DNA of 64,000 bases from Microvirga splendida (lineage in GTDB: Bacteria > Pseudomonadota > Alphaproteobacteria > Rhizobiales > Beijerinckiaceae): positions 248,001-312,000 of the forward strand of contig NZ_JAELXT010000001.1 of assembly GCF_016427565.1 (NCBI RefSeq), in the 5' to 3' direction. Below are positions 1-64,000 of this stretch, in pieces. The translations under genes and the position numbers were made by a program. Position 1 is the stretch's first letter. Each line of letters opens with the position of its first letter. Under the pieces are notes generated by a model. It worked only from the letters and a program-made list of their open reading frames with translations, ran no database searches and was not told where the DNA came from.

Positions 1-55
1 TCGCCAGCAGCTGTCCCGCACGACGCCGGAAAGCCTTCGAATGGAGCGTCTTCAT
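1..55 (-). CDS. Partial N-terminus of an unidentified protein, cut by the window edge
   Basis: A minus-strand ATG at 55 is preceded by GGAGGACG six bases upstream, a strong ribosome binding site, and the frame stays open to the edge. The 18 visible residues begin MKTLHSKAFRRRAG. The basic, arginine-rich start could be the front of a signal peptide, possibly twin-arginine, but too little is visible to assign a family. It is divergent from the amino-sugar kinase at 410, so the two may share the control region between them. Confidence 0.55.
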   Translation of the reverse strand, partial: MKTLHSKAFRRRAGQLLA

Positions 56-409
56 CGTTTTCGTCCTCCGTACTCCAGAGGCGGCGTCGAAGCCCGCCTC
101 CGAGCATGTTCCCTTTTGTTGCCCCGTGCCCATTTTGTGCATTCTTGTGCCTTCCAGCGGGCAGCCATGACTGTTTCACTGGTCGATGCGTTGGACAAGT
201 GACCTCATATTGGTATCGGCAAAATTCAAAGACAACTCCCCTTCGGCCGGATCTTCTGGAAACTGCCGACCTCCCTCCGCGCTCTCGCGAATCTGCATCC
301 ACAGGGTCGACATGCAGGACCTTGGGCAATGAAGCTGCCGCCCCTTCCCGAACTGGACATTAAGTGGCATTGTGCCGTCCGAATGTCCGATCCTGAGATC
401 CCTCCACGC
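56..409. promoter_or_regulatory. Divergent intergenic control region with a TGGTC/ATATTGG motif
   Basis: This gap separates the minus-strand partial gene from the plus-strand amino-sugar operon. Around 177-216 are clustered GGTC/GGAC half-sites followed by CATATTGGTAT. Related motifs occur before anmK (9177-9194) and before murQ (11457-11474). I infer a binding site for the GntR-type regulator encoded at 1288. Short open frames here look like noise rather than genes. Confidence 0.4.
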
Positions 410-1291
410 ATGACCGACCTCCTGTTCCTTGGCATCGATGGCGGCGGCACCAAGTGCCGGGCGCGTCTGCGCAATGAGCAGGGCGATCTGCTGGGGGAAG
501 GGACGGGCGGCCCGTCCAATATCCGTCTCGATCCAGACGTGGTCTGGAACTCGATTCTGACGGCGTGCCGCGAAGCGCTGTCCCAGGCAGGGCTTCAGGA
601 GAGCGACCTCGGCCGGGTTCATGCCGGCATGGGTGCTGCAGGCGCGGGCCAGACCAGCGCGGTCGAGCGCCTGCTGGCACGCTCCCATCCCTTTGCATCC
701 TTCGAGATCGAAACGGATGCCCACACCGCCTGGCTCGGCGCCTTCAACGGAGGCGACGGGGCGATTCTCATCGTCGGCACCGGCTCCTGCGGCTATGGGG
801 GCGTGAGCGGCCAGTGCCACTACGTTGGAGGCTGGGGCTATGAGGTGTCCGACGAGGGCAGCGGCGCCGCCATCGGGCGAGAACTTCTGCGCCACTGCAT
901 CTGGGCCCATGACGGGCGCGCCCCATCGACCCCGCTCTCGGACGCGGTGCTGGCCGAGTTCAAGAACGACCTCGAGATCCTGGTCGACTGGGTCGGCAAA
1001 GCCCGGCCGAGCGATTACGGGCGCTATGCGCCGCTCGTCCTTGACTATGCCGAGCGGCGGGACCCGCTCGGCATCGAGCTGGTTGCGAGCGCTGCCGCCG
1101 GGTTGGGCCTGATCGCCACCCGCCTGCTCGACCTGGGCGCTCCGGCCATCTGCCTCTTCGGCGGCTTGGCCGAGCCCATGCGCCCCTGGCTGCCGCCTCC
1201 TGTCCAGCGGACCATTGCGCCCCCCATGGCCGATGCTGTCGACGGCGCCATCCTGCTCGCCCGCACGGCCATGGCAGAGAGGCTCTCATGA
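410..1291 (+). CDS. BadF/BadG-type N-acetylglucosamine kinase-like ATPase
   Basis: A 293-residue sugar kinase of the ASKHA fold, probably phosphorylating GlcNAc or a related amino sugar in the cytoplasm. The phosphate-1 loop GIDGGGTKCRA lies at the N-terminus, phosphate-2 is LIVGTGSCGYG near residue 120, and a C-terminal adenosine loop CLFGGLAEP follows. I chose ATG 410 because it puts the GIDGGGT motif at the usual distance; the open frame extends upstream to 329 without a good ribosome site. It overlaps the GntR gene by 4 bp (ATGA), so it heads a coupled operon with regulator, deaminase and deacetylase. The exact substrate (GlcNAc, GlcN or MurNAc) cannot be read from sequence. Confidence 0.82.
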   Translation: MTDLLFLGIDGGGTKCRARLRNEQGDLLGEGTGGPSNIRLDPDVVWNSILTACREALSQAGLQESDLGRVHAGMGAAGAGQTSAVERLLARSHPFASFEIETDAHTAWLGAFNGGDGAILIVGTGSCGYGGVSGQCHYVGGWGYEVSDEGSGAAIGRELLRHCIWAHDGRAPSTPLSDAVLAEFKNDLEILVDWVGKARPSDYGRYAPLVLDYAERRDPLGIELVASAAAGLGLIATRLLDLGAPAICLFGGLAEPMRPWLPPPVQRTIAPPMADAVDGAILLARTAMAERLS

Positions 1292-2073
1292 CCCATCAAG
1301 CCGGCGAGGCCCTGTCGCTTCTTCCCCTGAACGAGGCCAATCCGACGCCTCTCTATCTCCAGCTACAGCAATCCATCGAGGAAGCGGTGCGCAAGGGCGC
1401 GCTCAAGGCCGATGCAGCCCTGCCCGGAGAGCGGGATCTTGCCAAGCAGCTCGGCATTTCGCGCGTCACCGTGCGCAAGGCCATCACGGGCCTCGTGCAG
1501 AAAGGCGTGCTCGTTCAGCGCTGGGGCTCAGGCACCTTCATCGCGCAGCAGATGCGGCTGGAGCAGCCCCTGTCCCGCCTGTCGAGCTTCACGGACGACA
1601 TGTCGGCCCGCGGCCTGAAATCCTCGGCCGTGATGCTGAGCCGGTCGACAGGGCAGGCCTCGACGGACGAGCTGATGGCGCTCGGTCTCTCGCCCGGCGA
1701 CCGGGTGAGCCGCGTCAATCGCCTGCGCCTGGCGAACGGCATTCCCATGGCCATCGAGAACGCCGTCATCCCGTCTCGGGTTCTGCCGGATCCCTCCCTG
1801 GTGCAGCAATCCCTTTATGCAGTGCTGCACGAGAAGGGCTTCATGCCGACGCGCGCCCTTCAGCGGCTGCACGCAGTGCTCCTGACAGAGGAACAGGCTT
1901 CGCTCCTCGGCGTTCCGCCCCAGAGCCCGGCGCTTTATATCGAGCGCCGGTCGTTCACGGCCACCGGTGAAGTGGTCGAATTCACCTCGTCCTACTACCG
2001 GGGCGATGCCTATGATTTCGTGGCCGAGCTGACGATCAGCCAGCCCGAACGGATGCACAATGATGACACCTGA
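1288..2073 (+). CDS. GntR-family (HutC/UTRA) transcriptional regulator, NagR-like
   Basis: A 261-residue regulator. The N-terminal winged helix (about residues 15-80) has the GntR pattern PLYLQLQQSIEEAV...LPGERDLAKQLGISRVTVRKAI. The C-terminal UTRA effector domain includes PLSRLSSFTDDM and ends with SSYYRGDAYDFVAEL. UTRA regulators of this branch, such as YvoA/NagR and DasR, sense GlcN-6-P or GlcNAc-6-P and repress amino-sugar genes. Its position between the kinase and nagB/nagA genes fits that role. It overlaps both neighbours (ATGA upstream, 14 bp downstream). The TGGTC-rich motifs at 177-216, 9177 and 11457 are candidate operators. Confidence 0.88.
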   Translation: MTHQAGEALSLLPLNEANPTPLYLQLQQSIEEAVRKGALKADAALPGERDLAKQLGISRVTVRKAITGLVQKGVLVQRWGSGTFIAQQMRLEQPLSRLSSFTDDMSARGLKSSAVMLSRSTGQASTDELMALGLSPGDRVSRVNRLRLANGIPMAIENAVIPSRVLPDPSLVQQSLYAVLHEKGFMPTRALQRLHAVLLTEEQASLLGVPPQSPALYIERRSFTATGEVVEFTSSYYRGDAYDFVAELTISQPERMHNDDT

Positions 2074-3118
2074 AACGAACAGCGCTGTTTCCACCGTCAC
2101 GGCCATGCTGCGCGAAGCGCAGGAGGCCCCCCAGGTGGTGGCGCGCCTGCTCGACAACAACGCATCCCTCTGCCGGGAGCTGGGCGAGCGCCTGCGCGCC
2201 TCCGCTCCGCCCTTTGCGGTGACCTGCGCACGGGGCAGCTCGGACAACGCGGCGACCTTCGTCAAATATCTGCTCGAGATCCACTCCGGTCTGGTGACGG
2301 CTTCCGTCGGCCCTTCGGTGACATCCGTCTACGAGGCGCGCCCGCGCATGCGCGATGCGCTGTTCCTCGCCGTGTCGCAATCGGGTCGCAGCCCCGACAT
2401 TCTCAACCTTGCCCAGGCGGGACGCGATGACGGCGCGCTGACGGTCGCGCTGGTGAACGACACCTCCTCGCCGCTCGCTTCCACCTGCGAGGTCGTGCTG
2501 CCGCTGCATGCCGGCCCCGAGAAGAGCGTGGCAGCCACGAAATCCTTCATCGCGGCGCTGGCAGCGGGCCTGCAGCTCGTCGCTCATTGGTCCCAGGACC
2601 AGGGTCTGCTGAACGCGCTCGACACGCTGCCCGACGTGCTCGCCAAAGCATCCGCCGTCGATTGGTCGCCCGCGCTGCCGCTCCTGTCGGACGCCGACAA
2701 CCTCTTCGTCGTCGGACGCGGCGTCGGCTTCGCCGTGGCCCAGGAAGCCGCGCTCAAGCTCAAGGAGACCTCGGGCGTGCATGCGGAAGCCATGAGCGCC
2801 GCCGAGTTGATGCACGGCCCCTGGACCCTGGCCGGCGACCACTTCCCCATCATGGTCCTGAGCCAGCAGGACGAGACCCTGAACGGCGTCAACGATCTCG
2901 TGACGAGGCTGAACGAACAGGGGGTCCCTGTCGTGGTCGCAGGTGCGGCCGAGGGCCCTGCTTCCGTCATGCTGCCGGCCGTCGAGGATGTTCACCCCTA
3001 TCTCGCGCCGATTGCCCTCATTCAGAGCTTCTATCCCCTCGTGAGCGCCATTGCGCTGGCACGCGGGCGCAATCCCGACAACCCGCCGCGCCTGCGCAAG
3101 GTGACGGAGACCGTCTGA
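2060..3118 (+). CDS. Double-SIS-domain glucosamine-6-phosphate deaminase (NagB-II type)
   Basis: 352 residues with two SIS domains. The first has ARGSSDNAATFVKYLLE and SQSGRSPD; the second has VVGRGVGFAVAQEAALKLKE and EAMSAAELMHGP. It resembles the isomerase half of GlmS without the glutaminase domain, the arrangement of NagB-II/AgaS-type enzymes that convert GlcN-6-P to fructose-6-P and ammonia. It is coupled to nagA by a TGATG overlap at 3116-3120. ATG 2060 and ATG 2063 are both possible starts. Other AgaS-like substrates are possible, but the gene order kinase-regulator-this-nagA argues for GlcN-6-P. Confidence 0.85.
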   Translation: MMTPETNSAVSTVTAMLREAQEAPQVVARLLDNNASLCRELGERLRASAPPFAVTCARGSSDNAATFVKYLLEIHSGLVTASVGPSVTSVYEARPRMRDALFLAVSQSGRSPDILNLAQAGRDDGALTVALVNDTSSPLASTCEVVLPLHAGPEKSVAATKSFIAALAAGLQLVAHWSQDQGLLNALDTLPDVLAKASAVDWSPALPLLSDADNLFVVGRGVGFAVAQEAALKLKETSGVHAEAMSAAELMHGPWTLAGDHFPIMVLSQQDETLNGVNDLVTRLNEQGVPVVVAGAAEGPASVMLPAVEDVHPYLAPIALIQSFYPLVSAIALARGRNPDNPPRLRKVTETV

Positions 3119-4251
3119 TGCCCATCGCTCTGACCGGAGCCCGCGTGTTCGACGGCTCGCACATGCTCGACGGCCGCGCCGTCGTGATCGAGAGCGGCCG
3201 CATTGCCGCCGTGCCGCATGAGCGGGACCTCGGCGCCGGAATTAAGCGCCGCGCGGTGAGCGGCCTCCTGGCGCCCGGCTTCATCGACGTTCAGGTCAAT
3301 GGCGGCGGCGGTGTCCTCTACAACGACGTGCGCAGCGTCGAAGGAATCAGGACCATCGCGCAGGCGCACCGGGCCTACGGCACCACCGGCCTCCTGCCGA
3401 CCTTCATCACCGATACGCGCGAGATGATGGCGGAAGGAGTCGAGGCCATGCGCGAGGCTCTGGCTTCTCGCATTCCCGGCGTTCTCGGCATCCATGTCGA
3501 AGGCCCCTTCATCAGCCCCGAGCGCAAGGGTGTGCACAACCCCGCCTTCATGCGCCCGATGGAGGAGGAGGATATCGCCATCCTGACCTCGTTGAAGGAA
3601 GGCCGCACCCTGGTGACGCTCGCGCCCGAGCGCAACGGCATGGATTCCATCGCGCGGCTCGCTTCAGCCGGCGTTCTGATCTGCGCCGGGCATACGGCAA
3701 GCGACTACGACACCGTCATGGAGGCGATCCGGCACGGCTTGCGCGGCTTCACGCATCTCTTCAACGCCATGCCGCCGCTCGCCGGCCGCGACCCGGGCCC
3801 CGTGGGTGCGGCGCTCGACAGCCCGGATACGTGGTGCGGCCTCATCGTCGACGGGCATCATGTAAGCGATGCCGCCTTGCGTGTGGCGATCGCCGCCAAG
3901 GGCGCGGAGCGCATGATGCTCGTGACCGACGCCATGTCTGTGACCGGCACGGACCTGACGAGCTTCGAGCTCCACGGCCGCACGATCTACCGCAAGGACG
4001 GCCGGCTTACCACGGAGGACGGAACGCTCGCCGGCTCCGACCTCGACATGGCGAGCGCCGTGCGCAACAGCGTCGAGCGGCTGGGCCTCGCCTTGCCGGA
4101 CGTGCTGCGCATGGCGTCGCTTGCACCGGCGAGTTTCCTGCGCCTCGATCACGAGCTCGGCCGCATCGCGCCGGGCTACCGCGCCGACCTCGTCCTTCTC
4201 GACGAGAGCCTGCAGGTGCGGCAGACTTGGATCGGTGGGCAAAGCGAATAA
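3118..4251 (+). CDS. nagA: N-acetylglucosamine-6-phosphate deacetylase
   Basis: 377 residues of the amidohydrolase superfamily. NagA removes acetate from GlcNAc-6-P to give GlcN-6-P. Visible motifs are APGFIDVQVNGGGG (the NagA form of the first metal loop, with Gln/Asn in place of the HxH pair), HVEGPFISPERKGVH, AGHTASDYD, THLFNAMPPLAGR and LVTDAMSVTG carrying the catalytic Asp. The start overlaps the stop of the deaminase gene. Length and motif order are complete. Product and neighbour form a two-step route from GlcNAc-6-P to fructose-6-P. Confidence 0.93.
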   Translation: MPIALTGARVFDGSHMLDGRAVVIESGRIAAVPHERDLGAGIKRRAVSGLLAPGFIDVQVNGGGGVLYNDVRSVEGIRTIAQAHRAYGTTGLLPTFITDTREMMAEGVEAMREALASRIPGVLGIHVEGPFISPERKGVHNPAFMRPMEEEDIAILTSLKEGRTLVTLAPERNGMDSIARLASAGVLICAGHTASDYDTVMEAIRHGLRGFTHLFNAMPPLAGRDPGPVGAALDSPDTWCGLIVDGHHVSDAALRVAIAAKGAERMMLVTDAMSVTGTDLTSFELHGRTIYRKDGRLTTEDGTLAGSDLDMASAVRNSVERLGLALPDVLRMASLAPASFLRLDHELGRIAPGYRADLVLLDESLQVRQTWIGGQSE

Positions 4252-4264
4252 GGGGTAAGCGTCG

Positions 4265-5332
4265 ATGAGCGCGCAGCGGGTTCTGGTCGTCGGCCTCGGC
4301 AACATGGGCCTGTCCCATGCCCTCGCCTACACGCGGATCGAGGGCTACGAAGTGGCAGGGCTCTGCACGCGCAACATCGAGACCATGGTATTGCCTGAGG
4401 CTCTGAATGGTGCTCCACGGTTCAGCGATTTCGAGAAAGCGCTGACGGCGACAAAGCCGGACGTGGTGTCCATCAACACCTGGTCTGACACCCATGCGCC
4501 TTATGCGATCCGGGCCATGGAAGCAGGCGCCCATGTTTTCGTGGAAAAGCCCCTGGCCGATACGGTCGAGGATGCGCAGCGGGTCGTTGATACGGCCATG
4601 CGCACCGGGCGCAAGCTCGTCATCGGCTACATCCTTCGCCACCACCCCTCCTGGATCAAGTTCATCGAACTCGCCAGGACGCTCGGCACGCCTCACGTCT
4701 TCCGCATGAACCTCAACCAGCAATCGAGCGGAGCCGCCTGGGAGGCGCACAAGAGATTGCTGCAATCCCTCTCCCCCATCGTCGATTGCGGCGTGCATTA
4801 CGTCGACGTCATGTGCCAAATCACGAAGGCCAAGCCCGTGCAGGTCCATGGCGTCGGCACCCGCCTGACGGAGGACATGCCGGCCGGCATGTACAATTAC
4901 GGCCATCTCCATGTGACCTTCGACGACGGTTCTGTCGGCTGGTACGAGGCCGGCTGGGGACCCATGATGAGCGAGACCGCCTATTTCGTGAAGGACGTGA
5001 TCGGCCCGAAGGGCAGCGTCAGCATCGTCATGGCCGAGACGGCGGGCGACATCCGCTCCGACGACATCAACGCTCACACGAAGACCAACCAGATCCTTCT
5101 CCACCATGCCGCCTTGAAGGACGACGGCACCTTCGCGAGGGCCGACGAGCGGATCAGCACCACGGACGAGCCGGACCACGACGATCTGTGCGAGCGCGAG
5201 CAGCGCTACCTGCTGTGGGCGATTCAGGAGGACCTGGACCTGACGGATCACATGAACGACGCCGTTCGTTCCTTACGCATCGTGCTCGCGGCCGACGAGG
5301 CGGTGCGGACAGGCCGGGTGGTGACGCTCTGA
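4265..5332 (+). CDS. Gfo/Idh/MocA-family NAD(P)-dependent oxidoreductase
   Basis: 355 residues. The Rossmann motif VVGLGNMGLSHALAY is at residues 8-22, and FVEKPLADTVEDA carries the EKP signature with the catalytic-region lysine. Family members oxidise or reduce sugars, inositols and sugar derivatives. It starts 13 bp after nagA in the same direction, so it is probably the last gene of the amino-sugar operon. Its substrate is not evident; a glucosamine or muramic-acid derivative is only an inference from context. It ends 3 bp before the convergent GNAT gene. Confidence 0.85.
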   Translation: MSAQRVLVVGLGNMGLSHALAYTRIEGYEVAGLCTRNIETMVLPEALNGAPRFSDFEKALTATKPDVVSINTWSDTHAPYAIRAMEAGAHVFVEKPLADTVEDAQRVVDTAMRTGRKLVIGYILRHHPSWIKFIELARTLGTPHVFRMNLNQQSSGAAWEAHKRLLQSLSPIVDCGVHYVDVMCQITKAKPVQVHGVGTRLTEDMPAGMYNYGHLHVTFDDGSVGWYEAGWGPMMSETAYFVKDVIGPKGSVSIVMAETAGDIRSDDINAHTKTNQILLHHAALKDDGTFARADERISTTDEPDHDDLCEREQRYLLWAIQEDLDLTDHMNDAVRSLRIVLAADEAVRTGRVVTL

Positions 5333-5335
5333 GCG

Positions 5336-5773
5336 TCAGCCCTTCGCGTAGAGAACGAAACTGCGGCTTTTTCCGGCAAACTCCCGGTCGTATTCCCGCT
5401 CCACACGCCAGCCGTGACGCTCATAGAAGTGGCGAGCCGCATGGTTGTCGCGGAAGCACTCGAGGGTTCGCGCATCTCGCTGTTCGGCCTCCTTCAGGAG
5501 AGCCGCACCGCCTCCCCTGCCGCTGGCTGCGGGATCCATGAACAGCATATCGATGTGCCCGCCCGTCAAAAGCAGGAAGCCTGCGGGCGCTTCGCCTGAA
5601 CACGCGACCAGCATTCCCTCCCACGACGAAGCGAAACGCGTCGCAAAGAAGGTGGCGTCTCGGCTTTCGAGCACATCCGGCTCCAGGATGTTCTCAAAGG
5701 CAGCCCGGTAAGACCTCTCGGCGATAGCTGCCAAAGCTGGAATGTCATCTGCTCCGGCAGGCCGCACGATCAC
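5336..5773 (-). CDS. GNAT-family N-acetyltransferase
   Basis: 145 residues. The acetyl-CoA-binding pattern appears as MLFMDPAASGRGGGAALLKEAE, and the C-terminus NHAARHFYERHGWRVERE is the usual beta6-alpha4 segment. I use GTG 5773, preceded by GAGAGGA, because no ATG exists near the domain start; this makes a 4-bp GTGA overlap with the upstream permease gene. Location at the end of a peptide-type importer operon suggests a substrate such as an imported amino acid, peptide or amino sugar, but this is inference. Confidence 0.82.
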   Translation of the reverse strand: MIVRPAGADDIPALAAIAERSYRAAFENILEPDVLESRDATFFATRFASSWEGMLVACSGEAPAGFLLLTGGHIDMLFMDPAASGRGGGAALLKEAEQRDARTLECFRDNHAARHFYERHGWRVEREYDREFAGKSRSFVLYAKG

Positions 5774-6594
5774 GGCTGTCCTCTCAGACGCGGATCGAGG
5801 GTATCGCGCAGGGCGTCGCCCAGGAGATTGAAACCGAAGGACAGGAACAGGATGGCGAAGCCCGCGAAGATCGCGCTCCAGGGGGACAGCATGAGGAAGT
5901 TGCGTCCCTCCGACAGCATCAGGCCGAGCGAAGGGGTCGGCGGCTGGGTGCCGAGACCGAGGAACGAGAGCGAGGCTTCCACCAGGATGGCGGCGGAGAG
6001 CAGCAGGCTCGTCTGGACCAGGATGACGGAGGCGAGATTCGGCAGGATGTGCAGAAAAATGATGCGCGCATCCGACGCCCCGATGGCGCGGGCGCCGGCC
6101 ACGTACTCGCTCTCGCACAAGACGAGTGCCGGACCGCGCAGAAGCCTTGCGAAGATCGGCGTGTAGACCACCGCAATGGCGGCGGCCGCGCTGTAGGTGT
6201 GCGGGCCCAGCACCGCGATGATGCCGATGGCAAGCAGCATCACCGGGAAGGCGAAGAGCACATCCATGATGCGCATGATGATCCGGTCGAGCCAGCCGCG
6301 GTAATAGGCAGCAACAAGCCCAAGCGCGCCTCCGGTACAAAGCGCGATGCCGACGGCGAGCAGACAGGCAATGAGCGAGGTGCGGTAGCCGTAAAGGATG
6401 CGGGTGAGCACGTCGCGACCCAGCTGATCGGTGCCGAACCAGTTCAACTCGGTCGGCGCGCGCAGCCGCCGTGCCACGCTCTGCGCCATAGGGTCGTAAG
6501 GCGCGAACAACGGCGCACCGAGGGCGAGGATGATCTGGATCGCCACCAGGACGACCGCGAAGGTGAGGAGCTTGTTCTTGGCCAGACGCTGCAC
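5770..6594 (-). CDS. Peptide/nickel-type ABC transporter permease (DppC-like)
   Basis: 274 residues with an N-terminal OppC segment (LAKNKLLTFAVVLVAIQIILAL) and about six membrane helices. The EAA loop EYVAGARAIGASDARIIFLHILPN contacts the ATPase. The start is GTG 6594; no ATG is available, and GTG places the first helix correctly. It follows the DppB-like gene by 5 bp and overlaps the GNAT by 4 bp. No ATP-binding subunit gene is present in this operon, so it must borrow one from elsewhere. Confidence 0.88.
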   Translation of the reverse strand: MQRLAKNKLLTFAVVLVAIQIILALGAPLFAPYDPMAQSVARRLRAPTELNWFGTDQLGRDVLTRILYGYRTSLIACLLAVGIALCTGGALGLVAAYYRGWLDRIIMRIMDVLFAFPVMLLAIGIIAVLGPHTYSAAAAIAVVYTPIFARLLRGPALVLCESEYVAGARAIGASDARIIFLHILPNLASVILVQTSLLLSAAILVEASLSFLGLGTQPPTPSLGLMLSEGRNFLMLSPWSAIFAGFAILFLSFGFNLLGDALRDTLDPRLRGQP

Positions 6595-6599
6595 GGCTT

Positions 6600-7547
6600 T
6601 TAGGCCCTCACGCGGGGATCGACCACGATGTAGAGAAGGTCGACGAGAAAATTCACGAGGACGAAGCCTGCCGTGACCACCAGGATGGTGGCCTGGATCA
6701 GCGGGTAGTTGCGCTCGGCGATGGCTCCGAGAATGAGTCGGCCGAGGCCCGGAATGGCGAAGACCTGCTCGACCACGATGGCGCCGCCGAGGAGATAGCC
6801 CGTCATGATGCCGACGCTGGTGAGGAACGGGATCAGCGCGTTGCGCAGGGCATGCTTGTAGACCACCTTGCGCTCGGCCAAGCCCTTGGCGCGCGCGGTG
6901 CGGATGTAGTCCTGACCCAAGGCATCGAGCATGGCCGAGCGCACGAGGCGCGAGAGATTGGCAAGGATCGGCAGCGCCAGGGCGATGGCCGGCAGGGTCA
7001 TCCGCTGCAGATTGCCGACGGGATCCTCCGAGAACGGCACATAGCCGAGGGACGCGAAGCCCGGCGCCCAGGCGGCCAGAAGCAGGATCAGCACGATGCC
7101 GAGCCAGAAGGAGGGAATCGTGAGGCCGGCGATGGCCGTCACGCGCATCGCCACATCGGCGGCACCGCCGCGGGTTTGCGCCATCAGGCAGCCGACGGGC
7201 ACCGCCAGCACGGCGCCGACGAGAAGCGCCAGGAAGGTGAGCTCCAGCGTCGGCCACAGGTGCAGGAGGATTTCGCCCGCCACGGGCCGACCCGTCCAGA
7301 GCGAGGTGCCGAAATCGCCGCGCAGTGCAGCGCCCGCCCAAAGCAGATACTGCTCGACGATGGGGCGGTCGAGACCGACGCGCCGGTTGAGCTCCGCCAT
7401 GCGCTCGGGCGTGATCTCGGTATTCGCCCCCAGCATGATCGCGACCGCGTCGCCCGGAATCAGGCGGATCATCAGGAACACGATGATCGACACGCCGAAC
7501 AGGACAATGACGAGGTCGATAAGGCGGGCGAGCAGAACGCGATTCAT
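6600..7547 (-). CDS. Peptide/nickel-type ABC transporter permease (DppB-like)
   Basis: 315 residues. The N-terminal OppB_N segment LLARLIDLVIVLFGVSIIVFLMIRLIPGD is followed by a periplasmic loop, further membrane helices and the EAA loop DYIRTARAKGLAERKVVYKHALRNAL. ATG 7547 begins at the usual OppB position; upstream in-frame codons are not conserved-looking. It pairs with the DppC-like gene just downstream to form the membrane channel for the binding protein encoded at 7616-9115. Substrates in this family include di- and oligopeptides, murein peptides and nickel. Confidence 0.9.
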   Translation of the reverse strand: MNRVLLARLIDLVIVLFGVSIIVFLMIRLIPGDAVAIMLGANTEITPERMAELNRRVGLDRPIVEQYLLWAGAALRGDFGTSLWTGRPVAGEILLHLWPTLELTFLALLVGAVLAVPVGCLMAQTRGGAADVAMRVTAIAGLTIPSFWLGIVLILLLAAWAPGFASLGYVPFSEDPVGNLQRMTLPAIALALPILANLSRLVRSAMLDALGQDYIRTARAKGLAERKVVYKHALRNALIPFLTSVGIMTGYLLGGAIVVEQVFAIPGLGRLILGAIAERNYPLIQATILVVTAGFVLVNFLVDLLYIVVDPRVRA

Positions 7548-7615
7548 GCAGGCGGGCTCTTCTGATAAAAGAGTCCCGGCGCCGCACGGGTGCGGCACCG
7601 GGGGATGGAAGCCGA

Positions 7616-9115
7616 TCAGTAAGACGCGTCGCGCAGGGTCAGAAGCGACCGGTTCGGCATCACGTCGTAGCCCTGCAGCTTGCTGTTCATGGCCGAGAAC
7701 AGCGTGCCGTAGGTCAGGTGAGCCACCGGACCGGAGCAGGCGAGCTTCTGCTGCACCTTGTCATAGGCCGCCTTGCGGGCTGCCTGGTCCTGCTGGCTGC
7801 GCGCCTGATCGAGCAGTTGATCGATCTCAGGATCCGAATACTTGAACACGTTGGTCGATCCGCCGGTGCGGAAGGTGCGGTAGAAATACTCGTCCGGATC
7901 CGGCTGGCCGGCATTGATCGAGGCGAACATGTCGAAGTTGCTGTTGCGCCAATCCTGAATGAACTGGCCCTGCTCCTGGTTGACCAGCTCGACCTTGAAG
8001 CCTGCCTTGTTCAGCTGCTCCTGCACCACCTGGGCGATGTCCTTCACGTCCTGACGCGGCAGGACCTTCAGGGTGACGGCGACCGGCGTTGCGACGCCCG
8101 CCTCCTTCAGGAGCGCCTGGGCCTTGGCCGGATCGGGCTTGTAGCAGGCGAACTTGTTGACATCGAGCGCCCAGGACTTCAGCGCGGGCGAGAGCGGGCC
8201 ACCCGGAACACCGGCGCCGAAGAGGGCTGCGTCCACGATCTCCTGACGGTTGAGGGCGTAGTTCACCGCCTCGCGCACCTTCGGGTTGTCGAAGGGCGGC
8301 TTCGACACGTTCATGCCGATGAGCGTGTAGGCGAGATCCATGGTCTCAGCGAGCTTCACGTTCGGCTTGCCCTTGAGCTGCAGGGCCGTGGCCGCATCGA
8401 TGTTGGGCAGGAGCGCGTATTGGCCGTTGCTCAGGCCCACCTGGCGGGTCGCCGATTCAGGCACGATGTTGAACTTGAGCCCGGCGAGCTTCGGCAGGCC
8501 CTTCGCCCAATAGGCGTCGTTCTTGGTCAGAAGAATGAAGCCGTTGGGCTGCCACTCCTGGAACTTGAACGGGCCTGTGCCAACGGGCGCCTTCTGCAGG
8601 GCATCTTTGTTCGCCTCCATGGCGCTCGGCACGATGGCGATGGTGGCGAGCGACGACAGGAGCGCCGCGGACGGCTCCTTGAGCTTCAGCTCGACCGTCT
8701 GGGGATCGACCGCATTGGCGCTTTCGACCGCTGCGAGGCGGCTTGCCAGGGGCGAGGCGATGTCCTTGCTCTGCACGCGCTTGATGGAGGCGACCACGTC
8801 TTCTGCCGTCATGTCGGAGCCGTCATGGAATTTCACGCCCGAGCGCAGCTTGAACGTATAGGTCTTGCCGTCCGGCGCGACGGTCCAGGATTCGGCGAGG
8901 CCCGGGACGGTCTTAAGATCCTTGTCGATGGCCGTGAGGCCCTCATAGATATTGCCGTTCACCACCATGAAGCTCGGAAACGCGGTGATGAGATGCGGAT
9001 CGAGTCCTGTCGGGCCTGCATCCGCGCCGATTTCCAGAACTTGAGCCGAAGCGGAGGCCATTGCCGCCACCATGAAACCTGCGCCAAGCGCACTGCGCAG
9101 AGCTGACCTGACCAT
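7616..9115 (-). CDS. Peptide-type ABC transporter periplasmic binding protein (SBP family 5)
   Basis: 499 residues. The signal peptide covers residues 1-25 (MVRSALRSALGAGFMVAAMA with a cut after ASA). The mature part shows the family-5 pattern GLDPHLITAFPS, GLAESWTVAPDGKTYTFKLRSGVKFHDG and DPDEYFYRTFRTGGSTN. ATG 9115 is preceded by AGGAGGA with 8-nt spacing. It is the first gene of a minus-strand operon with two permeases and a GNAT, divergent from anmK across 142 bp. Context suggests a murein peptide, muropeptide or amino-sugar ligand; this is inference. Confidence 0.9.
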   Translation of the reverse strand: MVRSALRSALGAGFMVAAMASASAQVLEIGADAGPTGLDPHLITAFPSFMVVNGNIYEGLTAIDKDLKTVPGLAESWTVAPDGKTYTFKLRSGVKFHDGSDMTAEDVVASIKRVQSKDIASPLASRLAAVESANAVDPQTVELKLKEPSAALLSSLATIAIVPSAMEANKDALQKAPVGTGPFKFQEWQPNGFILLTKNDAYWAKGLPKLAGLKFNIVPESATRQVGLSNGQYALLPNIDAATALQLKGKPNVKLAETMDLAYTLIGMNVSKPPFDNPKVREAVNYALNRQEIVDAALFGAGVPGGPLSPALKSWALDVNKFACYKPDPAKAQALLKEAGVATPVAVTLKVLPRQDVKDIAQVVQEQLNKAGFKVELVNQEQGQFIQDWRNSNFDMFASINAGQPDPDEYFYRTFRTGGSTNVFKYSDPEIDQLLDQARSQQDQAARKAAYDKVQQKLACSGPVAHLTYGTLFSAMNSKLQGYDVMPNRSLLTLRDASY

Positions 9116-9176
9116 TCTTTTGTTCCTCCTTTGGAAGCCGCAAAGGGATTTATAAGTCATCGTTTCGAACCTGTCA

Positions 9177-9194
9177 TGGTCCAATATCATACCA
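9177..9194. promoter_or_regulatory. Candidate operator, imperfect palindrome TGGT-ATAT-ACCA
   Basis: The sequence TGGTCCAATATCATACCA is an imperfect dyad centred on ATAT, lying between the divergent binding-protein gene and anmK. Nearby are further half-sites (CTGGACCGG at 9197, ATGGTCCACCA at 9221). Similar motifs are at 200-216 and 11457-11474. GntR/UTRA amino-sugar regulators bind TGGTCTAGACCA-like sites in other bacteria, so this may be the target of the regulator encoded at 1288. Confidence 0.4.
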
Positions 9195-9257
9195 CTCTGG
9201 ACCGGCTCATGGGCTGTGCTATGGTCCACCACAGGATTGAACCTCCCGGAGAGAGTG

Positions 9258-10355
9258 ATGTCGGATCGTCCCATCGTCAAAGCCATCGGCGTGATCAGCG
9301 GTACTTCGATGGACGGCATCGATGTTTCCATCGTCGAGACGGACGGCGATACGGTCGTGAGGCCTGGCCCTGGCCGTACCTTCTCCTACCCGGAGGATTT
9401 GAGGACAGTTCTCCAGGAGCTGATCGCCGAGCCGGCACGGGCGCAGAGCGAGCCGCTGGAGGATCTCGAGCGGGCCGTGACGGAGGCCCATATCGCCGCC
9501 ATCCGGCGCTTCATGGGCGAGACCGGGATTGCCGCCGCGGATGTGCAGCTTATCGGCTTTCACGGCCAGACCGTCTACCACCGGCCCGAAACCCGCTTCA
9601 CGCGCCAGCTCGGCCTCGGTGCGCGTGTCGCGCAGGATCTCGGCATCGACACGGTCGACCGCTTCCGCCATGCCGATGTTGCTTCGGGTGGCGAAGGCGC
9701 GCCGTTCGTCCCCCTCTATCACCGGGCTCTCGCCAGCAAGCTCGCGCAACCGGTCATGGTCCTCAATCTCGGCGGCGTCGGGAACGTCACCTATATCGAC
9801 GGCGATGTGGTGATCGCCTTCGACACCGGCCCGGCGAGCGCGCTGCTCGACGATTTCGTGCTGCGTCGCCGCGGCTTGAGCTTCGACGAGAACGGGCAGC
9901 TGGCAGCCTCCGGCAAGGCCGACGACAAACTCGTCTCCGAATTCATGCGGAACCCGTTCTTCGACCGCCCGGCGCCGAAATCCCTCGACCGCCAGGACTT
10001 CCATGCCCGCGCCAAAGGTGTGGAAACGCTCTCGGACGAGGACGGCGCCGCGACTCTGGCGGAATTCACGGTGCAATCCGTCATCGCCGCTCTGCGCCAT
10101 GTGCCGCGCGCGCCGCAGCGCTGGCTGGTCACCGGCGGTGGGCGGCGCAACGCCCATTTCATGAAGCGCCTGCACGGGGAACTCGGCGTTGCCGTCGATC
10201 CTGTCGAGTCCGTGGGCTGGAACGGCGATTTCCTCGAGGCTCAGGCCTTCGGCTATCTCGCCGTGAGGTCGACCCTCGGTCTGCCCTTGAGCCTGCCGAC
10301 GACGACCGGCGTGCCGCATCCCATGCCCGGCGGTGAACTCCATCGCGCCGCGTGA
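9258..10355 (+). CDS. anmK: Anhydro-N-acetylmuramic acid kinase
   Basis: 365 residues. AnmK opens the 1,6-anhydro ring of anhydro-MurNAc and phosphorylates it to MurNAc-6-P during cell-wall recycling. Motifs are GVISGTSMDGIDVSIVE at the N-terminus, IGFHGQTVYHRPE, RHADVASGGEGAPFVP, NLGGVGNVTYI, AFDTGPASALLDDF and VTGGGRRNAHFM. ATG 9258 follows GGAGAGTG; an upstream in-frame codon at 9216 lacks this. It is followed 7 bp later by a serine hydrolase and then by murQ, which uses its product. Divergent to a peptide-type ABC importer. Confidence 0.95.
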   Translation: MSDRPIVKAIGVISGTSMDGIDVSIVETDGDTVVRPGPGRTFSYPEDLRTVLQELIAEPARAQSEPLEDLERAVTEAHIAAIRRFMGETGIAAADVQLIGFHGQTVYHRPETRFTRQLGLGARVAQDLGIDTVDRFRHADVASGGEGAPFVPLYHRALASKLAQPVMVLNLGGVGNVTYIDGDVVIAFDTGPASALLDDFVLRRRGLSFDENGQLAASGKADDKLVSEFMRNPFFDRPAPKSLDRQDFHARAKGVETLSDEDGAATLAEFTVQSVIAALRHVPRAPQRWLVTGGGRRNAHFMKRLHGELGVAVDPVESVGWNGDFLEAQAFGYLAVRSTLGLPLSLPTTTGVPHPMPGGELHRAA

Positions 10356-10362
10356 GACCGCC

Positions 10363-11382
10363 ATGGTCCTGACGGAGATCATCGAGCAGGCCTTCGCGCC
10401 CTCCGCCACTTCGATCGAGAGCGGCAGCATTCCCGGCGCGGTTCTTGGGCTCATTACCGCAAGTGGCGAGCGCGCCGTGCAATGGGCCGGCGCGGCACAG
10501 ATCGAGCCGGATCGCGAAAGTGTTTCCCGTGAAACATGGTTCGACCTTGCCTCGCTCACCAAGGTGATCTTCACGACCACGCGCGTTCTGCAGCTGGTCG
10601 AAGAGGGCCGGATCGCCCTCGACGATCCATTGGTGACGGTCATCCCGGATCTGCGCCAGTACGACATGAACGCGGCCGAGCGGCGGCTCACCTTCCGCCA
10701 GTGCCTTGCGCATCAGACGCATCTGCCGGCGGTGGAGCCGCTCTACACCTATGGCCAGGATCCGAACACGCTGCGTGCCTTCATCCTGCAGAGGGTCTGG
10801 CAGCCGGGGCCGCCGGTCTATTCCGATATCAATTACATGCTGCTCGGCATCGCCATCGAGCGCATCACCGGACAGGCGCTGATCGACCAGCCGCTTCCCG
10901 AACGCTTCTCGTTCCGGCCCGATCCGAAACTCTGCGCCGCAACCGAGAGGGACACCTGGCGCGGGCGCGTCATTCGCGGCGAGGTGCATGACGAGAACGC
11001 CTTTGCGCTGGGCGGCGCCTCGGGCCATGCGGGATTGTTCGGCACCATCGACGGCGTGCTCGACTTCGCCCGTTCGCTCCTCGACGGCACGGGACTGTCA
11101 CCCGACTCCATCAAGGTGATCCGCACGCGGGAGTCGGAGAGGCGCACGGTGGGCTGGGAGGGCTTTTATCCCGGCTGGCACGGCGGCGATTCCTGCTCGG
11201 CCGACACCATCGGCCATACGGGCTTCACCGGCACCGGCCTCTGGATCGATTTCGAACGCGGGCTCGCCTGGTCGCTGCTGACCAACCGGGTTCATCCGAG
11301 CCGGCACAAGGACAGCGGGATCCTGCCGCTGCGCCGTGCAACGGGCGAGGAGGTGATCGCGTTGTTCGATCGCCGCGCGTGA
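10363..11382 (+). CDS. Serine beta-lactamase-like hydrolase (S12 family)
   Basis: 339 residues. The active-site SxxK is visible in FDLASLTKVIFTTT, the second motif is VYSDINYMLLG (Tyr-Ser-Asp rather than Tyr-Ser-Asn) and the third is HTGFTGTGLW (HTG). No signal peptide is seen, so it looks cytoplasmic. The family includes DD-peptidases, esterases and AmpC-type enzymes. Between anmK and murQ it may act on muropeptide-derived peptides, but the reaction is unknown. ATG 10363 is used; a GTG at 10333 overlapping anmK is an alternative start. Confidence 0.83.
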   Translation: MVLTEIIEQAFAPSATSIESGSIPGAVLGLITASGERAVQWAGAAQIEPDRESVSRETWFDLASLTKVIFTTTRVLQLVEEGRIALDDPLVTVIPDLRQYDMNAAERRLTFRQCLAHQTHLPAVEPLYTYGQDPNTLRAFILQRVWQPGPPVYSDINYMLLGIAIERITGQALIDQPLPERFSFRPDPKLCAATERDTWRGRVIRGEVHDENAFALGGASGHAGLFGTIDGVLDFARSLLDGTGLSPDSIKVIRTRESERRTVGWEGFYPGWHGGDSCSADTIGHTGFTGTGLWIDFERGLAWSLLTNRVHPSRHKDSGILPLRRATGEEVIALFDRRA

Positions 11383-11456
11383 CTTTAAGGATGCCAACAG
11401 AAACGTGGTGAACGTCTCCATTCTGTCGTCCGCAGGCAATTGTTGCGGGTCTCAAC

Positions 11457-11474
11457 TGGTCCTATATTGGTCTG
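11457..11474. promoter_or_regulatory. Candidate operator before murQ
   Basis: TGGTCCTATATTGGTCTG lies 17 bp before the murQ start, inside the 108-bp gap after the hydrolase gene. It shares the TGGTC and ATATTGGT elements with the sites at 200-216 and 9177-9194. A regulator bound here would block the murQ ribosome-binding region, and the gap implies that murQ can have its own promoter. Confidence 0.4.
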
Positions 11475-11490
11475 GAAGAAAGTTGGCATA

Positions 11491-12381
11491 ATGGCGACAG
11501 AACATTTCAGTACCCGCTTCCAGGACCTCGACACCTGGCCGAGCCTCGACGTGCTCTCGGCCTTTCTCGAAGGACAGCTCTCCGCCGTCGCGGCCGTCAG
11601 GCCCGCTCTCCCGGCGATTGCTTCTGCTGCGGAAGAGGCGGTGCCGCGCCTGCGCCGCGGCGGGCGGCTCGTCTATGCCGGCGCCGGAACGTCGGGCCGC
11701 ATCGGCGTTCAGGACGGCACGGAACTGCCGCCGACCTTCAACTGGCCGGACGACCGCATCGTTTACCTGATCGCCGGCGGGGAAGGCGCCATCATGCAGG
11801 CGGTCGAGAATGCCGAGGATTCGGTCGAGGACGGCATCGCGGGCATCCGCGACAACAAGATCGGCCCCGACGATGTGGTGATCGGCGTGGCGGCCAGCGG
11901 CCGGACGCCGTTCACCATCGCGGCCCTCAAGGAGGCGGCCGCGCGGGGCGCCCAGACCATCGGCATCTCCAACAATCCCGACACGCCCCTGCTGGACGTC
12001 TGCTCCCATCCGATCCTGGCCGACACGGGCGAGGAGGTGGTGGCCGGCTCGACCCGTATGAAGGCCGGCACGGCCCAGAAGGTGATCCTCAACCTGCTCT
12101 CCACCCTGATCATGGTGCGGATGGACCGGGTCTATCGCGGCCTGATGGTCAACATGCGGGCCACGAACGCCAAGCTGCGCCGCCGCAGCGAGATCATGGT
12201 GATGCAGATCACCGATTGCGACGAGGCCACGGCGACGGACGCCATCCTGGAGGCCGGCGGCGACCTGAAGACGGCCGTTCTCATTGCGATGGGTGCCAGC
12301 CCGGCGGAGGCGCAAGCCGCTCTCGAGCGCCATGACGGCAATCTGCGCAAGGCCCTGGCGGATCTCCCCAAGACGTCATAA
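11491..12381 (+). CDS. murQ: N-acetylmuramic acid 6-phosphate etherase
   Basis: 296 residues, one SIS domain. MurQ cleaves the lactyl ether of MurNAc-6-P to yield GlcNAc-6-P and D-lactate, feeding NagA. Visible are TRFQDLDTWPSLDVLSAFLEGQ, YAGAGTSGRIGVQDGTELPPTF, GGEGAIMQAVENAEDS, GVAASGRTPF, GISNNPDTPL and the C-terminal GGDLKTAVLIAMGAS segment. ATG 11491 is supported by GGAAGAAAG upstream; the TTG at 11440 is less likely. With anmK and nagA it completes the standard recycling route. Confidence 0.95.
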   Translation: MATEHFSTRFQDLDTWPSLDVLSAFLEGQLSAVAAVRPALPAIASAAEEAVPRLRRGGRLVYAGAGTSGRIGVQDGTELPPTFNWPDDRIVYLIAGGEGAIMQAVENAEDSVEDGIAGIRDNKIGPDDVVIGVAASGRTPFTIAALKEAAARGAQTIGISNNPDTPLLDVCSHPILADTGEEVVAGSTRMKAGTAQKVILNLLSTLIMVRMDRVYRGLMVNMRATNAKLRRRSEIMVMQITDCDEATATDAILEAGGDLKTAVLIAMGASPAEAQAALERHDGNLRKALADLPKTS

Positions 12382-12425
12382 CAAAGCAGCATCAAGGCGG
12401 GCACTGACAAGAAGGCTGCAGGCGC

Positions 12426-13334
12426 ATGGGGCTGGGGCTGGGCATCGATGCGGGCGGAACCGCCACGCGCTGGCGGCTGGCGGATGCCACCGGCCGGTGC
12501 ATCGCCGAAGGCTCCGTCGCGCCCCTGACCGGCCATCTCTTTTCCGCCGCCGCCGAAGAGCGCGCCCGGCAGATCGTTCTCGACATGGCTCAAGTCGTGC
12601 TGAAGACGGGAAAGCCGCTGGGCATCATCGCGGGCATCACGGGGCTGACCCGCGACACGCCGGCCGAGGCCACCATGCGGGCCATGTTCGCCGAGACCTT
12701 CGAGCTGCCGCCGGAAAAAGTCTTCGTCGCGGAGGACATGTGGATCGCCTACCTGGCCTACTTCGCCCTGGGCGAGGGCATCCTGGTCTATAGCGGCACC
12801 GGCTCCATCGGCTACTATCTCTCCGAGGACAAGCAGGTGATCCGGGTCGGCGGGCGCGGCAACCTCATCGACGACGGCGGCTCCGGCTTCTGGATCGCCC
12901 GTGAGGCGCTCAAAGCCATCCTGCGGACCGAGGAGGAAAGCCCCGGCGCAGGTTGGAGTTCGACGCTCGGCACCTGCCTCGCCCGGGCGCTCGGCGGCAC
13001 CGACTGGAACATCGTCCGCTCCTTCGTCTATGGCGGCGACAGGGGCAAGATCGGCTCCCTGGCTCGGGCCGTCGGCGAGGCGGCCTCCGCCGATGACGCC
13101 ACGGCCCTTCATATCCTGAGGGAGGCCGGCGAGGAGCTGGCACGCCTGGCCAATGCCCTGATCAAGCGCCTCGGGCCCCGGCCCGTGGCCCTGGTGGGCG
13201 GCTCGGCGCGGCTCCATCCGGTCGTCGCCAGTTCCTTCCGCAAGGGCCTTGTCGCTCCGGTCGAGTTCATCGCGACCGATCTGGACGCGGCTCTGACGGC
13301 CGCCCGCCTGGCCGCGACCCTCAACAGGCCTTAA
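12426..13334 (+). CDS. Second BadF/BadG-type amino-sugar kinase
   Basis: 302 residues. The phosphate-1 loop is GLGIDAGGTATRWRL, phosphate-2 is LVYSGTGSIGYYL, followed by GGRGNLIDDGGSGFWIAREAL and a C-terminal ALVGGSARLHP. This is the same superfamily as the kinase at 410 but clearly diverged from it. Located 44 bp after murQ, it may phosphorylate GlcNAc, GlcN or MurNAc released by glycosidases. The two kinases probably differ in substrate. Confidence 0.83.
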   Translation: MGLGLGIDAGGTATRWRLADATGRCIAEGSVAPLTGHLFSAAAEERARQIVLDMAQVVLKTGKPLGIIAGITGLTRDTPAEATMRAMFAETFELPPEKVFVAEDMWIAYLAYFALGEGILVYSGTGSIGYYLSEDKQVIRVGGRGNLIDDGGSGFWIAREALKAILRTEEESPGAGWSSTLGTCLARALGGTDWNIVRSFVYGGDRGKIGSLARAVGEAASADDATALHILREAGEELARLANALIKRLGPRPVALVGGSARLHPVVASSFRKGLVAPVEFIATDLDAALTAARLAATLNRP

Positions 13335-13433
13335 GAAACCGCCAAGCCCAAAGGCCAAGCCCTCACGGCTTGCCTATTCAGTCCCGCTCGTCCAAGACTC
13401 TGGCGGCGAATTCAGCGAGACGATGTTTAAGCG

Positions 13434-14384
13434 ATGCATGCTCTCTTTGTCGGACAGACCTATATCGACGTGACCTTCCTGGCGGACGAGTTGCCGACCG
13501 GGGACGAGAAGACCGTGGCCCGTGACTATGCGATCTCGTTCGGGGGCAATGCGGTCACGGCGGCCTTCGCCTGCGCCAAGCTGGGCCTGCCGCCGGACCT
13601 GCTCACCTCGATCGCGGATGACTGGCTTGGCCGCATGTTCATCGACATGGCGGCGAAATACGGCATCTCGGTCCATCACCGGAAGGTTCACGAATCCTCC
13701 CTGTCCTTCATCATGCCCCGGGGCGGCAAGCGCGCCATCGTGCGCTGCCGCGACGACCATTACCTGCACCCCGTTCCGCCGCTGAACCTTCAGGGCTGCA
13801 AGGCGCTCCACCTCGACGGCCACCAGGCCGATGCGGCCATGCATTACGCCCGGGCCTGCCGTGAGGCCGGCATCCTCACCTCCCTCGACGGCGGGGGCCT
13901 GCGCTCCAACACCCATGAGCTCCTGGAATTCATCGACGTGGCCATCGTGGCCGAGCGCCTGTGCGAGCAGATGGACCTGAGTCCGGCCGGAATGCTCGGT
14001 TATCTGAAGAGCCGCGGCTGCCGGATCGGCGGCGTGACCTTGGGTGAGCGCGGCCTCGTCTGGTACGACGAGACGGGTCAGGAAGGCGTCCTGCCCGCCC
14101 TCGACGTTCCGGGCGACAAGGTGGTGGACACCAACGGCGCCGGCGACATCTTCCACGGCGCCTATGTCTATTCCGCCATGGCCCGGCCGGAGCTGCCCTG
14201 GCGCGAGCACTTCATCTTCGCCCGCGGAGCGTCGTCCCACGCCATCCAGCATCTCGGCAACGAGGCGAGCCTGCCGACCGTTGCCGATATCACGCAGGTG
14301 CAGACGCAGTTTGCGGAGAAAGCCGCGTCCAAGGCCCTGCTGGACGGCCCGGATACGGCTGGACAAAGCAAGCGGACAGCCTAG
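13434..14384 (+). CDS. PfkB-family carbohydrate kinase
   Basis: 316 residues of the ribokinase fold. The N-terminal signature is SFGGNAVTAAFACAKLGL, and the C-terminal PfkB signature VVDTNGAGDIFHGAYVYS contains the catalytic Asp of the GAGD motif. PfkB members phosphorylate ribose, fructose, tagatose-6-P, 2-keto-3-deoxygluconate and similar substrates; this one is not resolved further. It is co-oriented with murQ and the BadF kinase, 99 bp downstream, so a role in the same amino-sugar network is plausible but unproven. A small hairpin (CAAGCC/GGCTTG) lies in the gap before it. Confidence 0.85.
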   Translation: MHALFVGQTYIDVTFLADELPTGDEKTVARDYAISFGGNAVTAAFACAKLGLPPDLLTSIADDWLGRMFIDMAAKYGISVHHRKVHESSLSFIMPRGGKRAIVRCRDDHYLHPVPPLNLQGCKALHLDGHQADAAMHYARACREAGILTSLDGGGLRSNTHELLEFIDVAIVAERLCEQMDLSPAGMLGYLKSRGCRIGGVTLGERGLVWYDETGQEGVLPALDVPGDKVVDTNGAGDIFHGAYVYSAMARPELPWREHFIFARGASSHAIQHLGNEASLPTVADITQVQTQFAEKAASKALLDGPDTAGQSKRTA

Positions 14385-14452
14385 AACATTATTACAATAA
14401 TAAGCCTGACACCGACGCTTCCCGTTCATGTGCCTTCGTAAAGGATGTCCGC

Positions 14453-15919
14453 GTGAGTCCCTCTCAGCCTTGGGCCTATGGACTGGATGAGATTCGCCTC
14501 CAGGGCGGAGCGGAAGGGTTCAGCCGGGAGGCTTTGTCCGAGCTTCTCGAGAATGTGCCGCTGGCCATCGCAGTCACCCTTGGGGCGAACCAGCAGTTCG
14601 CCTTCGCCAACCGCCTGTTCCGGTCGGTCCTCGGATCCCCCGACGAGGACCTGATCGGACAGACCGTCCAGGAGGTCATGGGTGAGAGGTACACCCCCGA
14701 GCTTCGCTCCGCGCGCGAGAAGGTCTTCCAGACCGGCGAGCCGCAGGAGCTGAAGGACCATGCCCTCGTCCTGACCCCCGGCACCACCACCTATTGGGAC
14801 ATCAAGCTGCTGCCGGTCCGCGATGGGAGCGATCAGATCAGCGGCATTCTGGCTCTCGGAGCCCATGTGACGGAGCGGGTCAAGGCGCGCGGCGAGGCCG
14901 AGATCAAGGCCCGCGAGGTTGCGCTCCACAATGAGCGTCTGGCGCTTGCCGTCGAGGCGACCGAGATGGGCCTGTGGGAATGGAACACCCAGACCGGCGA
15001 GACCTTCTGGTCGGACCGGCAGAAGGACATCTTCGGCCTGCCGAGGAACGAGCCTGCAACCTATGAGTTCTGGTACTCGGCCCTCCATCCGGAGGATCGC
15101 GAGCACGTTGTGAGCGGCGTCGGGTCCCTGAGCAATCCGCGATCCGGCGGGCAGCTTCAGATCGAGCACCGGATCCTCCGCCCCGATGGCGAGGTCCGCT
15201 GGATCCTCAGCCGCGGCCGCATGCTCTACGAGATCGTCGACGGCGAGCTGAAACCCGCCCGCGTCCTCGGAACGATCATCGACATCACGGAGCGCCGCAG
15301 GAACGAGGAGGTCCGGCAGCTTCTGGTGCAGGAGCTCAATCACCGGGTCAAGAATCTCTTCGCCATGACCAGCGGCATGATCGCCCTCACGGCCCGGACG
15401 GCGGAAACGCCGAAGCAGATGGCCACCGCCCTGCGCGGGCGCATCGAAGCCCTGGCCCGCGCCCATGAGCTGATCCGCCCGGCCATCACGGGCAGCGAGC
15501 CGACCGATGGGGAGACCACGGTCGACGGGATCCTGCAGGCCATCCTGGCGCCGCACATCAGCCAGGACGCCTCCTCCTCGATGACGCTCGAAGGGCCGCC
15601 GGTGCGGATCGGCCCCAAGGCCGCAACGATCCTGACCCTGGTGCTGCACGAGCTGGCCACCAACGCGTCGAAATACGGCGCCCTCTCGGTTCCCGAAGGC
15701 CGCCTGAGGATCAGCTGGGTGCGCGGCGTGACGCTCACGCTGCTGTGGCAGGAAGAGAACGGGCCGGCAATCCAGGGCGAGCCGAGCGCGGAAGGCTTCG
15801 GCTCGAAGCTCGCGCTCCGGAGCGTGAAGGACCAGCTCGGCGGCGCCATCGCCTACGACTGGCGCCCCGAGGGCCTGCGGGTGCGCATCGACCTGCCGAT
15901 GAACCAGCTGGAAGCCTGA
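14453..15919 (+). CDS. PAS-domain HWE-family sensor histidine kinase
   Basis: 488 residues, cytoplasmic, no membrane helix. Two PAS domains are visible (about 25-140 and 155-280, the second ending VLGTIIDITERRR). The phosphoacceptor region is LLVQELNHRVKNLFAMTSGMI, with His297. The ATPase domain includes LHELATNASKYGALS and the WxE motif LLWQEENGP that defines HWE kinases. These are common in Rhizobiales and often lie apart from their response regulators; none is encoded here. Start is GTG 14453 since no ATG is near. The input signal is unknown. Confidence 0.9.
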   Translation: MSPSQPWAYGLDEIRLQGGAEGFSREALSELLENVPLAIAVTLGANQQFAFANRLFRSVLGSPDEDLIGQTVQEVMGERYTPELRSAREKVFQTGEPQELKDHALVLTPGTTTYWDIKLLPVRDGSDQISGILALGAHVTERVKARGEAEIKAREVALHNERLALAVEATEMGLWEWNTQTGETFWSDRQKDIFGLPRNEPATYEFWYSALHPEDREHVVSGVGSLSNPRSGGQLQIEHRILRPDGEVRWILSRGRMLYEIVDGELKPARVLGTIIDITERRRNEEVRQLLVQELNHRVKNLFAMTSGMIALTARTAETPKQMATALRGRIEALARAHELIRPAITGSEPTDGETTVDGILQAILAPHISQDASSSMTLEGPPVRIGPKAATILTLVLHELATNASKYGALSVPEGRLRISWVRGVTLTLLWQEENGPAIQGEPSAEGFGSKLALRSVKDQLGGAIAYDWRPEGLRVRIDLPMNQLEA

Positions 15920-16162
15920 TCCGGCGGTGTCATTCCCGGCCGAAGATGGCGAAGCCATCGCAGGGGAAGGGAATCCATAGCGCCGAGGGTGTGATTGGAT
16001 CCCCTTCCCTCGCTTTCGCTCGCCGGGGATGACACCCTCCACGTCATGGCCGGCCTTGTGCCGGCCATCCCGATGCGAAGGAACGCGACGCCTCAACGAA
16101 GGGGGATCACCGGCACAAGGCCGGTGATGACAGAGGTTCCAATCCCGAAAGGCGCTTGAGCC
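15920..16162. repeat. GC-rich palindromic repeat cluster (REP-like)
   Basis: The gap between two convergent genes holds inverted repeats: GGCCGGC-CTTGT-GCCGGCC around 16050-16070 and ATCACCGGC-ACAAG-GCCGGTGAT around 16107-16130. There are also repeated gggaaggga and ATTCCC segments near 15930-16030. Such palindromes recur between convergent genes in alphaproteobacterial genomes and can act as terminators or nucleoid-protein sites. No gene is visible here. Confidence 0.6.
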
Positions 16163-17746
16163 TTACGCCGCCTTCTTCTGGTAGTCCTTCACGTCCGAGA
16201 ACTGGATCGCCTTGTAGCGGTCCACCTCGTATTGAAGGTTGAACTGGTTCGCCGCCATGAACACGGGCGCATCGTCGAGATCGCGCGCCATGGACGACAG
16301 GTGGCTCTCGATGAACTTGTCGAGCTCCTTCGGGTCGTCCGCCGTGATCCAGCGGCAGATCGAGAAGCGGGTCGGCTCGTAGTCGATGGGCAGGCCGTAT
16401 TCGGCCGCCAGGCGTTCTTTCAGCACGTCGAGCTGCAGCGCGCCGACGACGCCCACGATGGCGCCGGAACCGTCCTGCGGCACGAAGAGCTGCACCACGC
16501 CTTCTTCCGCCATCTGCTGCAGCGCCTCGCGCAGCTTCTTGGCCTTCATGGCGTCCTGCAGCTTGATGCGGCGCAGGATCTCGGGCGCGAAGCTCGGCAC
16601 GCCGCGGAAGACGATGTCCTCGCCCTCGGTGAGCGTATCGCCGATGCGCAGGGTGCCGTGATTGGGAATGCCCACCACGTCGCCGGCCCAGGCTTCGTCC
16701 GCGATGGCGCGGTCCTGGGCGAAGAAGAATTGCGGCGAGTTCAGGCTCATGGGCTTGCCCGTGCGCACGAGCTTCGCCTTCATGCCGCGCTGGAGCTTGC
16801 CGGAGCAGATGCGCATGAACGCGATGCGGTCGCGGTGGTTCGGATCCATGTTGGCCTGGATCTTGAACACGAACCCCGACATCTTGGGCTCGCTCGCCTC
16901 GACAAGGCGCTTGTCGGCCTCCTGGCCGCGCGGCGGTGGCGCGTATTCGGCGAGCGAGTCGATGAGATCCCGCACGCCGAAATTGCGCAGAGCCGAGCCG
17001 AAGAACACCGGCGTGAGATGGCCCTCGCGGAAGGCTTCGAGATCGAAGGGCTTGCAGGCCTCCTGCGCCAGCGAGACCTCCTCCTGCCATGCCTCCACCT
17101 CTTCCGGCGGCAGCAGGTTCAGGAGCTTCGGGTCGTCGGGGCCTGAGACCTCCGTCGGCTCGTCGTCCGTGTCGATGCGGCGGACCACGTTGCGGCGCAG
17201 GTCGAAGGTTCCGGCGAAGCTCTTGCCCTGACTGATCGGCCAGGTGACGGGAGCCGTGTCGAGGGCGAGCGTCTTCTCGATCTCGTCGAGCAGGTCGAAG
17301 GGGTTGCGCGCCTCGCGGTCCATCTTGTTGATGAAGGTGACAATCGGGATGTCGCGCATGCGGCATACCTCGAACAGCTTGCGGGTGCGCGCCTCGATGC
17401 CCTTGGCCGCGTCGATCACCATGATGGCGGAATCGACGGCCGTGAGCGTCCGGTAGGTATCCTCCGAGAAGTCCTCGTGGCCCGGCGTGTCGAGCAGATT
17501 GAAGACGCAGCCGCCATACTCGAAGGTCATGACCGAAGTCACCACCGAGATGCCGCGCTCCTTCTCGATGCCCATCCAGTCGGACCGGGTCGAGACGCGG
17601 TTCTTCTTGGCCTTCACCTCGCCGGCGAGCTGGATCGCGCCCCCGAACAGCAGCAGCTTTTCGGTGAGCGTGGTCTTGCCCGCGTCCGGGTGGGAGATGA
17701 TCGCAAAGGTTCGGCGGCGGCCCACCGGGGCCGGAAGATCGGTCAT
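16163..17746 (-). CDS. prfC: Peptide chain release factor 3
   Basis: 527 residues, the usual RF3 length. This translational GTPase recycles RF1 and RF2 from the ribosome. G1 is AIISHPDAGKTTLTEKLLLF, G2 includes the threonine of GISVVTSVMTFEY, G3 is NLLDTPGHEDFSEDTYRTL and G4 is FINKMDRE. The long RF3-specific C-terminus ends with MAANQFNLQYEVDRYKAIQFSDVKDYQKKAA. It is the last backbone gene before the genomic island and reads away from it. Confidence 0.96.
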   Translation of the reverse strand: MTDLPAPVGRRRTFAIISHPDAGKTTLTEKLLLFGGAIQLAGEVKAKKNRVSTRSDWMGIEKERGISVVTSVMTFEYGGCVFNLLDTPGHEDFSEDTYRTLTAVDSAIMVIDAAKGIEARTRKLFEVCRMRDIPIVTFINKMDREARNPFDLLDEIEKTLALDTAPVTWPISQGKSFAGTFDLRRNVVRRIDTDDEPTEVSGPDDPKLLNLLPPEEVEAWQEEVSLAQEACKPFDLEAFREGHLTPVFFGSALRNFGVRDLIDSLAEYAPPPRGQEADKRLVEASEPKMSGFVFKIQANMDPNHRDRIAFMRICSGKLQRGMKAKLVRTGKPMSLNSPQFFFAQDRAIADEAWAGDVVGIPNHGTLRIGDTLTEGEDIVFRGVPSFAPEILRRIKLQDAMKAKKLREALQQMAEEGVVQLFVPQDGSGAIVGVVGALQLDVLKERLAAEYGLPIDYEPTRFSICRWITADDPKELDKFIESHLSSMARDLDDAPVFMAANQFNLQYEVDRYKAIQFSDVKDYQKKAA

Positions 17747-17847
17747 GGCTTTTGGAATTCTCTGAAATCGATGCAGGGGACAGAACGCCGCAGCGCCCCG
17801 CCCTTTCGCTGGGCTCTTCTCACCCCATATGGGGGTTTCCCGTCAAC

Positions 17848-17871
17848 AACGAAAGGAGGTGATCCAGTGTC
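17848..17871 (+). repeat. Left attachment site (attL core) on a Shine-Dalgarno/GTG site
   Basis: This 24-bp core contains GAAAGGAGGTGATCCAG followed by TGTC. It equals the right copy at 37799-37822. The 17 bases quoted are the exact complement of the usual alphaproteobacterial 16S rRNA 3-prime tail, and a GTG start lies immediately after the ATCC. The upstream flank is chromosomal and the downstream side is island DNA. Confidence 0.8.
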
Positions 17872-17935
17872 ACACTCCTTTATTTTCAAAACCCCTTGTC
17901 TTACCGGGGGTTACGGCGGCTCTCCCTCTAATTGA
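17867..17935 (+). CDS. Chimeric mini-ORF created at the left island junction
   Basis: The GTG at 17867 sits 7 nt after AGGAGG and opens a 22-codon frame ending TGA at 17935 (VSHSFIFKTPCLTGGYGG at its start). The first two codons after the start come from the shared core or match the native mini-ORF; the rest is island sequence. It is probably a by-product of integration: the original mini-ORF continuation is now at the right junction (37818-37892). Whether any peptide is made is unknown. Confidence 0.35.
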   Translation: MSHSFIFKTPCLTGGYGGSPSN

Positions 17936-17945
17936 TTCTACGTTG
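17934..17945 (+). repeat. Candidate integrase/excisionase arm site, left copy
   Basis: The 12-mer GATTCTACGTTG here recurs in the same orientation at 37620-37631. In the excised circle one copy would lie on each side of the attachment core (63 bp to one side, 168 bp to the other), the layout expected of arm-type binding sites for a tyrosine integrase or its excisionase. It is inferred from the match alone. Confidence 0.4.
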
Positions 17946-18158
17946 GTACTTCGCTCAATAGATCAGCGAAAGACTGGCTTTGTCCTTAGCGACACTGCCA
18001 CTTGGCCTTTAGGACAGATGCTCCGGGCACATCGAGAATACCATCTCGAATACCGAAAGATCCATAAATCAATTCTCCATTTATGCGAACTTAAATATCG
18101 CCTTTTTGGCATCAACTCCGGCACAATAATCAGCATATTCTTTACGGATTTATTGCTG

Positions 18159-18389
18159 ATGAGTAATTCACCTTGGAAAAAACGATCTGAAGCGGCTGAT
18201 TACTTGCGCCGAAGCCCGAAAACGCTTGCGAATTGGGCATCCGAAGGACGTGGCCCACGCTTCACTCGGAAAGAAGGGCGTCCCCTCTATCATATCAACG
18301 ATCTCGATACTTGGGCCCGCAGCGGGAGCGATTCTGCCCTGCTTCAACAGCGTGGCCGCCCACTGGCTGTGGGGGGTCAGCATGGCTAA
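18159..18389 (+). CDS. Excisionase-like helix-turn-helix protein
   Basis: 76 residues. The N-terminal SPWKKRSEAADYLRRSPKTL and the following NWASEGRGPRFTRKEGRPLYHINDLDTW match the MerR-like HTH_17 fold used by phage excisionases and AlpA-type regulators. ATG 18159 puts this motif at the N-terminus. The gene overlaps the integrase start by 8 bp, a coupling typical of xis-int pairs. It probably sets recombination direction and/or controls the integrase. Confidence 0.75.
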   Translation: MSNSPWKKRSEAADYLRRSPKTLANWASEGRGPRFTRKEGRPLYHINDLDTWARSGSDSALLQQRGRPLAVGGQHG

Positions 18390-19725
18390 GTCTACGCCGC
18401 TGAAACTTACCTGCAACAAAGTTCGAACACTGACCTGCCCCGCAGGCGAACGCAGCATTAGTTACACTGACATCATGGGGAATCTCATCATTGTGATCTC
18501 CCCTCGGTCAAAGATTTGGCGGTATCGCTTTCGGTTTAACGGAGGCAACCCCGAGACTATCACGCTCGGGAAGTGGCCTAATATGAGCTATGAAGAAGCA
18601 AGAGCTAAGGTTGTCGAGTTCGAACGGGCACGCTCAGAGGGCCGCCATCCAAGGTCCATCTTGGCCCGTCCACGACGCGCGACGACCGTTGCGGACGTGC
18701 TTCAGCACCACCTCTTGACCCTGAAGCCCGACAATAGGAAAGGCGTAACGAACCTTTATCGTGAGATTCTGAAGGATCATGGAGCGACTGCGGTAACTGA
18801 CTTTACGCGGTATGTGGCGAAACGCTGGATTGAGGACAATTATGAGCATCGCAAAGGCGCGGCGCGTTCGCTGATCCGGAATTTGACGGCGGCATTCAAC
18901 AGGGCCATTGACTCGATCAGTGGGCTCGCAGTCCCGCCGGGATATGAAAACCCGACCTCGAAAATTTCCAAGCACATTTCATGGCTCGTTGAGCATAAAC
19001 CGGGCAGTCTCGCCGTGGCTTGGGAAGACCGCGAGTGGGAACAGGTTATGGCTGCGATCCAACATGGCTATGCCGATCCTGATACGCATGTGACAGGTCC
19101 AATGTGCCTTGAATTGCTGCTCCATACAGGCGCTCGCCCGTCTGAGATTCAGAGTTTGCGTTGGGACGAAATCGAGGACTTCCACACAGAAGGGAAGAAT
19201 TTCAGAATCGCAGTCAAGGATCGCCACAAAACATGGGCGAAGACCGACCGACCGCGACAGATCTTCTTCAGCGAGGAAGCAATGGCAGTCCTCGACAAGG
19301 CTGCCGCGTATCGTAACCAGACTGGCTACAACGGCCCCTATGTTTTTCCGTCGCGCCGCAGTCAAAAGAACCAGAAAGTGGGCTACGTCAGCCGCTTGAC
19401 TGCGCTGGCACACCGCCTCGGCAAAGCGGTTGGATTTGACTTCAAGCCTTATAACTTCCGGTCTGCATACATCAATCACGCGGTCCAGACGCTCGGATAT
19501 GGCAAACTCTCGGTGATTTCCGAGAACGTTGGCCACACCGAGGTAGCAACCACCCTTAAATACTACCATCGCCAAAGGGTCTCGGATCGCGCAGAGGCAG
19601 CGGAAGCTGTGGGAAGGGCATTCAAAAAGCTTTCCACCGCCACAACTGTCTCGGGGCTGTATAGTGCTCCCTTCACGGGAGCAAGTTCTCAGAACCCCGC
19701 TTTTGCACCTGACCTTCAGAGCTAA
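18382..19725 (+). CDS. int: Tyrosine recombinase/integrase of the island
   Basis: 447 residues. An N-terminal arm-binding domain (YRFRFNGGNPETITLGKWP, SYEEARAKVVEFERARSEGR) is followed by a core-binding SAM-like domain (about 100-200) and a catalytic domain. Box I is LLLHTGARPSEIQSLRW with Arg252. Box II reads YNFRSA, with Arg360 but Tyr357 where the usual His sits. The last motif is VGHTEVATTLKYYH with His385 and the nucleophile Tyr394 or Tyr395. ATG 18382 lies within the end of the HTH gene. It reads into the island from attL and presumably catalyses integration at the 24-bp core. Confidence 0.92.
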   Translation: MAKSTPLKLTCNKVRTLTCPAGERSISYTDIMGNLIIVISPRSKIWRYRFRFNGGNPETITLGKWPNMSYEEARAKVVEFERARSEGRHPRSILARPRRATTVADVLQHHLLTLKPDNRKGVTNLYREILKDHGATAVTDFTRYVAKRWIEDNYEHRKGAARSLIRNLTAAFNRAIDSISGLAVPPGYENPTSKISKHISWLVEHKPGSLAVAWEDREWEQVMAAIQHGYADPDTHVTGPMCLELLLHTGARPSEIQSLRWDEIEDFHTEGKNFRIAVKDRHKTWAKTDRPRQIFFSEEAMAVLDKAAAYRNQTGYNGPYVFPSRRSQKNQKVGYVSRLTALAHRLGKAVGFDFKPYNFRSAYINHAVQTLGYGKLSVISENVGHTEVATTLKYYHRQRVSDRAEAAEAVGRAFKKLSTATTVSGLYSAPFTGASSQNPAFAPDLQS

Positions 19726-19878
19726 CATCCTTCGATGTAGCCTAAAGCGGTAATAGAGACCCTTTCTATGGCAGGAGCGCCTATCGGAATTCTAACAAAA
19801 TGGTTCAAGTTCCATTCAGCCACGCTTTGTTTGAATGAAGCCAATAGGAATTTGGCGCTATCGGATTGGAGATCATAC

Positions 19879-20283
19879 ATGCGGAAGATTGCAACGCTGG
19901 CTGCCATCAGCGTCTTGGCTCTTGGAACCGTATCGGCGTCCAATGCCGAGGCACGGGATCGCAATTGGGTTGGCCCTGCTGTTGCGGCTGGCGTCGTCGG
20001 TGTTGCGGCGGGTGCCCTGCTTGCGAGTGCAGCCACTCCGGCCTACGCTTATCCGGCTTATGCTCCGGCATCTTATAGTTATGGCAGCTATTATGCCGCC
20101 CCGGCTTACCGCCCCTATCGCGTGAAGCGGATTGTCCGCTACTACGAGGAGCCCCGCCCGGTCTACCGCACTCGGCGCGTGGTTCGCTCCTATGACTACG
20201 GGTACGCTCCGGTGAGCACCCGTACTGTGACCTACAGCTACGGCTCTCCGTACTATGGGGGCGGCTACCACGGCGGATGGTAA
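19879..20283 (+). CDS. Small secreted Tyr/Pro/Ala-rich protein
   Basis: 134 residues. The signal peptide is MRKIATLAAISVLALGTVSA, probably cut after SNA. A glycine/alanine membrane-like segment (VAAGVVGVAAGALLAS) follows, then a low-complexity region of YPAYAPASYSYGSYY and arginine-tyrosine repeats ending in YYGGGYHGGW. Similar tyrosine-rich exported proteins are frequent in Rhizobiales and have no known function. ATG 19879 has TTGGAGA upstream. A hairpin with a T-run follows (20306-20335). Confidence 0.7.
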   Translation: MRKIATLAAISVLALGTVSASNAEARDRNWVGPAVAAGVVGVAAGALLASAATPAYAYPAYAPASYSYGSYYAAPAYRPYRVKRIVRYYEEPRPVYRTRRVVRSYDYGYAPVSTRTVTYSYGSPYYGGGYHGGW

Positions 20284-20305
20284 GCTGAACCAAATCCGGG
20301 AATCC

Positions 20306-20335
20306 AGAGGGCGGTCTTTATGACCACTCTTTTTG
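20306..20335 (+). terminator. Probable rho-independent terminator
   Basis: An imperfect stem (AGAG..GGTC pairing with GACC.CTCT) is followed by TTTTTG, 22 bp after the stop of the Tyr-rich secreted protein. It lies between this gene and the convergent OsmC gene. The stem has an internal loop, so the call is moderate. Confidence 0.45.
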
Positions 20336-20338
20336 TAA

Positions 20339-20791
20339 CTACATGACACCTCGAAATTCGCGATCTTTTAGACCCGGCACCGTTATCTGGCTGAAACCCT
20401 GACAGGAACTCCACGAGCGATTGAATTGCTCACGGTGGATGGTTGCCTTCGTGCGCTCAATAACGGCATCCAGATCGGCGTTCGCATCGGCAGCCTCAAT
20501 GGCCACCTGCATGTCAGCCGAAGTTGCAAGCAGCGGATCACCGTCGAATGTCACCGTTACATCGACTGCTACCGATGACAGCCGGATGCCCATCTCATGG
20601 GCGACATAGTAAAGGTCGTTGCAAAAGCACCCGCCAATTGCCACCCCAAGCAGTTGGCCGCCATTGAACCCTAGTCCTTGACCACCTGCCCTTCCCTCTG
20701 GCCGGTCAACGACCACAGAGTGAGCGCCTGCCCAACCAACCGACGCTTCGGTATCAGGAATGCCACGTAGTTTGACCGTCATTGTCGTCAT
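20339..20791 (-). CDS. OsmC/Ohr-family protein
   Basis: 150 residues. Family features are the beta-rich N-terminus and GGQLLGVAIGGCFCNDLYYVAHEMGI carrying the first conserved Cys. A second Cys occurs in SWSSCQGFSQIT near the C-terminus. OsmC/Ohr proteins reduce organic hydroperoxides using these two cysteines. ATG 20791 is preceded by GGGAGGG. It is downstream of the 62-aa ORF on the same strand. Here it is island cargo. Confidence 0.82.
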   Translation of the reverse strand: MTTMTVKLRGIPDTEASVGWAGAHSVVVDRPEGRAGGQGLGFNGGQLLGVAIGGCFCNDLYYVAHEMGIRLSSVAVDVTVTFDGDPLLATSADMQVAIEAADANADLDAVIERTKATIHREQFNRSWSSCQGFSQITVPGLKDREFRGVM

Positions 20792-20817
20792 ATAGCCCTC
20801 CCCTGTCTGCGCTAAGT

Positions 20818-21006
20818 CTAAGCCACCACGTCCTTGGCCACCGCAGCAGTCCATAGCCCCAAGATCACATCGGGATTGGTGATCCCCATGATTTCTTCGG
20901 TGGTCATGCCGATAGAGGTGCCGTACCGAAGCATCTTGGTACGGTCGTCTTCGAAGATTGCTTGGTCAGCCCAATCAGGGCGAGCATCGATCAAGGCGCT
21001 CATCAT
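20818..21006 (-). CDS. Hypothetical 62-residue protein
   Basis: The short ORF (MMSALIDARPDWADQAI at the start) reads in the same direction as OsmC and ends 27 bp before it. No family is recognised. The composition is protein-like (acidic N-terminal half, TTEEIMGITNPDVILGLW in the second half) and it could be the C-terminal remnant of a longer enzyme. The ribosome site is weak; ATG 21003 is an alternative start. Confidence 0.45.
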   Translation of the reverse strand: MMSALIDARPDWADQAIFEDDRTKMLRYGTSIGMTTEEIMGITNPDVILGLWTAAVAKDVVA

Positions 21007-21204
21007 TCGCTAAACCCGATGCGAATGCGATTGGCTGAACATCACGGCCCTCCATGTGCGATGTTGATGTTCCCAACCGATGCCAGAGATTATAAAATGA
21101 ACGGTGAACCGAAGACTCGATGCAAAATGCGGCACATAGGGGTGCGACGGTCTTCGAGATCTATGGACCCGATGCTTGCCCAAAAGCTGCGAGACGGCGC
21201 ATGC

Positions 21205-22965
21205 TCATTCTGGAATTCCTGCGAGCTTTAGCGCCTCAAGAAACCGTTCAAACATGGCCTTGTCACGGTAGTGGGATCGTCGCGAACGAGTGATTGAGGT
21301 GTTCGGCTGCACTTCTAGCAGTTTTGAAGCGACCGCTCTCGCTTCATCTAATCGGTCGAGGAAGACGAGGGCAGCGGTATGGTATCGGAGTGAAACTGGA
21401 TGTGAGGGCATTCTTTCCAGTGTGCGTCGCGCCCACAGTTCCGCTTCTTCAAAGCGGCCAGAAAACAGGTAAGCGGCAGTCGTCCCACTGTTTATGAGGT
21501 GTACCCGAGGGTCGATGGGGCTCATGCGCCGCGCTGTATCCAGCAAGCTCAATGCCCTTTCATACTCGCCAATATGCACGAAGACCCACCCACAGTTTGT
21601 GCAGACGAAGGCGGAATTTGGATGTAATCGCAGGGCATTGTTGGCGAGGTCTGCTGCCTCGTCGAAATGCCCAACGAGGCCAGCGAGTGTAAAGGCTGCG
21701 ATTGAAAGGGCAGTCCCATTGGCATTGTCGGCTCCAATTGCCCGATGCGCCGCTTCACACGCCTGCTCTGACCCGTAGCTCCAATCCGCAATCCAGCCTC
21801 CGACCGTCATTCGAGCCAAACAATCTGATAATGCGGCCCATGCCGCTGAGAACTCTGGATCACGCTCAACTGCCTTGCGAAGCAGGGCTTCGGCGTGGCG
21901 AAATCCGGCCTCTGTGTATGAATGGAAGTCTGGCAGTGCTCGGAGATAAAGATCATAGGCCGCGAGGCTTTCGGTTGGCTTGGCACGGGCACGGGCGATT
22001 TCTGCTGTCAGCAACGTTGGTTCAATAGCGGATACGACAGCGCGTGTGATCTCGTCTTGGAGGTCAAAAATATCCTCTATTTCGCGGTCGAAGCGATCAG
22101 CCCATATGTGGGCTCCGGTCGCGACCTCAATAAGCTGGCCTGTAATCCGTACTCTTTTGCCAGCACGACGGATTGAGCCCTCAAGCACGTACCGAACACC
22201 GAGAACCCGCCCAACCTCCTTTACGTCTATCGCCTGTCCTTTGAACGTGAAGCTGGAATTTCTCGCAATCACGAAGAGCCAGCGGGTACGAGATAAGGCC
22301 GTCAACAGGTCGTCTGTGATACCGTCTGCAAAGTATTCCTGCTCCGGGTCGCCGCTCATGTTCGTGAACGGCAAGACGGCAATAGAGGGTCGGTCGGGCA
22401 GCGGGAGGGCTCTACGGAGCACCTCAGCACTTGTTGTTCCGTCCGAGCACCGTCCAATGGCAAAGACCCGAATTGGCCTGTCGATGTTCTTCACCTCCTG
22501 CTCACCCATGTCCTCAAAGACATAAGGCAGTTTGCCCCGGACCTCCTCGTGGACCTTACTGGAAATCAATATGCTTCCGGGCTCGGCAATCTGCTCCAAG
22601 CGGGCCGCGATATTCACCCCGTCCCCGAACACATCTCCGTCACTTTCAATGATGATGTCGCCAAGATTGATACCGATACGGAGCTTTAGAGCTTGGCCAT
22701 TATCCTGAGTGCCTTCGACCCTCAGCGCGTCCTGAATGGCAATGGCGCATTCGACGGCCCCTGTTGGGCTTGGGAATTCCACGAGGAACCCATCTCCTGT
22801 GGTCTTGACGATCCGCCCACCCTGCTCGGCTACATGGGGCTCAACCACCTCGGCTCGCAGGCTCTTGATGCGGGCAAGAGTCTCCTCTTCGCTCTGGCTC
22901 ATTAGTCGTGAGAATCCGACCACATCAGCCGCAAGGATGGCCGCAAGCCGTCGTTGGACCTTCAT
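21205..22965 (-). CDS. Class III adenylate/guanylate cyclase with TolB-like and TPR domains
   Basis: 586 residues. The cyclase domain occupies about 1-170: LAAILAADVVGFSRLM contains a metal-binding Asp (D14), KTTGDGFLVEFPS the second (D58), and FGDGVNIAARLEQ follows. Then comes a TolB/FlgO-like segment (SIAVLPFTNMSGDPEQEYFADG, about 195-330) and a TPR array to the C-terminus (repeated A-x-L/A-x3-P patterns). This architecture is common and multi-copy in Rhizobiales. It probably makes cAMP in response to a protein-bound signal. No membrane segment is seen. Confidence 0.88.
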   Translation of the reverse strand: MKVQRRLAAILAADVVGFSRLMSQSEEETLARIKSLRAEVVEPHVAEQGGRIVKTTGDGFLVEFPSPTGAVECAIAIQDALRVEGTQDNGQALKLRIGINLGDIIIESDGDVFGDGVNIAARLEQIAEPGSILISSKVHEEVRGKLPYVFEDMGEQEVKNIDRPIRVFAIGRCSDGTTSAEVLRRALPLPDRPSIAVLPFTNMSGDPEQEYFADGITDDLLTALSRTRWLFVIARNSSFTFKGQAIDVKEVGRVLGVRYVLEGSIRRAGKRVRITGQLIEVATGAHIWADRFDREIEDIFDLQDEITRAVVSAIEPTLLTAEIARARAKPTESLAAYDLYLRALPDFHSYTEAGFRHAEALLRKAVERDPEFSAAWAALSDCLARMTVGGWIADWSYGSEQACEAAHRAIGADNANGTALSIAAFTLAGLVGHFDEAADLANNALRLHPNSAFVCTNCGWVFVHIGEYERALSLLDTARRMSPIDPRVHLINSGTTAAYLFSGRFEEAELWARRTLERMPSHPVSLRYHTAALVFLDRLDEARAVASKLLEVQPNTSITRSRRSHYRDKAMFERFLEALKLAGIPE

Positions 22966-23261
22966 TGGAGTGCCCTAAACCACAAAAGCAATTGTGCAAC
23001 GGAGTTGCCGCTTCGTCCACGGCAAAACTGTCATCGTCGGGTTTGATATGGTGAGGGAGGCGATCCAAAGGCGGTAGCTTCCGGCGGGTCCTCGATAGCG
23101 GCCCACCAGATGGCCAACACTACGTCTTTGTCCGAAAGCAGATGCACACGACCCTGACCGTGTGAGAACGGCGAAGTATTCAGAAAGCCGTCTCACACAA
23201 GTTGTCTCTTGATTTTTAAGGCCAAGTCTCCCATAGTTGTCTCACATGGTCAGGGGGCAAC
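22966..23261. promoter_or_regulatory. Gap with three TGTGAGA motifs; candidate res site of the serine recombinase
   Basis: Between the divergent cyclase and recombinase genes, TGTGAGAACGGC (23161-23172) faces GCCGTCTCACA (23188-23198) as an inverted pair. A third copy TTGTCTCACATGG lies at 23238-23250, 12 bp before the recombinase start. Serine resolvases often bind several inverted half-sites directly upstream of their own gene, where they also repress it. The remainder of the gap shows nothing recognisable. Confidence 0.4.
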
Positions 23262-23840
23262 ATGCTGATTGGGCTGGCACGCACTAGCACTGACGAACAA
23301 AAGGCTGGCCTCGAAGCACAGGTCGAAACGCTCCGCGCGCTTGGTGTCAATGAGGACCACCTGTTTGTTGAGGAGGCCAGTTCGGTTGGGAAGCGGCCTG
23401 TCTTGGAGGAGGTGCTGAGGTTCTGCCGCAAGGGCGATACGCTCATTGTCACGTCCCTCTCCCGGCTTGCTAGATCCGTTCCCCACCTATGGGAGATCGT
23501 GCAAAGCCTTGAGAAGAAGGGTGTCGCCCTCCGAATCCTCGATTTGGACATCGACACGAGCACCCCGAATGGACGCTTGATGATGACGCTCGTTGGCGGC
23601 ATCGTTCAGTGGGAACGCGAGATCATGCTGGAGCGCCAGAGGGTCGGGATTGCCAAGGCGCGCAAGGAGGGGAAGTTCCGTGGACGTGTACCCACCGCCC
23701 GTCGTCAGAGCACCGAAGTTGCAAAGCTCAAGGCGGAGGGCATCGCGCCGACTGATATCGCCAAGCGGCTCAAGATCAGCCGAGCGTCGGTCTACCGTAT
23801 CCTGAGCGAGACCGGCCCGTGCGAAACTGAGGCTCGGTAA
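23262..23840 (+). CDS. Serine recombinase (resolvase/invertase family)
   Basis: 192 residues. The catalytic serine is Ser9 in GLARTSTDEQ. FVEEASSVGKRPVLEEVLRF, TLIVTSLSRLARSVPHLWEI and NGRLMMTLVGGIVQWEREIMLERQRVGI are the rest of the catalytic domain and the long E-helix. The C-terminal HTH reads GIAPTDIAKRLKISRASVYRIL. The size matches DNA invertases and Tn3-type resolvases. It is alone, without a transposase gene; repeats just upstream may be its site. Confidence 0.92.
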   Translation: MLIGLARTSTDEQKAGLEAQVETLRALGVNEDHLFVEEASSVGKRPVLEEVLRFCRKGDTLIVTSLSRLARSVPHLWEIVQSLEKKGVALRILDLDIDTSTPNGRLMMTLVGGIVQWEREIMLERQRVGIAKARKEGKFRGRVPTARRQSTEVAKLKAEGIAPTDIAKRLKISRASVYRILSETGPCETEAR

Positions 23841-23863
23841 GGTCGAGTTGTAAGCTGTCGAGC

Positions 23864-24148
23864 CTATCGCCTGTGCGCCACCGGAGGTGTCATCACGCTC
23901 CGGTCGATCCTCACCAGCGTCTCGACCTTTGACGACACCTTGTCCGGGAGGCTGTCACCCCCACCGTTGGGGATGTCTAAGCGTTTAGCAAGGAAGTCGA
24001 TCTCAGCGGCGGTTACTGGATGCCCATGCCCTTGGAGCATTTCCGCCAGATCTTCAGGGAGCACATCAATCTGCTCTTGCAGGAGGAGAAGGGCTGCTCG
24101 GAGGGTACTCAACTCACGTTCGTCGAAGACAAGTGTGAGGGTCTTCAT
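23864..24148 (-). CDS. Hypothetical 94-residue protein
   Basis: A short protein with a predicted helical middle (ERELSTLRAALLLLQEQIDVLPEDLAEML). No family is recognised. ATG 24148 is chosen since AAGGA lies just upstream; the open frame extends to 24292 with no better start. It converges on the serine recombinase gene with 23 bp between stops. Function unknown. Confidence 0.5.
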   Translation of the reverse strand: MKTLTLVFDERELSTLRAALLLLQEQIDVLPEDLAEMLQGHGHPVTAAEIDFLAKRLDIPNGGGDSLPDKVSSKVETLVRIDRSVMTPPVAHRR

Positions 24149-24546
24149 CTGATCCTTCATCCATAAGAATGGTCCGCTCAGGCTAACCGGACGTTTGGCA
24201 GAATCAAGGCAATCGGAGCACATTGAAACTATGTTGCCATGGCGCACCAAGTGCCTTCCACGGACCGAATGGCCCGAAGAAGGTCGCACCATTCCTCAAA
24301 CATGATCATGCTGTATTGTGCCGACGAGAAGATAATCCAGCGGATGCTGTCCACATTCGGTCGCGTCCACCTTCCAAAGGCGGCGGCGATTGGCCGGGCG
24401 ACTAATGACCCAGAGCCACTCACCGCCCATGAGTTGGTTGCTGCTGATTAAAAGGGCACAAGGATGAGTTGCGTAGTCCGAGGGATCTCCAGCAATCTCG
24501 ACAACATGGCGTCAGCAATATTAGAACAAGCGCGGACGATCTTAGC
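24149..24546. other. Gap with no convincing gene
   Basis: Several overlapping open frames of 60-75 codons occur on both strands, none with a good start site or recognisable domain. I see no tRNA, terminator or repeat here. It may contain degraded sequence. Confidence 0.4.
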
Positions 24547-24918
24547 TCATCGACAGGCATCTACCTGCTGAGGGAAGCCATTTCCATTGAACTCGATCCT
24601 CTTTTTCTTCCCAAAGTATGCAGTGAAACTTGGCCCACTGTTATTAGTTGTTCCACTCACGACGTAATGCCCGCTCTCTACCCGCACATCTTTAACCGAA
24701 TATGGCGTCTCGCCCTCTTCTACTTTCGCGACGAAAGTGCGTGACGCAGGTGTAAACACCACGGAATACTCCCGACGAATATTCCGACACGTCATTTGCA
24801 GCTTGGAGGCTGGTTGGGCAGCGGCCGCTGTCGTTCCTACTGTGAACGAAGACGTTGAAGTAAAGGCCGAGGCTGAGACGGTTAATAGGATGTATGTTAG
24901 GGCTTTTCTGCGAGCCAT
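24547..24918 (-). CDS. Secreted hypothetical protein
   Basis: 123 residues. The signal peptide MARRKALTYILLTVSASAF continues through TSTSSFTVGTTAAAA, with a probable cut after AAA. The mature domain (QMTCRNIRREYSVVFTPASRTFVAKVEEGETPY) is beta-rich and has two cysteines that could form a disulphide. ATG 24918 has GGAAGA upstream. It lies next to two more exported proteins on the same strand. Function unknown. Confidence 0.65.
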   Translation of the reverse strand: MARRKALTYILLTVSASAFTSTSSFTVGTTAAAAQPASKLQMTCRNIRREYSVVFTPASRTFVAKVEEGETPYSVKDVRVESGHYVVSGTTNNSGPSFTAYFGKKKRIEFNGNGFPQQVDACR

Positions 24919-25095
24919 CGTTGATCTTCCACTCTTGAAGAGGCGCATTTTCTTAGGCAGTCGTTGCAGATCGATGCGGCCTGCAAGACCTGTTATCATT
25001 ATCTTGAGTATGATGACGCATGGATACCTTTTCCCATGCGCGAGATCAGGCATGATGTGGCATATATATTATTGAATACGCGAAGGATTTCGGTT

Positions 25096-25866
25096 CTAAC
25101 GAACGGAGATCGTGAACGTCTTAACGCCGGTTGGGCAACAGCGAGGATCATCGGGCTTTGGAACGGTCGTGGTAACTGAAATGCGACCGGGCGAGAACTT
25201 CACGTTCCGAGGGCTTTCCCCGAATAACTCGTTGATCTTCACAATTCTAGCAAGCTTGTAGGTCCCGTTGATCTCGCGCCAGACCCACGTATGCAACTCC
25301 ATGCTGTTTCCACCCTCGAATGGGCTGTAAATGAGAGAGATCGCATCATTGGTTCCTTGGCCGGTCAGGTCGCCATAAAACACGCTGACGTAATCATTAC
25401 TCAAGCGACTCTTCTTCATCTGCGCTCGGATAGTCCCAGATGCCGGGCCGTGCAGCCCTTCAGACGGAGCATCAGCGTCAGACAAAGAAAGGTCTTTACC
25501 CTGTTGCTCCAACTGAGCCTCCGCTTCCATATCAGCCTTGAGGAAGCGTGCGTTTACCCACCCCGCCATCCCTTGGTACTGTATTTTGCACCAACGGGTT
25601 GTGCCGGGAAGCGGAGCATCTGAGTTGATGACCTCCTGCCCTCCATGAAAGGTGCGGCATTCCAGATTGCGGAGCCCTCGTCCATCCGGAGGGATCTGCC
25701 CGATTTTAGCAGAAGCTACGGAAGGTTTCTCGCGAACGAATAGCACATCGTTTGAGGCTACGCCTTTCACCGAGAAAAAATCGGGGCCATCGGCGGTAGC
25801 CCAAGCAGGCTGGTGCAACCCTACAGCCGCGATAGCTAAGAGCAGCGCGCCAACTGAACTATTCAT
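25096..25866 (-). CDS. Secreted SH3-like-domain protein
   Basis: 256 residues. Signal peptide MNSSVGALLLAIAAVGLHQPAWA. The region ASNDVLFVREKPSVASAKIGQIP...TTRWCKIQYQGMAGWVNARFL is a bacterial SH3 (SH3b) domain. The C-terminal half (VFYGDLTGQGTNDAISLIYS and GESPRNVKFSPGRISVTT) is unassigned and resembles periplasmic beta-rich domains. SH3b domains often bind peptidoglycan. It follows the 415-residue exported protein by 69 bp. Confidence 0.72.
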   Translation of the reverse strand: MNSSVGALLLAIAAVGLHQPAWATADGPDFFSVKGVASNDVLFVREKPSVASAKIGQIPPDGRGLRNLECRTFHGGQEVINSDAPLPGTTRWCKIQYQGMAGWVNARFLKADMEAEAQLEQQGKDLSLSDADAPSEGLHGPASGTIRAQMKKSRLSNDYVSVFYGDLTGQGTNDAISLIYSPFEGGNSMELHTWVWREINGTYKLARIVKINELFGESPRNVKFSPGRISVTTTVPKPDDPRCCPTGVKTFTISVR

Positions 25867-25935
25867 TTTAACCTGTCTCTCTCGCTTAAGCACCACGTAA
25901 GTCTGCCAACTCGCGCTCGTGACTTCCACGAGGAG

Positions 25936-27183
25936 TCAATATACCTCGAAACTCGTCATGCAGTGATTCTTGGGCAAGGTTCGCGCGCCCCCGGTAATGG
26001 AAAAGGTTGATCTCCGTCCATCCTCTAGTGACACCTCCATGGTGCGCCCCTTGCGGAGTTCCTCCCAAAGCGACCAGAAGTTCGCAGCACAGGCATGACA
26101 CTCGGTTGACACAGACGATGTTTCGTCAGCACCAAGCTCAAGCTGTCGATTATTAACTTTTATCTTGATACTGCTATCTGGCGGCGGGGCCTTGCCCCCG
26201 ATCAGGAAGCTAATCTGAACCGGCTTACCGCCCTTCGGTTTCCAGCTATGACAATTCATCCGAAGAGTGTCGCCAGCCGAGTTCCTGACGGAATACTCCC
26301 TCGACCCGCGTTGAGTATCGACCTTCCAGTTCTCCAATCCTAAGCTCTTGTCCGCAGTAGACGCCTTTGCAGCCTGCTCTTCACTTTGCGGCGCTGACGG
26401 ATCAATATACTTACTCTCACAGACGGCACCCCAAAGCCGATACTCTGCCAGATGCTTCTTTGGGGGCTGGCCAGTGCGCTTAATCGGAATGGCTGGAGCA
26501 TCGTCGCCTTCGGGAACATTGTCGGTTCTAGCGACAAATCGATTACCTTGATGGCATCCGATCATGTAGATCGCATGCGTGGGCGGCTTGTTATCAAAAT
26601 CCGTTCTAGTCCTAACGCTGGCAATACCGTCGTCGCCAATGTTGCTTGGACTTAAGATGATCGAAGTCCAGCGTGCGCCGTTGCTCTCGCCAAGATCATA
26701 TGGCCGTGGATCGGATGGGCGTTCCGCTTTCTGTTCAACGGGCTTCTTCTCACAAAGAAACTCCATTCCTGCGTTGCTTAAGGTGAATGCCTTCCATTGC
26801 TCGGAGTAGGCCCACCTGACACCGAGAGGTCCATAGTCGGCTTTCTCAAGTCCATACGTGTGGGAGGCTCGCTGAGGCGAATCCTTTATTTCGCCTCCGT
26901 AGTCCGTGCTCGTTGAGCTTTCCAAATAGAAGTTCTTGAACGTGGTCCGACCGTTCATACTGTCTAATCGGGTGCTTTCCGTGCCCGTAAATCGTACAGT
27001 AAAGGTCAAGGGGTGCTTGGCCGGTCTCGGTGCCCCTGTAAACGGCAGAGATCCATTTGTTCGGAAACCAAACTCACGATCACAATGGAGAGCATAGTCG
27101 GCATCAGCCCATGCAGCGGTGGCAGCAATCATATTGAAGGATGCGGCAGTCAGTATGGCTCTCGTCAGCCGGATTTTAGACAT
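25936..27183 (-). CDS. Secreted hypothetical protein, 415 residues
   Basis: Signal peptide MSKIRLTRAILTAASFNMIA to AWADA, followed by a Cys-containing beta-rich domain (LHCDREFGFRTNGSLPF) and a second half with CHSWKPKGGKPVQISFLIGGK and STECHACAANFW. About eight cysteines suggest disulphides in the periplasm. ATG 27183 follows GGGGGCAG. No family is recognised. It is first of three tandem exported proteins on the minus strand. Confidence 0.68.
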   Translation of the reverse strand: MSKIRLTRAILTAASFNMIAATAAWADADYALHCDREFGFRTNGSLPFTGAPRPAKHPLTFTVRFTGTESTRLDSMNGRTTFKNFYLESSTSTDYGGEIKDSPQRASHTYGLEKADYGPLGVRWAYSEQWKAFTLSNAGMEFLCEKKPVEQKAERPSDPRPYDLGESNGARWTSIILSPSNIGDDGIASVRTRTDFDNKPPTHAIYMIGCHQGNRFVARTDNVPEGDDAPAIPIKRTGQPPKKHLAEYRLWGAVCESKYIDPSAPQSEEQAAKASTADKSLGLENWKVDTQRGSREYSVRNSAGDTLRMNCHSWKPKGGKPVQISFLIGGKAPPPDSSIKIKVNNRQLELGADETSSVSTECHACAANFWSLWEELRKGRTMEVSLEDGRRSTFSITGGARTLPKNHCMTSFEVY

Positions 27184-27353
27184 ATCTGCCCCCAAGCCGA
27201 TTTAGCTTACCGGCTTCTATTTCCGCCCATATTACCATTGCAGATGGGGACATCGCCACGCTTCAACTTGGCCTCGGCCTCATACTTTATGGCATAAGGT
27301 AAATGTGAGCGGCTTAACCCCACGGAAACGCTCATGGGGTCGTAACGCCCTTG

Positions 27354-27920
27354 CTAGGCCGTCGCCCATTCCTGAAGACGCCGAATCTCGCTAAACACCT
27401 GTTCCATTTCTCGAAAACGCCGATCAGCCTCGACTCGGTGCTGTTGGGACTTGCCGTCTGGATGCAGCGCCTTCCGATAAGCCTTGTGGACCGCCCTGAT
27501 TACGAAGTCGGGCGCGGCCTCATCGAGCCCAACCCGCCGGAACACGGGATGGCCCTTGCCCTCCCTTCCTTGGCGCTCCTTCGCTTCCTGTAGTTGTTGC
27601 TCCAGATGTGAGATCTGCCCCTGCGCGAAGATGAGGGCACTTCGCAGGGCTTCCGCCTGAGCCTCCGTGCTTTGACATGCCGCGCGGAGACGGACGGCTT
27701 CGCGTCGATCCGATATCAGCAGCGGGACCGCCCATATGACCGAGCCCCACAAGAGCAGCCCAGAGAGCACAGGCCACTTCACGATCATCAGGAAACTCCC
27801 AAGCATGATCGCAATCCGAAGCGTTCGTGGGGAGGCAAGGATTGCATCGAGCCTCGGCTCGATCAGCTTCCACCCGGCCACTGCTATTTGGTTCACGAAT
27901 ACGCGCATGAAGGGGGTCAC
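27354..27920 (-). CDS. Membrane-anchored J-domain protein
   Basis: 188 residues. Two or so hydrophobic segments cover residues 33-70 (LRIAIMLGSFLMIVKWPVLS and LLLWGSVIWAVPLLI), a coiled coil covers about 72-118, and the C-terminus is J-like: IRAVHKAYRKALHPDG holds the HPD triad at 153-155, followed by a helix ending EMEQVFSEIRRLQ. J domains stimulate DnaK-type Hsp70s; the placement of the domain at the C-terminus of a membrane stalk suggests recruitment of DnaK to the inner membrane. GTG 27920 gives a 4-bp overlap with the upstream unknown gene; ATG 27908 is an alternative. Confidence 0.75.
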   Translation of the reverse strand: MTPFMRVFVNQIAVAGWKLIEPRLDAILASPRTLRIAIMLGSFLMIVKWPVLSGLLLWGSVIWAVPLLISDRREAVRLRAACQSTEAQAEALRSALIFAQGQISHLEQQLQEAKERQGREGKGHPVFRRVGLDEAAPDFVIRAVHKAYRKALHPDGKSQQHRVEADRRFREMEQVFSEIRRLQEWATA

Positions 27921-29059
27921 GCCGCGTGGAGGTCTCTGGCCACCTCATTCAAGATGGCCTGCAAATCGTCAGGCCCTGCATCATCCTCAAGCACATCAAG
28001 CTCCAGCCCGTCGAACTGCCTAATGCCGAGGAGCCGTGCCACAGCGTTGTAGGGCTTGGCCTGCGCTACCCGCGCGGGGCTCAGGATGCCAGCGGCTTCG
28101 AGCTTCCGGTGGATCGTGTGAGCCGTAGCCCCATCAACAGGACGATTGTTGGGACTATAGATGCCGGTCAGAAGCCAATGGTTCGGGCTCAGGCTCAGGA
28201 CTTCGATGATGGCGGGTTCAGGCAGGTACTCTACATAGGCTTGCCGCCCGACCACGCAGAACCGGATCTTGGTGGCCAAGCAGTTGTTGAAGCGCGCCGC
28301 TGCCTCACGCATGGCCTGTGCAGAGCCAAGGACGGTGAAATCACTGTTGTCATAGATCGGCGGAGAAACAGGAAAGCGTTCAGCCTTATCCAACCACCGC
28401 ATGGCCCAATCGTCCAACTTTTCGGGGCTGACCTCTGCGAGGCTCTTGGCCAGTTCGAGTTCCGTCACCTGCGGCACGAGGCGCAGGATCAAGTCGATGG
28501 TCGTCTTGAAGTCTGCCACTTGCTCAACCGAGCGCAGACCCTCGACAAGATTGGGAAGCACAAAGGGAGGTTTGAGCGCCAACAGAACCGCAGGCATCGA
28601 GGGAGCCACCTTCTCTATCTGCCGGAGGATCTTGGCGCGGCCACGGTGCTCAGGCTGAGAGAGGATGTTCACGATGGTGCGGTAGGTGGCCGGATGCAGA
28701 GGGCTAGTGCCCAAGCGGCCAAGAACTCCGACCAGCCCCTCTACGGACCCGAAGGCGGCAGGAACGATGTCCCGCACCCGGATCGGGCGGGTTATGAGAA
28801 CCTGAGCGATCTGCGCTCGCGGGTCGGCACCCGCAGGTCCAGCATTGGGAAGAAGAGAGCCAAGACGGCTTGCGATGCCCGCCGGCCCTTCATGGAGACA
28901 GGACGCGAGCACGAGAAAGATCGCTTGTCGGCGCAGGGGGCCTGCGGCCATAGCAAATCGGAGAATGCCGGGGTGGATTTCGTCGTAGGAAATGAGAGTG
29001 CTAAGAGCCCAACCGTTGAACGCGCGCGGTTTCACTTCCAGACATTGATTCAAGGGCAA
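27917..29059 (-). CDS. Unknown protein translationally coupled to the J-domain protein
   Basis: 380 residues, no signal peptide. The N-terminal two thirds look alpha-helical and repeat-like (SEPEHRGRAKILRQIEKVAP-type helices). The C-terminal third contains AAARFNNCLATKIRFCVVGR, QAYVEYLPEPAIIEVLSLSP and NHWLLTGIYSPNNRPVD. The RFNNCL...Y segment is faintly like PcfJ-type proteins, but I would not assign that. Its stop overlaps the J-domain gene start (GTGA), so they are a co-translated pair. Confidence 0.65.
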   Translation of the reverse strand: MPLNQCLEVKPRAFNGWALSTLISYDEIHPGILRFAMAAGPLRRQAIFLVLASCLHEGPAGIASRLGSLLPNAGPAGADPRAQIAQVLITRPIRVRDIVPAAFGSVEGLVGVLGRLGTSPLHPATYRTIVNILSQPEHRGRAKILRQIEKVAPSMPAVLLALKPPFVLPNLVEGLRSVEQVADFKTTIDLILRLVPQVTELELAKSLAEVSPEKLDDWAMRWLDKAERFPVSPPIYDNSDFTVLGSAQAMREAAARFNNCLATKIRFCVVGRQAYVEYLPEPAIIEVLSLSPNHWLLTGIYSPNNRPVDGATAHTIHRKLEAAGILSPARVAQAKPYNAVARLLGIRQFDGLELDVLEDDAGPDDLQAILNEVARDLHAA

Positions 29060-29437
29060 ACCCCGTCAATATTGATTATGATTCATTGTTTCATAGGATG
29101 GAATATTTGTAAAGTATAACTTCGTAATCGATGTATATTATGAATCACTATTACGAGTGTCATTCGTTATTCTGAGTCATAGGGTCGACTCTTCCGCCAA
29201 AATCTGGCTCACCTAGCGGGAAATCCCATCTCTGCTGCCCTTCATTGGGATGAGCCAATCATCTTTATGGCTTGGTCCTTCCCAATACCGATCTGCTATG
29301 AGAGTTGGGAGCCAACATTCAACCACTTGAACTTCTTAGATCGTGCGTATAGCTGCGGGTCACTATCTTTCAGTTAGTAAAAAAGCGCGCAGATGAGGCT
29401 GCACCTTTTTTAGACGCCTCATCCAATGGGATCTTGA
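29060..29437. other. AT-rich divergent intergenic region
   Basis: This 378-bp gap between the divergent unknown/J-domain pair and the MucR-like gene is markedly AT-rich near 29070-29180 and contains repeated short ATTATGA/TATGATTCATTG segments. MucR proteins bind AT-rich DNA with T-A steps, so an autoregulatory role is plausible. No coding region is visible. Confidence 0.4.
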
Positions 29438-29929
29438 ATGTCCAACGAAACAACATCAAACTACATCGAGCTTGCGGCTGGCATCGTGTCGGCCTTCGTC
29501 ACCAACAACTCAGTGCCAGCCTCCGAACTTCCGAGCTTGATTGGAAGCGTTCACGCGGCGCTTCAGAACATCGGCCAACCGGCTGGAACGCAGGAAGAAG
29601 CGAAGCCTACCCCTGCTGTGTCCGTGAAGAAGTCGATTACACCGGACTTCCTAATCAGCTTGGAGGACGGAAAGCAATACAAGTCTCTCAAGCGGCACCT
29701 TGGGAAGTTGGGTCTGACCCCTGAAGCTTACCGTGAGAAGTGGGGCTTGCCCCGCGAGTATCCCATGGTTGCGCCAAACTATGCGGCTCAGAGGTCGGAA
29801 TTAGCCAAGAGCATGGGTCTTGGTCAGAAGCGCAGGAAGACGGCTCAGGCCAAAGCCGCCGCCAATGATGTAGTCCAAGCGGATGCACCCAAGGCTCCAG
29901 CCAAGCGCGGACGGAAGAAGGCCGCTTAA
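29438..29929 (+). CDS. MucR/Ros-family regulator lacking the zinc ligands
   Basis: 163 residues. The conserved core is LISLEDGKQYKSLKRHLGKL, then TPEAYREKWGLPREYPMVAP and NYAAQRSELAKSMGLGQKRR. In Ros the finger ligands are Cys, Cys, His and His; here the equivalents are Ser74, Asp77, His87 and a Leu/Gly at 91-92, so only one ligand remains. Zinc-free homologues that still fold and bind DNA are known from Mesorhizobium. The C-terminus is Lys/Ala rich (KAPAKRGRKKAA), unlike most MucR proteins. MucR proteins bind AT-rich DNA and silence exopolysaccharide, motility and virulence genes; on an island it may silence the cargo or act on host genes. Confidence 0.88.
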   Translation: MSNETTSNYIELAAGIVSAFVTNNSVPASELPSLIGSVHAALQNIGQPAGTQEEAKPTPAVSVKKSITPDFLISLEDGKQYKSLKRHLGKLGLTPEAYREKWGLPREYPMVAPNYAAQRSELAKSMGLGQKRRKTAQAKAAANDVVQADAPKAPAKRGRKKAA

Positions 29930-29948
29930 CGCCGCTCCGACGAAGGTT

Positions 29949-29981
29949 AGAAGGCCGCTATCTCTGAGCGGCCTTCTTTTT
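29949..29981 (+). terminator. Rho-independent terminator of the MucR-like gene
   Basis: A perfect 11-bp stem AGAAGGCCGCT / AGCGGCCTTCT with a 7-nt loop is followed by TTTTTGG, 19 bp after the stop codon. Confidence 0.85.
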
Positions 29982-30269
29982 GGATAGGGCACCGCGAGCA
30001 CTATGGAAGGAACCTGAGCGGCACCAGCAGAACTTTGGCCTGATTGCAGAGGCGATGTCGAATACAGCTATTTTGGCTGGAAGTACGAGGTCTTGCCCTC
30101 CTGACCGTGTTTGGGGTCAGGGGGCATCCATAGTGACAAAACTTCTTGATCCAAAATGTAGGGCTGCCAGCCCTAACTATGAGCCGATCTGCATGGGGAG
30201 CCCGTCCGAGGCCAAAACGGGCAGCGATCACCTTGGATAAATAGCCCAAACATCTGTCCAAGGATCACC

Positions 30270-30581
30270 ATGCGCTACCGCGACTTCGCTCCCAACCAAA
30301 CCTCCACCTATAAGAAGCGTCTTCGAACCGTGACCCTCTGCGTCCTTGATGACGCTGAATGGGCTCTCCTGACCAAGATCCGAGAGGCCACAGGTCCGAG
30401 CCGGATTATTGGCGTGAGATCCCTCGCTCCACGATTTCAGGGCTTCTCCGTCGAGATCGTCTGCAAGGATATCAATGCGGCTTGGGAGTTATTCGCGAAC
30501 TGGCATGACAACTCCATTCGGGAGGTCTGCCAAGCCGCAATACAGGATGAGGTCCAGCATTCAGCAGCCCAGACCCACTAA
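30270..30581 (+). CDS. Hypothetical 103-residue protein
   Basis: ATG 30270 is preceded by AAGGAT. The sequence begins MRYRDFAPNQTSTYKKRLRT and continues with a possible alpha/beta core (VTLCVLDDAEWALLTKIREA, FSVEIVCKDINAAWELFANW). No family is recognised. The region 29982-30269 before it holds no gene. Confidence 0.5.
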   Translation: MRYRDFAPNQTSTYKKRLRTVTLCVLDDAEWALLTKIREATGPSRIIGVRSLAPRFQGFSVEIVCKDINAAWELFANWHDNSIREVCQAAIQDEVQHSAAQTH

Positions 30582-30730
30582 AGTGGCACGGCCCGTGTAA
30601 GCCTTACGCAACTTTCTGCGACCTAATCTCACATTCAGAAGACAGTCCTATTGTAGTCAGTCCATCTTGCCACTGAGCGGCTTTCTGCGAGAGAAGCAAA
30701 ATAACACTAGGTCTATCGGGGCAGCCCTGA

Positions 30731-33214
30731 ATGAAACGACGTAGCGCAAGCGAACCCAACTCTCCGTCAGTGGGAGCACGCCAGCCTGCCGGGAGGGATC
30801 GAGACTGGAAAGCCATTGCCGAGATCATCCCACAAATGGTTTGGTTGGCGCAGCCCGATGGCGGCAACGACTATTACAGCGGTCGCTGGTATGAATTCAC
30901 AGGCGTTCCCGTTGGCGTTGCTCACGAGGACGGCTGGAGAGAGGTGGCGCACCCTGACGACCGCAGCCGGGTAGAGGCCCGATGGGAGCACTCCGTCACA
31001 ACCGGGGAAAAATTTGAAACGGAGTATCGCATTCGCCATCGTTCCGGCGAGTATCGGTGGATTCTGAGCCAAGCCGCACCGTCCTATGACGATCACGGCA
31101 GGATCGAGCGGTGGTTCGGCACCAGCACGGACATCCATGCGGCTAAGATGACTGAAGCGGCACTGGCGCGGAGTGAAGAGCAGTATCGTGCGCTTCTTGA
31201 GGTCAGCGCCGGGGTCGTATGGCTCGCCACGCCAGACGGAATGATCACTGAGGCAAGAGGCTGGAAAGACTTTACCGGACAGGACGAGGATAAAGCTGTT
31301 GGGTTGGGCACTCTCAACGTCGTCCACCTCGATGACAGGGAGAGGACCCGACAAGCGTGGTTGGCAGCCGTAGCGTCTGCTGTCCCTTATCAGCATGAGT
31401 GTCGTGTGTGGCACGCCAGCGGTGAGTACCGCTGGACGCTGAACAGCGCCGTACCCATCAAGAACCCCGATGGTTCGATCCGTGAATGGATTGGCACCCT
31501 GAGCGACATCCACGAACGTAAGCAGGCCGAGGAACAACTCCGTGCCAGCGAGGAACGACTCCGGCTTGCTTTACAGGTCGGAAGAATGTCGGCATGGGAG
31601 CTAGACCTCGAAACCGGCGAGATTTCGAGTGCCAAGAACCTGCCCGACTTGCTTGGGCATTCACCCCGCTCCCTTTCCGGCTTTCTGGAGAGGGTCCACC
31701 CCGATGACCTGCACAAGCGGGAGGCGTTCTTCCGCGAGATTGCGGCGCAAGGCGCAAGCAGCATTGAGCTTCGTTACCTCTTACCGAGCAATCAAGTGCA
31801 ATGGGTTGGTATTCGCGCCGAGAAGCGTGGGCCAAGTCAGATCGTTGGCGTCACCTTCGATATCAGCGAGCGCAAGGCGGCAGAGGAAGAGATCTGGCGC
31901 GCTGCCAACCACGATCCGCTGACGGGGCTCCCTAATCGTGCCCTGTTCCAGCAGCGTCTGGAGCAGGCACTAGCCGAGGCCAAGCGCAGTGAAACGAGCG
32001 TGAGCTTCCTCATGCTCGATCTGGACGAGTTCAAGGTGATCAATGACCTCCTTGGCCATGATGCAGGTGACGCGGTGCTGCGAGAGGTCGCGAGCCGTCT
32101 GGAGGGCATTACCCGTCAGTGCGATACTGTTGCACGGTTTGGAGGCGATGAGTTCGGGATCATTCTAGTCGAGCCGATGCGGCTTGAGCATTCGATCAGA
32201 TATGCAGAGCGGGTGATTAAGCGCCTGCGGCAGCCGTTCTCCTATACAGGCCGGAAGCTAATCATCAAAGGCAGCATCGGCGTCACGGCCTTCCCTGATC
32301 ACCACGCTGACCCGATGGCTTTGATGAAGGCAGCCGACATCGCCCTCTATCGGGCTAAGGCTCAAGGCCGCAACAGGGTCGTGGTCTACACATCGGAGAT
32401 GGGGCAAGACATCGAAGATCAGGCTGCTCTCAGGCAGCAGGTGCGGAAGGCGCTCTTGCGAGAGCAGTTCCTGCCGCACTACCAGCCCAAGATCGATCTC
32501 GCCTCTGGGAGGATCGTTGGATTCGAGGCGCTTGCGCGATGGGAGAATCCTAGCCGAGGCATCCTGACGCCAGCCGCTTTCAGCGCAGCGTTCGCTGATC
32601 CGGAGCTTGGGGTAGCCCTTGGCAAGCAGATCATCAGTCGAGCCGCACAAGATATGCGGCAATGGCTCGATAACGGCATCGACTTCGGGCGCGTCGCTGT
32701 CAACCTCTCATCGGCAGAGTTCAACCGTCCTCACCTTGCGGAGGAAGTTCTGAGCCTCTTGGATGCTGCGAAAGTCCCGCCGGAGCGGCTGGAGGTGGAA
32801 ATCACCGAGACGGTCCTGCTCGGCAGAAGCGCGGAGTATGCCGGGACAATCCTCCGGACGCTTTGCGAACGAGGGGTGCGGATCGCCCTTGACGACTTCG
32901 GCACCGGCTATGCCTCACTGACCCACCTCAAGCAGTTTCCGGTCGATCACGTCAAAATCGACCGAAGCTTCGTTCGGGACTTGGAGGAGGATGCCGACGA
33001 TGCGGCAATCGTCGCAGCGGTCATCAGCCTCGGTCACAGCCTCAACCTCGCGATCACCGCCGAAGGCGTCGAAACACCCGGTCAGGCCCTGCGGCTGCGC
33101 GCTCTAGGTTGCCACCATGCCCAAGGCTTCCTCTATTCACAGGCCGTGACGGCTTCCGAGGTGCCGGAGTTCATCGCCAGTTGGAGCAATTGGGAGACGA
33201 AAAGCTCTGGCTGA
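30731..33214 (+). CDS. PAS-GGDEF-EAL cyclic-di-GMP protein
   Basis: 827 residues. Three PAS/PAC domains occupy about 20-385 (each with a WR/HxxDR and a GTxxDI(T/H)E-like end). The GGDEF domain has an intact GGDEF motif at 471-475 (VARFGGDEFGIIL), and the EAL motif at 599-601 lies in VGFEALARWENP, with a full DDFGTGYASL loop later. Both active sites look intact, so it could make or degrade c-di-GMP; which dominates is unknown. No membrane segments. It is convergent with the methyltransferase gene. Confidence 0.93.
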   Translation: MKRRSASEPNSPSVGARQPAGRDRDWKAIAEIIPQMVWLAQPDGGNDYYSGRWYEFTGVPVGVAHEDGWREVAHPDDRSRVEARWEHSVTTGEKFETEYRIRHRSGEYRWILSQAAPSYDDHGRIERWFGTSTDIHAAKMTEAALARSEEQYRALLEVSAGVVWLATPDGMITEARGWKDFTGQDEDKAVGLGTLNVVHLDDRERTRQAWLAAVASAVPYQHECRVWHASGEYRWTLNSAVPIKNPDGSIREWIGTLSDIHERKQAEEQLRASEERLRLALQVGRMSAWELDLETGEISSAKNLPDLLGHSPRSLSGFLERVHPDDLHKREAFFREIAAQGASSIELRYLLPSNQVQWVGIRAEKRGPSQIVGVTFDISERKAAEEEIWRAANHDPLTGLPNRALFQQRLEQALAEAKRSETSVSFLMLDLDEFKVINDLLGHDAGDAVLREVASRLEGITRQCDTVARFGGDEFGIILVEPMRLEHSIRYAERVIKRLRQPFSYTGRKLIIKGSIGVTAFPDHHADPMALMKAADIALYRAKAQGRNRVVVYTSEMGQDIEDQAALRQQVRKALLREQFLPHYQPKIDLASGRIVGFEALARWENPSRGILTPAAFSAAFADPELGVALGKQIISRAAQDMRQWLDNGIDFGRVAVNLSSAEFNRPHLAEEVLSLLDAAKVPPERLEVEITETVLLGRSAEYAGTILRTLCERGVRIALDDFGTGYASLTHLKQFPVDHVKIDRSFVRDLEEDADDAAIVAAVISLGHSLNLAITAEGVETPGQALRLRALGCHHAQGFLYSQAVTASEVPEFIASWSNWETKSSG

Positions 33215-33285
33215 TCGATAGGGTCTTACGGACCATCTTCATCACGGACGGACGTAGCTCCCGCTCTACACGGGCAGCGGGAAGC

Positions 33286-34491
33286 TTATGATGCAATCCG
33301 CTCAAGATCGGGTGGAGGCTCTGCGCCATTCTCCTTACGCAACCTCTCCAAACGGGCCTTGGCGATCTCGTGGTAACGCTGGTTGGCCTCGACACTGATG
33401 AATCCACGGCCATTCTGGTAGGCCGCAGCAGCGGTCGTGCCGGAGCCGCCAAAGGGATCAAGCACAACGGCACCGGGGCTGCTACAGGCTCGGACGATCC
33501 TCTCGATCATTGGCAGGGGAAACTGCGCTGGATGGTCCGTCTTGTCCTTTGACGCAGTTCTCCCACCCACCACACGGTCAAAGTACCAATAGTCGGTCGG
33601 GTTCTTTCCGGCAGGATTGTTCCTCTGATCGTTCGACCGATTGAGGGTGCCGTCGCGGACATCATCAAGGTGGAACACGTAATTGGCCGGATCTTTCACC
33701 AACCACATCCACCGCTCGGTGCGGTGAGCAAACCTCTTGGAGTAGGCTAACCCGCCCTCGAAGTGCCAGACGACCTCTTGGATGAGGTGCAACCCGTGCC
33801 GAGCGAGAAGCGGATAGTAGAGATATGTCAGCGGAACGGCCTGACCAACTTCTGGTCTGAAATAGCCGACATTGAGCCAAAGCGCGCCCGTGGGACTTAG
33901 GAGCCGTGGTATGGAGGACACCCACCGTTCTGCAAAGTTCAGGTACTCCTCGACCGAAAGATCAGCCTCATACTCCTTACCAGCATTATAGGGAGGGCTG
34001 GTCACGATAAGATCCACAGACCTGCTTTCCATGCCGTGCATGAAGTCGATGCAGTCGGCATGCACCAATCTCTGGACCGTTGAATGGCCCATCCCGCGCG
34101 GTGCTTCCCTCCTGATCGTTGCAGGCTTCCGGACGCGCGCAGTCGGGGCCAATGCGGCTATGGCAGCCTCAAGGCTGGCAATGCGCCCCTTGCCCTGTTC
34201 CAGCCCACGGATCGTGGGGATCGAGAGGTTGCTCCGCTCCGACAGTTTCTGGAGTGACCATCGCTTTTTTAACCGAGCCTCTTGGACGCGGGCACCTAGA
34301 CTGCTGGCTGGCGAAAGGCCAGCAATCGGTATCCGAAGGTGGTCGAGGATGGGGATCAGGGTCTTGAGCGTTCCCGCTCCTTGTTCGGCCAGCCATACGG
34401 CACGGGGTGTCACACCGATGGTTTGGGCCAACTCCTCTTGAGAGAGGATTGCGCGCTGACGCGCATCTCGGATTGCGGGGGCAAATTTCAT
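33286..34491 (-). CDS. Solitary DNA methyltransferase with two N-terminal HTH domains
   Basis: 401 residues. Residues 4-58 (IRDARQRAILSQEELAQTIG) and about 66-117 (VQEARLKKRWSLQKLSERSN) are two XRE-type HTH domains. The methyltransferase part has catalytic motif IV TSPPYN at 164-169 before the SAM-binding motif DPFGGSGTTAAAA near 350, the beta-class order (N6-adenine or N4-cytosine). No restriction endonuclease gene is next to it. HTH-methyltransferase fusions are known to repress their own genes. Two short palindromes directly precede its ATG (34502-34517 and 34519-34534). Confidence 0.9.
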   Translation of the reverse strand: MKFAPAIRDARQRAILSQEELAQTIGVTPRAVWLAEQGAGTLKTLIPILDHLRIPIAGLSPASSLGARVQEARLKKRWSLQKLSERSNLSIPTIRGLEQGKGRIASLEAAIAALAPTARVRKPATIRREAPRGMGHSTVQRLVHADCIDFMHGMESRSVDLIVTSPPYNAGKEYEADLSVEEYLNFAERWVSSIPRLLSPTGALWLNVGYFRPEVGQAVPLTYLYYPLLARHGLHLIQEVVWHFEGGLAYSKRFAHRTERWMWLVKDPANYVFHLDDVRDGTLNRSNDQRNNPAGKNPTDYWYFDRVVGGRTASKDKTDHPAQFPLPMIERIVRACSSPGAVVLDPFGGSGTTAAAAYQNGRGFISVEANQRYHEIAKARLERLRKENGAEPPPDLERIAS

Positions 34492-34501
34492 GAAAGGAAT
34501 C

Positions 34502-34534
34502 GACAGGAGAGACTGTCTGAACCTTTCATGGTTC
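34502..34534 (-). promoter_or_regulatory. Two tandem palindromes before the methyltransferase start
   Basis: GACAG/CTGTC (34502-34506 and 34513-34517) and GAACC/GGTTC (34519-34523 and 34530-34534), each with a 6-nt spacer, lie back to back 11 bp upstream of the ATG. They could be operators for the two HTH domains of the encoded protein or RNA hairpins over the ribosome site. Confidence 0.45.
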
Positions 34535-34620
34535 GGTGGTAGAACTCAAGGGAAACATTCTGCTCCAAGAGTTCACACAGGTCGAGAATCCACCCTCGCC
34601 AGAAACGCACGATGAAAGCG

Positions 34621-35238
34621 TTAAAACAGCGTTGGCATCGGCTCTCGGCACACTTGAGCCACCCTCCGCATAGAGACTGTCGCTCCACCGTACCGGAAGC
34701 GAAGACTTCGGAAATCCTGAAGGCTGAGGTGCCATTGGCTGCTGGCTGTGAGGGCTTGGCCAACCATGATCCTTGCAAGGGCCGGAAGGTCGATGCGGCC
34801 TACCACTGACCCGACCTCGATCTGATCGGGCTTGTCCCACGTCCTTGTCATGGCCTCACGGACATCCGCCTGACCAAGCAGTGGTCCGATACGCACGATG
34901 GCGTGAGCGGTGATCTCGAACCTTCCAGCCCCCTCCTCCACTGCTATCCAGCCCCAGATCGCCGCACTGAACCACCACCGGGAAAGCTGACGACACAGGT
35001 TGAAGCGGTTGCGGAGGTCGGAACGGAACTGCGTAATTGCACCCTGAGCATTCGCGGTGGCACCCAACCTGATTGTGACCGGTACGAATCGGCAATCAGG
35101 AGCATCAAACCCCTTCAGCACGGCGCGACACTCCCGCCGGATCTGACGCTTTCGACAGCGATCACAGCCGGGACTGCCACAGCGATAGCGGCCATTCCAG
35201 CCAACCCCGCAGTCGAGAGCTTCAGGTGTCACGGCCAC
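34621..35238 (-). CDS. Hypothetical protein with a Cys-rich N-terminus (Rep-like)
   Basis: 205 residues. YRCGSPGCDRCRKRQIRREC near the N-terminus contains a CxxxxCxxC cluster that could bind zinc, resembling the start of some rolling-circle replication initiators. RWWFSAAIWGWIAVEEGAGR and EITAHAIVRIGPLL resemble the WGxxE...H region of such proteins but lack the HxH pair. I treat it as an unknown, possibly derived from a replication protein. The start is GTG 35238 overlapping the previous gene by 10 bp. Confidence 0.5.
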   Translation of the reverse strand: MAVTPEALDCGVGWNGRYRCGSPGCDRCRKRQIRRECRAVLKGFDAPDCRFVPVTIRLGATANAQGAITQFRSDLRNRFNLCRQLSRWWFSAAIWGWIAVEEGAGRFEITAHAIVRIGPLLGQADVREAMTRTWDKPDQIEVGSVVGRIDLPALARIMVGQALTASSQWHLSLQDFRSLRFRYGGATVSMRRVAQVCREPMPTLF

Positions 35239-35576
35239 AGAGCTTTTTCGAACCGGCGTAGGTCCGAAGCGGACTGGAATTCTATGGCCACCATATCGAT
35301 CAAGTCGCCGCTATGTGGGTTCTCATTTATCCAGTCTTGAACCTCGTCCGAGACCGGAACGATCATCAGGAAAACGTCAGGATCGGCAGCAGGCCAGCGT
35401 TGTGCGTCGTTGAAGTGTAGGAGGAAGTAAATTGCATCCCTCTCACTGGCGCACACGAGCCCCACGAGGCTTGTAGGCTCGATGAATGTCGCTTCTGACG
35501 GGAGACCTGCCCGTTCGGCAAGTTCGCAGGCGTAGTTCAGAGGCACTGGATAAATTGCGGAAGGCTTGGGGAGCAT
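35229..35576 (-). CDS. Hypothetical 115-residue protein
   Basis: MLPKPSAIYPVPLNYACELA begins a short globular protein with a mixed alpha/beta pattern (ERDAIYFLLHFNDAQRW and FLMIVPVSDEVQDWINE). No family recognised. It belongs to the minus-strand run from 36950 to 33286. Confidence 0.5.
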   Translation of the reverse strand: MLPKPSAIYPVPLNYACELAERAGLPSEATFIEPTSLVGLVCASERDAIYFLLHFNDAQRWPAADPDVFLMIVPVSDEVQDWINENPHSGDLIDMVAIEFQSASDLRRFEKALWP

Positions 35577-35662
35577 CAGATAAACCCTTTTATGAGGTAT
35601 TTATCTGATGCTCTGGATAGCGACTTCTCCCAAAGGGCGAGGCATAGAACTAGCTTCGCGTA

Positions 35663-35980
35663 TCAGCGCCGACGTTGTGCGACCGGCCTTCCCTTCGGAA
35701 CCTCATCGAAATTCTTGAGATAGGGTTCCGCAGATTTACGCCAAATCCGCTCGAACTGCTCGACACCCCAAATCATGAGATAGGCTTCTTCCGGCGACGG
35801 CATGATATTCAGGCTGCGATCACGGCGCTCTGCTGCCATTTCGGTTGCCTCTTGAAGAGTAGGAAGCATCTGCTTCCGCAGACGCTCCCAGATCTCTTCG
35901 TGCCGGTCCAATCGAGCCTCAAGGGCTGTGATCTGCTCCGTCAGGGCAGTGATAATCTCAAGGATCTCTTCGCTCATCAT
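35663..35980 (-). CDS. Hypothetical coiled-coil protein
   Basis: 105 residues beginning MMSEEILEIITALTEQITAL, a heptad-like helix continuing EARLDRHEEIWERLRKQMLP. The C-terminus is basic (PKGRPVAQRRR). ATG 35980 overlaps the stop of the upstream gene (ATGA), so it is translationally coupled. A larger open frame reaches 36076 but overlaps that gene much more. Function unknown. Confidence 0.55.
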   Translation of the reverse strand: MMSEEILEIITALTEQITALEARLDRHEEIWERLRKQMLPTLQEATEMAAERRDRSLNIMPSPEEAYLMIWGVEQFERIWRKSAEPYLKNFDEVPKGRPVAQRRR

Positions 35981-36294
35981 CGCCGCCCTCCTGTCAGGTC
36001 TTTGAGTGCATGATGGAGAGCGACACCTGACAGCATCCTCGACGGATGTTCGTCCTGCATATGGCGCTGAAACCATCCCCTAAGCTCGTCAACGTCCTTT
36101 GCAAGAGCTTCGGAGACTGCACTCACTGTGCCGTCTGGATCTACAACGGTAGGACGGGCCTTAGCCCCGTTTTCAAGGGCTGCCACACGGTCCAGCGCAT
36201 CTTCAAGGGCAGCCGTCAGAATCTCGTTATCTTTTGAAAGCTGCTCCACCTGATCAATGAGGGAGAAGAGGACTTGGAGAACTTGGTCACTCAT
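35977..36294 (-). CDS. Hypothetical coiled-coil protein
   Basis: 105 residues. The N-terminal half MSDQVLQVLFSLIDQVEQLS to DRVAALENG is a predicted coiled coil; the C-terminal part is WFQRHMQDEHPSRMLSGVAL. Both its start and stop overlap neighbours by 4 bp (ATGA). Its architecture resembles the next protein downstream, so the two may pair. Function unknown. Confidence 0.55.
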   Translation of the reverse strand: MSDQVLQVLFSLIDQVEQLSKDNEILTAALEDALDRVAALENGAKARPTVVDPDGTVSAVSEALAKDVDELRGWFQRHMQDEHPSRMLSGVALHHALKDLTGGRR

Positions 36295-36950
36295 TGGAGC
36301 TTACCCTTTTTCAAGGAAGCTCCTCGGCCCTTCCAAAGACCCAACGGATTGTAACGAGCCCGAATGATTGGCAGCTTCTTGTCAGGCGCAGGCTTGACCT
36401 CTTCCCATGCAATGATGGTGGGCAGCATCGCGTCCAAGTGGACCTCAAGGTTCGCCCCTTCGAACTGATCGTACCAGAAGCGCAGGAAGTAAGGCCATGA
36501 GTAGTTGGTGCCACACCTCTTGTCGGTGAACGTCCCCATCAAAGCATTGTCGGGATATTCATGAACAGTCCTCTTGTACTGTTCCTTGAGGTAATGATGG
36601 GTAACGATGTCGATCTTTCCCTCGCTAGCCTTGTGGTCCACATACGACATCCAGAAACCCGGATCGTGCAATTGAACCGTACCAGACCAAGCAGACAATG
36701 CTGGTGACGGCGTAAATGCCTGTGTCTGAGTGAAAAACTGCACGTTCATCGCATAGCGAGCGGATGACCACTTCCCCTTGTGACCCTTGCCGTTGTCATA
36801 GTGATTGAACGTGGCAACGGTAATAAGAATCGCCGGAGGGATGTCGTTGAGGCTAACCACCTGAGAAGAGTCAATAAGCGTATCCTGCTGGATTTGAACA
36901 GTGTTGGCGGACACAAGCGCGTCTCGCATATTATCAAAAATACCTGCCAT
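36291..36950 (-). CDS. Hypothetical 219-residue protein, first gene of an unknown operon
   Basis: MAGIFDNMRDALVSANTVQI begins a protein rich in aromatic residues (FFTQTQAFTPSPALSAWSG, DPGFWMSYVDHKASEGKIDI) and polar beta-like segments. The C-terminus is basic (GLWKGRGASLKKGKLQ). ATG 36950 and ATG 36956 are both possible. It is the first of three genes joined by ATGA overlaps. It could be a structural or binding protein; no family is recognised. Confidence 0.55.
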   Translation of the reverse strand: MAGIFDNMRDALVSANTVQIQQDTLIDSSQVVSLNDIPPAILITVATFNHYDNGKGHKGKWSSARYAMNVQFFTQTQAFTPSPALSAWSGTVQLHDPGFWMSYVDHKASEGKIDIVTHHYLKEQYKRTVHEYPDNALMGTFTDKRCGTNYSWPYFLRFWYDQFEGANLEVHLDAMLPTIIAWEEVKPAPDKKLPIIRARYNPLGLWKGRGASLKKGKLQ

Positions 36951-37619
36951 AAACATTCTCTATAAAAATACATAAATATAAAAATATCGATCAGATATTT
37001 CTTAATGATCGATGCTTTATTTAAGCATAATACAGAGTATTTTTCAATTTATATTATTAGTAAATCTAGTCTATACGCAGTGACCGCTCCGCCTTATCGC
37101 TGATTTCTGCAACGTGTATTGAACAATCTATAAGCAACAATGTATAAAAAGTAATTATAATGAGATTTAGGACATCTCAGGCAAATCACATCGGCTGCGC
37201 CTCATTCCTCGCTTCGCTCGGACAATTAACTGAGGTCGCATTCGCTCCTCATGCCAAAGGATAAGGGCAAGTGGTCGTCTTCCTCATAACCGGGACAAGA
37301 AGATCAAAAAGGGGAAACCTGCGAGACGACGCCGTGCCCTTGATCCGCATGCCCCACCCGCACCCTGTTACGAACTCTCGCTGCTCACACAGCCAAGAAC
37401 CCTTCACTACCGATTCAATTGTTGCGCTTGATCGTGACTGTCGGGTGGTTGCGGCGCTTGGATGGCAGTGAAATTAGATACAGAGGGTCGGGCTTCAAAA
37501 GCGAAGCAACGCTGTCTCGGTTGCGATCATGTCGCAACACGTCTGTACCTTCTCGCCTATGGGGGTTTGGTCGCGAGCGCCACCAGCATGAACCCGACGA
37601 GGCAAGAATGCGTAGATGA

Positions 37620-37631
37620 GATTCTACGTTG
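37620..37631 (+). repeat. Candidate integrase/excisionase arm site, right copy
   Basis: GATTCTACGTTG, identical to 17934-17945 at the other end of the island. A partial second copy (GCTACGTTT) follows at 37634. Position 168 bp before the attR core is compatible with an arm site. Confidence 0.4.
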
Positions 37632-37640
37632 ATGCTACGT

Positions 37641-37680
37641 TTGTCGGGATTAGACGGGAATGGACGGGATCAATCGGGAA
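37641..37680 (+). repeat. Four tandem ten-base units with CGGGA at fixed spacing
   Basis: Four consecutive 10-mers each end CGGGAT or CGGGAA (TTGTCGGGAT, TAGACGGGAA, TGGACGGGAT, CAATCGGGAA). The ten-base spacing puts each CGGGA on the same face of the helix, as expected for cooperative binding of a recombination or replication protein near the attachment site. Confidence 0.5.
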
Positions 37681-37798
37681 CCACAATTCCACCAGCCCAA
37701 CCGTGTGACAGCCTGCCACATCGTTGAATTGAAAGGAAAACTCTTGTCACTGTTGAACTTCGGGTCATCGCTCCCACATTTGGTATTCCCGTTCAACA

Positions 37799-37822
37799 AA
37801 CGAAAGGAGGTGATCCAGTGTC
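37799..37822 (+). repeat. Right attachment site (attR core)
   Basis: Exact copy of 17848-17871, preceded by near-identical bases (ttcccgt, then CAACA with single-base indels). The upstream side is island DNA, the downstream side chromosomal. Because the core ends just after a GTG start, the island brings its own ribosome site and start for the mini-ORF at 37818. Confidence 0.8.
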
Positions 37823-37892
37823 TCATTGTCATACCCTACGGTCCCCGGTTGCCGTGACCTGGATCTTGGCCTCTGCCGAGATTGGTGCGTAA
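37818..37892 (+). CDS. 24-codon mini-ORF with a maximal Shine-Dalgarno (integration target)
   Basis: GTG 37818 begins a 24-residue frame ending TAA at 37892 (MSHCHTLRSPVAV at its start). The ribosome site GAAAGGAGGTGATCCAG is complementary to 17 bases of the 16S tail, with 7 nt from AGGAGG to GTG. After excision the native locus would read this frame from the chromosomal upstream region at 17747. It may be a leader peptide or a conserved microprotein; not recognised. Confidence 0.5.
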   Translation: MSHCHTLRSPVAVTWILASAEIGA

Positions 37893-38010
37893 CGCACGCG
37901 CATCGTGCGGAAAAGTGGTTTCCGGTTTTCCGCGCTAAACGATGCGCCCTGAAGAAGGGAGCATCGAATGGATCCCAAAAGTGCCCCCCACTTTTGGGTC
38001 CGATGCTCAA
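37893..38010. repeat. Dispersed palindromic element, copy A (two hairpins)
   Basis: Hairpin 1 runs 37898-37947 (GCGCATCG...CGATGCGC, with inner GCGGAAAA/TTTTCCGC). Hairpin 2 runs 37959-38008 (GAGCATCG...CGATGCTC, with inner CCAAAAGTG/CACTTTTGG). Related copies are at 59451-59510 and 61535-61603. Confidence 0.75.
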
Positions 38011-38046
38011 GGAACGGCTCCTTACGGGCCGTGGAACCGACAATGG

Positions 38047-38080
38047 AAAGGCCGCCCTTCGGGGCGGCCTTTCTTGTTTT
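38047..38080. terminator. Bidirectional rho-independent terminator
   Basis: AAAGGCCGCCC-TTCG-GGGCGGCCTTT is a perfect 11-bp stem with a TTCG tetraloop, followed on the plus strand by CTTGTTTT. On the minus strand it closes the trehalose/glucose operon right after its last stop (38080). Confidence 0.85.
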
Positions 38081-39195
38081 CAGGCGCTGAGCAGCTTGCC
38101 CGTGCGCCGCGCCTCGGTGCCGGCCACCTTGGCCAAACGCATCCCTTTGGTGACGAAGCGCTGGGCGATCCGGGCGAACATCACGCCGTCGCAGGGTGCC
38201 GTCGCTGGAACCACCGCGCCGGTCAGCGGATCCACGACATCCCCGATCACGTCGCCTTCTCTCACCCGGTCACCGATGTCCGCCTTGAAGACCAGGATGC
38301 CGTAGGCGGGCGCCTGGACCGGCTCGGAGGCGGCCAGCGGCGTGGCCCGGCACAGGGGCTCCGGCACCTGCGGAGCCTCGCCGGCGATGACGCCGCGCAG
38401 GATCAGGTAATCGACGACCGCCGCCGCATCGGCCTGCCCCGTCTCGTGGCTCACGTCCCGCTCGCCCCGGAACTCCAGAGTGGTCGAGTGGCAGCCGAAG
38501 GGGATCGGGCGATCCGGGAAACGGTCGGCCAGTTCCGCCCACGGGCGGCTGCAGGCTTCGTCGAAGGGCTCGTCGCCGGACACGTCGGCGACGAGATAGG
38601 CATGGGCGCCGATCAGGGCGGAGAGCGGCGCGAATTCCTCCTCCGAACGAGTATGCGTGTAGAGATGCACCACGGCTTCCGAGTCGCAATGCATGTCGAG
38701 CACGATGTCAGCCTCTTGCGCGAGGCCCAGCAGGGCCTTCTTCATCGCCTCGGCCGGATTGGCGGGCTCCCAGGCTTCGAGCTCCGCCCGCAGGGCCTCG
38801 CGGATGAGGCGCAGATTTTGCGCGCCGTCATCCGTCAGCTTGCCGTCGATACGCTCAGCCACCTTCGGCACGAGATCGGGATAGCCGCGATTGAAGTTGA
38901 TGCCGTCGGAAAGATTGAAGCGGCCGATATGGTCGCCCAGCACCCTCTGCGCCAGGCCGATGGGATTGGCCGAGGGCACGAGCACGATCTCGCCTTTGAT
39001 GCGTCCCTCGCTTTCGAGGGCGGTGAGGCGCTCGCGCAGGTGGTGGGCGGCGATCATGCCGGGAATCTCGTCCGCGTGGAGCGAGGCCTGGACATGGATG
39101 CGCGGGCGGGCGCCTTCCTGGCCGAAGCGCTGGACCGTCAGGGAGAGGTCGGCTCCGGGAGCCAGCGGAGCAAGGGCGATCTGTTCTGTTCTCAT
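38080..39195 (-). CDS. Succinylglutamate desuccinylase/aspartoacylase-family carboxypeptidase
   Basis: 371 residues of the M14/AstE-AspA zinc family. HVQASLHADEIPGMIAAHHL carries the H-x2-E metal pair, VLDMHCDSEAVVHLYTH supplies a further His, and the C-terminal GHSTTLEFRG-like stretch (FGCHSTTLEFRGERDVS) contains the catalytic Glu. A biotinyl/lipoyl-like C-terminal domain (VFKADIGDRVREGDVIGDVV) is characteristic of the subfamily. Substrate unknown. ATG 39195 is used. Last gene of the minus-strand operon. Confidence 0.85.
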   Translation of the reverse strand: MRTEQIALAPLAPGADLSLTVQRFGQEGARPRIHVQASLHADEIPGMIAAHHLRERLTALESEGRIKGEIVLVPSANPIGLAQRVLGDHIGRFNLSDGINFNRGYPDLVPKVAERIDGKLTDDGAQNLRLIREALRAELEAWEPANPAEAMKKALLGLAQEADIVLDMHCDSEAVVHLYTHTRSEEEFAPLSALIGAHAYLVADVSGDEPFDEACSRPWAELADRFPDRPIPFGCHSTTLEFRGERDVSHETGQADAAAVVDYLILRGVIAGEAPQVPEPLCRATPLAASEPVQAPAYGILVFKADIGDRVREGDVIGDVVDPLTGAVVPATAPCDGVMFARIAQRFVTKGMRLAKVAGTEARRTGKLLSA

Positions 39196-39248
39196 CACCA
39201 ATCAGCAGGTTGAAGCGCGTGCTGCCCGACGCGTTTACGGCAGGCTCT

Positions 39249-40247
39249 TCAGGTAGCCTGCCACCCCTGCGATGGGAAGACGAAGCGCTCGGGATTCGTC
39301 ACGATGGCGGCCAGGCCCTGCAGGGCCGGCTCGGGATTGACGATGGCGTAGACCGGCACCCGCCTCGCCCAGGCATCGTGCGGCGCCTTGCGGTCGAAGG
39401 CCTCGCGGAAGCCGCCGGACTGGAGGATGTCGATCATCCGGGGCGCGATGCCGCCGGCGATGAACACGCCACCGGAGGATTCGAAGGTGAGCGCGAGATC
39501 GCCGGCGAAGCGGCCGAGGAAGCGGGCGAACAGGTCCAGCGCGTCCTTCGCCAGCGCGTCGCCCTCGCGGGCGGCGGCCAGGACGTCATTGGGCATGGTG
39601 AAGGGGCAGTCGACGCAGCGGTGCGCCGCCAGGGCCTTGGCAATGCGGAAGAGACCGGGCCCGGAGAGCACCACCTCGCCGGAGACGCGGTCGCCGACCC
39701 GCTCGAGGTGCGGCCAGAGGGCGGTTTCCTCCTCCGTAGTGGGTCCGAATTCCATGTGGCCCGCCTCGGTTGCCAGGATGGCGAAGCGATCCTCCACCGG
39801 CACCAGGGCGCCGGCACCGAGCCCCGTGCCCGGTCCCAGCACCACGCGGGCACCAGATCTGGCCGGCGGGAAGGCGCCTATGGGCGCAAGATCGCCCCTG
39901 CCCTCGTCGAGCACCGTCACGGACGCCGCGACCGGCGTGTAGTCGTTGACGAGGGTCACGCGCTCGAGGTTGAGCGCCCGGCCGATAGCCTCGGCATCGA
40001 TGACCCATTGGGCATTGGTGAGGCGGATGGCGGGCGCGTCGACGCGGGTCGCAACCGCAATGATGGCGGAGCGCGGAGCTGTTCCGGCATAGGCTTCAAG
40101 CGCGATCCTGATGGCCCCGACCGGATCCGGCGTCTGCGCCGTGAGGGCGCGTGGCAGGAGCTGAACGGGCTCGCCGGGCGCAGGCAGAACGGCGAAGCGG
40201 GCATTGGTGCCGCCGATATCGCCGAGCAGAACGGGAAATGCGAACAT
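39249..40247 (-). CDS. glk: Glucokinase (Glk family)
   Basis: 332 residues. The phosphate-1 loop LLGDIGGTNARFAV, LVNDYTPVA with the catalytic Asp, VVLGPGTGLGAG and TEAGHMEFGP identify the proteobacterial Glk family, which makes glucose-6-P from glucose and ATP. It is 45 bp downstream of the GH15 gene, so glucose from a GH15 product could be phosphorylated at once. Confidence 0.93.
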   Translation of the reverse strand: MFAFPVLLGDIGGTNARFAVLPAPGEPVQLLPRALTAQTPDPVGAIRIALEAYAGTAPRSAIIAVATRVDAPAIRLTNAQWVIDAEAIGRALNLERVTLVNDYTPVAASVTVLDEGRGDLAPIGAFPPARSGARVVLGPGTGLGAGALVPVEDRFAILATEAGHMEFGPTTEEETALWPHLERVGDRVSGEVVLSGPGLFRIAKALAAHRCVDCPFTMPNDVLAAAREGDALAKDALDLFARFLGRFAGDLALTFESSGGVFIAGGIAPRMIDILQSGGFREAFDRKAPHDAWARRVPVYAIVNPEPALQGLAAIVTNPERFVFPSQGWQAT

Positions 40248-40292
40248 CGAAGCCTATCGTCCTTTTTCGCCTGTGACGCCCGATCGTGACGA

Positions 40293-42101
40293 TCAGAACG
40301 CCTCCTCCCAGCTCCGGCTCAGGCGCACGGCCGAGTTGATGAGGCCGACCATGGAATAGGTCTGGGGAAAGTTGCCCCAGAGCTCCCCGGTGGTGAAGTC
40401 CGCATCCTCGGAGAAGAGGCCGAAGGAGTTGCGCAGGCTCAGGATGTGCTCGAACAACTCCTTCGCCTCCTCCTTGCGCCCGATGGCGCTCAAGGCATCC
40501 ACGTACCAGAAGCCGCAGATCATGAAAGCCGTGTGCATGAGCCCGAAATCGTCCTCCACATCATAACGCAGAAGCAGGTCACCCCGTCGCAGGGTTTTTC
40601 CCACGGCCTCCACGGTGGCGACGAAGCGCGGGTCCTCCGCCTTCACGAAATCGAGTTCAGCCAGGAGCAGGAGCGTCGCGTCGAGATCCTCGCCGTCGAA
40701 GGAGGACACGAAGGTGCCCTTGTCGGCATTGTAGGAGTGCTCGTTGATCACCCGGTGCATGTGCTCGGCGTTCTCGCGCCAGAAGGCGGCCCGGTCCTCG
40801 CGCCCCATGGCCTCGGCGATCTTGGTGAGCCGGTCGCAGGCCGCCCAGCACATCACGCTCGGAAAGGTATGCACAGCCGCCTTGGTGCGCAGCTCCCACG
40901 GGCCGGCATCGGGCTGGTCGAACACCTCGATGGCACGCTGGCCGAGCTTTTCCAGGTGCTCGAACAGGGCCCGGTTGCCGGTGCGGATGAGGCGCTTGTC
41001 GAGGAAGGCGTGAACGGAGGCGAGCACGACGCTGCCATAGGCATCGTTCTGGATCTGGGTGTAGGCGGCATTGCCGACACGCACCGGACCCATGCCGCGG
41101 TAGCCTGCCAGCGCCGTCGCCTCCCGCTCGTCGAGATCGGGCGAGCGGGTGATGCTGAAGAGCGGCGGCATGTCCTTCTGGTCGGGGATGGCATCCATGT
41201 CGTCGACGATGTTGGTGATGTAGGTGAGGTATTCCTCCATCGTCTTCGTGGTGCCGAGCCGGTTGAGGGCCTGGATCACGAAATAGGCGTCGCGCAGCCA
41301 GCAATAGCGGTAATCCCAGTTGCGCTGCGTGTTCGGCGCCTCGGGCACCGAGGTGGTGAGCGCCGCCACGATGGCGCCGGTCTCCTCGAAATTGCACAGC
41401 TTGAGCGTGATGGCGGCGCGGATCACCGCCTCCTGCCAGTCGAACGGAATGGAGAGCGAGCGCACCCAGTCGCGCCAGAAATCCACCGTGCTGTCGAGGA
41501 AGGCGCGGGCCGTGGTGTCGGCTTCCGAGCGCAGGGGCTCATCCTCGCCGAAGAAGAACGACATAGGCCGGTCGACCACGAAGAAGCGCTCGTCCTGAAC
41601 GTAGGAGATCGACGCATCGGTGGTCAGGCGAAGGGACGTGTCGGGACCGACGAAGCGCAGATGATTGCTGCCGCGCGTCTGGCCGGGCGGATGCTCGCCC
41701 CATTCGAAATGCGGCCGCAGGCGGACGCGGATGCGCGGGCGCCCCTTCACGGGCTGCACCCGGCGGATCAGCATGGGCGGGCGGAAGGTGCGGTCGAAAT
41801 GCTTGAAGCGCGGCGCGAAATCCGTGACCTCGACGACGTTGCCGAAGGAATCCGTCATGCGCGACACGAGAACCGCCGTGTTCTCGAGATAGCGCTGTTC
41901 GCAACTCACCATGCCGGCCATGTCGATGGCGAAGATGCCCTTCTGGTCCGCATCGCTCTGGCCCTCGGGGCAATCGAGCAGGGCGGAGAAGACGGGGTCG
42001 CCATCGAAACGCGGAAAGCAGCTCCAGACGATCTGCGCACGGCGATCGACCAGTGCCGAAATCATGCAATTGCCGATGACGGCAAGATCCAGCGAACTCA
42101 T
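40293..42101 (-). CDS. Glycoside hydrolase family 15 protein (trehalase/glucoamylase-like)
   Basis: 602 residues, full length for bacterial GH15. Visible are an N-terminal super-beta-sandwich (LAVIGNCMISALVDRRAQIV, YLENTAVLVSRM) and an alpha/alpha barrel with NWDYRYCWLRDAYFVIQALN, PLFSITRSPDLDEREATAL, AYGSVVLASVHAFLDKRLI and GELWGNFPQTYSMVGLINSA near the end, which holds the usual catalytic-base region. Bacterial GH15 members include trehalases as well as glucoamylases. No signal peptide. Coupled to otsB (1 bp gap). Trehalase is the likelier role here from context. Confidence 0.87.
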   Translation of the reverse strand: MSSLDLAVIGNCMISALVDRRAQIVWSCFPRFDGDPVFSALLDCPEGQSDADQKGIFAIDMAGMVSCEQRYLENTAVLVSRMTDSFGNVVEVTDFAPRFKHFDRTFRPPMLIRRVQPVKGRPRIRVRLRPHFEWGEHPPGQTRGSNHLRFVGPDTSLRLTTDASISYVQDERFFVVDRPMSFFFGEDEPLRSEADTTARAFLDSTVDFWRDWVRSLSIPFDWQEAVIRAAITLKLCNFEETGAIVAALTTSVPEAPNTQRNWDYRYCWLRDAYFVIQALNRLGTTKTMEEYLTYITNIVDDMDAIPDQKDMPPLFSITRSPDLDEREATALAGYRGMGPVRVGNAAYTQIQNDAYGSVVLASVHAFLDKRLIRTGNRALFEHLEKLGQRAIEVFDQPDAGPWELRTKAAVHTFPSVMCWAACDRLTKIAEAMGREDRAAFWRENAEHMHRVINEHSYNADKGTFVSSFDGEDLDATLLLLAELDFVKAEDPRFVATVEAVGKTLRRGDLLLRYDVEDDFGLMHTAFMICGFWYVDALSAIGRKEEAKELFEHILSLRNSFGLFSEDADFTTGELWGNFPQTYSMVGLINSAVRLSRSWEEAF

Positions 42102-42102
42102 G

Positions 42103-42855
42103 TCAACTATTACCCTCGTCGAAAGGAAGAGAACCCTCGGACGCCCACGCGGACAGGCAGCGCCGCAGCTCGGCGGGGGTGCCGAGGCGCACCTTGGCGA
42201 TGGTCTCGCCGCCGCCGATGCGCACGGACAGGCCGCCATGGGCGTTCACGGCCTTGAAGCCGTTCTCGTCGGTCAGGTCGTCGCCGATGAAGATCGGGCG
42301 CCGCCCCCTGTAGGGGGCCTCGTGAAGAAACCGCTCGATCACCTTGCCCTTCCCGGCCGCCGAGGGAAGGATCTCTGCCACAGCTTTGCCGTGCTGAACA
42401 CGGTAATCGTGCCCTAAGGCCTCCATGGCCGCGTGCGCGGTGGCGAGCGCGAATTCCTTCTCGTGGGGAGCCAGCCGCCAGTGGATCGCGACGGAGCAGC
42501 CCTTGTCTTCGATCAGGACGCCTTCCTTGCCGGCCACGATCTGCTTGAGGCGCTCCACCATGTCCCGCAGGACGGGGTGCTCGTCCGGATCGCACATGGA
42601 GAGCCGGCCTGCGATGCGCTGCTCGAGGCCGTGCAGCCCGGCGATGTCGAACTCGTGCGGCGCAAGGCGCCCGTCCAGAAAGGCAATGGGCCGTCCGCTG
42701 ATGATGGCGAGCGCGCCGCCCAGCCGCTCCTGCAGATCCGTGAGCACCTTCGGCAGGGCCGGGTCGACCGCAACCGCATCGGGACGTTCGACGATGTCGA
42801 CGAGCGTTCCGTCGAAATCCAGAAAGAGCGCGAAATTCTCGTTTGTCTCGTCCAT
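42103..42855 (-). CDS. otsB: Trehalose-6-phosphate phosphatase
   Basis: 250 residues of the HAD superfamily. The nucleophile motif is ALFLDFDGTLVDI, SGRPIAFLDGRL is motif II, and FIGDDLTDENGFKAVN is motif IV. Removes phosphate from trehalose-6-P to give trehalose. ATG 42855 has AGAAGG upstream; the earlier ATG 42885 would overlap otsA by 8 bp. Lies between otsA and GH15. Confidence 0.93.
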   Translation of the reverse strand: MDETNENFALFLDFDGTLVDIVERPDAVAVDPALPKVLTDLQERLGGALAIISGRPIAFLDGRLAPHEFDIAGLHGLEQRIAGRLSMCDPDEHPVLRDMVERLKQIVAGKEGVLIEDKGCSVAIHWRLAPHEKEFALATAHAAMEALGHDYRVQHGKAVAEILPSAAGKGKVIERFLHEAPYRGRRPIFIGDDLTDENGFKAVNAHGGLSVRIGGGETIAKVRLGTPAELRRCLSAWASEGSLPFDEGNS

Positions 42856-42877
42856 TACCTTCTGTCCTGCGGAAATC

Positions 42878-45112
42878 TCACGCATTGGCGGCCGCCTGTC
42901 TGCGCCCTCTGGCGATCAGCCGCCGGATCCGCTGCTGCTTGCGCAGGCGCGATGCCGCGAGCAGCATCTGCCCGGCCCAGCGATAGACGTTGCGCTCCTT
43001 GACCTGATCGCGCATGAGCCGCATCCGCTCGCGTTGCTCCGGCTCCGGCATGGTGAGCGCCCGGTTGATGGCCTGCCCCATGGCATAGGCATTGTAGGGG
43101 TTGACGATCAGCGCCTCCGACAATTCGCGCGAGGCTCCCGCGAAGGCCGAGAGGATGAGCACGCCCTGCTCGTCGTCGCGGGCAGCCACGAACTCCTTGG
43201 CCACGAGGTTCATGCCGTCGTGCAGGCTCGACACGATGCACAGATCCGCCGCGCGGAAGAGCTCGAACACCTCGTTGGGCTCGTGGTGGCGGACGAGCAG
43301 CTTGATCGGCTCGTAACCGTCGCCGCCATGGCGGTCGTTGATGTCACGGGCGAGGGCCTCCGCCTCCTCCTGCAGCAGGCGGTAGTTCGCCAGCTTGCTG
43401 CGGGTCGGCGCCGCGACCTGGATGAAGGAGAAGTTGCCGTGCCATTCAGGATGCTCCGTCAACAGCGCGTCGATGGCCTGCATGCGGTCGATGATGCCCT
43501 TGGTGTAGTCGAACCGTTCGATGCCGACACCAATACGCATGTCCGGCGACAGGCCCAAGCGCTCGCGCACGACGCGGCGGCACTCCTCCACTGGCTTCTG
43601 GCCCTCCATGGCCGTCGGGGGCCACTCGATGGAGATCGGATAGGGCCGGATCAGGGTCTCCTCGCCCCCGAAGAACACCGAATCCCTCTCCCGATCGATG
43701 CGGCTTTCCACGTAGGAATCGACCGAATCAAGGAAGTTGTTGCAGTGGGCCTGGGTATGGAAGCCGAGGATCGACGAGCCGAGCAGCCCGTCGACGATCT
43801 CCTCGCGCCACGGGCAGATGCCGAAGGTCTCGGCATTCGGCCAGGGGATATGCCAGAAGGTCACGATGGTCGCCCGGGGCAGCCGGTCCCGGATCATGCG
43901 CGGCAGCAGGGCGAAATGGTAGTCCTGCACCAGGATGATCGGATCCTCGCGCTTGGCCTCGGCCACGATGGCCTCGGCGAATTTCTCGTTCACGGAGCGG
44001 TAGAACTGCCAGTCGGCCTCGCGGAAGACCGGCCGCACGAAGGCGATGTGGCAGAGCGGCCAGAGCCCCTCGTTGGCGGCGCCGTAGTAATAGCCGTCCT
44101 GCTCCTCTTCCGACAGCCAGACCCGGCGCAGGGTGTAGGACGGGTTATTCGGCGGCACGGGCACCCGGTCGTTGGCGTCAACCACGTCCCTGTCGGCCGA
44201 GCCGCTGCCATGGGCGACCCAGGTGCCGCCGCAGGCGCGCACCACGGGCTCCAGGGCCGACACGAGGCCGCTTGCGGGAATCTGAAGGGCGACCTCGCCC
44301 GTCTGGGTGCGGTTGTGGATGTAGGGCTCGCGGTTCGACACCACGATGACCTCGGAGCCGGACAATTCGTTGGCGAGCGCGGCCCGCAGGGTCTCCGGGC
44401 TCCAGTCCGTATGCGCGGCATCGATGGTCCGCCGGGAGGACTCCAGCTCCTGGAGCACGTCGCGGATCTCCTTGCCGAGAGGGATGATGTTCTCCTCGGC
44501 GGCGGGCTGCGCATCGCCCGCGCGGGCACTCTCCAGCGCCTGCCGGATGGAGGCAAGCCATCGCCGCATGATGAGGGCGGCGATCATGGCGGCAAGGGCC
44601 GCGGCCCCGAAGGCGACGCCGGCGAGGGCCAGGAAGAGGTAGTTTCTCGCCTCCCCGCCGCGCTGATCGGCGTAGCTCAGGTCGTGCAGGACCACGAGGT
44701 GGCCCAGCCGTCCGCCCGCATTCAGGGGGAAGGAGCTGACGAGAATATTGCGATTCTGGCTTCTGACGGTGGAGAAGCTCTCCGAATCGGAGCGGGCGGC
44801 CTCCGCGCAGGAGAACGATGGCGGCATGTTGGCCGTGGGGAAGCGCAGCTCCTGCCCGTCGCAATAGCCGATGGCCAGGACGCGTTCGTCGGCTGCGATT
44901 CGCTCGAACAGGGCGGCCACCTGCTGGGCATCGTTGCGGACGAGAAGGCCCGTGACCTGGTCGCGGACGGAGTTGAACACCAGGCGGGACCGCAGCTCGA
45001 CGTCGCGGCGCGACCATTGCTCCACGAAGGATGTCGCAAAGGGCAGCACCGCCAGGATGACGATGGCGGCCACGAGCAATGCGATGCCGCCGAAGCGGAA
45101 GATGATCCTCAA
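42878..45112 (-). CDS. otsA: Membrane-anchored trehalose-6-phosphate synthase (fused N-terminal sensor-like region)
   Basis: 744 residues, against about 470 for ordinary OtsA. The first ~250 residues form two transmembrane helices (6-28 and about 158-183) flanking a periplasmic region of ~125 residues that ends [20 protein letters not shown], followed by a short linker. The GT20 domain begins near 252 ([15 protein letters not shown]) and includes HDxH-like [32 protein letters not shown] and [10 protein letters not shown]. It makes trehalose-6-P from UDP-glucose or similar and glucose-6-P. The extracytoplasmic region may sense osmotic or envelope stress. First gene of the operon. Confidence 0.92.
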
Positions 45113-45357
45113 AACACTCAGTTCCTCAAGAAAACCAGCACCGTCATCGAAGGGGAGGCCTGGCCTCGGAGCGACCTTCGGAATGCCTTCGACGGAGGGC
45201 CACGGGGATGCGGCCTTCGCCCCTGTTATGGGTTTTTCGACGGAACTTTCCAGCCTTGACCGGAGCTGGAGACGGGTTCTGCCTGGATTTGCAACAAAAA
45301 ACGCGGCCGGACTGAGGGATCCGGCCGCGTCTGATTACGCAAGGTCATTACAGAAGG
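45113..45357. promoter_or_regulatory. Promoter gap between otsA and the secretion pair
   Basis: Holds the upstream region of otsA (minus strand) and the terminator of the HlyD gene. No other gene is seen. Confidence 0.4.
45294..45330 (-). terminator. Rho-independent terminator of the type I secretion genes
   Basis: On the minus strand, CGCGGCCGGATCCC pairs with GTCCGGCCGCG and is followed by TTTTTTG, 28 bp after the HlyD stop. Confidence 0.87.
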
Positions 45358-46683
45358 CTAGTGCTCGCGGAAGGCGCGGGCGATCTGCTCCTTCATGGGC
45401 TTGAAGAAGTATTCCAGCGGGGTGCGCTCGTTCACCTCGACGAAGACTTCCGCCTGCATGCCGGCGATGAGTTGCACTTTATCGAGCTTCTTGATCTGAT
45501 CCTGAGGCAGGTCGACCCTGACCGTGTAGAAGGTCATGCCGGTCTGCTGGTCGCGGGACACGTCCGCCGAGATGCGGGTGACCTTGCCGTGCAGCTCCGG
45601 CGTGTGGCGGGCATTGGCGGCATGGACGCGCACCGTTGCCTTCTGGCCGATCTTCACCTGATCGATCTCGTTGGGGAGAACCCGGGCCTCGAGCTCGAGC
45701 TTCTCGTTCACGGGAACGATGTTCATCACCGGCTCGGCGGGCGAGATCACGCCCCCGATGGTGTGAACGTTGAGCTGGTGGACGAAGCCGTCGCTCGGCG
45801 CGCGGATGTCGATGCGCTTGAGCTGGTCTTCGGCGGCCACGCGACGCTCGGTGTATTCCGCGATCTTGCCCTGGATCTCGCGCAGTTCCTGAACAGCCTC
45901 GGCCAGCATCTGCTCGTCGATCTGGATGATCTGGAACTCGGTTTCCGCGATGCGGCTCTCCGCCTGGGCCACGGCAGCGATGAGCTGGCCGCGCTGGCCT
46001 TCGATGCTGGCGGCGTCACGCTCGAGAGCGTTGAGGCGCGTGATCGGAACCAGGTTCTTCTGGTACAGGTCCCGGACGCCCTTCAGCTCATCCACGATCA
46101 GCTCGGCCTCGCGGGCCTTGGCTTCCTGCTGCGCCTTCAATCCCCGGATCTCGTCCTGGGACTGGGTGATGCGCTTCTTGAGCTGATCCTTCTGCGCCTC
46201 GCGGGAGGCACGGCGCGCGGTGAACAGGGTCCGCTCCGAGGACATGATCTTGTGAATGGCCGGATCGTTGAGCCGGTTGGCGAACTCGGCCGGCGTCGCG
46301 ACCTCGGACGCGCCGTCGCGTTCCGCCTCCAGGCGGGCCTGGCGGCCGAGATACTCGTCGAGCTGCTTGGCGACGACCTGCAGGTTGGCGCGGGTCACCG
46401 TCTCGTCGAGGCGAATCAGGAGATCGCCCTGGGAGACGCGGTCGCCTTCCTGGACCTTCAGCTCGCCGACGATGCCGCCGGTGGAGTGCTGGATCTTCTT
46501 GACGCTGGTGTCGACCACGAACTGACCGCCGGCCACGACGGCGCCGGACAGGGTCGAGGTCGCCGCCCACAGGCCGATCGTGCCGCCGAACAGGGCGATC
46601 ATGGCCACGCCGCCGATGGTGGACTGGCGCAGGATCCGCTGGTGGACGGACGGTTTCTTTTCGGGAGCTTGAATGACCAACAT
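45358..46683 (-). CDS. Type I secretion periplasmic adaptor (HlyD family)
   Basis: 441 residues. An N-terminal transmembrane helix (GGVAMIALFGGTIGLWAATS, about 27-48) precedes a lipoyl-like half (QFVVDTSVKKIQHSTGGIVG, VQEGDRVSQGDLLIRLD), long coiled coil (about 95-270) and a beta-barrel C-terminus with VRVDLPQDQIKKLDKVQLIAGMQAEVFVE. HlyD/PrtE proteins link the inner-membrane ABC protein to a TolC-type outer channel. It follows the ABC gene directly (ATG one base after its stop). No TolC gene or RTX substrate is adjacent. Confidence 0.93.
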   Translation of the reverse strand: MLVIQAPEKKPSVHQRILRQSTIGGVAMIALFGGTIGLWAATSTLSGAVVAGGQFVVDTSVKKIQHSTGGIVGELKVQEGDRVSQGDLLIRLDETVTRANLQVVAKQLDEYLGRQARLEAERDGASEVATPAEFANRLNDPAIHKIMSSERTLFTARRASREAQKDQLKKRITQSQDEIRGLKAQQEAKAREAELIVDELKGVRDLYQKNLVPITRLNALERDAASIEGQRGQLIAAVAQAESRIAETEFQIIQIDEQMLAEAVQELREIQGKIAEYTERRVAAEDQLKRIDIRAPSDGFVHQLNVHTIGGVISPAEPVMNIVPVNEKLELEARVLPNEIDQVKIGQKATVRVHAANARHTPELHGKVTRISADVSRDQQTGMTFYTVRVDLPQDQIKKLDKVQLIAGMQAEVFVEVNERTPLEYFFKPMKEQIARAFREH

Positions 46684-48453
46684 TTAACCAACCTCTCGCA
46701 GGCTAGCCGCCTGGGCGGCGGGCGCCTGCTGCGGGCGCACCGGAGCCGGCGTCGCATTGCGTTTCATGACGGATTGCAGGACCTCGTCCCGCGGGCCGAC
46801 GGCCTTGATGCGGCCCTCTTCCATAATGGCGACCTGATCGACTTGGCCGAGAGCGGCCGGGCGGTGGGTGATGACGACCACGATGCCGCCGCGCTTCCTC
46901 ACCGCCAGGATGGCCTGGTTCAGGGCCTCGTCGCCGGCGCCGTCGAGGCTGGCGTTCGGTTCGTCGAGCACGACCAGGAACGGGTTGCCGTAAAGGGCGC
47001 GGGCGAGCGCCACGCGCTGACGCTGGCCGCCCGAGAGCGATGCGCCGCTTTCGCCGATGCGGGTGTCGTAGCCGTCGGGCAGGTTGAGGATGAGCTCGTG
47101 GGCCCCGGCCGTCTGCGCCGCCATGATGACGTCGTCCGGCTTGGCGTCGGGCTGGAAGCGGGCGATGTTCTCGGCCACGGTGCCTTCGAACAGTTCCACG
47201 TCCTGCGGCAGGTAGCCGATGTGGCGGCCGAGCGGATCGGCCTCCCACTGGTCGAGGGCGGCGCCGTCCAGGCGGATCTCGCCGCGCAGGGTCGGCCACA
47301 CGCCGACGAGCGCACGGGCGAGCGTCGACTTGCCGGAAGCGCTGGGGCCGATGAGGCCCAGGCCCTGGCCGGCCTGGAGCTGGAGGGTGGCGGCCTGCAC
47401 GATGGGCAGCGGGGCGCCCGGCGCACCGACATAGACCTCGTCCACCAGGAGGGTGGACTTGGGCGCGGGGAGCGGCATGCGCTGGCCCTGGGCCGGCACG
47501 ATGGACATGATGTGCGCGAGGCGGCGATAGGCCTGGCGGGAGGCGGTAAAGCCCTTCCAGTGCGCCACGGCGATTTCGATGGGCGCCAGGGCGCGGGACA
47601 TCAGGATCGAGCCGGCGATCATCAGACCACCCGACATCTCGCCCTTGATCACGTAGTAGGCGCCCAGGCCCAGGACGGCCGACTGCAGGACCATGCGGAA
47701 CACCTTGGCGAAGGCGCTGATGCCGGCAGACGACTCGCTCGCCATCAGGCCGTCGTTGACGTGGCGGACATGCACCTCGTCATAGCGCTTGGCCAGGAAG
47801 CCCAGCATGCCGTTGGCACGGATGGACTCAGCGTTGCGGCGGCTGGTCTCCGCGATCGCGTGCCGCTCGGCGCCGCTCTTGGTCACCTCGTAGGACGGCG
47901 CCTTGCTCTTGGCATCCGTGTAGATGGTGAGGCCGATGATGATGACACCGCCCACCACCGACAGAACGCCGATGCCCGGATGGATCATGAAGCAGCCGAT
48001 GAGGAAGATCGGCATGAAGGGCATGTCGAACAGGGCCGTGGGGCCGAGGCTCGAGAGAAAGCCGCGGATCGTGTCGAGATCGCGGATCGGCTGCATGCTC
48101 TCGGCCTGCTTGGCGCCCTTCAGCGGCATCGTGGCCACGAGGTCGAAGACACGATGCGACAGGAGCTCGTCGAAACGGGCGCCGATGCGCGCCAGCATCC
48201 GGCTGCGGATCATGTCGAGGCCGCCCGAAAGCGAGTAGGCCGCCAGCGTGATCAAGGAGAGGCCGATCAGGGTAGCGATGCTCTGGCTCGACAGCACCCG
48301 GTCATAGACTTGGAGCATGTAAATGGAGCCCGTCAGGGCCAGAAGGTTGACCACCGCCGAAAAAACGGCAACCCCCGTGAACGAAGGAAGGCAGGATTTC
48401 AGAGCGTCCTGGACCTCTGTGCTTTCTTCCCGATTTCTCGATGCCTGCTTCAT
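46684..48453 (-). CDS. Type I secretion ABC transporter (PrtD/HlyB type)
   Basis: 589 residues. Membrane domain about 25-310; ATPase with Walker A GPSASGKSTLA, signature LSGGQRQRVALARAL, Walker B FLVVLDEPNASLDG, H-loop VVITHRP. No C39 peptidase domain is present, so the substrate is probably an RTX-type or C-terminal-signal protein. The operon contains only this and HlyD. Confidence 0.93.
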   Translation of the reverse strand: MKQASRNREESTEVQDALKSCLPSFTGVAVFSAVVNLLALTGSIYMLQVYDRVLSSQSIATLIGLSLITLAAYSLSGGLDMIRSRMLARIGARFDELLSHRVFDLVATMPLKGAKQAESMQPIRDLDTIRGFLSSLGPTALFDMPFMPIFLIGCFMIHPGIGVLSVVGGVIIIGLTIYTDAKSKAPSYEVTKSGAERHAIAETSRRNAESIRANGMLGFLAKRYDEVHVRHVNDGLMASESSAGISAFAKVFRMVLQSAVLGLGAYYVIKGEMSGGLMIAGSILMSRALAPIEIAVAHWKGFTASRQAYRRLAHIMSIVPAQGQRMPLPAPKSTLLVDEVYVGAPGAPLPIVQAATLQLQAGQGLGLIGPSASGKSTLARALVGVWPTLRGEIRLDGAALDQWEADPLGRHIGYLPQDVELFEGTVAENIARFQPDAKPDDVIMAAQTAGAHELILNLPDGYDTRIGESGASLSGGQRQRVALARALYGNPFLVVLDEPNASLDGAGDEALNQAILAVRKRGGIVVVITHRPAALGQVDQVAIMEEGRIKAVGPRDEVLQSVMKRNATPAPVRPQQAPAAQAASLREVG

Positions 48454-48859
48454 GTCTTCTTTCCATCAGCGCACGCGTAACCGGCGCTAGCTTGATTGCA
48501 GTGCCGCTCCGCAAGGTTATCACCTAGCACAGCGGTGGCCATTTGGCGATGGCTGCCATATCGGGGTTTTGGCCCCACAAGAGTATCTCTTCATAGTTAG
48601 GCCTGGTGGCCCGCGTTGCTCACTACTCTTATGGGTATTGAAGTGCCCCTAAGGTGTCGCTTTCCGTTACGCCACCTGTTGTAACCCTATTATATGTAAC
48701 TATGTCAATAAAAAGTTCTTAATAGATCTTCATCAATGTGCGCAAAATCACCCTACCTCTTTGTTTAGAGAGGGTTGCGCTGCAACCACTAACCTTCACC
48801 ATAACGCTTTGGTAAACATTCGTGGTTAATCGTCTGTGACCTGCAAATGAGGTCGCATT
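48454..48859. promoter_or_regulatory. AT-rich gap upstream of the secretion genes and the coiled-coil gene
   Basis: 406 bp between divergent genes, with an AT-rich stretch at 48675-48740 that likely carries promoters. No coding region, tRNA or repeat recognised. Confidence 0.4.
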
Positions 48860-49708
48860 ATGGACAGCACCGAACGTCTTCAGGATCGCGATTCAGCCAA
48901 GCAAGAGGCCGGGGCATCGTCCGACAGCACCGTCCGCGACGTCTCTCCGGCCAGCGCTGCCCTGGCCGCGGCCATCGAGAGCGCGCGTGAGAGCGCCAAG
49001 CTGGCGCTCCAGCCGTCCGAAGCGAAGGCCTCGGATGCTGCCGGCCGCCGGGTCGTCCCCTCCGGGTTGATCGCACAGGCGGCCATGGCCCTTCTGCTGA
49101 TCGGGACCGGCTGGTCCGCCTCTTATCTGGGAACGCTCGCCAACCGCGACGCCATCGAGAAGCTCGAAGCCGAGACTGCCCGCAGCCAGGAGATCCTTGC
49201 GCGCCTGAGCAGCGACCTCGAAGCTCTCAAGACCACGGCTGCGGCCTTCAAGGAGATCGAACACACCGCATCCACTACGGCGAAGTCGGCACAGGCGAAG
49301 CTCACCGATAGGGTCGAACGGCTTGCAATCACCCTCCAGGAGCCTGCCAAGAAGCTCTCCTCGATCGAGGGACGGCTGGACAAGATGGAAAGCCAGATCG
49401 CGACCACCCTGGCGGCCCTGACCACGAAGCCTGCGACGCCTCCTGCTCCCGCGGCACCTCCGGTCACGGAAGCAGCGGCGCGGGAAGAGGCGCCTGCCCC
49501 TAAATCCGTCAAGAGCGAGCCCGTGGACGGCTGGGTGCTGCGCGAGGTCTACAAAGGCGCGGCGCTCGTGGAGAGCCGCAACCGCCGGCTTTACGAGGTC
49601 ATGCCCGGCGGCATCCTGCCCGGCGTCGGCAAGGTCGAGGCCATCGAGCGCCGCGGCACCCGCTGGGTCGTGCTCACCGACAAGGGCTTCATCGGCACCT
49701 ATCGGTAA
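48860..49708 (+). CDS. Hypothetical membrane coiled-coil protein
   Basis: 282 residues. A helix at about 69-90 (GLIAQAAMALLLIGTGWSAS) anchors it, and a coiled coil follows from 95 to 190 (RDAIEKLEAETARSQEILAR). A proline-alanine linker leads to a small C-terminal domain (DGWVLREVYKGAALVESRNR to LTDKGFIGTYR). Similar proteins are common in Rhizobiales; function unknown. Its end overlaps the convergent DUF2474-like gene by 10 bp. Confidence 0.72.
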   Translation: MDSTERLQDRDSAKQEAGASSDSTVRDVSPASAALAAAIESARESAKLALQPSEAKASDAAGRRVVPSGLIAQAAMALLLIGTGWSASYLGTLANRDAIEKLEAETARSQEILARLSSDLEALKTTAAAFKEIEHTASTTAKSAQAKLTDRVERLAITLQEPAKKLSSIEGRLDKMESQIATTLAALTTKPATPPAPAAPPVTEAAAREEAPAPKSVKSEPVDGWVLREVYKGAALVESRNRRLYEVMPGGILPGVGKVEAIERRGTRWVVLTDKGFIGTYR

Positions 49709-49839
49709 ACATCGGCCACCAAACCCCGCAGGCTGTAGACGAGCCCCGCGAAGATCGCGAGGCTCGCCACGTAAAGAAGGACGAACCAGAGCAGGCGCTT
49801 CCCGCGCCGCTCTCCAGGCCGATGCGCGTCGTCCCGCAT
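49699..49839 (-). CDS. Small membrane protein of the bd oxidase operon (DUF2474/CydX-like)
   Basis: 46 residues with one hydrophobic helix (LLWFVLLYVASLAIFAGLVY). The start overlaps the cydB stop (TGATG), and the stop overlaps the convergent coiled-coil gene by 10 bp. Such proteins accompany cyanide-insensitive-type bd oxidases, where they resemble CydX. Function inferred from position and size. Confidence 0.75.
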   Translation of the reverse strand: MRDDAHRPGERRGKRLLWFVLLYVASLAIFAGLVYSLRGLVADVYR

Positions 49840-50888
49840 CAGTGATATCCGTAGCCGCCGCCCGAGATCTCCTCCGCCACCTTGCCGCGGAAGACCCAAT
49901 AGGCATAGGCCGTGTAGGCAAACGTGAGCGGCATGACGATGGCGAAGCCCACGAGCGCAAAGAGCTGCGAACTGACCGTGTTGGCCGTGTCCCAGATCGT
50001 GAGGTTCGGCGGCACGTTGTAGGGAAAGAGGCTGATGCCCAGACCCAGGTAGCCGAGCAGGAACAGCCCGATGGTCAGGAAGAAGGGCCGGTAATGGCGC
50101 CCCTCCTCCAGATCGCGGAAGAGCCGGTAGGCCAGATAGGCCGTGACCAGGGGAATCGGCGCCAGGAAGGCGATGTTGGGCCAGGAGAACCAGCGCGTCT
50201 CGATCTCGCGGCCGAGGAACGGCACCCACAGGGACACCGCCGCCATGGCCACGATGGTGAGCAGCAGAAAGCGCACCGCCATGCGCCGCGCCCAGATCTC
50301 CAGTTCGCCCGTGGTCTTCATCACGCACCAGGTCGCGCCCAGAAGCGCATAGCCGAAGATCAGGCTGACGCCGGTGAGCACGCTGAAGGGCGTGAGGAAG
50401 TCGAAGGTGCCGCCGGTGAACTGGCGCCCGTCATTGGCGAAGCCCTGCACGAAGGCGCCCAGCACCATGCCCTGGAAGAAGGTGGCAGTCAGGGAGCCGA
50501 AGAAGAAGGCATTGTCCCAAAGGAATTTCGAGCGCTCCGCCTTGAAGCGGAACTCGAACGCCACGCCGCGGAAGATGAGCGCGATCAGCATGAGGATGAT
50601 CGGCACGTAGAGCGCCGGCATCAGCACCGCATAGGCCACATGGAACACGGCGAAGAGCCCGCCGCCGCCGAGGATGAGCCAGGTCTCGTTGCCGTCCCAG
50701 ATGGGCGCGACGGAAAACATCATGCGGTCGCGCCAGTTCTCGTTGTGGGCGGCCTTGAACAGGATGCCGACCCCGAGATCGAAGCCGTCGACGATCACGT
50801 ACATGGCCACCGCAACCGCGATGAGGCCCGACCAGATCAGCGGCAGCCAGAAGGCCAGTCCTTCGTATTCCGTTCCGAAACCGAACAT
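49839..50888 (-). CDS. cydB: Cytochrome bd ubiquinol oxidase subunit II
   Basis: 349 residues and about eight helices. VAMYVIVDGFDLGVGILFKA near the N-terminus, MFSVAPIWDGNETWLILGGG and GLGISLFPYNVPPNLTIWDT are typical of subunit II. It partners with CydA (11 bp gap) to reduce oxygen to water with quinol. ATG 50888. Confidence 0.94.
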   Translation of the reverse strand: MFGFGTEYEGLAFWLPLIWSGLIAVAVAMYVIVDGFDLGVGILFKAAHNENWRDRMMFSVAPIWDGNETWLILGGGGLFAVFHVAYAVLMPALYVPIILMLIALIFRGVAFEFRFKAERSKFLWDNAFFFGSLTATFFQGMVLGAFVQGFANDGRQFTGGTFDFLTPFSVLTGVSLIFGYALLGATWCVMKTTGELEIWARRMAVRFLLLTIVAMAAVSLWVPFLGREIETRWFSWPNIAFLAPIPLVTAYLAYRLFRDLEEGRHYRPFFLTIGLFLLGYLGLGISLFPYNVPPNLTIWDTANTVSSQLFALVGFAIVMPLTFAYTAYAYWVFRGKVAEEISGGGYGYH

Positions 50889-50899
50889 GGTGCCGTCTC

Positions 50900-52336
50900 C
50901 TATCGAACAGGCAGGGCTTTGTCGCCGGGCCGTCCTCCGATGCTTTCGTCCGGCACCGAGAGCGGGCGCTTGGGTTTCTTGCCGAGATCATCGCCGCGGA
51001 TCTCCTCGACCGGATCGGGGCCGCGCCTCAGGAGCTTGGCGAGGTAATAGGAGCCGAAGCCGAACACGAAGGCATAGACGACGATGAACGTCAGGAGCGA
51101 TGCGGTGACCGCGCCGGCCGAGACGGGCGAGACTGCATCCGCCGTGCGAAGCTGGCCGTAGACCACCCAGGGCTGGCGGCCGATCTCGGCCGTGAACCAG
51201 CCGAAGAGCACCGCGCCGAAGCCCGACGGCGTCATGATCATGGCCGCTGTCAGGAAGGTTCTGTTGGTGAACAGCGTGCCCTTCCAGCGCAGATAAAGGC
51301 TCCAGAGGCCTATCCCCAGCATCGCGAAGCCGATCGCCACCATGATGCGGAAGGAGAAGAACACGGGCCAGACCGGCGGGCGATCCTGGGGCGGCACCTC
51401 CTTCAACCCGGGCACCTCGCCGTCATAGGCATGGGTCAGGATCCAGCTGCCGATCTTCGGAATGCCGATCTCGTAATGGTTCGTCTCAGCCACCTCGTCG
51501 GGGATCGCGAAGAGGCGCAGCGGCATGTTGGACATGCGCTCCCAGTTGCCCTCGATGGCAGCCAACTTCGTCGGCTGGTATTTCAGCACGCCGAGGCCAT
51601 GAAGATCGCCGATGATGATCTGAACCGGGACGAAGATGGTGGCGAACCACAGCGCCATGGACAGCGAGCGCCGCGAGGCGGCGAGCTTCGCCTCCGGCGC
51701 ATCGTGCGGATGGCGCAGCAGCATCCAGGCGGACATGCCGGCCACCGCAAAGGCCGTCGTCAGGTAGCAGCCCATCACCATGTGCGCGTAGCGCAACGGG
51801 AAGGAGGGATTGAAGATCACCTTGAACCAGTCGACCGGCACCGCCTTGCCGTTCTCGATGGCAAAGCCGTCGGGCGTCTGCATCCAGGAATTGGCGGAGA
51901 GAATCCAGAACGCGGAAATGAGCGTGCCCAAGGCCACCATGCAGGTGGCGAAGAAGTGAAGACGGTCGCCGACGCGCTCCCAGCCGAAGAGCATGATGCC
52001 GAGAAACGCCGCCTCGAGAAAGAACGCGGTGATGACCTCGTAGGCGATGACGGGCCCGAGGACGTTGCCCGTGAACTCGGAGAACCGCGACCAGTTCGTG
52101 CCGAACTGGTAGCTCATGACGATGCCGGACACGACGCCGAGGCCGAACGAGACCGCGAAGACCTTCACCCAGAAGCGAAAGAGATTGCGGTAGAGCGGAT
52201 TGCCCGTGCGCAGCCAGTTGAACTCCAGCGCCGCGAGCCAGCTGGCAAGGCCGATGGTGAAGGCCGGAAAGATGATATGGAAGGCGATCGTGAACGCGAA
52301 CTGGATGCGCGAGAGCAGCAGGGCATCGAATTCCAT
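50900..52336 (-). CDS. cydA: Cytochrome bd ubiquinol oxidase subunit I, cyanide-insensitive (CIO) type
   Basis: 478 residues. LLLSRIQFAFTIAFHIIFPA holds the heme-ligand His, FGLGVVSGIVMSYQFGTNW and EAAFLGIMLFGWERVGDRLH follow. The Q-loop is short (HAYDGEVPGLKEVPPQDRPP), and GRQPWVVYGQLRTADAVSPV is the CIO-type signature. High-affinity, low-sensitivity oxidase used at low oxygen or under cyanide or sulfide stress. ATG 52336 supported by start of the domain. Confidence 0.94.
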   Translation of the reverse strand: MEFDALLLSRIQFAFTIAFHIIFPAFTIGLASWLAALEFNWLRTGNPLYRNLFRFWVKVFAVSFGLGVVSGIVMSYQFGTNWSRFSEFTGNVLGPVIAYEVITAFFLEAAFLGIMLFGWERVGDRLHFFATCMVALGTLISAFWILSANSWMQTPDGFAIENGKAVPVDWFKVIFNPSFPLRYAHMVMGCYLTTAFAVAGMSAWMLLRHPHDAPEAKLAASRRSLSMALWFATIFVPVQIIIGDLHGLGVLKYQPTKLAAIEGNWERMSNMPLRLFAIPDEVAETNHYEIGIPKIGSWILTHAYDGEVPGLKEVPPQDRPPVWPVFFSFRIMVAIGFAMLGIGLWSLYLRWKGTLFTNRTFLTAAMIMTPSGFGAVLFGWFTAEIGRQPWVVYGQLRTADAVSPVSAGAVTASLLTFIVVYAFVFGFGSYYLAKLLRRGPDPVEEIRGDDLGKKPKRPLSVPDESIGGRPGDKALPVR

Positions 52337-52409
52337 ATCGGCCTTCCCCTTGTCGACGTACCTGCCTGCTTTTAGGGCGGCGGCAGTCCGGGACCAGGGG
52401 CGAGAGGTC

Positions 52410-53288
52410 TCAGTGCGACTCTATTCCTGCCGCATATCCGGAACGGAGCGGGCGCCATCCGGTGCTCAGGCGCTGCAGGGCTTCGAACTCGACAGGGTCG
52501 TGGCTGCAGAAGATCCTGACGTTGCCGGCGGGATCGTTCGCCAGGTCCCGCAGGCGCTCCTGATTGTGAAGACGCAGCGGCCGGTTCTCCTCCATGAGCT
52601 TCTGATAGGCCAGAAGCCCGAGGGTGCATGACGGATCCTCGTCCATCTCGTGCCGGTGGAAATAGGCGTCGCCCGCATTGAGCAGCCATCCCTCCGGCGT
52701 ATCGATGGCGATGCCCGCGTGTCCCATCGTGTGGCCCGGAAGGGGAAGCATCAGGATTTCGGGCGGCAACCCGTCGAGGTCGCGCACGGAGCCGAAGCCG
52801 AACCAGTGCTCCCCGGTCGGGTCGTAGAAGCGCCAGTCGCGCACGCCGTCCCATTGCTCGGGACGGTAGCGGCGGCGATGAATGAAGCCCTGCCGCACCT
52901 CGGCTTCCTCGACCTCGGCGCGCAGCACATGGACCGTCGCGTCCGGAAAATCCTCCAGGCCGCCTGCATGATCGAAATCGAGATGCGTGAGCACGATGTG
53001 GCGCACGTCGCGCGGGGAGAAGCCGAGGCTCTTCACTTGTTCGAGAGCCGTGTAGCGGTGTTCCAGCTGGATGCGGTTGACGTGCACGAAGAGCGGGCTC
53101 AGGCGCTCGTAGGGATCCTCCACGTCGCGGGCGCCGATGCCCGTGTCGACGAGAACCAGACCGCTGCTGTCGGTCTCGATCAGCTGGCAATGGCAGACCA
53201 GATGTCCCGTCAGCCCGCGGCTCACCCCATCCCAGAGCCGTCCGCCCACCGGACACATGCAACCGCAATTGAGGTGATGGATGCGCAT
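52410..53288 (-). CDS. MBL-fold hydrolase (AHL-lactonase-like)
   Basis: 292 residues. The metal motif is IVLTHLDFDHAGG (HxDxDH rather than HxHxDH), with further ligands in PLPGHTMGHAGIA and NAGDAYF. The N-terminus MRIHHLNCGCMCPVGG is typical of a subfamily close to quorum-quenching lactonases. Substrate unknown; lactone hydrolysis is one possibility. Confidence 0.82.
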   Translation of the reverse strand: MRIHHLNCGCMCPVGGRLWDGVSRGLTGHLVCHCQLIETDSSGLVLVDTGIGARDVEDPYERLSPLFVHVNRIQLEHRYTALEQVKSLGFSPRDVRHIVLTHLDFDHAGGLEDFPDATVHVLRAEVEEAEVRQGFIHRRRYRPEQWDGVRDWRFYDPTGEHWFGFGSVRDLDGLPPEILMLPLPGHTMGHAGIAIDTPEGWLLNAGDAYFHRHEMDEDPSCTLGLLAYQKLMEENRPLRLHNQERLRDLANDPAGNVRIFCSHDPVEFEALQRLSTGWRPLRSGYAAGIESH

Positions 53289-53364
53289 GAGGGACCTCGC
53301 TGAATGAAGAAAGCGAAATCCTAACGCGGGGGTTGAGGGAAATGTTCGAGAGGCCCTGTGTCGC

Positions 53365-53700
53365 TCACTTGCGGCAGGCGAAGGGCGGGAAGGTGCTGGC
53401 CGTGCCGGCGTTCATGGCCGCGACGACCATGATGTTGGCCATGCTGAGCTCCTCTTCGGACCGGGGGCACACATCGGCCCGCGCCGTGCAGCCGGATGCG
53501 AGGAAAGCCTCGTGACGCTCGATGAAATCCGGGCTCAATCCCTGGCGGCCCCGCCGCGTGAGCGCCTCCGCCCAGGCCTTCCCGTAGCGCTCGCATTTCA
53601 CCTCGGGCCAGGATCTCGGCGGAGCATCCTGGGCCATCGCGGATGACAGCCCGCCTGTCACCGAGCAGGCTAACGAAAGCGCAAGCACCACCACTCTCAT
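53365..53700 (-). CDS. Secreted hypothetical protein with four cysteines
   Basis: 111 residues. Signal peptide MRVVVLALSLACSVTGGLSSA then MAQ. The mature region has Cys in VKCERYG, SGCTARADVCPR and FACRK, probably two disulphides. ATG 53700 has GGAG upstream. Function unknown. Confidence 0.7.
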   Translation of the reverse strand: MRVVVLALSLACSVTGGLSSAMAQDAPPRSWPEVKCERYGKAWAEALTRRGRQGLSPDFIERHEAFLASGCTARADVCPRSEEELSMANIMVVAAMNAGTASTFPPFACRK

Positions 53701-53785
53701 CGATTAACTCCGTCATCCTCGGCCAGGACGAGGCGATGGATCACGGGAGAAGGTTCAGGTCAAGCTTCGGAAGATCGGGCGCCGC

Positions 53786-54955
53786 TCAAGCCCGGATCTC
53801 GGGCCGGCTCTTCTCCGGCTGCTTGCCTGAGGCACGCCGCTTCTTTGCAGGCTTTTCCTCCTCCTGCTTCTTCACCTCGCGGGAGAGGCGCTCCTGCAGC
53901 AGGGTGAGGACGGCAGCCTCCTCGGGCTTGAGGGACGGCAGATCCTCGCGCAGCTCCGTTTCGATCTCTTCCTTGATTTCGAGCAGAAGCTCGCCCTCGA
54001 GATAGGAGGAGAACACCTCAGGGTGCACGTAGCACTTGCGGCAGATGCTGGGCGTGTTGCCGAGCCGGGCCGACACCTTCTCGATGGCCGCCCGGATGTT
54101 CTTCTTGGCCTTGGCCTCGCTGTCGAATTCCTCGAATTCGATCAGCGCCAGCGCGGCCAGCACCGTTCCGGCCCAGGTGCGGAAGTCCTTGGCTGTGATG
54201 TCGCGTCCGGTGATTTCCTTGAGATAGGCGTTCACGTCGTTCGAAGTGATCGATTGCTGCTCGCCGTTCTCGTCGAGATACTGAAACAGGTCCTGACCCG
54301 GCAGGTCCTGGCAGGCTTTCACGATCCTGGCGATGCGCCGGTCCTTCACCTGCAGCTTCCAGGTCTTGCCGCTCTTGCCCTTGAACTGGAAGCGCAGCTC
54401 ACCGCCATCGACCTTCACATGCGGGTCGCGCAGGGTGGTGAGGCCGTAGCTCTTGTTCTGCTTCACGTAGTCGGCGTTGCCGACGCGGATGAGCGTGTTC
54501 TCGAGCAGATGCACCACCGTGGCCAGCACCTTCTCGCGCGGCAGCCCGCGCAGGCTCATGTGCGCGTCGATGGTCTTGCGGATCTCCGGCAATCCCTTGG
54601 CGAATTCGAGCATGTGCTCGTATTTCGTGCTCTCGCGGACCTCGCGGAACGCCGGATGGTAGCGGTACTGCTTGCGGCCCTTGGCGTCGCGTCCGGTCGC
54701 CTGGATGTGGCCGTTGGCCCTGGAGCAGATCCACACATCCGTATAGGCCGGCGGGATGGCCAGCGACTTGATGCGATCGAGCGTCGCCTTGTCGGCAACC
54801 TTCGCGCCGTCAGGCTTCGTGTAAGTGAAGCCCTTGCCGGACTTCTTGCGCCGGATGCCGGGCTCCTCGTCCGAGACATAACGCAGCCCTGCCGTCTCAG
54901 CCGCATCCCGCGGATCGACGATGTTCTCAGAGGTGGCATTGGGTTCCAGCAGCAT
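53786..54955 (-). CDS. DNA topoisomerase IB
   Basis: 389 residues of the poxvirus-like topoisomerase IB family. ICSRANGHIQATGRDAKGRK, RVGNADYVKQNKSYGLTTLR (Arg of the pentad), KDFRTWAGTVLAA and the nucleophile Tyr in CRKCYVHPEVFSSYL are visible. It relaxes supercoils. The basic tail KKRRASGKQPEKSRPEIRA is long. Next to the SemiSWEET gene (27 bp). Confidence 0.93.
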   Translation of the reverse strand: MLLEPNATSENIVDPRDAAETAGLRYVSDEEPGIRRKKSGKGFTYTKPDGAKVADKATLDRIKSLAIPPAYTDVWICSRANGHIQATGRDAKGRKQYRYHPAFREVRESTKYEHMLEFAKGLPEIRKTIDAHMSLRGLPREKVLATVVHLLENTLIRVGNADYVKQNKSYGLTTLRDPHVKVDGGELRFQFKGKSGKTWKLQVKDRRIARIVKACQDLPGQDLFQYLDENGEQQSITSNDVNAYLKEITGRDITAKDFRTWAGTVLAALALIEFEEFDSEAKAKKNIRAAIEKVSARLGNTPSICRKCYVHPEVFSSYLEGELLLEIKEEIETELREDLPSLKPEEAAVLTLLQERLSREVKKQEEEKPAKKRRASGKQPEKSRPEIRA

Positions 54956-54982
54956 GGGGCGCCTTGATAAACGAGCAGAACG

Positions 54983-55312
54983 TCAACCGGGCCGCGCCGC
55001 TTCGGGTTCCCTGCGCGAGGTCGACGCAGCGGGTGGCGTATGGGTGTCGCTGCGGTCGTTGCGGATCTTCAGGACGAGGATGGTGGCGCTCAACCCTAAG
55101 CTCAGCAGGTTGAAGATGATGAGCGGCAACGCCCCGATCAGGAACCCGTAGGCGGTCCACAGCACGAAAGCCGTGACGGTGACCATGTACATGCCCTTGG
55201 AAATCGCGGCCGTGTCCCGCTCGCGCCACGCCTTCAGCACCTGGGGCACGAAGCTCGACGTGGAGAGAATGCCGGCGATTGTCGCCAGAAGTGTCGGCAG
55301 CCAATCCGCCAT
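54983..55312 (-). CDS. SemiSWEET-family sugar transporter
   Basis: 109 residues, three helices. The PQ loop is ILSTSSFVPQVLKAWRERDT, the second helix VTVTAFVLWTAYGFLIGALP. SemiSWEETs move sugars by facilitated diffusion as dimers. ATG 55312 follows GGGAGG. Its start overlaps the plus-strand start candidate at 55311. Confidence 0.82.
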   Translation of the reverse strand: MADWLPTLLATIAGILSTSSFVPQVLKAWRERDTAAISKGMYMVTVTAFVLWTAYGFLIGALPLIIFNLLSLGLSATILVLKIRNDRSDTHTPPAASTSRREPEAARPG

Positions 55313-56588
55313 GAAGCGCCTCCCGTTGCACAAGCCGACGGCAACGGGCGCCGGCGAAGGGGAGTTCCCTTTCTCCTCGCAGGGAGGTTACAAGGGCGCC
55401 TTGCTTCACCCGGATCGTCCTTTGCCCTCCTCTCCCGCTCTCGAGACCCAAGCCCCAGAGATCCTTGGCCGCAAGCTCGTCTTCGTCGTCACCGAGGACT
55501 GGTTCTTCGCCTCCCATTTCCTGCCCATGGTCAGGGCCGCCCGCGAGCTGGGGCTTGCGGTGACGGTGGTCACACGGGTGCGTGCGCACCGGGAGGTCAT
55601 CGAGGCCCTGGGGGCGAAGGTCGTGCCGCTCGACATCGAGCGCCGCAGCCTGAACCCCATCACTATGGGCGACGCCTCGGGCCAGCTCGCCGCCATCCTG
55701 AAGGCCGAGAAGGCCGATCTCGTCCACTGCATTGCTCTGAAGAGCATCCTGCTTGGCGGCTTTGCCGCCACTCTCGCAGGCGTCGGGCGGCGGGTCTATG
55801 CGCTCACGGGCCTCGGCTTTCTCGGCGCCCGGAGCGACGCGGTCGGGCGCCTGTCGCAGCGGGCGGTCCGCCTGCTGGTGCGCGGCCTCCAGACGGACCG
55901 GACCCGCTACCTCTTCGAGAACACGGACGATCCCAAACTCCTCGGCCTCGACCCAACCGGCGCCCGCGTCACCATCCTCGGCGGCGCCGGGGTCGACCCC
56001 GAAGCCCTCAGGCCCGAACCAACGCCGCCCCTGCCCCCTCTCAAGGTCGCGGTGGTCGCCCGCATGCTCTGGTCCAAGGGTATCGACGTGGCCGTGGAAG
56101 CGGTCCGCACCGCACGGGCGCAAGGCGCGCCTATCGAGCTCTCCCTCTACGGGGCCCCCGATCCGTCGAACCCCAAGGCGATCCCCGAGGAAACCCTGAA
56201 AGCGTGGAGCGCGGAGCCCGGCATCGCCTGGCATGGCGCGACGCGGGACGTCGCGGGCGTCTGGCGGGACCACCATGTCGCCTGCCTGCCCTCTCGCGGC
56301 GGCGAGGGCCTGCCGCGCACCCTCCTGGAGGCGGCGGCCTGCGGCCGCGCCATCGTCACCACGGACGTGCCCGGCTGCCGGACCTTCGTGCGGGATGGAG
56401 TCGAAGGCCTGCTCGTGCCGCCGGGCGAGGCCGCGGCCCTGTGCGAGGCCCTGCTGGCCCTCTCCGGCCAGCCGGATCGCCTCGCCCGCATGGGCGAGGC
56501 CGCCCGCGCCCGGGTTCTCGACGGCTTCACGGAACGGGACGTGATGGAGAGCGTCAAAGAGCTGTACCGCTCCATGCTGGCTTCATGA
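55311..56588 (+). CDS. Glycosyltransferase family 4-like protein
   Basis: 425 residues if ATG 55311 is used. The conserved part begins RKLVFVVTEDWFFASHFLPM; the donor-binding half has VAVVARMLWSKGIDVAVEAV, CLPSRGGEGLPRTLLEAAAC and DVPGCRTFVRDG. A TTG at 55401 is an alternative start that avoids overlap with the divergent SemiSWEET start. The gene overlaps the methyltransferase gene by 4 bp (ATGA). Acceptor and polymer unknown. Confidence 0.82.
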   Translation: MKRLPLHKPTATGAGEGEFPFSSQGGYKGALLHPDRPLPSSPALETQAPEILGRKLVFVVTEDWFFASHFLPMVRAARELGLAVTVVTRVRAHREVIEALGAKVVPLDIERRSLNPITMGDASGQLAAILKAEKADLVHCIALKSILLGGFAATLAGVGRRVYALTGLGFLGARSDAVGRLSQRAVRLLVRGLQTDRTRYLFENTDDPKLLGLDPTGARVTILGGAGVDPEALRPEPTPPLPPLKVAVVARMLWSKGIDVAVEAVRTARAQGAPIELSLYGAPDPSNPKAIPEETLKAWSAEPGIAWHGATRDVAGVWRDHHVACLPSRGGEGLPRTLLEAAACGRAIVTTDVPGCRTFVRDGVEGLLVPPGEAAALCEALLALSGQPDRLARMGEAARARVLDGFTERDVMESVKELYRSMLAS

Positions 56589-57235
56589 TCGCCGACCCGG
56601 TCGCCTTCATCCTCGCCGAGACCCGGCTTCGCCCCGTGCCCCACGCGCCGGAGATCGCCCTGCACGTGGCCGACGAGGCCACGGAGCTGTGGCAGAAGAC
56701 CGAGGAGGAACTGGGCGAGATCGGCCTTCCGCCGCCGTTCTGGGCCTTCGCCTGGGCCGGCGGGCAGGCGCTGGCGCGCTACATCCTGGACCATCCCGAC
56801 ACGGTACGCGGCCGACGCGTGCTCGACTTCGCCTCCGGCTCGGGCCTCGTTGCCATCGCGGCCATGAAGGCGGGCGCCGCCGCGGTGACCGCCTGCGACA
56901 TCGATCCCTTCGCCATCGCGGCCATCGGGGTCAACGCGCAGGCCAACGGGGTGGCCCTCACCCCGCTCCAGGCCTACATCGTCGGGCAGGATGGAGGCTG
57001 GGACACGGTGCTGGCCGGCGACATCTGCTACGAGCACGATCTCGCAGCCCGTGTGACCGAATGGCTGCTGGCCCTGAGCAGCCGGGGATCGACGGTCCTG
57101 ATCGGCGATCCGGGCCGCAGCTACCTGCCCATGGACCGGCTCGAGAACCTAGCGGTCTACGAGGTGCCGGTCACCCGCACGCTTGAGGATTCCGATATCA
57201 AGAAGTCGAGCGTCTGGCGCTTCCGGCAGGCGTGA
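56585..57235 (+). CDS. ETF-beta lysine methyltransferase homologue
   Basis: 216 residues. GLPPPFWAFAWAGGQALARY, ILDHPDTVRGRRVLDFASGSG (SAM motif I) and ACDIDPFAIAAIGVNAQANG match the METTL20/ETFBKMT family, with VLAGDICYEHDLAARVTEWL and a final SSVWRF. In mammals and some alphaproteobacteria these methylate lysines of electron-transfer flavoprotein beta. ATG 56585 overlaps the previous stop. Confidence 0.78.
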   Translation: MIADPVAFILAETRLRPVPHAPEIALHVADEATELWQKTEEELGEIGLPPPFWAFAWAGGQALARYILDHPDTVRGRRVLDFASGSGLVAIAAMKAGAAAVTACDIDPFAIAAIGVNAQANGVALTPLQAYIVGQDGGWDTVLAGDICYEHDLAARVTEWLLALSSRGSTVLIGDPGRSYLPMDRLENLAVYEVPVTRTLEDSDIKKSSVWRFRQA

Positions 57236-57308
57236 GCCGGCGCCGAAGCTTGCACATTTTTTAACCCCCGAAGAAGCGACTTTGCTGTTTACCTCTCGAA
57301 ACATGTAG

Positions 57309-57320
57309 TGTTATAACCTC
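57309..57320. promoter_or_regulatory. Possible Zur box (TGTTATAACCTC)
   Basis: Lies 84 bp upstream of the Zur-like gene. TGTTATAAC resembles the centre of known alphaproteobacterial Zur boxes. Autoregulation is inferred. Confidence 0.35.
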
Positions 57321-57403
57321 TATGAACGAGGTGGATCTACCTGATTAGCAGGTGTGGCGCCGCATCGCTTTCAACCTTCAGCCTTATTCGAAGAGGGATC
57401 CCG

Positions 57404-57910
57404 ATGGTCCATGCTCCGGCCCTGCAGCACCGCCTTCCCGCCGACAGCGCGCGCTTCCAGACTTCCCCCGCTTCCGACAGCGGGAGGCGGACCCTGGCGG
57501 AAGCCGAAGCCCTGTGCCGGGCCAGGGGCGTGCGGCTGACGCCGATCCGCCGGCGCGTTTTCGAGATGCTTCTGGGCTCACCCAAGCCTCTGGGAGCCTA
57601 CGACCTCGCCGATGCCCTCGCGTCCCAGGGGCGGCGGATGGCTCCCATCACGGTCTATCGCGCCCTCGACTTCCTGATCGAGCAGGGGCTGGCCCATCGC
57701 CTTGCGAGCCGCAACGCCTACATCGCCAGCACCGGCAGCCGCGAGACCCCGGCCTTCCTTGTGTGCGACGGCTGCGGCGAAGCCACCGAGATCACCTGCC
57801 AGGAGGTGGCGGCGACCGTCCGCAGGGTGCTGTCGGCGCAGGGCTATAAGCCCCTGGCCCGCGCCCTGGAGATCACGGGCCGATGCGTCCATTGCCAGGA
57901 CGTTCACTGA
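57404..57910 (+). CDS. zur: Fur-family zinc regulator (Zur-like)
   Basis: 168 residues. The HTH is RGVRLTPIRRRVFEMLLGSP to APITVYRALDFLIEQGL. Metal sites include HRLASRNAYIAS and two CxxC pairs, CDGCGEATEI and CVHCQDVH (structural zinc). The family also includes Fur, PerR and Irr; the CxxC pairs and N-terminal extension favour Zur. ATG 57404. Confidence 0.82.
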   Translation: MVHAPALQHRLPADSARFQTSPASDSGRRTLAEAEALCRARGVRLTPIRRRVFEMLLGSPKPLGAYDLADALASQGRRMAPITVYRALDFLIEQGLAHRLASRNAYIASTGSRETPAFLVCDGCGEATEITCQEVAATVRRVLSAQGYKPLARALEITGRCVHCQDVH

Positions 57911-58022
57911 CCTCCTGCCTTTGCTCCGCCGGCGCACCGCGTGGATCACGAAAGGGCAAGCTCACTTTTGCGTTCCATGCCCCAAGCCGCGCTTGACGAA
58001 GGGGGCTTTTGGCATCAGCTAA

Positions 58023-58049
58023 ACGACGGCAGCCCGGAGCTGCCGTCGT
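58023..58049. promoter_or_regulatory. Perfect hairpin just before ispG
   Basis: ACGACGGCAGC-CCGGA-GCTGCCGTCGT, an 11-bp perfect stem ending 9 bp before ATG 58059. No T-run follows, so it is not an ordinary terminator; it may control translation of ispG or stabilise the zur transcript. Confidence 0.5.
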
Positions 58050-58058
58050 GGGTTGTAC

Positions 58059-59345
58059 ATGTCCTTCATCTCGTCTCCTGAGACCGATCCCGCATCCGAG
58101 AGCGCAGGCGGCCCCGCTCCGCGCCACCGTACGGTGGGCGTGATGGTCGGCCCCGTCATGGTCGGCGGCGGCGCTCCGATCGTGGTCCAGTCGATGACCA
58201 ACACGGACACGGCCGACGTGGACGCCACCGTCGCCCAGGTGGCGGCGCTGGCCCGGGCAGGCTCGGAAATCGTACGCATCACGGTGGACCGCGACGAGGC
58301 AGCGGCCGCCGTGCCGAAGATCCGCGAGCGACTCGACCGGCTCGGCGTGGACGTGCCTCTCGTGGGCGACTTCCATTATATCGGCCACCAGCTGCTGGCC
58401 GATCACCCGGCCTGCGCCGAGGCGCTGGCCAAGTACCGCATCAATCCCGGCAATGTGGGCTTCAAGGAAAAGAAGGACCGGCAGTTCGGCGCCATCGTCG
58501 AGCAGGCGATCCGGCACGACAAGGCCGTACGCATCGGCGCCAACTGGGGCTCCCTCGACCAGGAACTGCTCACGCACCTGATGAACGAGAACGCCGCTTC
58601 GGCGAACCCGCGCGACATGCGCTGGGTCACCCGCGAGGCGATGATCCAGTCGGCGCTGCTCTCGGCCGCCCGCGCGGAGGAGATCGGCCTCGGGCGCGAC
58701 CGGATCATCCTCTCGGCCAAGGTCTCGGCCGTGCAGGACCTGATCGCCGTCTACCAGGACCTCGCCCGCCGCTCCGACTACGCCATCCATCTCGGCCTCA
58801 CCGAGGCCGGCATGGGGACGAAGGGCATCGTGGCCTCGTCGGCCGCCATCGGCATCCTGCTCCAGCAGGGCATCGGCGACACGATCCGCTTTTCGCTCAC
58901 GCCGGAGCCCGGCGGCGACCGGACGCTGGAGGTCAAGACGGCCCAGGAGCTGCTCCAGACCATGGGGTTCCGCACCTTTGTGCCCCTGGTGGCCGCCTGC
59001 CCCGGCTGCGGGCGCACCACCTCGTCCGTCTTCCAGGAGCTGGCCCGCGACATCCAGACCTGGATCTCCACCTCCATGCCGGAGTGGCGCCGGACTCATC
59101 CGGGCGTCGAGAACCTGAACGTGGCCGTGATGGGCTGCATCGTGAACGGGCCGGGCGAATCGAAGCACGCCAATATCGGCATCTCGCTTCCCGGCACCGG
59201 CGAGCAGCCAGCCGCTCCTGTCTTCATCGACGGCAAGAAGGCTATGACCCTGCGCGGGCCGACGCTGGCCCAGGACTTCCAGAAGATCGTCATCGACTAC
59301 ATCGACAAGAATTATGGCCAGGCCGGGCGCGATGCCGCCGAATGA
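58059..59345 (+). CDS. ispG: 4-hydroxy-3-methylbut-2-enyl diphosphate synthase
   Basis: 428 residues of the MEP isoprenoid pathway (GcpE). [20 protein letters not shown] at the N-terminus, [23 protein letters not shown], and the iron-sulfur cluster region [18 protein letters not shown] and [20 protein letters not shown] near the C-terminus. ATG 58059 is used; a TTG two codons earlier is possible. Confidence 0.96.
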
Positions 59346-59450
59346 GGCGGCAAGCCGGACCGTAGAATCCCGGGCGAAATACCGTTTTAAGCTCAGGCGC
59401 GATGTGCTAGACAGCCGCCGCGCCGGCAATGACGGCCGCTGCGTTCATGA

Positions 59451-59510
59451 GCGCATCGTGCGGAAAAGCGGATCCCGACAATGGCTTCCGCTTTTGGGTC
59501 CGATGCTTTG
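59451..59510. repeat. Dispersed palindromic element, copy B
   Basis: GCGCATCGTGCGGAAAAGCGG ahead and CCGCTTTTGGGTCCGATGC behind pair with each other. Related to the copies at 37893 and 61535. It lies 78 bp upstream of kup. Confidence 0.72.
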
Positions 59511-59587
59511 AGAAGGGGCTGCCCTTCGTCGTTTGCAGAGTGTTTCAACAAGGCCGTCCGCGGGCACGTCCGCAAAGAAAAGCACAC

Positions 59588-61534
59588 ATGGCAGAACAGC
59601 ATGCTGTTGCCCCAGGGCACGCGGATTCCGCGGTCCCGGAGGCCACCCTTCCCGAAAGCCATCACAAGGCGAGCTTCTGGACCCTGACCCTCGGCGCCAT
59701 CGGCGTCGTCTACGGGGATATCGGCACCAGCCCGCTCTACGCCATGCGCGAAACCGTGATGGCTGCGACAGGAGGGCACCATGGCGTTCCGGTCGATCTG
59801 ACCCGTGAGCTGGTGATCAGCATCCTGTCGCTGCTGCTCTGGGCCTTGATCCTCACGGTCACGGCGAAATACGTCATTCTGCTGCTGCGGGCCGACAACA
59901 AGGGCGAAGGCGGCTCGCTGACGCTGGTGGCCCTCACCCAGCTCGCCCTCGGGCGCCGGAGCCTGCCCGTGCTGATGATGGGCATGGCGGGAGCGGCCCT
60001 GTTCTATGGCGATGCCGCGATCACGCCGGCCATCTCTGTGCTCTCCGCTCTGGAAGGCCTGAAGCTCGTCGCCCCCTCCTTCGAGAGCTATGTCCTGCCG
60101 GGAGCGCTCGCGATCATCATTGCACTCTTCGCAGCCCAGAGCCGCGGCACCGGAAAGGTGGCGACCTTCTTCGGCCCCCTCACGCTCCTGTGGTTCGTGA
60201 CCATGGCGTGCCTCGGCCTCCTCCACATCGCAGACGATTGGGAGGTCCTGCTCGCCTTCAATCCGTATTACGGGGTGCATTTCCTCGTCACCCACCCGGG
60301 AACGGCTTTCGCGATCCTGGGCAGCGTGTGCCTTGCCGTCACGGGTGCGGAAGCGCTGTATGCCGACCTCGGTCATTTCGGCCGCAAGCCGATCCGCATG
60401 GCCTGGGGCACGGTCGTGTTTCCGGCGCTTGCCCTGAACTATCTCGGCCAGGGCGCTCTCGTCCTGTCGAATCCTGAGACCATCGCCAATCCGTTCTTCC
60501 TGCTGGCGCCCCCGTGGCTGCTCCTACCGCTGGTCATCCTGGCGACGCTCGCCACCATCGTGGCGAGCCAGGCGGTGATCACCGGCGCCTTCTCCCTGAC
60601 CCGGCAGGCGGTTCAGCTCGGCATCATGCCGCGCCTGGAGGTTCGCTTCACGTCCGAGACGCACCAGGGCCAGATCTATCTGCCGCGCGTGAACTGGTTG
60701 CTGCTCGCTGCCGTCGTGACGCTCGTGATCCTGTTTGGTTCGTCGAGCAACCTCGCCAGCGCCTACGGCATTGCGGTGTTCGGCACCATGGTGGTCACGA
60801 CGCTGCTCGCCTGCATCGTGATGAGCCGGAGCTGGGGCTGGGGTCCGGTAAAGACCGGGCTGGTGATGATTCCCCTTCTTCTCATCGACCTCACATTCCT
60901 GTCCTCGAATCTCGTGAAGCTCCTGGACGGCGGCTACGTGCCCCTGCTGATCGCCGGCACGTTCTTCGTGATCATGTTCACTTGGGTGAAGGGAACCCGG
61001 ATCCTGTTCGAGAAGACCCGCAAGGTCGACGTGCCCTTCGTCGAGCTGGTGCAGATGCTGGAGAAGAGCCCGCCGCACCGGGTGAAGGGCACCGCCGTGT
61101 TCCTGACGAGCGATCCGGACACCGCGCCCGCCGCGCTGCTTCACAACCTCAAGCACAACAAGGTGCTGCACGAGAAAAACGTGATCCTCACGGTCAACAG
61201 CGCCGACATCCCGCGCGTGGACGACGAGGACCGCGTCTCCATCGAGCATGTGGGCGATTCGTTCTGGCGCATCCGCCTGAGCTACGGCTACATGGAGACG
61301 CCCAACATCCCGCGCGGGCTGGCGATCCTGCGCAAGCAGGGCTTCAAGTTCGACATCATGGCGACGTCGTTCTTCCTGTCGCGGCGCTCGATCCGGCCGG
61401 CGAGCCAGTCGGGCATGCCGCTCTGGCAGGACAAGCTGTTCATCGGCCTCGCGAAATCGGCAAGCGACGCGACGGACTTCTTCCAGATCCCGACCGGCCG
61501 CGTGGTGGAAGTCGGCACCCAGGTGACGGTATAG
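59588..61534 (+). CDS. kup: Potassium uptake protein Kup
   Basis: 648 residues, about twelve helices. [20 protein letters not shown] is the family signature and [20 protein letters not shown] follows. The C-terminal cytoplasmic region runs from about 495 to the end ([40 protein letters not shown]). Proton-coupled K+ import. ATG 59588 places the signature correctly; ribosome site weak. Bracketed by inverted copies of a palindromic repeat. Confidence 0.95.
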
Positions 61535-61603
61535 GCATCGGACCCAAAACTTGCGCATCGTGTGGGCCGAAAAACCGGGGCCACTTTTCGCACGATGCGT
61601 GAG
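61535..61603. repeat. Dispersed palindromic element, copy C (inverted relative to copy B)
   Basis: GCATCGGACCCAAAA is the reverse complement of the end of copies A and B. It is followed by a stem CGCATCGTGTGG...TTTTCGCACGATGCG. It begins right at the kup stop. Confidence 0.72.
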
Positions 61604-61645
61604 CATATTGCCCTCGTGGCGGCGCGATGTCACTTTCGAGCCGCC

Positions 61646-62221
61646 ATGACCGACATTACCCTGATCCGCCCGAGCCTCGACTGGCTGCCCGCTTATGAAG
61701 ACGCCCTTGCCCGCGGCTGGTCGCCCAACACCGACCATGACGTCAGCCGCGAACAGCTCCGGCAACTGCGCCGCAATCCCGAGCGCTTCCTTCACGACCT
61801 CTACAACAGCCCGATGATCCGCCTGGCCGACGGGCGCGAGGTGCCGCGCCTGCCTGCGCACGATTTCTGGATCAGCGACGGCGCGTTCTGCGGCCGGATC
61901 GGCTTTCGCTTCCAGCGCGGCACGGAAGCGCTGCCGCCCACCGCCTACGGCCATATCGGCTACACCATCGTGCCGTGGAAGCAGCGGCGCGGCTATGCCA
62001 CCCAGGCCCTGCGCATGATCCTGCCTGTCTGCCGCCAGGAGGGATTCTCCCGGGTCCTGATCACCTGCGACGACGACAACGAGGCCTCGCGGAAGGTAAT
62101 CCTCGCCAGCGGCGGCGTGCCTTCCGGCACGGTTCCGCACAATGGCCGGCCCGGGCACGTGAAGCTCCAGTTCTGGGTGCCGACGGAAGCGGATTCGGAG
62201 GCGGCCGCCCTTGCGGGGTAA
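61646..62221 (+). CDS. GNAT-family N-acetyltransferase
   Basis: 191 residues. IGYTIVPWKQRRGYATQALR is the acetyl-CoA pyrophosphate loop and ITCDDDNEASRKVILASGGV the C-terminal segment. ATG 61646; an earlier GTG lies within the repeat. Substrate unknown. Confidence 0.83.
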   Translation: MTDITLIRPSLDWLPAYEDALARGWSPNTDHDVSREQLRQLRRNPERFLHDLYNSPMIRLADGREVPRLPAHDFWISDGAFCGRIGFRFQRGTEALPPTAYGHIGYTIVPWKQRRGYATQALRMILPVCRQEGFSRVLITCDDDNEASRKVILASGGVPSGTVPHNGRPGHVKLQFWVPTEADSEAAALAG

Positions 62222-62270
62222 GGCTGGCCGGTGATCTAACGAAACCCCGTCGATCCCTCTGGAGCATCGC

Positions 62271-62945
62271 ATGACGAAGCCGGTTCTCGAACCTCTGAGC
62301 ACATACCGTTCCTATCCGCCCGAGGAGATGGTCGACCGCGCCCGCGCCTTCTACGAGACCATTCGCCGGCGCCGCACCGTGCGGGACTTCTCCAGCAAGC
62401 CCGTTCCCAGGGAGGTGATCGAGTACGCGCTCATGGCCGCCGGCACGGCGCCGTCCGGCGCCAATCTCCAGCCCTGGCACTTCACCGTGATCACCGGCGC
62501 GGAGACGAAGCGGCGCATCCGGGAGGAGGCGGAGGTCGAGGAGCGCGACTTCTACAACGGTCGCGCCCCGCAGGAATGGCTCGATGCCCTGGCGCCCCTC
62601 GGCACGGACGAGCACAAGAATTTTCTGGAGACCGCCCCGGTGCTGATCTCCATCTTCGGGCAGCGATCGAGCGAAGGACCAGACGGGCGCCGGATCAAGA
62701 ACTACTACGTGCCGGAATCGGTGGGCATCGCCACGGGCTTCCTGATTGCGGCCTTGCATGAGGCGGGCCTCGTCACGCTGACGCACACCCCCAGCCCCAT
62801 GGGCTTTCTCAACGAGATCTGCGGCCGACCCGACACGGAGAAGCCCTACATTCTCTTAGTGGCGGGCTACCCGGCAGAGGATTGCCGGGTTCCGGTCTAT
62901 GGCGGGCTCAAGAAGCCGCTGGAGAAGATCGCGTCCTGGCTTTGA
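62271..62945 (+). CDS. Nitroreductase-family oxidoreductase
   Basis: 224 residues. [20 protein letters not shown] and [20 protein letters not shown] are the FMN-binding motifs, [15 protein letters not shown] is the C-terminal part. FMN enzyme, NAD(P)H-dependent; substrate unknown (iodotyrosine-deiodinase-like subfamily possible). ATG 62271. Confidence 0.88.
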
Positions 62946-62952
62946 TCGACCG

Positions 62953-63879
62953 CTAGACCTGCCGCTCGACCACGAAGCGCACTGCCTCGCGCAGGGTGTC
63001 CGCTTTCACACCGAACCGGTCGAGACAGGCGTGCGCCTTGTCCACCAGCTGGCGGCACTCGCGGCGGGCGCCCTCCATGCCGAGGAGATCCACGAGCGTG
63101 GCCTTGCCCTTCTCCTGGTCCTTGCCGGTGCGCTTGCCGAGCGCTTCGGCGGAAGCCTCCCGGTCGAGGATGTCGTCCGCCACCTGGAAGGCGGCACCCA
63201 GGGCTCGCCCGTAGTCGAGCAGACTCCCGCGGGTCGTCCCGTCGGCCTGCCCTAGGATCGCCCCCGCCTCCACGGAGAAGGCCAGGATGGCGCCCGTCTT
63301 CATCATCTGGAGCAGGCGCACATCCGCCTCACTCAGGGTCGCGGTTCCGTAGCGGCCTTCCGCCGAGAGGTCGAGGAGCTGGCCGCCCACCATGCCGCCG
63401 AGGCCCGACGCGCGGGCGAGGCCCAGCACGAGATCGGAGCGGACGGAGGGGTCCGAGGCCGTCGCCGGATCGGCGAGAACCTCGAAGGCGAGGGTCTGGA
63501 GGGCATCGCCCACGAGAATGGCCGTGGCCTCGTCATAGGCCTTGTGCACCGTGGGGTGGCCCCGGCGCAGGTCGTCATCGTCCATTGACGGCAGGTCGTC
63601 ATGCACCAGGGAATAGCAGTGAAGAAGCTCGACGGCGCAGCCGGCCCTCAGCGGCCCCTGCCCTTCCACCCCGAGGAGGCGGGCCGCCTCGATGGTCAGG
63701 AAGGGGCGCAGGCGCTTGCCGCCTCCTAGGGCGGCGTGACGCATGGCGGCCATGAGCCGGGGCGGGCGGGCAATCTCGCCGGGAGCGACTTTGTCTGATA
63801 GCAAGGCTTCGAGACTGGCTTCGACGGTTCTCGCGGCCTCCGAGAGCCGCGTCGTGAAAGTAGGGGTAGATGGCATCAT
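62953..63879 (-). CDS. ispA: Polyprenyl (farnesyl) diphosphate synthase
   Basis: 308 residues. First aspartate-rich motif LVHDDLPSMDDDDLRRGHPT, second FQVADDILDREA; GGGKRLRPFL near the N-terminus. It condenses IPP with allylic diphosphates, probably to FPP or GGPP, downstream of IspG in the isoprenoid pathway. Converges on the nitroreductase (7 bp). ATG 63879 or 63876. Confidence 0.92.
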   Translation of the reverse strand: MMPSTPTFTTRLSEAARTVEASLEALLSDKVAPGEIARPPRLMAAMRHAALGGGKRLRPFLTIEAARLLGVEGQGPLRAGCAVELLHCYSLVHDDLPSMDDDDLRRGHPTVHKAYDEATAILVGDALQTLAFEVLADPATASDPSVRSDLVLGLARASGLGGMVGGQLLDLSAEGRYGTATLSEADVRLLQMMKTGAILAFSVEAGAILGQADGTTRGSLLDYGRALGAAFQVADDILDREASAEALGKRTGKDQEKGKATLVDLLGMEGARRECRQLVDKAHACLDRFGVKADTLREAVRFVVERQV

Positions 63880-63880
63880 G

Positions 63881-64000
63881 ATGAGCCTGGATTCGGGTGG
63901 GGCCGCCGCTCCGCCCGAGGGGAACGTGGGTGAGCAATCGCGGTCGAAATGGACGCTGCGGTCGGGACAGCCCCGGGAGCCGATGACGGCTGGGCGCTTC
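63881..64000 (+). CDS. Possible partial gene at the right edge
   Basis: ATG 63881 opens a frame that runs 40 codons to the edge (MSLDSGGAAAPPEGNVGEQS at its start). It overlaps the ispA start region and has no clear ribosome site, so it may be spurious or start later. No family is recognised in the visible part. Confidence 0.3.
   Translation, partial: MSLDSGGAAAPPEGNVGEQSRSKWTLRSGQPREPMTAGRF

Follow-up and report, generated by a model that had tools for sequence, protein, structure and literature searches.

Introduction

Small mRNAs of the rreB/rreR type are defined by a stretch of at least 16 nucleotides complementary to the 3' end of 16S rRNA, followed by a short ORF; their transcripts are ribosome-bound and weakly translated. 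These extended Shine-Dalgarno (SD) small mRNAs were reportedly described by Hahn et al. in 2017. Restoration of the 5' end of a gene by an incoming element is itself already known: SXT at prfC and the dusA elements are published elements restoring both 5' end and promoter (PMC8409611), and ICEs of the SXT/R391 family, which enter prfC at its 5' end, have been described, as have dusA-specific integrative elements (PMC8409611, PMC2791158, PMC3715440).

We analyzed a 64,000-nucleotide window of the Microvirga splendida genome, for which an earlier note had proposed an island at 17848..37892, attached at a maximal SD site of a 24-codon mini-ORF and bringing the ribosome site and start with it. The note contrasted this with islands in tRNA genes, which restore a 3' end. 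The front of the gene is indeed restored here, but the contrast was too strong, since elements restoring a 5' end have been published (PMC8409611). We describe below the gene that serves as attachment site and its occupation by other elements in relatives.

Results

The att repeat is the front of a CC2171 gene

The island is bounded by a perfect 24-bp direct repeat on the forward strand (attL, 17848-17871; attR, 37799-37822), the att pair expected of a site-specific integrative element, and has a low GC content: 1-kb windows range from 0.50 to 0.61 between 18 and 38 kb, and mostly from 0.62 to 0.70 outside, with extremes of 0.574 and 0.729. The coordinates given in the note are right, except that the island ends with the right repeat at 37822, positions 37823-37892 being chromosomal. 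No tRNA is called by ARAGORN anywhere in the window; the repeat lies neither in a tRNA gene, as the note had stated, nor in a tmRNA gene. Both copies contain the 17-mer GAAAGGAGGTGATCCAG (17851-17867 and 37802-37818, forward strand), which has no third copy in the window at up to three mismatches (0.08 expected) and two exact matches in the whole assembly. Elsewhere in this genome, a third near-match (contig 16, 9566-9586) precedes a frame unlike those of the family.

The 17-mer is the reverse complement of the 16S rRNA 3' end at 17 of 17 positions, as read from the ends of two 16S genes in congeners; a 3-mismatch search returned no matching 16S copy in the assembly itself. In the attR copy this extended SD is followed by a GTG, the first base of which doubles as the final base of the 17-mer; this GTG opens the 24-codon mini-ORF VSHCHTLRSPVAVTWILASAEIGA (37818..37892, forward strand), found as an identical or near-identical frame in Microvirga relatives. 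The complementarity and the frame predicted by the note are therefore both present, and attachment at the maximal SD of a mini-ORF stands; the mini-ORF is not novel, however. The gene whose front forms the repeat is already known: it is the CC2171 RNA gene (RF01867), rebuilt across the right junction at 37794..38071 on the forward strand (78.6 bits, model positions 1-159 of 159). This score is only just above the gathering score of 75, a cut-off reached by 10 of the 20 relatives given and missed by the other 10. A terminator-like hairpin lies at the gene end (38045-38074; one found, 1.1 expected by chance). With 17 of 17 complementary bases and a frame of 24 codons, we take the small gene to be an extended SD small mRNA of the rreB/rreR type.

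The suggestion that the mini-ORF encodes a conserved leader peptide fares less well. Frame length is conserved in relatives, but the peptide appears conserved at most weakly: among 17 distinct Microvirga frames, variable columns are distributed 8/8/8 over the three codon positions, and single changes, counted over non-independent pairs, lean mildly to synonymous (synonymous to non-synonymous, 260:403 against 55.7:151.3 possible).

Integrase, candidate arm sites and cargo

At the left end of the island, adjoining attL, are an HTH_17, excisionase-like protein (18162..18389, forward strand; PF12728, 32.8 bits; phrog_66, 5.3e-07) and a tyrosine integrase of 447 aa (18382..19725, forward strand; PF00589, 51.4 bits) with an Arm-DNA-bind_3 domain (PF13356, 43.9 bits). 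The island thus has an integrase of its own near one end, as integrative elements do. The integrase matches phrog_1 at 1.1e-40 and reaches the cut-off of no NCBIfam model. Relatives are scarce: at 1e-40 the search retrieved one of 397 genomes of the order, namely itself; at 1e-8, three of 199 genomes of the family (itself and two at 25-28%); and in plasmids and phages, 23-25% matches only (four and one records, respectively). Scans of genomes and viral contigs, which may omit near records, confirmed none. These searches yielded no second instance of this integrase at this site.

Candidate arm-type integrase sites are present on the forward strand at both ends: GATTCTACGTTG on the left (17934..17945), with an exact copy at 37620-37631, and on the right this copy together with GATGCTACGTTT (37620..37642). 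The 12-bp word is not rare at two mismatches, 31 of 100 shuffles containing as many. The cargo (19768..37600) comprises OsmC-like, adenylate cyclase with TPR, serine resolvase, ROS/MUCR-like regulator, PAS-GGDEF-EAL and HTH-DNA methyltransferase genes, as well as frames without match; no transfer, conjugation or capsid gene was recognised in the scanned frames.

Promoters at the two junctions

Promoters were scored with a PWM for which native sequences (59 dissimilar upstream regions) have a lower quartile of 10.0 and a median of 12.8. The putative native promoter of the small gene, TTTCGC-16-CATATG (17804..17831, forward strand), is stranded at attL with a score of 10.5, in a region that resembles the upstream sequence of empty sites. 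The right end of the island carries a second predicted promoter, TTGAAC-16-CACATT (37753..37780, forward strand), whose score of 12.7 compares with the native median and is equalled by 0.14% of island 60-mers. A strict consensus scan returned no promoter at either end (37400-38100 on the right). As far as sequence can tell, the right end re-supplies a native-grade promoter along with leader, SD and GTG, in other words the promoter and start region of the target, as in elements that restore a 5' end. This bears out the note, which had the right end bring ribosome site and start, and adds the promoter.

At attL, the native front continues into the island as a hybrid frame of 22 codons (17867..17935, forward strand), whose translation is unlike the family peptides after VSH. 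Because the attL leader folds strongly (z -3.4), attenuation before xis-int is possible; no intrinsic terminator was called in this leader (0.8 expected by chance).

Other insertions in the same gene

At the same point, M. arvi BT689 has an insert of about 3.8 kb and another Microvirga genome, G481, one of about 4.2 kb. Their left site copies are degraded, their right copies have no mismatch, and their right-end promoters are native-grade (PWM scores 13.7 and 11.6). Among 113 upstream regions, these two right ends are the most like that of the island. The similarity is weak: the scores are 72 and 67, where shuffles average 49.5 and reach at most 68, and in local alignment one of 300 shuffles attained the score in each case. 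A prfC tree of 30 sequences (branch support not considered) separates the two strains, but their left junctions share bases; a single event followed by transfer may underlie both inserts.

In another genus of the same family, a 36.8-kb prophage (genome G389) with an unrelated integrase splits the CC2171 gene, with its junction just downstream of the island site. This prophage replaces the back of the gene and not its front: the front, with its native promoter and SD, is fused to a foreign frame of 33 codons, and no SD lies close to the native tail. Together with the M. arvi and G481 inserts, all newly found here, this makes the CC2171 gene a recurrent integration target by sequence comparison. 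A large serine recombinase beginning about 140 bp before the site on contig L197, which holds one junction, is perhaps a further lead (0 of 397 family genomes contain it, in a search rated uninformative by its own tool).

Several other candidates were set aside. On viral contigs L193 and L196 a tRNA-Gly adjoins the small gene, and these prophages may well use the tRNA; on L198 the site is embedded in a long frame and is probably a chance match. A PF00589 search over 48 site-bearing genomes outside the family yielded, among the matches listed, integrase candidates in G198, G158 and G076, where a second site copy is absent at up to six mismatches in the pieces examined; G198 is moreover syntenic with two relatives on both sides.

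Integration could also break the small gene, the right-end promoter being inactive and the gene shut off or placed under element control, as in regulated gene integrity. The G389 arrangement, with its foreign fusion and SD-less tail, and the empty strict scan at 37400-38100 point that way. We nevertheless consider it unlikely at this locus, as in the three Microvirga cases the right-end promoter agrees with the native model and sits at the native distance, and in M. arvi and G481 the right copy is intact while the left one has decayed.

Empty sites in relatives

On the left, the island is flanked by prfC, encoding peptide chain release factor 3 (16163..17746, reverse strand; NCBIfam NF001964, 744.5 bits), whose frame is whole and whose start lies about 105 bp from the repeat. 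In 45 of the 47 other Microvirga genomes the prfC start is found 98-233 bp from the site, and all 47 have a single site copy (up to two mismatches, 16S ends apart). When the two flanks of the island are joined, they match M. lupini AT3.9 at 97.3% over 476 bp with one gap. The right flank gene (38080..39201, reverse strand), deacylase-like with a weak match to NCBIfam DoeB (19.5 bits, far below cut-off), adjoins the empty site in most congeners inspected. Sequence comparison thus places an uninterrupted site in relatives, as the note had anticipated, and neither outcome that it named as refuting its proposal occurred: empty sites are common, and the repeat, with one copy per genome besides the 16S ends and a few weaker matches, is not a high-copy element.

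These data bear on whether the repeat is an att pair at all. Complementarity to 16S rRNA constrains the core, so that any two copies of the gene would look alike, and selection on two extended SD genes flanking unrelated DNA could in principle explain the 24-bp identity. This is very improbable and already contradicted by the empty site: left-upstream and right-downstream sequences join as in M. lupini, each of the 47 congeners has one copy, the family gene body follows the right copy only, the identity ends after GTGTC, and an integrase lies at the left copy. The proximity of the prfC start might suggest that the true target is the 5' region of prfC, as for SXT/R391, and that the small gene is incidental. 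This is least credible of all, since the repeat is outside an intact prfC, the crossover block lies within the CC2171 gene, and the same gene is used in the genus of G389, where the 3-kb locus contains no prfC in any of four relatives (L015-L018).

Discussion

We propose, with a probability of roughly 0.87, that this is an integrative element of about 20 kb, inserted by its own tyrosine integrase at a 24-bp attB within the 5' part of a CC2171/rreB-type gene. Sequence shows the att pair, an uninterrupted site in relatives, and an integrase with an excisionase-like gene at attL; excision as a circle and mobility are predicted. Entry would have occurred by site-specific recombination at the attB inside the extended SD gene, presumably performed by this integrase. 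The crossover would part the gene body from its native promoter and leader, which stay at attL, and join it to the element's second promoter, leader, SD and GTG at attR, so that a full gene is rebuilt there and probably expressed. The stranded native promoter would then read into xis-int, as would the right-end promoter of the element in the excised circle. Since complementarity to the 16S 3' end has to be preserved in its core, the site may make a good target.

A broader reading, which we hold tentatively and with less than even confidence, is that the extended SD gene is a general docking site for mobile DNA in Alphaproteobacteria. Hosts could not mutate away a core that has to match the 16S 3' end, and unrelated recombinases (those of the island, the G389 prophage and perhaps L197) would each have settled on the gene, replacing its front or back to bring it under element control while the host promoter drives xis-int. 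If so, elements put a ribosome-bound small mRNA under their own control. As an attachment gene, the locus would be of a new kind, kept in place by the sequence of the ribosome itself; two unrelated integrases are found in one such gene. Empty and occupied sites, with front or back replaced, are natural experiments among relatives on a poorly understood small mRNA, whose function thereby becomes testable.

In our literature search, no report placed an integrase at CC2171 or at an extended SD, or described either as an integration target. Compared with islands in tRNA, tmRNA or sRNA genes, which restore a 3' end, the island likewise uses a short conserved RNA gene as att site and rebuilds it, but it rebuilds the front end with a promoter; the prophage of G389, in the same gene, comes nearer to elements that replace a 3' end. 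With SXT/R391 and the dusA elements it shares integrase-driven integration at the 5' end of a gene and the provision of a new promoter and start. It differs from them in being a 20-kb island whose scanned frames include no recognised transfer gene, and in its target, which is neither prfC nor dusA but a small-mRNA/sRNA gene whose att core is an extended SD. The gene itself resembles CC2171 (RF01867) and rreB/rreR in its 17-nt complementarity to the 16S 3' end, its GTG, its short frame and its occurrence in Alphaproteobacteria; what distinguishes the present case is that unrelated integrases sit in this gene in two genera.

An integrative island and its uninterrupted site

The element between attL and attR is a genuine integrative island that sits in an already known small gene, and this gene, of the CC2171 type, is a recurrent attachment target. 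The 24-bp direct repeat that bounds the island occurs as exact copies at 17848-17871 and 37799-37822, with a GC content of 0.50-0.61 between them against mostly 0.62-0.70 outside. As the earlier note proposed, the repeat lies outside any tRNA gene, none being found within the window, and its 17-bp core, which occurs twice in the entire assembly, is the reverse complement of the 16S 3' end, as checked against the 16S gene ends of two congeners.

Most relatives in the genus, identified as Microvirga from the named loci, have the uninterrupted site. The left flank gene prfC lies 99-110 bp from the site in 24 of 25 named Microvirga loci (among 29 loci; the exception is M. arvi) and 98-233 bp from it in 45 of 47 other Microvirga genomes, the two exceptions showing distances of 4,299 bp (genome G481) and 3,928 bp (G582, taken as the M. 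arvi genome because its prfC has identical contig coordinates). Joined across the repeat, the flanks align with M. lupini over 476 bp at 97.3% identity. A single alignment covers this joint in 53 of 68 loci, among which the same genome may occur more than once; the remaining 15 comprise the four loci from the two occupied genomes and eleven that are more distant.

The target gene

The Rfam family CC2171 (RF01867) matches positions 37794-38071 at full length, with 78.6 bits for a cut-off of 75 that is also reached by 10 of 20 relatives put through the same search. We take the gene to be of the same type as rreB/rreR (Hahn et al. 2017). The RNA starts just upstream of the repeat, continues with the extended Shine-Dalgarno (SD) sequence, a GTG and 24 codons, and has a terminator-like hairpin at its 3' end (38045-38074). 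An extra segment of repeat-like appearance (about 37893-38010) separates the mini-ORF stop from the terminator and lengthens the match, on a model of 159 positions, to 278 nt; a similar beginning is seen at this point in M. flocculans (L073), M. guangxiensis (L091) and locus L118.

A copy of the site is present in all 48 Microvirga genomes. The exact 19-mer including the GTG is found in 54 of 297 genomes of the order, as a single copy in each except our genome, which has two. With at most one mismatch, an 18-mer is present in 98 of 199 family genomes, with two copies in G398 and in G436 and three in our genome; after the second G398 copy comes a frame of five codons.

Among 110 distinct sequences of the fetched loci, many of them from close relatives, 103 have their first in-frame stop at codons 20-27, compared with 2 and 11 for the other two frames; six loci had been excluded beforehand, namely L001, L019, L033 and L154, made up of the left copy of our genome and prfC loci, and the near-matches L075 and L077. 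Variation in the mini-ORF is flat across codon positions, with a slight bias towards synonymous change. Conservation of the mini-ORF, raised in the earlier note, thus clearly holds for frame length and at most weakly for the peptide.

Integration module and cargo

Beside attL, the integrase gene (18382-19725) is overlapped by an HTH_17 excisionase-like frame (18162-18389). A 12-bp word at 17934 recurs at 37620, with a near-identical copy at 37631, and fits candidate arm-type sites, although words like it are not uncommon in the window once two mismatches are allowed. From attL to xis no intrinsic terminator was called, so the stranded native promoter may drive reading into xis-int; the leader between them folds strongly, which makes attenuation possible. 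The cargo includes an adenylate/guanylate cyclase with TPR repeats (21205-22965), weakly matching PADLOC models of Pycsar cyclases (best 1.9e-09), and a DNA methyltransferase (33286-34491) whose N-terminal part has two HTH regions; the neighbouring frames that were scanned include no visible restriction partner for it.

Probable re-supply of the front end

Re-supply of the gene's front end by the island is well supported at the sequence level. No promoter was called at either end of the island when a strict consensus was used for the scan. A model seeded with the sigma-70 consensus and built from 59 dissimilar native upstream regions gave TTGCCA/TATATT, mostly 19-22 nt upstream of the core. 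The predicted right-end promoter scores 12.7 in the window, 13.7 in M. arvi and 11.6 in G481, for a native median of 12.8; the putative native promoter displaced to the left end of the island scores 10.5. Island 60-mers scoring as high amount to 0.14%, 0% and 0.46%, respectively.

In M. arvi and G481 the same site holds an insert of ~3.8-4.2 kb (L086:905-4690; M. arvi L122, about 2755-6553). The two inserts are mutually related (77.9% over 2,370 bp, of which ~620 bp are flank beyond the site) and carry a frame of 986-1263 codons, with a peptidoglycan-binding domain in G481; neither contains a match to the window's integrase. In both genomes the left site copy is degraded and the right copy has 0 mismatches, as expected if selection acts only on the rebuilt gene. 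Among 113 upstream regions, theirs most resemble the window's right end, and the resemblance is weak.

A second, unrelated integrase

Scanning viral contigs for the core yielded five loci, and six with a shorter pattern. One, L195, encodes a 418-aa tyrosine integrase that ends about 200 bp past the site; its Pfam match (21.3 bits) falls under the cut-off of 27.1, and a 96% relative matches the phrog_1 integrase at 3.6e-15. This relative occurs in 1 of 111 genomes from another genus of the family, namely genome G389, where it likewise lies beside the site. There the CC2171-type gene, uninterrupted in relatives such as L015, is split: the left half GTGTCTCATTGTCA is followed by the element, and the right half restarts at CTCATTGTCATCAGCCG, 36.8 kb further on. 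The 36.8-kb prophage (L195, L205-L207; G389 contig 27, about 54.1-90.9 kb) is associated with a 10-bp repeat, CTCATTGTCA, which begins at the last base of the stretch matching the window's 24 bp. It has matches to a terminase, head-tail adaptor, major head protein, tail fibre and endolysin, and is probably podovirus-like. Its integrase does not align with that of the window (best E 1.1). The front half of the gene, with native promoter and SD preserved, is joined to an element-derived frame of 33 codons that is followed by a hairpin, where no canonical terminator was called. As far as these sequences indicate, one gene is used by two unrelated integrases at neighbouring crossover sites, with opposite gene ends replaced.

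On L197, a 9.9-kb viral contig, a large serine recombinase with Resolvase, Recombinase and zinc-ribbon domains (7906-9776) begins some 140 bp ahead of an intact extended-SD site near which the contig ends, and may be a third, unrelated user. In rreB-type (14-codon) loci on viral contigs L193 and L196, a tRNA-Gly adjoins the small gene, so that two att targets may lie side by side.

Comparison with known systems

Our literature searches found no published report of an integrase at a CC2171 or extended-SD gene, and the small gene is apparently new as an attachment target. The strategy of re-supply is not new, since, according to PMC10111431, attP usually supplies replacement sequence for the gene that is targeted. 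The contrast drawn in the earlier note is nevertheless correct: 3'-restoring islands rebuild the 3' end of their gene, whereas the island described here replaces the front.
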